From: Rubripirellula sp. | GTDB taxonomy: Bacteria > Planctomycetota > Planctomycetia > Pirellulales > Pirellulaceae | Length of the DNA: 33,114 nucleotides | Assembly: GCA_029245125.1 (NCBI GenBank) | Contig: JAQWPZ010000062.1 | Span: 1 to 33,114 of the forward strand | Direction of reading: 5' to 3' | In this document: positions 1 through 33,114 of the stretch, piece by piece | How positions within the stretch are numbered: position 1 is the stretch's first letter | Layout: each line of letters starts with the position of its first letter | Translations under genes and position numbers: made by a program | Notes under the pieces: generated by a model | The model's input: the letters and a program-made list of their open reading frames with translations, nothing else | The model's database searches: none | What the model was told of the DNA's origin: nothing

Positions 1-2217
1 ATTTTGCAAGGCCATCGAGATGTTCAGCGAGAGCTAGCTGACAGGGGGATACCGGCCTTCTTTCACATGCAACAACCGGGCGATCGTGGTCCACATCTTC
101 GCACGCTCACGCGTCAAGCGGCGGTATTGGTTTCTGAGGAGATGCCAGTCCAACCTCTCGAAGGATGGATGGAGCGGTTGGCGAGCGGAACGAATACCCC
201 GATAGCGATGGTCGATGCCTCTTGCGTCGTGCCCATCCCGATGGTCAAGAAGCCATTTACGCGTGCCTACGAATTCCGTGACGCAACTCGCGACATGTAC
301 GCCGAGCGAGTTGGCCTGCCATACGTCGAGCAGCCGATTGACTGCGAGACCTACTACGGACCGCTACCTTTCAAGCCGCTCGATTTGCAAAATGCGTCGT
401 TGTCAGATCTGATCGGCAAATCGAAGGTCGACCACGCGATCGCTCCTGTCAGTGATACGCCTGGTGGTTCTCGAGCCGGTTACGCTCGGTGGGAGAGCTT
501 CAAGAAGTACGGGCTTGACCATTATTCGAGCCGCCGCAATGACGCCGCGACGCACGACGGCGTTAGCCGGATGAGCGCCTACCTTCATTTCGGCATGGTC
601 AGCCCCATGCGGATCGCCCGCGAGGCTAACGAGCGAGGTGCCGAGAAATACTTAGACGAACTTTTGATCTGGCGAGAGCTTTCGTTCCACTTTTGCCACC
701 ACAACATCGATGTAATTGATTCGATCGATTCCCTGCCGAGTTGGGCTCAGAGAACGCTGGAGGATCATGCAGGCGATCCTCGCACTGCGAATTACGGATG
801 GGAGCAACTGGCGCGGGGTAGATCGGATCAGCCGCTTTGGGATGCTTGTCAGAGAGGTTTGCTCAAGCACGGTGAGATGCACAACAATGTTCGAATGACT
901 TGGGGAAAGGCATTCTTGCATTGGGCAAATAGTCCCGCCAAGGCAATGCGTTTAACGATGGACCTCAATCACCGGTACGCGCTCGATGGTCGTGACCCGA
1001 GCAGCTACGGTGGCGTCTTGTGGTGCTTCGGGCAATTCGACCGACCTTTCAAGCCTGAGAAGCCGGTTACCGGCATGGTCCGCGAGCGTTCGGTTGAGGA
1101 CCACCAGAAGCGAATCGACTTGGACCGCTATCTTCGCGTCGTTGATCGCCCCATCGCAGCGAAACTGCCAAAAGTCGCAGTAGTCGGGGCGGGCGTTGCA
1201 GGTTTGGTTTGTGGCCGGACTCTGTCTGACCATGGAATCGACGTGACAATCCTGGAGAAATCCCAGAGCGTCGGTGGCCGACTGGCGACACGCCGTTTGT
1301 CGGACCACAGCTTCACGCTCGATCACGGTGCTCAGTACTTCACTGCAAAAGATCAGCGGTTTTCTCGTTACGTTCAATGTTGGATATTACGCGGCCTTGT
1401 TGAGCCTTGGATGGGACGAATTGTCGAGCTTGATTCGAGCGGCGAAGTCATTGAGGAAAAGCTCGGTACGCCTCGATATGTCGGTGTCCCATCAATGAAC
1501 TCCATCGCGACACACCTCGCTGTAGACGTAGACGTGTCGCACGGCGTGAAGGTTGACCGTCTGCATCGCGGTAACGACGGCAAGTGGTTGGTGTTGGATG
1601 ACCAAGGACAGGAGCGGGGACGATACGATTCAGTGATTGTCAACTGTCCTCCCGCCCAGACCTTGCCGTTGGTCGCGGAAAGCGATTTTGCTGATGCTGT
1701 CAGCGAGGTAGAGATGCAGCCCTGTTGGGCCCTGCTCGTCGCAGCCAAGTCTTTAGCAACGCTTCCTTACGACGGCGCGTTTTTAAACGACGGGCCGATC
1801 TCTTGGATCTCCCGGAACGACAGGAAGCCGGGGCGAGACGAAACGCCATGCGTTGTGGCTCACGCGTCGCCTGAGTGGTCCAGGGAAAACTTGGAAATAG
1901 AACCGGATGAGGCACGGCGGAAGCTACGCTCGGCTCTTGAGAAGACTGTGGGCCAGCCGTTAGGTGACGTCCAATACGAATCCGCCCACCGCTGGCGATA
2001 CTCTGTTGCCTCCAACCCTCTGTCACAGGAGTGCCTCTGGGATCCGGTTTCTAGTTTGGGCGCCTGTGGCGACTGGTGCAACGGTTCTCGCATCGAAGGC
2101 GCGTTTCTTAGCGGTATGGCGATGGCCGGTTCGGTCTTGAGGCACTGGACGGTCGACAGAGCTGGCTACCAGGCTGAAGGGCCACAGCAGTTATCCCTGC
2201 TCTCCGATGTCAGCTGA
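1..2217 (+). CDS. Class II-like DNA photolyase fused to renalase-like FAD oxidoreductase (5' partial)
   Basis: The frame is open to the left edge, so the true start lies upstream; the first codons here (Ile-Leu-Gln-Gly-His-Arg) already look like the interior of a photolyase antenna domain, and perhaps 80-100 residues are missing. Numbering from nt 4, residues 1 to about 385 resemble a class II cyclobutane dimer photolyase: LIWRELSFHF (from about 221), an MHNNVRMTWGKAFLHW helix and DGRDPSSYGG (from 328), the FAD-binding core that repairs UV dimers with blue light. From residue 390 a second domain begins with a Rossmann motif VVGAGVAGLVCG, then an ExxxxxGGR FAD motif (LEKSQSVGGRLATRR), LDHGAQYFT, and a C-terminal GDWCNGSRIEGAFLSG second FAD contact. 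This pattern fits renalase-type amine oxidase-like flavoproteins. No stop or frameshift separates the halves. The oxidoreductase substrate is unknown. It converges on the glycyl-tRNA synthetase gene. Confidence 0.9.
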   Translation: MLQGHRDVQRELADRGIPAFFHMQQPGDRGPHLRTLTRQAAVLVSEEMPVQPLEGWMERLASGTNTPIAMVDASCVVPIPMVKKPFTRAYEFRDATRDMYAERVGLPYVEQPIDCETYYGPLPFKPLDLQNASLSDLIGKSKVDHAIAPVSDTPGGSRAGYARWESFKKYGLDHYSSRRNDAATHDGVSRMSAYLHFGMVSPMRIAREANERGAEKYLDELLIWRELSFHFCHHNIDVIDSIDSLPSWAQRTLEDHAGDPRTANYGWEQLARGRSDQPLWDACQRGLLKHGEMHNNVRMTWGKAFLHWANSPAKAMRLTMDLNHRYALDGRDPSSYGGVLWCFGQFDRPFKPEKPVTGMVRERSVEDHQKRIDLDRYLRVVDRPIAAKLPKVAVVGAGVAGLVCGRTLSDHGIDVTILEKSQSVGGRLATRRLSDHSFTLDHGAQYFTAKDQRFSRYVQCWILRGLVEPWMGRIVELDSSGEVIEEKLGTPRYVGVPSMNSIATHLAVDVDVSHGVKVDRLHRGNDGKWLVLDDQGQERGRYDSVIVNCPPAQTLPLVAESDFADAVSEVEMQPCWALLVAAKSLATLPYDGAFLNDGPISWISRNDRKPGRDETPCVVAHASPEWSRENLEIEPDEARRKLRSALEKTVGQPLGDVQYESAHRWRYSVASNPLSQECLWDPVSSLGACGDWCNGSRIEGAFLSGMAMAGSVLRHWTVDRAGYQAEGPQQLSLLSDVS

Positions 2218-2342
2218 CCGGTGAAAGCTTAAGGGTCGTTTTTGAGTCCGCCGGTCGCGGTTGTCTAAGCGGACCGAAGCGTTCGCAGTTTCATCGCGCG
2301 TACAAGCCCGAGTCTTTGCAAATATCAGCTGGAAAGCGTCAT

Positions 2343-2383
2343 CGGACGCACGCAGGAACGCAATCCTCACGTTCGTGCGTCCG
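2343..2383. terminator. Hairpin between convergent genes, possible bidirectional terminator
   Basis: A perfect 10-bp inverted repeat, CGGACGCACG at 2343-2352 and CGTGCGTCCG at 2374-2383, encloses a 21-nt loop that itself holds AGGA/TCCT. On the + strand it is followed by GTTTCGTTT, a weak T-rich tract. It lies 125 bp after the photolyase stop and 19 bp beyond the GlyRS stop, where a shared terminator for two converging genes is expected. Its terminator role is inferred from position and structure only. Confidence 0.55.
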
Positions 2384-2402
2384 GTTTCGTTTACCGATTC
2401 AC

Positions 2403-4028
2403 TTAGTGCGACTCAATTCGCTCGGTGATTTCAGCAACTAAGTCATCGATACGAACTCGTGACTGCTGCAGGCTGTCTCGGTCGCGGATAGTGACGGTTT
2501 TCTCGTTCAGAGATTCGGTGTCGATGGTGATGCAGTAGGGCGTCCCTGCTTCATCTTGACGGCGGTATCTTCTGCCGACCGCCCCCTTCTCATCGTAGAA
2601 CACGTTCATGTGCTTTTTGAGTTCGCCATAAATATCCTTCGCGACTTCTGGCATTCCGTCTTTTTTGACCAGTGGGAATACCGCTGCTTTGATCGGCGCT
2701 AAGCGAGGGTTCAGCTTCATTACTGTCCGGGTCTGCATATTTCCTTTTTCGTCAGGTGCTTCATCTTCGCTGTAGGCTTCACAGAGGAACGCAAGTGCTC
2801 CACGATCAGCGCCAGCGGATGGCTCAATCACGTGAGGTATATATCGTTCACCGGTCAGTTCATCACGGTAGCTTAGGTCCTTACCACTGCCTCGATGCTT
2901 TGGCTTGCCGTCCTCACCCAATTCGACTTCCATCCGTTGGCCTTTGGGGGTCTTGGGGTCTAGCTTTCCTTCCATATGGCTGCGAAGGTCAAAGTCACCG
3001 CGATGGGCGATTCCTTCGAGTTCGCCGTACTCGCCTTCGGGTAAGAACGGAAACGCGTACTCAATGTCGGCGGTTCCGATGCTGTAGTGAGCTAGTTCTT
3101 CCGTGTGGTGCTCACGCATGATCAACGAGTCACTCGACAGCCCTAGCGATGTGTACCACGCCAATCGGCGATCTCGCCAGAAACGATACCAATCTTGAGA
3201 TTGGTCTGGGTGGCAAAAGAACTCGATCTCCATCTGCTCGAACTCTCGAGATCGGAAGGTAAAGTTTCGAGGTGTGATTTCGTTACGGAAACTTTTTCCC
3301 ACTTGCCCGATTCCGAATGGAACTCGGACCCGACTGCTATCGAGCACATTTTTGAAGTTGACGAAGATGCCTTGCGCCGTCTCTGGTCGTAAGAACGTGA
3401 CATCGTCTTCACCCCCCAGCGCACCCAAGGTGGTTTTGAACATCAAGTTGAATTCTCGAGGTTCGGTCAGCGTATCAAGGTTCTTGGCGTCGGGGCCAAG
3501 GACATCCGTTGTCGAATCGAGTCGATCGAGTGTGATCGATTCCGTTCCCAGCGTAATTTTGTCTGCGTCTTTGTTGCGCAGCTTGAAGAATTTCATCGCG
3601 CGTCGGCGGACGTCGTCCGCTTCTTCTGCAGCCTCAGCCATCGTGGCGACGAAAATCTTCTTATCTCGGTATTCAACCCAGCGACCGCGAACCTGATCGA
3701 ACCGGTAGCGTCGTTTGGATTCTCGGCAGTCGATCATGTGATCGTGGAAGAGATCGTAGTGTCCGCTGCATTTCCAGACCTGCGGATGCATGATGATGGT
3801 GGAATCTAAACCGACCATTTCATAGGTGCTGGGAGTGTTTGCGGATGTCACCAGCTCATTGTGGCTGGTCAACATATCGCTCCACCAAGCGTCTTTGAGA
3901 TTTCGCTTCAGTTCGACTCCCAAGGGGCCATAGTCCCAGAAACCTTGGACCCCTCCGTAGATTTCGCTGGACTGAAACAGAAAGCCCCGTCGCTTGCAGA
4001 GCGACACGATTTTTTCCATCGATTTCAT
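2403..4028 (-). CDS. glyQS: Glycyl-tRNA synthetase, dimeric (alpha2) type
   Basis: Charges tRNA-Gly with glycine in the cytoplasm. The 541-residue single chain is of the eukaryote/archaea/Thermus-like dimeric type, not the split alpha/beta GlyQ+GlyS type. Visible landmarks: N-terminal YGGVQGFWDYGPLGVELK (about 24-41); RPETAQGIFVNF (214-225); class II motif 2 with FRNEI and REFEQMEIEFF (247-271); motif 3 EPSAGADRGALA with the ATP-contacting Arg at 409 (402-413); a C-terminal anticodon-binding domain starting about 440 (NPRLAPIKAAVFPL). The length is normal for the family. The first ATG (4028) gives MKSMEK; a second ATG three codons later is equally possible, since no strong ribosome-binding site is seen before either. 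It is the housekeeping copy as far as this window shows. Confidence 0.96.
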   Translation of the reverse strand: MKSMEKIVSLCKRRGFLFQSSEIYGGVQGFWDYGPLGVELKRNLKDAWWSDMLTSHNELVTSANTPSTYEMVGLDSTIIMHPQVWKCSGHYDLFHDHMIDCRESKRRYRFDQVRGRWVEYRDKKIFVATMAEAAEEADDVRRRAMKFFKLRNKDADKITLGTESITLDRLDSTTDVLGPDAKNLDTLTEPREFNLMFKTTLGALGGEDDVTFLRPETAQGIFVNFKNVLDSSRVRVPFGIGQVGKSFRNEITPRNFTFRSREFEQMEIEFFCHPDQSQDWYRFWRDRRLAWYTSLGLSSDSLIMREHHTEELAHYSIGTADIEYAFPFLPEGEYGELEGIAHRGDFDLRSHMEGKLDPKTPKGQRMEVELGEDGKPKHRGSGKDLSYRDELTGERYIPHVIEPSAGADRGALAFLCEAYSEDEAPDEKGNMQTRTVMKLNPRLAPIKAAVFPLVKKDGMPEVAKDIYGELKKHMNVFYDEKGAVGRRYRRQDEAGTPYCITIDTESLNEKTVTIRDRDSLQQSRVRIDDLVAEITERIESH

Positions 4029-4470
4029 GACTAAATGGCGTTTGGCGGTGAGAGAGGGCTGTGTTCGGTAAGGAGCGGGCTCGGTGGTGAAAAGGGCCGC
4101 TAATCGACCGAGAATGTACTGGTTTGGACTCGCTTCCCGTAGTCGGGTGCCTGATCTTCAGGTTACGTCGCCTTCAGGATTCGTATCTTGGAGATGCGTT
4201 AATCAGGGATCTACTGATACAGGGATGCACTGATACGGGGGACATCAGGGCTCGCTTACTCCATGGTCCAGAATCCCAATTTCAAGCCTGATCGGTAAGT
4301 TTCCTTCTTCCAGGCTGATTGCCATTGGTGTTGGCCTCTGGGCAGGGATGGAATCTTGATGATTTGAGATTCAGTCAATTCGACCCCAGTGAGAGGAAGA
4401 ACGCCGCAGGGGGGGCTGGGGAGCGACGTGGCCTATTTTGAATCGTTGATGGTTGATTTCGCAGGGTCGG
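4029..4470. other. Intergenic region between TPR lipoprotein and glyQS genes
   Basis: The gap of 442 bp lies downstream of the TPR gene and upstream of glyQS, both on the minus strand, so it should hold the glyQS promoter. I see no convincing coding frame, no RNA gene and no T-box-like leader. The only structure noted is a short degenerate 16-bp-period repeat at 4213-4244. Confidence 0.5.
4213..4244. repeat. Short 16-bp-period tandem repeat, about 2 copies
   Basis: ACTGATACAGGGATGC (4213-4228) is followed directly by ACTGATACGGGGGACA (4229-4244). Partial matches flank it on both sides (CAGGGATCT before, TCAGGG after). It sits about 190 bp upstream of the glyQS start and has no assigned function. 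Confidence 0.5.
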
Positions 4471-5211
4471 TTAGCGACTCATTGTCCCACTTTGGAAGTT
4501 CGTCTGGGTTGCGATTTGAGTTTGCCCGGCAGCGACCGCTGATTCGTAATTTGCACTGATTTGGCGACTGAGCATGGCGACGCGCTCGGTGACTTCTGGT
4601 TGCATATTGTTGATAGCGAGGCTTTGCTGATAGTTTCTCATTGCTTGCTCTAGATCTCCGTTTTGCTCCCGGAGACTTCCCAATGCCAGCCACGCCCGGG
4701 AATTGCCAGCGTCTCGCTGGACGGCATCCTCCAAGTACTTTTTGGCAACATCGCTCTTTCCGGCTTCTTCGTAGAGGCGAGCCAATTCGACCAGCGGATC
4801 GGCATAGCTTGGATTTTGAGCGGCCCAATTTTTCATCAGGTCAAAAGCTCGATCCGGTCGGCCGGTGTCGACCAGCAAGACAGCAAGTCCGCGGTGGCAC
4901 TCGACGTGATTGGGTTGATGGTCCAAGCATTGGTTGTACAGAGATTCAGCTTGAGCCAGTAAATTGGGATCGCGACGCTGATTTCCCAGGCGATGGTTGG
5001 TGGCGGCCAGATTGTAATAGCCGTCGGCATTTTCCGGGTCGGTTGCCACGACTTGCTGGAATTGCTGCAATGCGGCCGAATATTGACCTTGTTCGTAAAG
5101 CTGGGCCCCGGCAGTGTTTTGGCTACTTGCTGCCCACTGGCAACCGCTTGCAAGCAGCATTGGCAAAATAGCTATAATAATCCCCGTTTTGGGGGGTGTT
5201 ATCGTTGTCAT
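4471..5211 (-). CDS. TPR-repeat lipoprotein
   Basis: I chose the ATG at 5211, giving 246 residues, because it places a lipoprotein signal at the N-terminus: MTTITPPKTG, then a hydrophobic stretch IIIAILPMLL and a lipobox-like ASGC with the acceptor Cys at residue 24. Longer frames up to 5376 (including an ATG at 5250) would bury this signal behind a polar leader. The mature part holds several tetratricopeptide helix pairs: about residues 33-66 (AGAQLYEQGQYSAALQQF), then 76-105, 112-145, 146-180 (ELARLYEEAGKSDVAKKYLE) and 181-214 (ALGSLREQNGDLEQAMRNYQ), and ends in a Gln/Thr-rich tail. TPR lipoproteins scaffold protein complexes at membranes; no partner can be named here. It is divergent from the giant surface protein gene. 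Residue ranges are approximate. Confidence 0.9.
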   Translation of the reverse strand: MTTITPPKTGIIIAILPMLLASGCQWAASSQNTAGAQLYEQGQYSAALQQFQQVVATDPENADGYYNLAATNHRLGNQRRDPNLLAQAESLYNQCLDHQPNHVECHRGLAVLLVDTGRPDRAFDLMKNWAAQNPSYADPLVELARLYEEAGKSDVAKKYLEDAVQRDAGNSRAWLALGSLREQNGDLEQAMRNYQQSLAINNMQPEVTERVAMLSRQISANYESAVAAGQTQIATQTNFQSGTMSR

Positions 5212-5755
5212 TGTTGGCTTTGCTTGGCAAAAGGCATTCGTCGCAGCCATTGGAGCGGTCTTCCTGACGAGGGTGGCATAGTCCGGCCCCCGAGATGATT
5301 CGGGGCAATTCGGGGGGCGGTGGACCGACTGGCGAGTGCCACCGAGCCGATCACATGTTGATGGGGACCGTATCAACGGCAGATCAAACCTTGCAAGACC
5401 GGAACTTTTGCGGAGCTGGTGCAGTCAAACCAGCTCATTGGATCTGCGGGGCCACAGAAGCCCTTTAATCGCTTCAAACTGACCTAAACCCCGTACTGCA
5501 AGCGATTTTCGTTGCGTAATGGCGAGCCCTAACTACACTCCGAGGCAGGTCCAAAATTTGGAATCCTTTCACCTAATCCACGATGTGACCCGCGTCTTTT
5601 TCGTGATTTAAATATTGACCTTCGTTTCCCGAGGCGGCGGTCAAAGCTGATTCAAGGATGGCAGGCTGCTGGCGAAGGACGCTCCAGTGGCGTGTCGGGA
5701 ACTGAGTAAACATTTTTTAGCCAATTGACTTGGCACCTGAATACGAGGCTGCTTG
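5212..5755. other. Divergent intergenic region before the giant gene
   Basis: About 540 bp separate the TPR lipoprotein start (-) from the giant protein start (+), so promoters for both should be here. Two perfect short hairpins are visible: CCCCGA/TCGGGG (5288-5305, 6-nt loop) and GAGCTGGT/ACCAGCTC (5413-5436, 8-nt loop); neither is followed by a T-run, so they are not clear terminators. An AT-rich stretch around 5606-5620 (TTTAAATATT) is a candidate -10 area for the giant gene, without a confident -35. I see no coding frame or RNA gene. Confidence 0.45.
5745..5748 (+). promoter_or_regulatory. Ribosome-binding site deciding the giant gene start
   Basis: GAGG lies 7 nt before the ATG at 5756, a standard Shine-Dalgarno spacing. 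The in-frame TTG at 5753, one codon earlier, would leave only 4 nt, so the ATG is preferred. Confidence 0.6.
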
Positions 5756-8700
5756 ATGACTCTCCGTGACCCGAGTGTTCGCAACGGTATCAAAAAAGGC
5801 GATCGCAATCCGATCGACCGACTGCGTAGCAAACGTCGCCGTAAAGATCGGCGCTTGTTATCAGAAACGTTGGAGCAACGACAGCTTTTGGCTGGACCCG
5901 ACCTCGTCGGTATTCAGCAAAGAGCAGACGCATTGCTCAGCAGTGGAGAAGTCCTAAACACTCCGCCGCGTGAGCTGATCTTCCGTTTTGATGACAATTC
6001 TGATTTGGATCCGCTCACGCTCGCGAGCGGGATCAACATCACGAGGGCCGGTGACAACCGAAGCTTTGAATCAGCTTCGAGTATCACTGACTTCGGCACC
6101 GATGGCTCTGTGTTAGCGGAGTTCCGTTCGGCCGAAAGTGGCGTTCGTGGCAACGGCATTGAAGTTCGTCTTCGAAGCGAAGACCGTGGAACTGCGTCAC
6201 AGGCGGTTATCGTCACGGTCGATGATGCCAGGCAAATCGTCACGTTGGACCTGAACAACAACCCCAACCGCCCCTCGGTCGTGCGGGATTTGATCACTGC
6301 TGTTGCTAGTAGTCCTGCTGCGTCAGCTCTCATCGAAGTCGATCAGATTAGCGGGCCGTCTCTCGCACCCATCGGTCCATCCGTTGGTAGCGGTATCAAT
6401 GTTCTGTTGGATGGTGCGAACGCGGCACTTGCCGTAAGCGACTTGGGAACCAACAGTTCACTTCGTGCTCGTTTCACTGCAACGGTTAGCGGCGAGACCG
6501 GCGTCGGGACTTCCGTCTCCGTCAGCCGCGCGGATCTAGGCCTCGTGCCCGGACAGTTGCCGTTTGTTTCGGTTTCTGGCAGCTCCATTCAAGTTGTTCT
6601 CGATTCGACCGCTGGCCAAGAGTCGACCGCTGGCGATCTGATCGCAGCGTTGAACAACAATGCCGATTCGTCCCGCCTGTTGACTGCGAGACTGGAGGTT
6701 GGGTCCGAGTCGACTCCGCTTTTGAACACCCAGTTCTCACCACTCGTTTTGACGGGTGCGACCGATACCATTGTAAATCCAGGTTTCGTCGGCCTCGGTG
6801 ATACGCCTCACGAAGTGGTTTTCCGGTTCGCCGAAACACTGCCTCAGGACACCTACCAGATCGAGATCTTCGGAGCTGGTCCTCTGGCACTCCAGAATCT
6901 CGATGGTGAGTCTTTCAACAATGGTGTTGATTTTGGGACGAAGTTTTTGCTCGACAGTGCCCCGCAGGTTGCGGCAGTTGTGCCAGCACCGGTTCGTCGG
7001 GATGCAAATGGTTCGCTTAGCCCTGAATTGAACGTCATTGAGGTTTACCTGAATGAACAGGTGAGCAACGCTGAGGATCCAACCCTTTACGAATTGGTAT
7101 TCACACGCGATACCGTCAGCAACATCGATGATGTTGGATTTCATCCAGAACGCGTTTCCTTTGACCCCGTGTCACGGATTGCACGGTTGGAATTCGTGAA
7201 CGCGATGTCGCGTCTGCAGGACCCCGCTAATCCCGGTGAGTTTTTGACCGGTTCGGCACGACTGCGGATCGGGTCCGACCGTGCGATGCCTTCGGCACCA
7301 CAAGCAATCGATTTGACGCAAGAGCCCGGAGATTCTTTCGTCAACGCGGCTGACTCTGGGACGGACCCGAATCAACCTGGCAATGCGATCACGTTCACCG
7401 ACGCGATCAACGGTGTGGCCGGTGAAATCAAGTCATTGACAGTCAGCTCGACAATCGAAAATCCAACCGTGTACGGACTGGATTTCCCTGGCGGTGATGA
7501 AATGCCGGGTGTTCGGTCGATACGACCCGATGATCCATCGCGCCGAGATCGTACCGTCCCGCTTGATGTTTGGCGTGTGGATGGTGATCAGGAAGACGGG
7601 ATTTCAACCATCTTCTACGACTTCAAGGCCAACTGGCGTGGGGATGATCCAAATCGCGGGCTGTCGTTCGTGGCTGATCTGGACCAAACCTACTTCAACC
7701 TGATCACCGACGAGCAAAAGCAACGAGCGCGAGAAGTTCTGTCGCTTTACAGCGAGTATCTCGGTGTTCAGTTTGTGGAAACCGACGGAGTGCCGTTGGA
7801 TGATGCCGGAGAACCGTTGACCGAAAATCGATTCATTTCGATCGCGGTCGGTGAAATCTACGGTGCTGGAACCCAGCCGGTCGAAAACAGCGCCGTAGGC
7901 GGTATAACCGTAGCGACTCGTCCGCTGGATGATTTTGGCAACACGTATCTACATGATCAAGAATTTCTGGATACTGGCAACGAACTGCTGGTGATGGATT
8001 TCCAGGATTTTGATGAATCTACCGATGATCAAACGGGAGGAGAATTCTTCCGCGGTGCGATGCTCGGAATCGGCCAATTATTGGGTTACGGCTACGCTGA
8101 CCACCTGCCGCAACCGGTTACTCAAGCAACCGTATCAGTGTTGAATCCTGGTGATGACAATGAGCCGTCATTCCCAAGTCCCTCGGATATCGTCAACGGC
8201 CTGTATCTTTTGCGGCCTGAAAGTAATGACGTTGATCTGTACGAGTTCTCACTCGCACGTTCCGGCTCGATCAACATCCAAACGGTCGCTGAACGTCTCA
8301 GGAGCGCCAGTTCCCTCGACACAGCTTTGCGTTTGTACGAAGACATCGGTGATGGGAAATTCCAGGAAATCGCCGCGAACGATAATTACTTCAGCAGCGA
8401 TTCGTTGATCGAATTGGAGCTTTCGGCTGGGCGTTACGTGGTCGGTGTTAGTGCTACGGGCAACACCGTGTACGATCCGGCGATCAGTGGAAGCGGGATC
8501 GGCGGACGCACCGAAGGAGATTACGAGCTTCGGATCACTTTTGATGCGGATGGTGAACGTTCGATTGTTGATCAGTCGCAGATCGCACTCGATGGCGATG
8601 CGGATGGTGAAGCCGGTGGTGAATTTAACTTCTGGTTCATTCCATCCGATCCGACCCACACGGTTTACGTCGACAAAGCGTACACCGGCCCCCGCAGTGG

Positions 8701-11700
8701 GCAGTTGGGTATGTCGACCAATCCATTTGCCAATATCGATGATGCAATCGACAAGGCACAGCAGCAGATTGACGCTCAGACAGGTGATCTTGTCAAAAAG
8801 CAAGTTCGCATCGTCGGTGGCGGGACTTACCAAATCGGATTAGATAACCGAGCATTGCCGTTGTCCGATGGAGCCACATTGGATCTGCCACGCGGTGTCC
8901 AATTGGTCGTTGATGGCGGATCAACTTTCTTGATGCGTCGCAGTCGAATTGGTATCGGTAGTACAACCGAGGCATCGCAAACCGATCGCAGCGAAACATC
9001 GATCCAAGTTCTCGGCACCCCCGGTAATTCGGTCACGTTCACCAGTCAATCTGCTACTCCTCAAGGAGGCGACTGGGGTGGGATCGATATCCGAGGCGAT
9101 GTCGATACCAGAGATGACAGTCGAGTGAATCTTGAAGAAGCGGGTGTCTTCTTGAATCACATCCAATACGCTGACATGCAATTTGGCGGTGGTTCTGTCG
9201 CGGTCGATGGCCCTCAGGTCGTCGTCAGCCCGATCGAATTGGCTTCGGTACGCCCGACGATCATCAATAGCCGAATTTCGAACTCGGCTGATGCTGCCAT
9301 CGCGGCGACTCCGGACAGCCTTGCTGAGACCCGTTTTGATGAGCAGCGTTTCCAGGCAGCGGCCTCCTTTACTCCTGATGTCAAACGAATCGGGCCGCAC
9401 ATCCGTGGCAATGAAATCGTCGACAACAGCATCAACGGCTTGTTCATCCGGATCGAGACCCGAACCGGCGAAAATCTCGAGCAATTGAATGTGAGTGCTC
9501 GGATTGACGATACCGATATCGTGCACGTGTTGACGGAAAATCTGGCGATCGAGGGAAATCCCGGCGGTCCAAATGCCAGTATTGATGCTCCTGGTGCAAA
9601 CCTGATCCGATCTGCTGCGACTGGCATTGCAGGTTCGGTTCCGGCCGGTTTGTACCGATATCGAATGACTTTCGTCGATGCGAATGGTTATGAAACGGCG
9701 GCCAGCGACGAGTCGGTGATCGTCTCTGCCAGTGCGACCGGTTCAGTTCGTTTGACTGGTTTGCCGACTGTTCCTGCTGGTCAAGACTTGACCGGACGAA
9801 GGCTGTACCGTGCTACGTTAGACGCCAACGGTGATTCCGGTCCGTATCTGCAAGTTGCCCGGCTCAACACCAACGATCTGACGTTCGTTGATACGGCCGC
9901 GACTGGGACTGTGCCGATTGTGCCCAATAATGTTCAGATTGGACGTTTGAATCCGAGCCTGGTCATCGATCCAGGTGCCGTTGTTAAGCTTCGCGGCTCT
10001 CGAATTGATGTCACCTTCGGTAGCCATCTGTATGCCGAAGGTACCGAGGCAAAGCCGATTGTGTTGACGTCGCTGAATGACGCTCGTTACGGAGCGGGTG
10101 GTTCATTTGACACCAGCAGCACTGTTCAGCAAGGAACCACTGTCAATCCAGGTGATTGGGGTGGCGTTCATGTCGCCTACGGGGCCGCTGCGTCGTTCGA
10201 TCGCGTGACCTTGGCGGGTGGAGGCGGTTCGACCCGTATCGAGGGCGGTTTTGGGTCCTTCAATGTCATTGAAGCTCTGCAAGCCGACCTCCGCATCGCA
10301 AACAGTCGTCTCGAAATCAACGGAGACGGACGAAACTTTGTGAATGACCCGGATGATGTTCGTTCTGATCGCGTTGGCCGAGGCGACAACACGAGCGGCA
10401 CGATCTTCGTTCGTGCATCACAACCGGTCGTTCTGGACAACGAGTTTGTTGATAACACCGGGCCAGTGCTTACCTTCGACGTGAATAGCTTCACCTCGGA
10501 CGAAGTGATTGATGCTGGCCGCGCTACCGGAATGCTCGGGCGTGTGAGCGACCTGAATGGAAACTCCGGACCCATGATCGCCGGCAACCGCATCGGCACA
10601 ACACGACTGAACACGGTAGATCCGAACGATCCAACCAATCGGAATTTCAGCAGTAACGATGCCCTGCGGCAGAATGCTGTAGTCGACCAGAATGGCGATC
10701 CGATCTTCAGTTCCATCAACGGTTTGGAAGTCCGTGGTGGAAAGGTCGCAACCGAGTTGGTGATGGATGACGTCGACATCGTTCACGTCGTTCGTGACAC
10801 GATCGAGATCCCGAATCAGCACGTGTTGGGTGGCTTGCGACTGCAAAGCGACGCACGTGGCTCGTTGGTAATGAAGTTCCAAAGCCAGGACGCAGACGAT
10901 CCTGACACCTTGAACCGTCGCCAAGCAGGGATCGTTGCGGGCGGCACCTTGGTGACCTCCGAGGATGAATACATCGACATCGATGATCGCATCGGTGGCA
11001 GCCTGCAAATTGTCGGTCATCCTGATTTCCCTGTCGTGCTGACAGCATTGTCGGATGACACGGTGGGGGCAGGATTTACACCGAACGGCGAAGCAAACGT
11101 CGACACCGACAACAACGGTTTGCCGATTGGGCCGGACGGCTTGCCAATTCGGGATTTGACCAGCAACACCAGTGCTGCGGTGACGACTCCAGGTACCTGG
11201 GACGGAATCACCATCCGTGAAGCGGCTTCGGACGCCAATATCGCGATCACAAGTGAAACAGAGCCCGCAAACTTGGGTAATGTGCTCGTCAACGACACAA
11301 ACCCAATTCCGAGTCAGTCACAATTCCTTGGCGAGTTGGCTCCCGATCAATCCTCTGGCGACAATAATCGTCGACTTGGTTTCATCGTTGATGGCACCAT
11401 TGCAGAGTCGAGTGACCTCGACGTCTACTCCTTCATTGGTGAGGCCGGGGTAGAGATTTGGTTGGACATTGACCGCACGAATTCTCGCTTGGACACCGTC
11501 ATCGAATTGATTGACGCCAACGGCTTTGTGCGGGTCCTTTCTGATGACTCGTTGTCGGAGTCCAAAGGTGACACCGATCGCTTGATCGGTGAGGGTGGGT
11601 TCAATCCGACCGCCGCACGAGCGTTGAATCGTGAGTTGGTTGCACCAGGATCACCTGATGCTGACTTCCAAGACGACTATTCCACCAACTCGCGTGATGC

Positions 11701-14700
11701 AGGGATGCGATTGGTCCTGCCTGGTTCGATCGGGCAACGCTTCCTTTACCACGTGCGTGTTCGGAGTGCCAACAGCGACGTCTCCGGTGACAACTCCTTG
11801 GTCGATGCCGGTCAGTTGCGAGGTGGTTTGACGAGCGGTGCCTACCAAATGCAGATCCGTCTCGGCGAGACAGATGTGTTTGCCGGAACCCAAGTGCGAT
11901 TCAGCGATGTTCGCTTTGCGGTTAATGGTGTGCAAGTGATTGGTGGGCCGACACACAGTCCAATCGCTGCAGATGAGTTTGAGAAGCTGACGCCCAATGA
12001 AACGCTTGCTGATGCTCAACGGTTGGGTCTGTATGAAACTCAATTCGATGGCAGCACTCCGACAGGTGATAACCCGCTTCTGTTCCCTCGGCCGACTGGA
12101 ACGGATGTCGTGTTGGATAACCCCGCCAGCCCGCTTGCCAGCGACCGCTTGGCAAAGAGTGTTGGCGGGATCCTGGATGGCAGCACCGATGTTGACTGGT
12201 ATCAATTCACGGTCAACTACGAGCAACTGACGCGTGATGCGGCTCAGTTGTACCTGTCGACGATCTTCGATCTCGATTACGCCGACGGCGTTGCTCGCGC
12301 TGATACTGCCATCTACGTTTTCAATGACGCACGGCAGCTAGTGTTGTGGGGAACTGACAGCAACATCGCCGATGATCAGCCACCAGCCGCTACCGACTCC
12401 CAGGATTTGGTAGGTATCAGTGATTTGTCGAGAGGATCCTTTGGAACAAACGATCCGTTTATCGGTTCTGCTGAATTGAATGAAGGATCCTACTTCATTG
12501 CAATCAGCAACCAAGATAGCGTGCCCGAGCAATTGGGGCAGTTCTTTGACGCCGATGCCACGAACCCGTTGCTACGGGTTGAGCCTTTGGATTCCATTAA
12601 TCGAATTGTTGAAGATCACATTGAATTCTTCGGCGGTGGAACAGCATCGGATCCAGAAGTGCCGATCTTGTTCGGCAATGACGCTGTCGTTCCTTATTCA
12701 CTCGATGACGTCATGTTGTACGTGAATACCGGAACGAGGTTGCATGTTGTCAATCCATTCACTGGTGACACCTACGAGCCAGGCGGTTTGGGGAGCTTTG
12801 TCGGTACCGACGACAACGTCATTCGAGACGTTGCTTTCCGTGCGAACGGTGAGTTGTTTGGCTACACCGACAATGGTTCGGAAATTGGTGATGATTCCTC
12901 CGAGTATGTGAGGATCAACACCTTCGAGACTCCAGGGGCCGATGAGGTTAATCTGAACACCGTTGGTGTGATGGATATCGAAACGTTCCACTTGCAGAAT
13001 GTTGCTCCTGATAACGACCAATTGGATCAAGAAAGCGATGATGGGGTTCAGGTTGAAGGTATCTCGATTTCCGAATTGTTCGGTGAGGAGAGAGGCTTCT
13101 TTGTTGGCAACCGGCCAATTGACCGACTCGGTCTGAGCTACTTCGAGAATATTCTTTACCGCTTCGACGATGCGACCGGCGTCGTCGATGGGCCATCCTA
13201 CGATCGAGCTCGGTTCAATCCAGGTGCCGGCACAACACCGCGTGAAGTTGGCCAAATCGACACCGAGATCGTTTTGAACTCGCGTGCGACTCAACTCGGT
13301 ATCACAAATGCAACCGAGGTGGATCGAAACGGAGTTGCAACGCCGAGCTTGGTCGACGGTGATCGGTTCGTCTTGACGGATGTCACCAGTGCCGTGACCT
13401 TTGAGTTCGATCAAGGTTTCACGTTGGTCGCAAATGGTAATCAACCGGTTCGGGACGGCGATACGGTGACCGTTGATGGTGTTCTTTTTGAATTCAATAC
13501 CGGCCAAAGTCTGCAACTGAGCCCCGTCACACCAGCCGGATTCTTGAATCAGGGAACCACGGTCACGGTGGAGGGAACAGATAACGTTCCTGTGATTTTC
13601 GAGTTTGTTCGGTTCGGCTCGCCACAGGGAGACAACATTCCGATTTCGTTGGTCAATCTTGTTGGCACGACGCGGAATATTGACGCGATCGCTCAAGACT
13701 TGGCAAACGAAATTACCGCGAACGTAGAGGGAGTCACAGCTCAGTCACTTGGTGATGAAGTCTTTTTCGATGCGGCACCGGTCAGCTTGGGCGTCGATGG
13801 AACTGGGGTCACGATCGAGGGTAGTGAAGATAAGAACAATCCTTCAGCGATTGAAGTTCGTGTCAGCGAATCGACCAGTTCACAATCTTTGATTTCTGAA
13901 CTTGCCGATGTCATTCGCCGCGAAACGGACATCCCTGTTTCAGATGCCGGGACACAAGTCGCGTTCCCGACTGCAGTGAGCTTGGACGTCGATTCTCGCG
14001 CACTGACGCAGACGGGTGAGCCGGGTGTTGATGGTGACAATGTTGCTATCTTGTTGTTGCCTACTGATACGGTTGAAACGATCGGCGAGCGAATCGCGAT
14101 TGCTGTGAATCAAGCTTCCGACGAGGGGAAACTGAACAATGTTTCGGCCACTCCAAGCGGTCGTTCGCTGTCAATCGGTAATGGCTTTATCCTGAACGCG
14201 ACTGGCAATCTGACGGCTGGTGGGGTTCAGTTGGGCGGGCAGATCACCGGTATCGAGGTCGTGAATGACGCGATGTTTGCTGTCAGTGACCGTGGTGAAC
14301 TGTACCGAGTAGGTCCTGGTACTCTGCTCACTAATGGCAACCGTGAAATCGGAAACTATGTTGATACGGCGACGGATTTGGTCGGTATCAACTTTGAGGG
14401 TTTGCGTGCTGGTCCGGTGAGTCTCCAAAACGGGGCACTTAGCCAACTGCTGTTCGGGATTACCGGTTTTGGTGACATCCTGGCATTCAACACGCGTGGT
14501 GAATTGCAGCCGGTCTTCGCTGGCGGCCGTAGTCGGATTTCGACTGGCTTGTTTGGTGCTAGAGGATTGGATTTCAGTGTCGTTGATTTCAATATGTGGC
14601 ACGCGACGGGGACTCGGGGTGATGATCCGGGTCACGGCATCAATCCGCTCTTCAACAATGCTCGGCTTTCGAGTCAAGGTGGTACCAGTCTCGCGTTCAC

Positions 14701-17700
14701 GTATGAGGATGGGGCGTTCGGTGGGTTGTACCCAGACCCTGTCGAGCGACCGACAGCTGAAGCCCGCCTCGATGGCGGAGGTTTCGAGAACACCTTCAAC
14801 GTGCCAGGTGGCACGAAGGGTGTAATCCAGAGTAACGCGTTCTCCTTGGAAGGCTATGCATCTGACGACCTCCCAACGCTGTACTTCAATTACTTCATGG
14901 AGACTTCGGCCATAAATGGCCAAGATGCACTGCGTGTTTACGTGACGACCAGTGAGGGTGTTGAGCATCTGGTAGCGACTAACAACTTGGAGCTGAGAGA
15001 TCTCGTTGGAGATGACGAGTTCGATGATCCAAGCCCATTCCTATTCCCAGCGTATGCTGATCCTGACGACCCGTTCGAGGCCGACGACATTGACGTCGAC
15101 GTCCAGCAGTTGTACGACACCAATGGTTCGGTTAATTCGGCTTGGCGACAAGCTCGGGTTCCTCTCGGTGAGTTTGCTGGAAAGTCGGGGCTCAGTTTGC
15201 GGGTCGAGTTCTCAACTCAGGGGACCACTGCGACGACTTCAGAATCACTGCGGGTAATCAGCGGTGCCGCGTTGGCAAAGTCAGATGATCTGCAGTTCGC
15301 TATCGATGGCGAAACGTTTGTGATCGATCTGGCTCCTACCATTTCGTTCCCCTCAGGGCAGGTCCTCGCAGAGCTCTACACCGCTCCGAATGAGGCAGCG
15401 ATCGTGACTATCGACGGACAGGATTATGTCCTCGACGATGGTGCCCGTACTATCACTGCACCTCAAATCTCGATCGACCTGTTGGCCGCGAATCCTGGAT
15501 TCGCTCTTAACGAGCTGACTGCCAATCAGATTGCCGAGACGGTTGCATTAGAAATTCAGGGCAACCTGCCACCGAATCCAGAGTTCAGCGGTTTTGACTT
15601 CTCTGACCCGAGCGATGATCCAAATGTCGCACGCGGTCGCAATGACTTAATATTCGAGGCAACTCCCCTGCCCTACACCGGCGGCAACTTGACCATCATT
15701 GGGTCAGGTCGCTTCGGGACCGTAGGTGATCCCGCCGCACCTCCGACAAACGTCGATGATGTTGATCTGCAGCGATTGGATGTGAAGGCTGGTGCGGTCA
15801 TCGAAGTCGACTTGGATTTGGATTCCAATCCTGGGCTGACTTCCGTGGTTCGGTTCTTCGACAGTAATGGCGATGTTCTCCCCTCGGTCACAAATCCCGC
15901 TACCAACACGGTGCAGTTGGCGGTTGCGAATGACGGTGTTGTCTATATCGGCTTCAGTGGTCGTGGAAATGACACCTACGATCCGCGTATCGCCGGTTCT
16001 GCCCAACCTGGTCAAGTCGATACTTACCAGGCCACTGTGAGTATTACCTTGCAGTCAGCGATTCGATCCGATGAGAACCTCGTTGAATTCTTTGGTGCTG
16101 AGTTGGGTGTTGCGGCGAGCCCAGCGAATCTGTTTACAGTGACGCCGAGCACGGGCGGTGGATCTAACAATCGCGTTTCGGTTAGTCGGTTCCTGACGAC
16201 ATCGGAAGTGGCATTCCAAGTCCGTCGTGCATTGGCAAATCGTTTCACACGCGGTGATACCGCGGCAATTCCGATTGCGGGATCAACGGTTCGTGTTGCC
16301 GGCTTCAGTATTGATGACTCGGGGCCGTTTGGATCTGAGGATGATCGTTTCCAGTTCAGTGCTGGTTTCTTGGATGCGGCAAGAGAAAATGACTTTGAAG
16401 GTGTCTACCTGGATGACTTCATTATCGGTTTCGCCGAACGTGGTGAAGTGGTCACCAGTGCCAATCCGATCGATCCCAATGCCAACTTCATCGCTGATGG
16501 TGCGAACGACTTCACTCTGCCTGTATCGCCAACGCAGCCAACCACCACTGGTGCTTATCAGTTCGAGATTCGGGACGGTAGCGAATACGTCAACAGTGGT
16601 TTAGTAACACGGGGACTCGGTGATGCCCCTGCACAGTTCCGTACCTTTGATACCAACGATCGGCTCACTGCGGGTGTGACACTTCAGGCTCTGCCTGCTT
16701 CGGGTCTACTCGACGGTGCCACCTTCTCGGTCTTCGACTCGTTCAATCAGGTGAACTTCGAGTTCGATATCGCTGATCCCGAGGGGAACTTCAATGGTTT
16801 GACTGATCCCGGTGCGGTTGTGATCGAATTGACGGCCGAGGCAACGGCGAATGAAGTTGCCGATGCGGTGATCAATACGTTGAATTCATCGAGCGTCCAA
16901 TCGGTGTTGGATGTCGAGGCAACCCGCGGGAACACGACGGTGACACCTGATTCGGGTGAGGCACGCGACTTCTTGGATTCAACTGTCAACCTTTACGGGG
17001 AAATCAGTTTCAATGAGATTTCGCCTTCGTTTGGTGAGGTCACAACCTTCGAGCTTCGAGGGGATGCGAATCGTGATCGGGACGAACAAGGGATCATCTT
17101 GATCGAGAACAGTCGGTTCTTATTCAATCAAGAGAATGGAGTCACGATCACGCGAGATGCGACCGCCAATGTGCTCTCCAGTGATGCACAAGATGCCTTC
17201 CCATCGGCGTTGACCTATCCACGAAACTTGATCGAGCTGAACACCGAAGGTTTGATTCCTGGTGTTGTGGTGCAGAACAACGTGCTTGCCTTCAACACTC
17301 TTGCGGGTGTCGCGATCGAAGGACTCAACGGTGGTGGCGGAGCGTTGAATAATCCGGTTGGATATGATCAGATCGTCAACAACACCTTGGTGGGTGGATT
17401 GGCAGAGCCAGGCCCAGACCTAGGTCCTCAAGTGTTCAGTGGAACCTTGTACGAGCGTGGTGGTATTTCCTTCGCTGACCAAGTCGTGTCGGTGGATCTG
17501 GGCGGCGACGTTGACGGTACCTTCACAAATCCATTGGCAGCACTCAGCTCACCGGATGGATTCGGTCAAGGTCCTGAACCCACTGATGGAACATTCACTT
17601 TGTCCCTCGGTACAGGTGGCGAAGCAACCTTCTTGTTCACTGATAACTTCTTGACGGGTAACGATTCGCCCGCTGCCGACTTGGTGATCTACGAAACGGG

Positions 17701-20700
17701 TGCCAGTGAGACCGTGCGTGTCGAAGTCAGCCGTAATGGTCAAGATTTCTTCTTTGTCGGTAATGCTAACGGCTTTGACGGCATGATCGATTTGGATCAG
17801 TTTGGGTTCGGTTCGCGTGAGCGATTCTCATTCGTCCGATTGGTTGATGTTGTGACGCCAGCAGATGAGCCCACCGCAGCGTTTGGTGCCGCGGGTGCAG
17901 ATATCGATGCAATCGGTGCACTGTCCACGACGCCAGCGACCCTGTACACACCTGCTGGCGACGGCATTGTGGTGACACAAAACTCTGGCCCAACCCTGTT
18001 GAATAACGTCGTGGCCAACTTCGCCACCGGGGTCAACGTTTCGCTGTCAGCACCCGGTGACGTATCGCGTGACCGAACGGTGATTGGCGGCAGCGGTTAC
18101 TTCAATAATGTTGACAACGCGAACGGTACAGACGATGCATCGTTGGGCTTGGCTGCTCAGATCATCGATTCGTCGGAGGAAATCTTCGTCGATGCCAGTG
18201 GTTTGGTGTTCACTCCACAGCATGGTGCATCGACGATTGATAGTTCGATTGACTCGTTGCAAGACCGAGCCTCGTTGTTGACGCTGCGAGGAGCAGTCGG
18301 CCTGCCGCCCGTTCCAATCATCGCCCCCAGCATTGACCTGAATGGTCAGTTGCGAGTTGATGATCCCAATGTCGACACTCCACCTGGCGTCGGGGCGCGA
18401 GTCTTTAAGGATCGTGGTGCAGAAGATCGTGCGGATTCGATCGGTCCAAGACTGTCTTTGATCAAGCCTCGCGGTGATGACTTGTTGATCGACAGCGGCC
18501 GCGTTTCTTCGACGGGAACTGTTTACAACTCCTTTGAGATCCAGCTGATTGATGGAATCACACCGGCTGATCCGAGTTCGGGTGTTGGCGTCGATGATGG
18601 AAGCGTGAATGGTTCGTTGATCTTGCTGACCCGATTACAGTCTGGCAGCAACGTGACCGAGACGCTCGTCGAGGGTGTCGATTATCGATTCTCTTACGAG
18701 CCAGCCGACAATATCATTCGCCTGACACCTTTGGCAGGCATCTGGCAGGACAATTCGGTTTACACCATTGAGTTCCTGGGTAATGAAACCGGGATCCTTC
18801 AGGGGCAACCTGGGGTCAGGTACGCCGATGGAGCTCTCACTGAAATCAGTCTGCCGAACGCGAATCCAGAGTCGGTCATTCGTAACTTGACTGAGGTCGA
18901 TACCGGGATTGGTATTTCCATCTCGGAAGAAGCATTGAGCTTTGACTTCTTTGGCTTCCAGTTCCCAAATATCGAAGGTCAAAAGCTGGAAGTATTCGAT
19001 GGGCATGCCGTTGAGCCGACCGTCTTCCACGTAACGACGGACAATGCAAACATCGATGCGATTTTGCAAGCCGATGAAGTGCCAGTTCGCGTTGGGGAAT
19101 CGGCAACGGCGGAACAAATTGCGTCAGCGGTGGCTGAGCAAATCAATCTGTCGTCCGTGAAATTGTTTGCCACTGCTGTGGGTAACAGAATTCAATTGCG
19201 TGACTCGGTGGTCAAGTCAAGTGAATTGTTTGACGTGCGGGGCGCGACGGCTTACTTCGGTGCCGATGTGATTCTGTCCGAAGAATTGACTGGCACCAGC
19301 ATTGTTGGGCAAAGCTTGGTCGTCTTTGACGGGACCAGCGAACAAACCTTTAGCTTGGTGACCGATTTATCGCAGCCTGTTGTCGGCACTCCTGTCTTGG
19401 TTTCTGAGGCCGCAAGGTTGTCGGAAATCTCGGATGCTCTCGGGACGGCAATCAATGATTCTGGATTGTTGGTCGACGCAAGTGTAAATGGTGATCGCCT
19501 GGAACTTCGGGGTCAGTTGGAGCGAGCGGATGCCAAGAGTTCCTTGGCCTTTGCTCGACCGGTTTCGTTGAACGGAAACCCGTTGAACGACGCGTTCAAG
19601 ATCACAGACTTCTCCCTGGATGTTGAACTAGCTGATACTGTGGCTCCATTCGCAGATGGTGAAACGGTCACGATCTTTGACGGCACGACCGAGCAAACGT
19701 TTGAGTTTGATGTTGACGGGGCAGTGAATGCTGGCAACACACCTGTACCGGTTCCGTTCTTCGCATCGTCTCAGGCTCTGCTTGCGGCGTTGACCAATGC
19801 GGTGAATAACTCGGGTTTGCAAGTTCAATTGGTCGCCTCGTCGCGTAGTTTCCGAATCACTGGACTCGCGAATCCGATTGGCGTGACATCGGCCACCGGT
19901 TCGGTGATCGTCGATGGATTTGGGAGGATTGGAACCTCACCCGGGTTTGGACTCAGTATTCCAGCCGACGGAGCGGACCTAAGTCCTGCTGTGGAGGACG
20001 GCCAATCGTTCACAATCTCACGCGGACCGATCTCGGTCACCTTCGAGCTTGATTTCGATGGCGTGCAGGATATCCCAGGTTCAACGTTGGTCCCAATCTT
20101 CGATGGCTCGCTGGATGGGGTTGCCAATGCGGTGGCTAACTCGATCAACCAGTCTCAGCTCGGATTGGTTGCTCAAAATGTTGGCGGCGGCGATGTGACG
20201 CTCACCGGGCTTGATACCACCAACGTGTCAATTGATTTGCGGGATACCGCGTTGACACAGGTTGGAATTGCTGGCCAGTCAACACCAATCCCCGTTGTTG
20301 TGCCGCTGGACGGTTCACCCTCGCAAATCGCAGGAGCATTCAGCGAAGCATTCGCCAAACTTGCGATCAACCAAACGCTGGTGGGTGATCGAGTGCTGAT
20401 CGAGGGTGCCGAATTAATTCGCGGCACATCGATCGTTGAGGATCGCATCAGCGATGAGGTCGGTAACCAAGCCTTGTTCGGCGAGTTGGTGATCTTCATC
20501 GGTGGTGGTTATGACTATGGTGACGCTCCAAGCCCTTATACTTCGACTGCTGAGGAGAACGGGCCACGACACTTGGTGGACCATGACTTCGCCCTGTGGC
20601 GACCGGATTCGTCCAATCCAAATGATCGACCGATCACGGAAGATGAAAACGCTCGCTTGCCAGATGCAGATGAAGATAATGGCGTCGAGCTCGTCGGGGC

Positions 20701-21604
20701 CCTGCAGCCAGGATTCATCGCGAACTTCGAAATCAGCGTGTTCAATCAGGACAGTCGCCCATTCTTCTTGGATGCTTGGTTTGATTGGAATGGTAACGGT
20801 GTCTTCGGAGACCAAGCGAATGAAGTGCGACGATTCAATTCGTTATCTAGCTTCAGCGATCCTGACCCGGTTGATCCGAACGATCCGGCTGGGCCTGAAC
20901 GTAATGTCAACGTGGTCAGTGTCCCGGTTCCGGCAACCGCTGCAGCGGGTGAGATCTTCGCTCGATTCAGGTTGAGTGAGGAAGCGAATCTGGGCCCCAA
21001 TGGCGAAACCGACAGCGGAGAAGTCGAAGACATCAAATTGGTGGTGGGTAACAATCCATTCCAGAACCCCAATAATCGTTGGGATGTCAACGCCAGTAAC
21101 GCGGTGACGCCTCTGGATGCCTTGCTCATCATCAACTCCATCGATCGAAACGGTGGCAACATCTTGCTTGATTCGCCACCGATTCCAGCAGATCTGCCTC
21201 CTTTCCCAGACGTCAATGGTGACAGTCGCGTCACCCCAGCCGATGCATTGAATGTGATCAATCGCTTGGGTGACATCTTCGCTGCTGGCGAAGGTGAAAT
21301 GGTTGGCATGTCGGGTGGATCCTCCTTCATGCCGCTGGCTGGCGGCGTGATGGCATCTGATTCGACCTACCTTGGCGATTTGTTGATTGCTGAAAATCAG
21401 TCAGCAAATGCCGGTTCCGATTCGATTTCTACCTCGCAGGACAATGTGTCTGAGGTGGAATCATCCTCAGAGGCAGTGAGTGTGTTCGACAGTGCCCCAG
21501 TGGTCGCGGTTGACTCTCTTGTTGACTCGCTAGCGGAAGACACTGCGTCGATTCGCGAAGAGGACGAAACCAACGCCCTGGATCAGATGTTTGCTGACTT
21601 CTAA
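5756..21604 (+). CDS. Giant (5282-residue) LExRxLLA surface/matrix protein with pseudo-matrixin, beta-helix, GEVEDI and dockerin modules
   Basis: One uninterrupted frame of 15.8 kb. Residues 1-47: basic leader (KRRRKDRR) and signature LEQRQLLA (39-46), with no hydrophobic core. About 60-335: two divergent copies of a beta-rich module. About 618-785: matrixin-like domain whose zinc motif is replaced (GAMLGIGQLLGYGYAD at 767-782). About 809-935, 1862-2045 and 2072-2275: pre-peptidase C-terminal (PPC)-like beta domains. About 970-1850: right-handed beta-helix with recurring DWGGI, DWGGV and TWDGI turns (1106, 1467, 1814). About 2315-2480 and 2825-2965: propeller-like blades. About 3006-3160: lectin/MAM-like sandwich. 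About 3755-4170: second beta-helix. About 4395-4908: tandem FDG-type modules. 4920-5100: GEVEDI domain (GEVEDI at 5088). 5110-5175: dockerin type I pair. The C-terminus is acidic and lacks a membrane anchor or RTX nonapeptides. Likely extracellular, structural or adhesive; the function is not known. Domain names rest on motif recall. Confidence 0.95.
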   Translation: MTLRDPSVRNGIKKGDRNPIDRLRSKRRRKDRRLLSETLEQRQLLAGPDLVGIQQRADALLSSGEVLNTPPRELIFRFDDNSDLDPLTLASGINITRAGDNRSFESASSITDFGTDGSVLAEFRSAESGVRGNGIEVRLRSEDRGTASQAVIVTVDDARQIVTLDLNNNPNRPSVVRDLITAVASSPAASALIEVDQISGPSLAPIGPSVGSGINVLLDGANAALAVSDLGTNSSLRARFTATVSGETGVGTSVSVSRADLGLVPGQLPFVSVSGSSIQVVLDSTAGQESTAGDLIAALNNNADSSRLLTARLEVGSESTPLLNTQFSPLVLTGATDTIVNPGFVGLGDTPHEVVFRFAETLPQDTYQIEIFGAGPLALQNLDGESFNNGVDFGTKFLLDSAPQVAAVVPAPVRRDANGSLSPELNVIEVYLNEQVSNAEDPTLYELVFTRDTVSNIDDVGFHPERVSFDPVSRIARLEFVNAMSRLQDPANPGEFLTGSARLRIGSDRAMPSAPQAIDLTQEPGDSFVNAADSGTDPNQPGNAITFTDAINGVAGEIKSLTVSSTIENPTVYGLDFPGGDEMPGVRSIRPDDPSRRDRTVPLDVWRVDGDQEDGISTIFYDFKANWRGDDPNRGLSFVADLDQTYFNLITDEQKQRAREVLSLYSEYLGVQFVETDGVPLDDAGEPLTENRFISIAVGEIYGAGTQPVENSAVGGITVATRPLDDFGNTYLHDQEFLDTGNELLVMDFQDFDESTDDQTGGEFFRGAMLGIGQLLGYGYADHLPQPVTQATVSVLNPGDDNEPSFPSPSDIVNGLYLLRPESNDVDLYEFSLARSGSINIQTVAERLRSASSLDTALRLYEDIGDGKFQEIAANDNYFSSDSLIELELSAGRYVVGVSATGNTVYDPAISGSGIGGRTEGDYELRITFDADGERSIVDQSQIALDGDADGEAGGEFNFWFIPSDPTHTVYVDKAYTGPRSGQLGMSTNPFANIDDAIDKAQQQIDAQTGDLVKKQVRIVGGGTYQIGLDNRALPLSDGATLDLPRGVQLVVDGGSTFLMRRSRIGIGSTTEASQTDRSETSIQVLGTPGNSVTFTSQSATPQGGDWGGIDIRGDVDTRDDSRVNLEEAGVFLNHIQYADMQFGGGSVAVDGPQVVVSPIELASVRPTIINSRISNSADAAIAATPDSLAETRFDEQRFQAAASFTPDVKRIGPHIRGNEIVDNSINGLFIRIETRTGENLEQLNVSARIDDTDIVHVLTENLAIEGNPGGPNASIDAPGANLIRSAATGIAGSVPAGLYRYRMTFVDANGYETAASDESVIVSASATGSVRLTGLPTVPAGQDLTGRRLYRATLDANGDSGPYLQVARLNTNDLTFVDTAATGTVPIVPNNVQIGRLNPSLVIDPGAVVKLRGSRIDVTFGSHLYAEGTEAKPIVLTSLNDARYGAGGSFDTSSTVQQGTTVNPGDWGGVHVAYGAAASFDRVTLAGGGGSTRIEGGFGSFNVIEALQADLRIANSRLEINGDGRNFVNDPDDVRSDRVGRGDNTSGTIFVRASQPVVLDNEFVDNTGPVLTFDVNSFTSDEVIDAGRATGMLGRVSDLNGNSGPMIAGNRIGTTRLNTVDPNDPTNRNFSSNDALRQNAVVDQNGDPIFSSINGLEVRGGKVATELVMDDVDIVHVVRDTIEIPNQHVLGGLRLQSDARGSLVMKFQSQDADDPDTLNRRQAGIVAGGTLVTSEDEYIDIDDRIGGSLQIVGHPDFPVVLTALSDDTVGAGFTPNGEANVDTDNNGLPIGPDGLPIRDLTSNTSAAVTTPGTWDGITIREAASDANIAITSETEPANLGNVLVNDTNPIPSQSQFLGELAPDQSSGDNNRRLGFIVDGTIAESSDLDVYSFIGEAGVEIWLDIDRTNSRLDTVIELIDANGFVRVLSDDSLSESKGDTDRLIGEGGFNPTAARALNRELVAPGSPDADFQDDYSTNSRDAGMRLVLPGSIGQRFLYHVRVRSANSDVSGDNSLVDAGQLRGGLTSGAYQMQIRLGETDVFAGTQVRFSDVRFAVNGVQVIGGPTHSPIAADEFEKLTPNETLADAQRLGLYETQFDGSTPTGDNPLLFPRPTGTDVVLDNPASPLASDRLAKSVGGILDGSTDVDWYQFTVNYEQLTRDAAQLYLSTIFDLDYADGVARADTAIYVFNDARQLVLWGTDSNIADDQPPAATDSQDLVGISDLSRGSFGTNDPFIGSAELNEGSYFIAISNQDSVPEQLGQFFDADATNPLLRVEPLDSINRIVEDHIEFFGGGTASDPEVPILFGNDAVVPYSLDDVMLYVNTGTRLHVVNPFTGDTYEPGGLGSFVGTDDNVIRDVAFRANGELFGYTDNGSEIGDDSSEYVRINTFETPGADEVNLNTVGVMDIETFHLQNVAPDNDQLDQESDDGVQVEGISISELFGEERGFFVGNRPIDRLGLSYFENILYRFDDATGVVDGPSYDRARFNPGAGTTPREVGQIDTEIVLNSRATQLGITNATEVDRNGVATPSLVDGDRFVLTDVTSAVTFEFDQGFTLVANGNQPVRDGDTVTVDGVLFEFNTGQSLQLSPVTPAGFLNQGTTVTVEGTDNVPVIFEFVRFGSPQGDNIPISLVNLVGTTRNIDAIAQDLANEITANVEGVTAQSLGDEVFFDAAPVSLGVDGTGVTIEGSEDKNNPSAIEVRVSESTSSQSLISELADVIRRETDIPVSDAGTQVAFPTAVSLDVDSRALTQTGEPGVDGDNVAILLLPTDTVETIGERIAIAVNQASDEGKLNNVSATPSGRSLSIGNGFILNATGNLTAGGVQLGGQITGIEVVNDAMFAVSDRGELYRVGPGTLLTNGNREIGNYVDTATDLVGINFEGLRAGPVSLQNGALSQLLFGITGFGDILAFNTRGELQPVFAGGRSRISTGLFGARGLDFSVVDFNMWHATGTRGDDPGHGINPLFNNARLSSQGGTSLAFTYEDGAFGGLYPDPVERPTAEARLDGGGFENTFNVPGGTKGVIQSNAFSLEGYASDDLPTLYFNYFMETSAINGQDALRVYVTTSEGVEHLVATNNLELRDLVGDDEFDDPSPFLFPAYADPDDPFEADDIDVDVQQLYDTNGSVNSAWRQARVPLGEFAGKSGLSLRVEFSTQGTTATTSESLRVISGAALAKSDDLQFAIDGETFVIDLAPTISFPSGQVLAELYTAPNEAAIVTIDGQDYVLDDGARTITAPQISIDLLAANPGFALNELTANQIAETVALEIQGNLPPNPEFSGFDFSDPSDDPNVARGRNDLIFEATPLPYTGGNLTIIGSGRFGTVGDPAAPPTNVDDVDLQRLDVKAGAVIEVDLDLDSNPGLTSVVRFFDSNGDVLPSVTNPATNTVQLAVANDGVVYIGFSGRGNDTYDPRIAGSAQPGQVDTYQATVSITLQSAIRSDENLVEFFGAELGVAASPANLFTVTPSTGGGSNNRVSVSRFLTTSEVAFQVRRALANRFTRGDTAAIPIAGSTVRVAGFSIDDSGPFGSEDDRFQFSAGFLDAARENDFEGVYLDDFIIGFAERGEVVTSANPIDPNANFIADGANDFTLPVSPTQPTTTGAYQFEIRDGSEYVNSGLVTRGLGDAPAQFRTFDTNDRLTAGVTLQALPASGLLDGATFSVFDSFNQVNFEFDIADPEGNFNGLTDPGAVVIELTAEATANEVADAVINTLNSSSVQSVLDVEATRGNTTVTPDSGEARDFLDSTVNLYGEISFNEISPSFGEVTTFELRGDANRDRDEQGIILIENSRFLFNQENGVTITRDATANVLSSDAQDAFPSALTYPRNLIELNTEGLIPGVVVQNNVLAFNTLAGVAIEGLNGGGGALNNPVGYDQIVNNTLVGGLAEPGPDLGPQVFSGTLYERGGISFADQVVSVDLGGDVDGTFTNPLAALSSPDGFGQGPEPTDGTFTLSLGTGGEATFLFTDNFLTGNDSPAADLVIYETGASETVRVEVSRNGQDFFFVGNANGFDGMIDLDQFGFGSRERFSFVRLVDVVTPADEPTAAFGAAGADIDAIGALSTTPATLYTPAGDGIVVTQNSGPTLLNNVVANFATGVNVSLSAPGDVSRDRTVIGGSGYFNNVDNANGTDDASLGLAAQIIDSSEEIFVDASGLVFTPQHGASTIDSSIDSLQDRASLLTLRGAVGLPPVPIIAPSIDLNGQLRVDDPNVDTPPGVGARVFKDRGAEDRADSIGPRLSLIKPRGDDLLIDSGRVSSTGTVYNSFEIQLIDGITPADPSSGVGVDDGSVNGSLILLTRLQSGSNVTETLVEGVDYRFSYEPADNIIRLTPLAGIWQDNSVYTIEFLGNETGILQGQPGVRYADGALTEISLPNANPESVIRNLTEVDTGIGISISEEALSFDFFGFQFPNIEGQKLEVFDGHAVEPTVFHVTTDNANIDAILQADEVPVRVGESATAEQIASAVAEQINLSSVKLFATAVGNRIQLRDSVVKSSELFDVRGATAYFGADVILSEELTGTSIVGQSLVVFDGTSEQTFSLVTDLSQPVVGTPVLVSEAARLSEISDALGTAINDSGLLVDASVNGDRLELRGQLERADAKSSLAFARPVSLNGNPLNDAFKITDFSLDVELADTVAPFADGETVTIFDGTTEQTFEFDVDGAVNAGNTPVPVPFFASSQALLAALTNAVNNSGLQVQLVASSRSFRITGLANPIGVTSATGSVIVDGFGRIGTSPGFGLSIPADGADLSPAVEDGQSFTISRGPISVTFELDFDGVQDIPGSTLVPIFDGSLDGVANAVANSINQSQLGLVAQNVGGGDVTLTGLDTTNVSIDLRDTALTQVGIAGQSTPIPVVVPLDGSPSQIAGAFSEAFAKLAINQTLVGDRVLIEGAELIRGTSIVEDRISDEVGNQALFGELVIFIGGGYDYGDAPSPYTSTAEENGPRHLVDHDFALWRPDSSNPNDRPITEDENARLPDADEDNGVELVGALQPGFIANFEISVFNQDSRPFFLDAWFDWNGNGVFGDQANEVRRFNSLSSFSDPDPVDPNDPAGPERNVNVVSVPVPATAAAGEIFARFRLSEEANLGPNGETDSGEVEDIKLVVGNNPFQNPNNRWDVNASNAVTPLDALLIINSIDRNGGNILLDSPPIPADLPPFPDVNGDSRVTPADALNVINRLGDIFAAGEGEMVGMSGGSSFMPLAGGVMASDSTYLGDLLIAENQSANAGSDSISTSQDNVSEVESSSEAVSVFDSAPVVAVDSLVDSLAEDTASIREEDETNALDQMFADF
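18970..20480 (+). repeat. Tandem array of about 110-residue 'FDG...TFEFD' modules in the giant protein
   Basis: Four consecutive modules each begin with a short beta motif: LEVFDGHAV (nt 18986), LVVFDGTSE (19316), VTIFDGTTE (19667) and FTISRGPIS (20009). Spacings between equivalent codons are 330, 351 and 342 nt, so units are 110-117 residues. Each continues with TF-hydrophobic-Asp, a proline/valine strand (VPVRV, TPVLVS, VPVPFF, LVPIFD), an alanine-rich helix (IASAVAEQIN, ISDALGTAIN, LLAALTNAVN, VANAVANSIN) and a final strand (GNRIQL, GDRLEL, SRSFRITGL, GGDVTLTGL). A shorter fifth unit follows at about 20285. Divergent relatives occur earlier in the protein (about 13350-13790, 15270-15560, 16680-16960). 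The copies are diverged at the DNA level, pointing to old duplication. Confidence 0.8.
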
Positions 21605-21625
21605 TCGTTGGTGTTTAACTCGCTG

Positions 21626-21651
21626 GGATCCCAGTTTTGAATTGGGATTCC
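21626..21651 (+). terminator. Imperfect hairpin after the giant gene
   Basis: GGATCCCA (21626-21633) pairs with TGGGATTCC (21643-21651) with a single bulged T; the loop is GTTTTGAAT. It starts 22 bp after the giant gene stop. No T-run follows, so a rho-independent terminator is possible but weak. Confidence 0.3.
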
Positions 21652-21843
21652 AACCTGTTGATCGGAGTCCAGCCGCCGGTGGGCTGCAACTGAAATGTGT
21701 CCAGTACTCGTGGAGGTGAGGCTGGATGATTTCTGACAATCCGGATTCTGCCGAGGGTGTCGTGGTTTGGCCATCCTTTGGCATAGCTATTCGGTTTGTT
21801 CAGCTAAGCCGTTCATTAGGTGCCGAGCTCGTTTGATCGCGTC

Positions 21844-21898
21844 GGAAAATCCGGATTAGCAAAAATTGAAGGATTTTGCGCGATTCAATCGGATTTCC
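21844..21898 (+). promoter_or_regulatory. Two-part inverted repeat upstream of metalloprotease gene
   Basis: The right arm TTCAATCGGATTT (21884-21896) is complementary to two left segments, AAATCCG (21847-21853) and ATTGAA (21865-21870), separated by an 11-nt insert; a further GG/CC pair closes the base. The upper loop is 13 nt. It lies 64 bp before the ATG at 21962. It may be a leader structure or a terminator; there is no clean T-run after it. Confidence 0.35.
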
Positions 21899-21961
21899 CG
21901 CGTCTAAGGGAGTGAACGACCATTCCGGTGAGGGAAAGCCGAGCTATTCTCCAAGTACAGG

Positions 21962-24478
21962 ATGTCTCTTCCTCTTCTAATCTGCCAAATGCTGCGAAGA
22001 AAACCAAAGCGAATTCGACGTCGGTTCCGGCCGATTCGTGTTGAGAGACTGGAAAATCGCCAGTTATTAGCGGCCGACAGTATTGGGGTAACCCCCATCG
22101 ATAACGCTGAATTCATGCTGGGAAACGTCGTTGTGACGCCAGTGCTCTTCGAAAGCGATGGCAGAATCGATGCGAGTACGCAAGATTGGGACATTGCGGG
22201 GGGCGAGATCGATCAGGTCATTGGTCGAATCACCGAGGGGGCCAACTGGTGGTCGACGACGTTAGATGGGCTTGAAACCAATCATGAGTTGAATTTCACG
22301 GTTGATGAGACGTTTGCTCAATCACCGTTTGAGATCCCGTACGAACCGATTGAAGGTAGTAGCGAAGTCTTCTCATTGTGGGTCGGCGATTTCTTGCAGT
22401 CCAACGGATACGGCGTTGGTCAGGCAATGAGCGTCAGCGAGAACTTGGAAGGTGCGGTTCGCGAATTCAATCACGACCAGCGAATCAAGCATGATGCGGA
22501 TTGGTCGTTCACGATCTTTGTGGTCGACTCGTCGGATGATTTCACTGGTCTTTTCAAAGCTGGCCGTTTTCGTGGCGCTTTCGCGTTTGCTGGTGGACTC
22601 TTTATCGTCGCCCCGTCCACCCGACCTGCTTCGACGATGGCCCATGAAATGGGGCACATGTTCTGGGCCCGCGATGAGTATTCAAACAACATTCCGTGGG
22701 ATGCAACTCGGGGCTATTACGACGCACAGAACTACAACGCCATCAGCAACGATACGCCTGGGTTTGTTCAGGATATCAGTATTATGCGGGGTGGTTCCGC
22801 TTTGGCAGAGGCTTATAGCACTCACTACAGTGCGGAAGCGTCACTGGCTCAAATCGGTTGGCGTGATAGCGATGGTGACGGTATTTTTGACCTCGCTGAT
22901 GTGCCGCTCGATCTGCAGGGTAGCGGCTACTTCGATGCATCGACTTCGACATATCGGTTCGTTGGATCAGCCTCTGCCGTGCCGCTGATGAATCAGAATT
23001 CATCGGGACCACAAAGCGACATGACCCTCAATCGCGTCCGTCGGTTGGAGTACCGATTGGATGAGGGGCCATGGCTGCTAGCAGCTGAGCCGAATGGGCA
23101 GGTTGTGATGATTGATGAGACGGTTTCGATTGCTCAGTCCTTCGATGAAATCCATTGGCGTGTAGTTGACGACCAAGTTGGTGTCACCAGCGCGACGATC
23201 TCAGGCACATCGACTCTGCCTGCGTTTTCGTCGTCTAGTATCACCGGGGTCTCCTTTTTAGATGAGGACCAAGATGGCCAGCGCGGCGAAGCGGAAGTCA
23301 CGCTGGAAAATACTAGTTTGATGCTCACTCGAGCAGATGGTTCACCGCTGTTTGGTGGCGAATTAGATGCCGCTGGATTCAGTGCTGGCGGGTTGCCCGG
23401 TGGTAGCGGTGCAACTTTAACTGCTGCGGGGAGTGGAACTAACGGTGAAGTCGGTGTGCAGGCATTAGCATCCGATGACACAACGCAAGCGTTTCATTGG
23501 TGGGACACCGCTGAACTCACTTGGAGAGGGGGTTGGTCAGACGATGTCAAGTTTGAAACGGTCTTCAACGAACCTGTAGGTCAGGTCACGTTTTCGGCAT
23601 CGGTAACCGACCAAGCAGGTTTCCTGAGGGTGGAGGCCTACGATGCTGGTGGGCAGTTTCTCCATCGCGTAACCAGCCCTGAGATCAACTCAGGTCTCGA
23701 TTCGCAAGTAACGATTAACGATCCTTCGGGACGGATTGCCAAGGTCAGAGCCTTCGGGCACGCGGGGACGGAAGTACTCCTGACCCAGCTGGACTTTGGA
23801 TTCCGAGATGAGGTGGTCGTTCTTGCCGGGGGCGGCTTCCAGTTTGAAGATCTTCCCGATGGAGGGTACCAAATCGAACTGACTTCCGAGAATGTCATTC
23901 ATCAATACGATTCCAACCCCGTCTCGATCGAAGTTGTCGGTGGGGCAAGCTCCATCGTGCTAGCGGCAGCTCAGCGAGTGGATAGCATTCGCTATAACGC
24001 TTTGAACCAATACGACACCAACGGAGATGGCTCGATATCGTCTCGCGATGCCTTGGTCGTGATAAACGATATGGATCGATATGGCTCACGTCGCTTGTTG
24101 GCGGGTGAAGTAGAGGGATTTAAAGTCGACACCACGAATGATGGATTTGTCACTGCGGTGGATGCCCTCGTCGTGATTAACCAACTTGCCCGTCAGGGTG
24201 AGGCAGAAGGTATGGGCGGGGCGAGTGGCGAACAGATTGGCGGCTCATTTGCCTTTTCGATGGGGGCGTCCTTTCGTTTGGAGCTGTTCGGCGACAGTCT
24301 TCAGGCCGGCGGGGAAGCTGGAATAGCACCAGAGAGTGGCTCAGACGGCAAGATTGCCAGTTTTTTAGATCATCCAGGCACCGTGCTGGGCTCGGGGGCG
24401 AGTTCATCGGAATTGCTAGAATCAACCGACTCTGACTCTTCTGATTTATCGGAACCTTTTCTCCAATCGTTCGTCTAA
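21962..24478 (+). CDS. LExRxLLA dockerin protein with HExxH zinc metalloprotease domain
   Basis: 838 residues. N-terminus: highly basic RRKPKRIRRRFRP, then signature LENRQLLA (30-37), without a hydrophobic core. The catalytic domain (about 45-330) carries HEMGHMFWARDEY with H228, E229 and H232; D238 or E239 probably supplies the third zinc ligand, a layout recalling M64-type HExxH...DEY peptidases. A Met-turn-like SIMRG (M275) and an Asp-rich, calcium-binding-like DSDGDGIFD (302-310) follow. About 420-660: SdrD-B/carboxypeptidase-regulatory-like fold (ITGVSFLDEDQDGQRGEAE at about 425) apparently split by an inserted beta-sandwich, resuming at FQFEDLPDGGYQIEL. 685-745: two dockerin type I loops (DTNGDGSISSRD, DTTNDGFVTAVD). 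The tail is Ser/Asp-rich. ATG 21962 is used; ATG 21989 (MLRRKPK) is a good alternative, since the basic leader starts there. Probably secreted; the substrate is unknown. Confidence 0.93.
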   Translation: MSLPLLICQMLRRKPKRIRRRFRPIRVERLENRQLLAADSIGVTPIDNAEFMLGNVVVTPVLFESDGRIDASTQDWDIAGGEIDQVIGRITEGANWWSTTLDGLETNHELNFTVDETFAQSPFEIPYEPIEGSSEVFSLWVGDFLQSNGYGVGQAMSVSENLEGAVREFNHDQRIKHDADWSFTIFVVDSSDDFTGLFKAGRFRGAFAFAGGLFIVAPSTRPASTMAHEMGHMFWARDEYSNNIPWDATRGYYDAQNYNAISNDTPGFVQDISIMRGGSALAEAYSTHYSAEASLAQIGWRDSDGDGIFDLADVPLDLQGSGYFDASTSTYRFVGSASAVPLMNQNSSGPQSDMTLNRVRRLEYRLDEGPWLLAAEPNGQVVMIDETVSIAQSFDEIHWRVVDDQVGVTSATISGTSTLPAFSSSSITGVSFLDEDQDGQRGEAEVTLENTSLMLTRADGSPLFGGELDAAGFSAGGLPGGSGATLTAAGSGTNGEVGVQALASDDTTQAFHWWDTAELTWRGGWSDDVKFETVFNEPVGQVTFSASVTDQAGFLRVEAYDAGGQFLHRVTSPEINSGLDSQVTINDPSGRIAKVRAFGHAGTEVLLTQLDFGFRDEVVVLAGGGFQFEDLPDGGYQIELTSENVIHQYDSNPVSIEVVGGASSIVLAAAQRVDSIRYNALNQYDTNGDGSISSRDALVVINDMDRYGSRRLLAGEVEGFKVDTTNDGFVTAVDALVVINQLARQGEAEGMGGASGEQIGGSFAFSMGASFRLELFGDSLQAGGEAGIAPESGSDGKIASFLDHPGTVLGSGASSSELLESTDSDSSDLSEPFLQSFV

Positions 24479-24521
24479 TCAGTTGGGAACCTCCCTATTT
24501 TCCCCGAATTGAATCCAGTCG

Positions 24522-24549
24522 TTGATAAAATAAGCGGCTCAAATAACAT
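24522..24549 (+). promoter_or_regulatory. Possible sigma70-type promoter before cadherin gene
   Basis: TTGATA (24522-24527) and TAACAT (24544-24549) are separated by 16 bp in an AT-rich stretch, about 120 bp upstream of the ATG at 24669. The -10 box is only a partial match, and planctomycete promoters are poorly defined, so this is tentative. Confidence 0.25.
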
Positions 24550-24668
24550 ATGTGCAATGGGCAGAGTTTGGCTTTCGCGTTGTTTTTGCGAGGGATGTCT
24601 GTCCGGCCCGCGGGGTTTCAATACTTTTCCTCCCCGTCCTTCCACTGCAATTTCTCGAGAAATATCAG

Positions 24669-27600
24669 ATGAAAGATTTGCGTCAACTAGTTCGTCGCTC
24701 AGGATTACTAGCTTCCGGCAAGCGGCGACGACGTGCCTTGGACAGCCGACGTGCGGACGCAATGAACCGTCGGTTGCGGAGTGAGACGCTGGAGAAGCGG
24801 AATTTGCTTGCCGGAGGGATTTTGGCCAGTCAAAACTTCAATCCCTACGATGTAAATGACGACGGGATGATCAGCGTTCGGGACGCGCTCGGTGTCGTTA
24901 ACTTCTTGTCTCGCGGCCAAGGTGCTGAGGGTGAGCAGGGTGGACTGACCAGCAGTGGCAATGGCTCATCTGGGTTCCATTACGACGTCAACGGTGACTC
25001 TGAGATCACAGCTTCGGACGCCTTGGGAGTCGTCAACGCTCTGGCTCGGGCCGAAGGGCAACCGTCAGTCACGCCGATCGACATCACGTTGAGCGAAGAC
25101 GATCCGCCGAATGTATTCAATTTGCTGCAGGGTCAAGCGGCGGTGTCTGGCACATTGACCGGCGTACGAGTGAAGGAAATTACGATCGACGGCGATATCA
25201 ATGTCGTTACCAATGATGCCCTGATTTTGTTGGGTGGTTTCAACCCTGGCGCCCCTCTCCCGCAGGATCTAACTGCGACAGGCAATCCGCCTCAGCTTTT
25301 GGGCAGAGTGACACCGGAGGTTTTTTCTGAGCTCAACGAAGGTGAAAGCTCGACCATCAAAATCGTTTATGACGTCGTCGAGTCGAGTGGTGACTTTAGC
25401 GAAAACACTGCCACTATCTTGATCGAAGGGGTGACGGATAAGGAAGTTGAGTATCTGCTCACCGTTCGTGATTTGAACGACGACGAGATCGTCCCAGTGG
25501 ATGGGGTTGTTAGCGTTGGAGTCGACCAGGAGGTTTACCTGCAGGTTGCCTATGAAGACTTGCGGTCTGCAAGCCTTGGCACCGACATTGGTGCGTTTCA
25601 ATTGATCACGAACCTGACGTTTGACAACGCCAGTTTGATCACGCCAGTGCTTTACGAGTCGCAGAAGATCGAAATCAACGGCTTCTTCAATAGGAACGAA
25701 AACGGTGTTCGTTTCTCGATCCCAGATCCGGCACCAGTGCAGAACCCGGGACCTCTTGTTTACGAAAAACTCGCCGGGCAATTGGGAGAGAACGACCTTG
25801 CTGATCTGCTAACCGAGGCGCTGGATCAGTTCGGGTATGATCCCTCTCAGTATCGAATTGATGGGGATGGCAGTGCACAGCGGGTGACCTTCATTGGGCT
25901 GGGCAATCAAAATGTACCTGATATCACGTTTGAGGTACTGGATTCCAGCGGTAATCCAGACACCAGCGGCTTTGTTTCTGGCGAAGTGACCGTGACTCCC
26001 GCGATGCTGCCAGATGGTTCGCCTAATTCTGATGCAGTGCCATATAGCATCGATTTCCGAAGTAACTCGTTCGACAATAATCCAGTTGGCTTTGGCGAGG
26101 CCTTCTACAAAATCTTGCTCTCCGGAGACGGTGGTAGTTACGACCCGGATGCGGGAGGCGTGAATCAAGGTGGCTTCGTTGCAGTCGGCGGTTTGGGAGG
26201 AATTCCAGGTCAAGGTGGCGGGATTCCAGAGCTAGGTGAGTTTGGTGAGCCATTTGATTCGTTCAGCTTGAAGGTGAAAGTTAACGCACCGGAAGTTGAT
26301 GTGATGGCATCAATCGCAGCCGCATCGACGGAGAATGAGTTTCTTCTGCTTTACGGTTACGACAATCAACGTATCGCCGAGAACGTCCTGGCCGAAACCG
26401 TAGAGGGTGGCTTGGGGCAAGAATTGGATAACCCTAATAACGGTGTTGCGACACTAACGCTCAGCACCAAAACGCCGAACGAATTGCCGATCGTCACCAA
26501 TGAGGTCGAGGCAACTTTCGCCGAGACTGATGCACAGGGCAGCGTTGATTTGTTGCAATTTGCCAGTGACCCGGATGGCGATGATGCAGCTCTGAGTGTT
26601 GCTGGACTCACACTCGAATCAGGAAATGGCGTCGGCATTACACAGAATGGTAACACTCTGGCCGTTGATCCATCGAGCTATCGATTCTTGAACGACAATG
26701 AGTCCGAAGTTGTGATTTACAACTACGACGTGGTCGACGTGCGAGGAGGAACGGTCGCGCAGAAAGCGACCATCACCATTACGGGTGTCACCGATCCAAA
26801 TCTAAGACCGTCCATCGAACTGGATCAGTCCTTCACGATTCCCGAGAATACGACAGCACCTGCTCCAGTCGGAACGGTTGTCGCAAGCGATCCTGATGAG
26901 GGTGACACGTTGACCTACTCGATTGTCAGTGGGAACAGCGGGGAAGCCTTCGAGATCGACCCGGCGTCGGGTGAGTTGCGAGTGAAAACCAATTCAGCGA
27001 TCGATTTTGAGACCAACCCAACGTTCGACTTGGGGATTCGGGTTGCTGATAACGGTGGTTTGACCGACACGCAAGTCGTGGTGGTCAATCTGACCAACGT
27101 CGATGAGAGTCCAGTCATCGAAGATCAGAGCTTCAGCGTGAACGAAACAGCTCCGCAAGGTACTGTGTTCGGAACCATCGCAGCGACCGATCCAGAAAAC
27201 GCGACGTTGACGTTTACGGTAACCGATGGCGAGAACGGACAAGTTATCAGTATCTCGGAAGCGGGTGTGCTGAGCGTCGCGACAGCTCAGTTGGTCCCCA
27301 ATGCTCAGGTCGTCTTTACCGTTCAGGTCTCAGATGGAGCAAATTCTGATTCGGCAACGATCACAGTGAACGTGACCGATGTTCCTCAGCCTCCAACGGT
27401 CAACGATCAGACATTCGATGTCGACGAAAACTCCGCTGTCGATACTCCTGTCGGAACGGTTGTGGCCAATGATCCGGATGGCGATTCCCTCACCTATGTG
27501 ATCACTGACGGCAATGCGGACGGTGCTTTTGGAATCAACGCAAATACTGGTGCCATTGCTGTCGCGGGCACGCTCGATTTTGAAGTTCAGTCGAGTTACA

Positions 27601-29360
27601 CCCTAACGGTTCGTGTCAGCGATCCGGGCGGACTGAACGATACCGCAACAATCACCATCAACGTTAATGATCTAAACGAAGATCCGACCGTTGAGGACCA
27701 GACGTTCTCGGTTGCAGAGAACGTCCCGAACGGCACCGTCGTGGGGTCGATTGAGGCAAGCGATCCGGATAATGGTACTAGCCTGGTCTACACCGCTACC
27801 AGCGGAACTGGGCAAGCTGTCTTTGCCGTTAATTCTGAAAATGGTGAAATCACAACCACCGGGCCTCTCGATTTCGAAATCGAGAATCAATATGCCCTCA
27901 ATGTGACCGTCTCGGACGGTGCTCTCAGTGATACAGCAGTGATCACGATCAATGTCACCAATGTCAATGAAGCTCCAATCGCTGGTGAGCCGATCGAAGC
28001 GTCCTTCAGCGAACAAACCACCCCAGGGTTGGTTGACCTGTTGGCTGGTTCCAGTGATCCAGACGGAGACGATTTGTCCGTTGCCGAGTTGAAGGTTGAG
28101 AGTGGGAATGCTGGAGGAATTACGCCGATCGGAAATTCTCTGAGGGTCGATCCAACGTTCTACGGATACTTGCTGGACGGCGAAATTGAAACGGTGAGAT
28201 ACAGTTTCCTGATCGAGGATCCTGCTGGTGCGTCTGCTGCTCAAACAGCAACGATTTTGATCATCGGTTTCAATGATCCACCTAACGCAGGCGACATCAA
28301 TCGCATTGCAGTGGTTGATCAAGTCGTTGTCATCGATGTCTTAGAAGACAATGATGCCGGTGACGGCGAGGGGGATACGGATTCCATCAGCTTGCAGAGT
28401 GCGACACTGACCAGCGACTCTGCAAACGTAGAGGATTTCAGTTTCGACCCAGCGACCGGAAAGGTTACGATCGAACCGGCACTGGACTTTGAAGGGAAAG
28501 TGACCTTCTCATACACGATTGTCGATCAGCAAGGGAAAACAGCCACAGCGGTAGGAGAGGTGAACTACCTCAGGTTTGTGCCGTCCACGATCAGCGGCTT
28601 GGTCTTTGAGGACCATCTCGAAAATGGAATCGAAGTCGCGATGAATGGTGCTGACGAGATTCGCAACGGTGTCAAGGATATTGATGAAGTCGGGTTCGCA
28701 GGGCTGACGGTCGAACTCTTCTCCGCAGCGAGCGAAAATGTCACCGGCGAAGAGATTCAAATGTCAACCCAGACGGATCTCGATGGATCCTACAGTTTTG
28801 ATTCTTTGCCACCCGGCGATTTCCACTTGCAGTTGGTGGATCCGCCAGGAGTCGATTTGATTGGAGATGATGATCGTGTGGTGGCATTCAGAGGGACCAC
28901 GGGGGGAGTTCTGAAGGTTTCCACTGTTCAAAACCAGATTGATCAGACTGTGACCATCGACGGGCCTTTTGGTGATCAAGATATCACCGGAATCGACTGG
29001 CATGTTGTCAGTAAGGGCCGAGCTCTCGATACCAATAATCTTCTGTCATCGAATTACGATAACCTGGACGAACACGGTAATCCCAAGGGTGCGTTTGCTC
29101 TGCTGGATAAGGACGGCAACCAAGTCTTTGTCGGAGTCACTGGTGGCTTCGCCGGAGTCGATATGGTGACCGTTACCTACGACAAAGCGAATGATGAAGC
29201 GTTGCTTGAGGTTCTGGATGAGGGGCAAGTTCAAAGCCGGATCTTGGCCGAGGATGAGTATGAGTTGGCTGAGGGAGATAAGATCCAGGTCTTTGGTGGT
29301 CTTGACGATCTCTTTCCAGGCTCCAACGATGATGGCGGCGATCTGTTGAGTTCGTCCTGA
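24669..29360 (+). CDS. LExRxLLA cadherin-repeat protein with N-terminal dockerin and possible cohesin-like module
   Basis: 1563 residues from ATG 24669; a longer frame from a GTG at 24552 is rejected because it puts unrelated sequence before the signature. Basic leader (KRRRRALDSRR), then LEKRNLLA (41-48). Dockerin type I loops follow at once (DVNDDGMISVRD at 61, DVNGDSEITASD at 106). About 125-260: beta-rich module ending in ILIEGVTD. About 262-540: cohesin-like beta domain (VGVDQEVYLQVAYEDL, GAFQLITNLTFD near 308). About 614-706 and 1111-1205: duplicated Ig-like module. 719, 819, 913 and 1010: starts of four cadherin repeats with PEN/DEN, DPD, DFE and N-x-N linker motifs. About 1215-1300: tandem-95-like domain. 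About 1306-1400: SdrD-B domain. The tail is acidic with a Ser-rich end. Expected to be an extracellular, calcium-stiffened adhesin or matrix protein; its ligand is unknown. Confidence 0.94.
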   Translation: MKDLRQLVRRSGLLASGKRRRRALDSRRADAMNRRLRSETLEKRNLLAGGILASQNFNPYDVNDDGMISVRDALGVVNFLSRGQGAEGEQGGLTSSGNGSSGFHYDVNGDSEITASDALGVVNALARAEGQPSVTPIDITLSEDDPPNVFNLLQGQAAVSGTLTGVRVKEITIDGDINVVTNDALILLGGFNPGAPLPQDLTATGNPPQLLGRVTPEVFSELNEGESSTIKIVYDVVESSGDFSENTATILIEGVTDKEVEYLLTVRDLNDDEIVPVDGVVSVGVDQEVYLQVAYEDLRSASLGTDIGAFQLITNLTFDNASLITPVLYESQKIEINGFFNRNENGVRFSIPDPAPVQNPGPLVYEKLAGQLGENDLADLLTEALDQFGYDPSQYRIDGDGSAQRVTFIGLGNQNVPDITFEVLDSSGNPDTSGFVSGEVTVTPAMLPDGSPNSDAVPYSIDFRSNSFDNNPVGFGEAFYKILLSGDGGSYDPDAGGVNQGGFVAVGGLGGIPGQGGGIPELGEFGEPFDSFSLKVKVNAPEVDVMASIAAASTENEFLLLYGYDNQRIAENVLAETVEGGLGQELDNPNNGVATLTLSTKTPNELPIVTNEVEATFAETDAQGSVDLLQFASDPDGDDAALSVAGLTLESGNGVGITQNGNTLAVDPSSYRFLNDNESEVVIYNYDVVDVRGGTVAQKATITITGVTDPNLRPSIELDQSFTIPENTTAPAPVGTVVASDPDEGDTLTYSIVSGNSGEAFEIDPASGELRVKTNSAIDFETNPTFDLGIRVADNGGLTDTQVVVVNLTNVDESPVIEDQSFSVNETAPQGTVFGTIAATDPENATLTFTVTDGENGQVISISEAGVLSVATAQLVPNAQVVFTVQVSDGANSDSATITVNVTDVPQPPTVNDQTFDVDENSAVDTPVGTVVANDPDGDSLTYVITDGNADGAFGINANTGAIAVAGTLDFEVQSSYTLTVRVSDPGGLNDTATITINVNDLNEDPTVEDQTFSVAENVPNGTVVGSIEASDPDNGTSLVYTATSGTGQAVFAVNSENGEITTTGPLDFEIENQYALNVTVSDGALSDTAVITINVTNVNEAPIAGEPIEASFSEQTTPGLVDLLAGSSDPDGDDLSVAELKVESGNAGGITPIGNSLRVDPTFYGYLLDGEIETVRYSFLIEDPAGASAAQTATILIIGFNDPPNAGDINRIAVVDQVVVIDVLEDNDAGDGEGDTDSISLQSATLTSDSANVEDFSFDPATGKVTIEPALDFEGKVTFSYTIVDQQGKTATAVGEVNYLRFVPSTISGLVFEDHLENGIEVAMNGADEIRNGVKDIDEVGFAGLTVELFSAASENVTGEEIQMSTQTDLDGSYSFDSLPPGDFHLQLVDPPGVDLIGDDDRVVAFRGTTGGVLKVSTVQNQIDQTVTIDGPFGDQDITGIDWHVVSKGRALDTNNLLSSNYDNLDEHGNPKGAFALLDKDGNQVFVGVTGGFAGVDMVTVTYDKANDEALLEVLDEGQVQSRILAEDEYELAEGDKIQVFGGLDDLFPGSNDDGGDLLSSS
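26823..27980 (+). repeat. Four tandem cadherin repeats
   Basis: The repeats start at nt 26823, 27123, 27405 and 27696, each opening DQ(S/T)F; periods are 100, 94 and 97 residues. Each has an acidic PEN/NET/DEN/AEN strand, a VGTVxASDPD-type calcium motif, and an (A/V)xD or VSD strand before a linker. The third and fourth keep the LDFE motif; the second has LVPNAQ instead and may bind calcium less well. Confidence 0.85.
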
Positions 29361-29398
29361 GTTCGAGTGAATGTTTCCGAAAAGGGTTCCCATCCGCG

Positions 29399-29764
29399 AT
29401 GCATGTTATGCAGCTCAGGAGTCCCTGGAAGATTGACCGGAACGACGGTGCCGGATTAAAGCGTTGCGAACTGCCTGATCTCAGTCCATCGACAGCGGAT
29501 CAGGCAGTTTATCAAAGGTCGTTTAATCGACCGACCGGCTTGGTGCCCGAGCAACGTCTTTGGTTGTTCATCCAGGAGTGGATGGGATCACTAGCATCGT
29601 TTACCGTTAACGGGCGTGCCATGGATGTCAGTTCGACTGGGGGCTCATGCCAAGTCGAAATTTCGCGTTGCCTTGAACGTCACAACGTGATCGAGCTCCG
29701 GTTAGCTGCTCTAGGTGACGTGCAGCCTCGGCTGGTGGGCCCCGTTGAACTTCGGATCGAATAG
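29399..29764 (+). CDS. Small conserved-looking protein, possible GH2-type sugar-binding sandwich fold
   Basis: 121 residues, starting 38 bp after the cadherin gene and on the same strand, so perhaps co-transcribed. There is no signal peptide or membrane segment. The central part (YQRSFNRPTGL, QRLWLFIQEW, SFTVNGRAM, VEISRCLERHNVIELRL) follows the strand order of the galactose-binding-like sandwich in glycoside hydrolase family 2 (a 'RxFxxP...VNG...NxLxI' pattern). That is a weak resemblance from memory. The start could also be the second ATG at 29408. It converges on pyruvate kinase with 31 bp between stops and no visible terminator. Confidence 0.6.
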   Translation: MHVMQLRSPWKIDRNDGAGLKRCELPDLSPSTADQAVYQRSFNRPTGLVPEQRLWLFIQEWMGSLASFTVNGRAMDVSSTGGSCQVEISRCLERHNVIELRLAALGDVQPRLVGPVELRIE

Positions 29765-29795
29765 GTCGATGCGGCGATGATTCACCCACGCCGGG

Positions 29796-31232
29796 TCAGT
29801 CTCCGACGGTGTGGACCAGGATTTCGTTATGGGCCTTGTCGATGACGCCAGTGCCGGTGACGAATACGACTTGATCGCCTCGCTTTAGTTCTGCGTGTTC
29901 GGCACCCCAGCGGCAGATTTCATCAATGAACTCGGCGCCCTTGCCGAAGTTGTCGGCATGGATCGGTTTGATCCCCCACAGTAGGTTGATGCGTCGCAAG
30001 GTTGCCTCCGAATCGCTGACACCGATCGAGGGTATCCGACTCCGGCTAGCGCTTTTGATCCATGCTGTGTTGCCACTGCGGGTAGCGATCACGATTAGCT
30101 TCGCACTGATTGCCTCGGCAATGTTAGTGGCGGCATGCGTGACAGCGCTGGTGATGGGGTGGACCCGATTGGTTGGCACGGTGTTGTGTGGCGAATGCTC
30201 GATCAATTCTCGTTCGGTGCAAAGCATGATTCGGTTCATGGTTTCGACAGCTTTGGCGGGGTGATTGCCAATCGCGGTTTCGCCGCTCAGCATGCACGCG
30301 TCTGCTCCGTCAAGAATGGCGTTGGCAATGTCGCTGACCTCGGCTCGGGTGGGGCGAGCACTGAGGTGCATCGATTCCAGCATCTGTGTGGCAACGATCA
30401 CTGGCTTGAGTTTTGCTTTGCAAACCCGAATGATCCGTTTCTGAGCGATTGGGGTTTCCGCAACGTCGATCTCCACACCAAGGTCTCCCCTGGCAACCAT
30501 GATCCCGTCTGCTTCTTCGACGATCGCGTCGAGATGTTCGAGCGCCTCCGGTTTTTCGATTTTGGCGATGGCTAGGGCTTGAGAGCCATGTTCGACAAGG
30601 AGTTGCTTTAGCTGTTTGACATCTTTCGCTGAACGGACGAAAGACAGACTGATCAAGTCGATTCCGTTTTTTGCTCCCCAGATTGCATTGTCGATGTCCC
30701 GTGGCAACAGAGCCGAAACGCTCAGCTTCACGCCGGGGAGGTTGATGCCTTGGCGACTGCGAATGGTACCTGCTGCCGTGACGACGCACTTGGCATGATT
30801 GTCGTCAGTACTTTCCACCTGCAAGGCGACGGAGCCGTCAGCGAGCAGCACGCGATCACCCACTTCCAATTCATCGACCAATTGTTCATAAGTGCTTGTG
30901 AGTTCCGTCTCGCTCTGAGGGTGTTCGCCACGGACGAAAGAGAGAGTGGTCCCGATCGAACAAGTCATCGGTTCATGGGCTAGCTTTCCCAGGCGAATCT
31001 TCGGTCCGGCCAAATCAAGTAGTACCCCAACAGGAAACCTTGTTTCGCGAGAAGCTTCGCGGATGGTTTCCAGTACTTGCTCATGTTCTTCTCGGGTTCC
31101 ATGAGCAGTGTTGATTCGAAAGACATCGACGCCGGCCCTTATCAAACCAGCTAATTTCTCCCGAGTGCTGCACGACGGGCCGACCGTGGCCACGATTTTG
31201 GTACAGGCTTCTTGCATGGATGGTCTGGGCAT
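29796..31232 (-). CDS. pyk: Pyruvate kinase, predicted K+-independent type
   Basis: Transfers phosphate from phosphoenolpyruvate to ADP, the last step of glycolysis, in the cytoplasm. 478 residues, normal length. Motifs: TKIVATVGPS (11-20), FRINTAHG (38-45), LDLAGPKIR (72-80), AIAKIEKPEA with the catalytic Lys at 224 and metal-binding Glu at 226, ARGDLGVEI (Asp 250), and ATQMLESM (Thr 282) followed by ARPTRAEVSDIANAILDG. The lid domain lies at about 83-170, and the C-terminal domain ends VTGTGVIDKAHNEILVHTVGD. Two potassium-site residues differ from the usual NFSHG and LDTKGPEIR: Ser to Ala at 43 and Thr to Leu at 74. The position of rabbit Glu117 is Lys 78. AGGA lies 9 nt before ATG 31232, supporting this start. 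Divergent from the dehydrogenase gene. Confidence 0.97.
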   Translation of the reverse strand: MPRPSMQEACTKIVATVGPSCSTREKLAGLIRAGVDVFRINTAHGTREEHEQVLETIREASRETRFPVGVLLDLAGPKIRLGKLAHEPMTCSIGTTLSFVRGEHPQSETELTSTYEQLVDELEVGDRVLLADGSVALQVESTDDNHAKCVVTAAGTIRSRQGINLPGVKLSVSALLPRDIDNAIWGAKNGIDLISLSFVRSAKDVKQLKQLLVEHGSQALAIAKIEKPEALEHLDAIVEEADGIMVARGDLGVEIDVAETPIAQKRIIRVCKAKLKPVIVATQMLESMHLSARPTRAEVSDIANAILDGADACMLSGETAIGNHPAKAVETMNRIMLCTERELIEHSPHNTVPTNRVHPITSAVTHAATNIAEAISAKLIVIATRSGNTAWIKSASRSRIPSIGVSDSEATLRRINLLWGIKPIHADNFGKGAEFIDEICRWGAEHAELKRGDQVVFVTGTGVIDKAHNEILVHTVGD

Positions 31233-31422
31233 CGATTAATTTCCTGTGTTGGACGCAATGCAGAGGTATGACCCGTCAGCTTGCTCCACTCGTTTTCTGT
31301 GCGATTGGCGATCGTCGCCGGTCGTGATTGGTCGTGAACTGATTCGCGGGGTGGAATTCTGACGGTGTCCGATTGAGGTGAATATCCACTGCACGCCGCC
31401 AGCTAGCGATGCCTAGTATTTC

Positions 31423-31435
31423 AGTCTTAAAGACT
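31423..31435. promoter_or_regulatory. Perfect palindrome in the pyk / dehydrogenase divergent region
   Basis: AGTCTT-A-AAGACT is a 6+1+6 palindrome, 45 bp upstream of the dehydrogenase ATG at 31480, and lies within the 247-bp region between the pyruvate kinase start and that ATG. It could be an operator for a dimeric regulator. A 13-bp palindrome can arise by chance, so this is only a candidate. Confidence 0.3.
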
Positions 31436-31479
31436 CCTTGCGATACCGGATCGGCCAGGATCGTACTAAACTTGCCCTT

Positions 31480-32298
31480 ATGAATGCAGATAAACGTCCC
31501 GTGGCGGTAGTCACCGGTGGTTCAGCCGGTCTCGGTTTGGTGATTGCCAGGACATTGCTGAGCCACGGGTACCGAATTGTGATTATGGGTCGCGATGAAG
31601 GTCGTTTGGAAGCTGCTATTGCGACATGCGGTAATCAAGAGCCTGGTCGTTTATTGGGTCAGGTTTGTGATGTCACCAGCCGTGCAGAAGTAGAGGAATT
31701 GTTCTCAACTGTGGGCCAAACGTTCCAACGCTTGGATGTTTTGGTGAACTGCGTGGGGGCTAGTGATCGCGGGCTGGTTGAGAATCTGGATGTCGAGCAA
31801 TTGGGCACCCTGTGGGACCAAAATGTGGTCACTGCCCTGCTCTGCTCCCAGGCGTCGATTCCCTTGCTCGAGGCTAGCTCGGGGGCGATTGTGAATATTG
31901 GATCACTGGCTGCCAAGGTCGGTGCACGCTATATCGGGGGGTATTCAACGGTGAAGCATGCGTTGGCTGGAATGACCCAGCAGATGCGGCTAGAGCTCAA
32001 GCCCCGAGGAATCCATGTCGCCCTGGTGTCGCCCGGTCCGATCGCCCGTAGTGATGCGGGAGATCGTTATCGTGATTCGATTGACGGCACCTTGCCACCG
32101 CAGGCGTCGGCGCCAGGTGGAGGAGCTCGAGTGAAGGGGCTACCTCCCGAGCGGGTTGCGGCTGCCGTGATGAAGTGCATTCGGAGAGGTGCGGTGGACA
32201 TCGTGTTGCCCGGGCATCTGCGAATCTTAATCGCCCTCGGTCACGCCTTTCCTCGAATCGGCGATTGGCTGTTGCTGAAGTTTACCTCCTCGAAGTAG
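31480..32298 (+). CDS. Short-chain dehydrogenase/reductase (SDR family)
   Basis: NAD(P)-dependent oxidoreductase of classical SDR layout, 272 residues from ATG 31480. Cofactor motif TGGSAGLG (12-19), acidic D64 in CDV, NCVG (90-93) in place of the usual NNAG, active-site Asn 115, Ser 142, Tyr 155 and Lys 159 (YSTVK). Charged residues after strand 2 (GRDEGR, 37-42) suggest NADP preference. The C-terminal hydrophobic stretch (LRILIALGHAF then WLLLKF) could touch a membrane, as in DHRS7-like SDRs. A TTG start at 31438 would add 14 residues with no family match, so the ATG is preferred; no good ribosome-binding site is seen at either. The substrate cannot be named. Neighbours (pyk, xylA) hint at sugar metabolism, but this is weak evidence. 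Confidence 0.93.
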   Translation: MNADKRPVAVVTGGSAGLGLVIARTLLSHGYRIVIMGRDEGRLEAAIATCGNQEPGRLLGQVCDVTSRAEVEELFSTVGQTFQRLDVLVNCVGASDRGLVENLDVEQLGTLWDQNVVTALLCSQASIPLLEASSGAIVNIGSLAAKVGARYIGGYSTVKHALAGMTQQMRLELKPRGIHVALVSPGPIARSDAGDRYRDSIDGTLPPQASAPGGGARVKGLPPERVAAAVMKCIRRGAVDIVLPGHLRILIALGHAFPRIGDWLLLKFTSSK

Positions 32299-32735
32299 CC
32301 GCGATCTGATGCAAAGAAGAAGTGGTCGGTGTCAGGATCGCATTTAACGAACCGCTTTCACGACACTCCGATGGTCGTATCACCGTTGCTGTCACGCTTG
32401 ATAGGTCACTCCCTGTCATTTCAATCATGGCATCAAGTTGGCCAAGTGAGTCGATAGAGCGTCGCTGCCTGGGCGAGTGAGGTACTGGGCGAGTGAGGTA
32501 CTGGGCGAGTGCCGCGGAGTGATCGGGGCTGCCCCGAAATGCTCGCGATAATCACAGGGATGAGAGATCAGGATGGTGTATGAATCCGAACGCTCCTTTG
32601 ACAGGGATCACGGCTGATTGCCCATTCACGAGCCAATAATGGAGTGTGCGAGCGCCCCGTTGCGACTCGCGGCGCTGCTCACGATACTAGTGGTCTACCG
32701 TCTGTTCCCCACTCGTTCTGCGTTCAGGTTTCTTC
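32299..32735. other. Intergenic region upstream of xylA
   Basis: The 437 bp contain no convincing coding frame or RNA gene. Features seen: a 16-bp tandem repeat (32470-32510), a TTGACA hexamer at 32598-32603 without a good -10 partner, and a short GC-rich inverted repeat GCGCC/GGCGC (about 32652-32675). The xylA promoter and any regulator site should lie here. Confidence 0.5.
32470..32510. repeat. 16-bp tandem repeat, about 2.6 copies
   Basis: TGGGCGAGTGAGGTAC occurs at 32470-32485 and identically at 32486-32501, followed by the first nine bases again at 32502-32510. The perfect identity suggests recent slippage or a maintained array. It lies about 225 bp upstream of the xylA start. Confidence 0.9.
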
Positions 32736-33114
32736 ATGAGTGCCTTTCCCGATGTCCCCGTCATTCCTTACGAAGGTCCCGATAGCGACAATCCATTAGC
32801 TTTTCGCTGGTACAACCCTGACGAGGAGATCGAAGGCAAGTCGATGCGGGATCACTTGAGATTCTCCATCGTCTACTGGCACACATTCCGTGGGGGCGGC
32901 GCGGATCCCTTCGGCGTTGCGACTGCAGTCAGGCCTTGGGAAGACGGGACCGATTCGGTCGAGAATGCTCAGCAACGCGCTCGAGTGGCATTTGAGTTAT
33001 TCGAAAAACTGCAGGCACCCTATTACGCGTTTCATGACCGTGATGTTGCACCAGAGGGTGCGTCACTGGCTGAATCGAACCGCAACTTGGACGCGGTGGC
33101 TGATGTTTTAGAGC
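32736..33114 (+). CDS. xylA: Xylose isomerase (3' partial, runs off the right edge)
   Basis: Interconverts D-xylose and D-xylulose (also glucose and fructose) with two divalent metals. 126 residues are visible from ATG 32736 and the frame is open at the edge. The sequence follows the family closely: [19 protein letters not shown] (12-30), [19 protein letters not shown] (33-51), GADPFG (55-60), RPWED, and [16 protein letters not shown] (98-113), with the active-site His at residue 100 and Asp at 103. The metal-site Glu and Asp residues lie beyond the window. AGG sits 7 nt before the ATG, supporting the start. It lies downstream of the dehydrogenase on the same strand, but the 437-bp gap argues for its own promoter. 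Confidence 0.95.

Follow-up and report, generated by a model that had tools for sequence, protein, structure and literature searches.

The closest described system is the planctosome, a hypothetical planctomycete complex in which an adaptor bearing both a dockerin and a cohesin holds zinc peptidases that have dockerins of their own; it was proposed for the Nemodlikiaceae and includes cohesin modules and a lamin-tail anchor (PMC6461901). The motif PF07595 (Planc_extracel) has been termed a planctomycete cell surface signal peptide in a later paper, which credits it to Studholme et al., 2004 (PMC8567305). Planctomycete giants of more than 5000 aa with adhesion-type domains have been listed by their size and domains (PMC7717043; PMC5177795). 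For Stieleria, a published table gives 0 or 1 cohesin per genome (PMC9692418), which fits a dockerin partner that has gone unrecognized.

The window analyzed here corresponds to the complete contig C32 (33,114 bases) of a draft genome that totals 7.06 Mb over 334 contigs; a Rubripirellula MAG, with a B of 87% identity, is the closest named relative that was found. ORF calling places three consecutive genes, A, B, and C, on the + strand (Table 1), with a photolyase, GlyRS and a TPR protein before A (Pfam/NCBIfam annotation) and a gene of 121 aa, pyruvate kinase, an SDR and xylose isomerase (XylA) behind C. Behind its dockerins, C carries a predicted cohesin-like domain of a family that we refer to as PCL (planctomycete cohesin-like), a label coined in the present analysis; this domain was overlooked by an earlier, sequence-only reading of the same DNA and is the most informative part of the locus. 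We regard it as an evenly balanced proposition that A, B and C are one secreted, calcium-dependent cohesin-dockerin surface assembly, with C as the scaffoldin or adaptor.

Similar to the peptidases of the planctosome, B is a dockerin-bearing predicted zinc peptidase with an invariant HExxH. With a dockerin and a PCL domain in one protein, C would be built like a scaffoldin of the adaptor type and resemble the planctosome adaptor, but its cohesin-like domain lies outside Pfam cohesin and carries an insert, and in contrast to the planctosome a giant protein belongs to the conserved trio (PMC6461901). Protein A shares its size and adhesion-type domains with the planctomycete giants, for which conserved neighbors are not described in the available parts of the two reports (PMC7717043; PMC5177795). 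Type I dockerins are also found with cellulosome scaffoldins (PF00963, PF00404), and C likewise joins a dockerin to a domain that appears cohesin-like. In contrast to a cellulosome, for which several cohesins and carbohydrate-active dockerin enzymes are the criterion, the trio has no match to a carbohydrate-active domain or to PF00963, C has one cohesin-like domain, and the cargo is a protease, a giant and a rod. PF07595, cohesin-dockerin pairing and the "planctosome" were known already; the PCL domain with its 166-residue insert behind the dockerins of C is new, and we found no account of the A-B-C trio or of PCL in the open-access literature.

Table 1. Features of the A-B-C locus (positions in the 33,114-base window).
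Feature	Position	Strand	Description
Gene A	5756..21604	+	PF07595 leader, degenerate metzincin-like domain, PPC, GEVED, dockerin, conserved C-terminal tail
Planc_extracel leader motif of A (LEQRQLLA)	5846..5896	+	28.4 bits
Metzincin-like domain of A, HExxH lost (AMLGIGQLLGYGYADHLP)	7595..8155	+	limits approximate
PPC domain of A, below cut-off	8228..8455	+	22.9 bits vs cut-off 25.9
GEVED domain of A	20768..21031	+	37.8 bits
Dockerin of A	21083..21268	+	40.6 bits
Gene B	21962..24478	+	838 aa; PF07595-like leader, predicted metalloprotease, beta-rich region, dockerin
Leader motif of B (LENRQLLA)	22028..22078	+	21.1 bits, under PF07595 cut-off
Active-site motif of B, HEMGHMFWARDEY	22643..22681	+	HExxH...DEY
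Dockerin of B	24011..24187	+	44.1 bits
Gene C	24552..29360	+	1602 aa from 24552; leader, dockerin repeats, cohesin-like domain, cadherin/Big_9 rod, SdrD_B domain
Planc_extracel leader motif of C (LEKRNLLA)	24768..24821	+	31.5 bits
Dockerin of C, two repeats	24846..25043	+	42.4 bits
Conserved PCL domain of C with insert	25425..26471	+	profile comparison
Insert within PCL domain of C	25665..26162	+	166 residues
Cadherin/Big_9 array of C	26472..28565	+	Pfam
Small gene behind C	29399..29764	+	121 aa; possible fourth member

The sequence-only reading had described three adjacent genes with a basic leader, an LExRxLLA signature and dockerins, and this description is borne out: each signature stands behind a basic stretch, and all three proteins match PF07595 and the type I dockerin family Dockerin_1 (PF00404). 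The dockerins of A, B and C score above the curated cut-off of 22.9 bits, and the PF07595 cut-off of 25.5 bits is passed near the N-terminus by A and C, with B below it; no other difference from the known extracellular motif was seen. In further scans PF07595 scored 25.6 bits in C, 22.6 bits in B and 24.9 bits in A, for which the protein submitted was a piece of 1250 aa. The same genome contains 29 PF07595 matches at E<=10, 10 of which exceed the cut-off; its 24 dockerin matches fall in 23 reading frames. As 14 of these 23 frames also match PF07595 (E<=10; paired by contig and frame length), the combination of leader and dockerin is ordinary in this genome, and LExRxLLA was rejected as a mark of the trio, the signature being that of PF07595 and spread genome-wide. 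It is the conserved adjacency of the genes, not the leader with the dockerin, that exceeds chance.

Outside its own genome, B was matched at more than 100 bits in at least 51 places, and the flanks were compared at 47 (G004 and G007, on contigs of 3–5 kb, as well as G055 and G060, were left out of the tally). Three of these loci are from outside the family, with a match limited to the catalytic part, so that 44 loci were counted, 39 of which have a downstream ORF of at least 250 aa. Among the B matches listed, A is directly upstream at 32 of the 44 family loci, a C-type gene is directly downstream at 28 of the 39, and the order A-B-C is present at 26 of the 39, in 13 genera (14/14 in the genus, 12/25 in other genera). 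A neighborhood that is not conserved across the Pirellulaceae had been named beforehand as grounds for giving up a common function, and the gene order is conserved. Within the genus this proves little, since GlyRS, TPR, pyruvate kinase and SDR are for the most part conserved there as well. Five other genera (G049, G046, G042, G029, and G044) keep A-B-C with no photolyase, GlyRS, TPR, pyruvate kinase, SDR or XylA within up to six ORFs per side, and mere background synteny was rejected as the source of the order on this ground. In one of the five (G042), A is broken into three frames; likewise, A occupies three frames upstream of B and C in Rhodopirellula baltica BR-MGV (L134), which may reflect sequence error or decay.

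At the named loci, which are partly on the same contigs as those of the tally, A is upstream of B in 33/33 and C is present in 22/29. The seven without C behind B belong to R. rubra, Aporhodopirellula aestuarii, R. solitaria, Neorhodopirellula pilleata, R. europaea, R. sallentina and the MAG UBA2972; a hidden C with a plain PCL domain was excluded at these loci, as neither the C-domain model nor the PCL model matches any ORF there. The durable core is the pair A-B, and several Rhodopirellula-type genomes are without C. The persistence of the trio in many related genera, cultured ones such as Rubripirellula obstinata and Stieleria included, suggests, short of proof, that A, B and C build one cell-surface complex. 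The earlier proposal of one functional unit is partly supported and is strengthened by the conserved order; the leader, being genome-wide, does not speak for it, and the durable core comprises A and B only. A promoter and terminator scan of 21400–25000 gave about as many sites as shuffled sequence.

The ORF of A extends over 5753..21604 and comprises 5283 aa when counted from the TTG at 5753, with an ATG at 5756. Protein A had been called a pseudoprotease with beta-helices. The first term is apt, because the metzincin-like HExxH is degenerate in the window; in an alignment of this A with 24 upstream A frames of more than 4500 aa, the motif is degenerate in 24 of the 25 full-length orthologues and intact in genome G029 alone (HEIGHLLGLGH, L075). 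Since the G029 protein keeps this motif, the dead domain probably descends from an active metzincin. The beta-helices found no Pfam support at E<=0.1. A conserved tail at 21422–21604 ends the protein (SVFD...LFA.L at the stop), with SVFD present in 21 of the 25 C-termini, and this tail might be a second signal for sorting or assembly. Restriction of A to the trio locus was ruled out, as A-type sequence occurs in at least 61 of 98 genomes (E<=1e-20), often in multiple copies. The genome of the window itself has a second A-type giant on contig C307 (3–23377; L181 and L182), of 5363 aa, with a degenerate protease site and cut by the contig end; next to it, downstream, lies a further giant with a dockerin (2251 aa). 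In at least eight genomes (e.g., G001, G003, and G012) two A-type giants lie ~16–18 kb apart.

The constancy of A directly before B at all named loci, including those of Rhodopirellula, Aporhodopirellula and Neorhodopirellula that are without C, would also be expected if the core consisted of A and B only, with B maturing the giant A or the dead domain of A regulating B, and with C as a lineage-specific neighbor. That A keeps a protease-like domain without an active site is in line with such a pair. We consider this explanation unlikely: among the matches listed, 12 of the 44 B loci are without A directly upstream and in G058 an A-like giant and B are on different contigs, and the A-type giant of C307 stands without B on a contig of 26.8 kb, where the contig cuts the gene.

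For the three-protein assembly, B would supply proteolysis. It had been described as an active-looking protease, in agreement with which H, E, H, D, E, and Y of its active-site motif are invariant in alignments of 13 and of 23 sequences. M64 peptidases have HExxH, followed by D-E-Y. Protein B shares this motif with HExxH...DEY (M64-like) metallopeptidases, but family models of M6 and M64 are not passed: M6-type models score far under their cut-offs and Pfam M64 gave no match at E<=0.1. Sequences related to the catalytic part come from Chloroflexi, Elusimicrobia and archaeal MAGs; the part itself matches no Pfam or NCBIfam family above cut-off, as is also the case for two of the Chloroflexi relatives, and no PDB chain by sequence. 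The end of B matches PDB chains named "Cellulosomal scaffoldin" (4wi0, E 2e-4; 4u3s, E 3e-4), which we take to be X-module-dockerin pairs. The structure model of B has a pLDDT of 80.

The true start of C is probably the ATG at 24669, because C orthologues begin M(K/R)NLR.LL. The cadherin rods ascribed to C by the sequence-only reading were recovered as cadherin and Big_9 arrays by Pfam. A model of the C domain matches once in the genome of the window and, at E<=0.001, in 32 of 98 genomes, some of which are counted on a partial match or on a match within A. Relatives of its insert are present near residue 2200 in 13 of the 25 A proteins, the A of the window being without one. In G044, the C-domain model matches the C gene as two pieces, with the insert skipped. 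An unfiltered search of 14 genes that hold the C position in other genera gave a PCL match with E below 0.02 for 11 of them. Comparison of the C domain profile with PCL gave 94% over 56 columns, and 97% over 155 columns when the insert columns were omitted (E 2e-11, an uncalibrated E of a single comparison; hhalign with 17 of the 18 rows of the insert-free C profile). As controls in the same comparison, the cadherin array of C gave 0.1% and the insert 0.7%.

The relation of the C domain to cohesin is less direct. A scan of 22 C sequences with the Pfam cohesin PF00963 gave no match at E<=10, and comparison of the C domain with a set of classical cohesins (12 of 16 PF00963 matches) gave 0.2%, or 0.3% without the bridge and with the insert omitted. 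The model of C residues 92–640 has a mean pLDDT of 70, and its Foldseek search returned unspecific Ig/cadherin-type matches (rmsd 17–48) with no cohesin among the best 50 listed. As these direct Pfam, profile and fold tests are negative or uninformative, intermediate sequences are needed to link C to cohesin. One such sequence is L193, a PF00963 match outside the family Pirellulaceae that resembles the start of the C domain and gave 43% when compared with it alone. A search seeded with L193 led to the PCL family, in 41 of 98 genomes at E<=0.01, and the profile of the resulting alignment (A5; 29 of 30 loci drawn from a longer match list, with L223 left out as too short) matches at least 68 of 98 genomes at E<=1e-5.

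At 5 of 42 cohesin loci (L193, L254, L256, L259, and L269) the same DNA is matched by PF00963 over its cut-off and by PCL, the latter with E-values of 1.4e-5 to 3.5e-25 when the bridge row L195 is left out; the reversed control for PCL gave 0 hits in 720 segments. The other 37 cohesin loci were missed by PCL at E<=1e-4, one of these having an E of 0.015, and the cohesin set compared with PCL without the bridges gave 14%. Conversely, PF00963 is matched by just 5 of 29 PCL rows at E<=10, and of ten rows scanned singly one was over the cut-off. The PCL profile matched no PDB chain at E<=1.

Dockerins are common in the Pirellulaceae (54 of 61 genomes, with at least 51 matches in the richest, among the matches listed) and Pfam cohesins are rare (4 of 37 family genomes, 3 over cut-off; none in the genome of the window), and most of these dockerins therefore had no recognized partner. 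PCL is a concrete candidate for this partner. Among the matches listed, PCL is present in 54/54 family genomes with dockerins and in 0/7 without (Fisher 2e-9; 7e-8 for the 39 genomes of other genera; relatedness uncorrected), and Big_9 is still present in six of the seven that have neither. Outside the family, 13 genomes have both, 12 have dockerins only, 1 has PCL only and 11 have neither, again among the matches listed; two of the 12 (G066 and G068) have PF00963 cohesins. The co-occurrence is not independent, because both modules often sit in one protein, and PCL copy number does not single out dockerins (rho 0.65, vs. 0.73 with Big_9, among the matches listed), so that the match between PCL and dockerins is support, not proof.

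If PCL pairs with dockerins, the giant surface protein, the protease and the rod protein would be parts of one defined complex. In this assembly, which would be secreted, calcium-dependent and located on the Pirellulaceae surface, C would act as a divergent scaffoldin or adaptor: its dockerin would plug into the PCL domain of a different protein or of a second C, its PCL domain may accept a dockerin such as the one on protease B or giant A, and its cadherin/Big_9 array would form the rod. Protein A would be a giant body with a dead protease domain. The computed basis consists of the domain anatomy, the adjacency, the homology of the C domain to PCL, the PCL/cohesin overlap at five loci and the presence and absence of PCL and dockerins; from these we infer secretion, calcium dependence, PCL-dockerin binding and the binding pairs, as well as a role of the complex in adhesion or degradation.

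Three other proteins of the same genome carry PCL. The protein on contig C31 (11034–16109; L233) has 1,691 residues, with a leader, a weak matrixin/reprolysin match, two PCL domains (107 and 58.5 bits) and a dockerin, and PCL frames of ~1,600–1,760 aa recur in many genomes among the matches listed. On C319 (32899–37779; L244), a PF07595 leader is followed by a cyclophilin-type prolyl isomerase, PCL and cadherin-like repeats; this protein is perhaps a folding helper of the same system. The protein on C236 combines PCL with a dockerin. Given these proteins, PCL-dockerin pairing could be real with the C31 or C319 protein as the scaffold, in which case A, B and C would be dockerin cargo, adjacent for shared regulation; the 166-residue insert could moreover abolish binding by the PCL domain of C. 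We judge this rather improbable: from genus to genus, genes at the C position retain the domain behind the dockerins, whether or not it contains the insert, an argument for its importance in C.

Hardly more than a one-in-several prospect is that A, B and C are unrelated secreted proteins in an old gene order, with dockerin and PCL as generic, non-binding modules: the failed direct cohesin profile tests, the unspecific fold search, the tracking of Big_9 by PCL copies and the 12 outside genomes with dockerins and no PCL (among the matches listed) agree with it, but the order A-B-C is kept in five genera where the six checked neighbors were not seen, and PCL and dockerin presence agree over the 61 family genomes while Big_9 persists in 6/7 lacking both (among the matches listed).

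Beyond the single assembly with C as scaffoldin or adaptor, we tentatively put forward a wider reading that we hold to be somewhat doubtful. The Pirellulaceae may have a lineage-wide, non-cellulosomal system in which PCL is the missing dockerin partner; C, being both plug and socket, could polymerize head to tail into fibers carrying A and B, and the insert might give private specificity.

The small gene behind C, a possible fourth member of the locus, is without any match in Pfam and NCBIfam scans. Its copies in most relatives begin MH.I.LR.PW. Among the 22 named loci that have C, a number of which are truncated soon past C, 15 show this gene behind C, and it is also present in some other genera.
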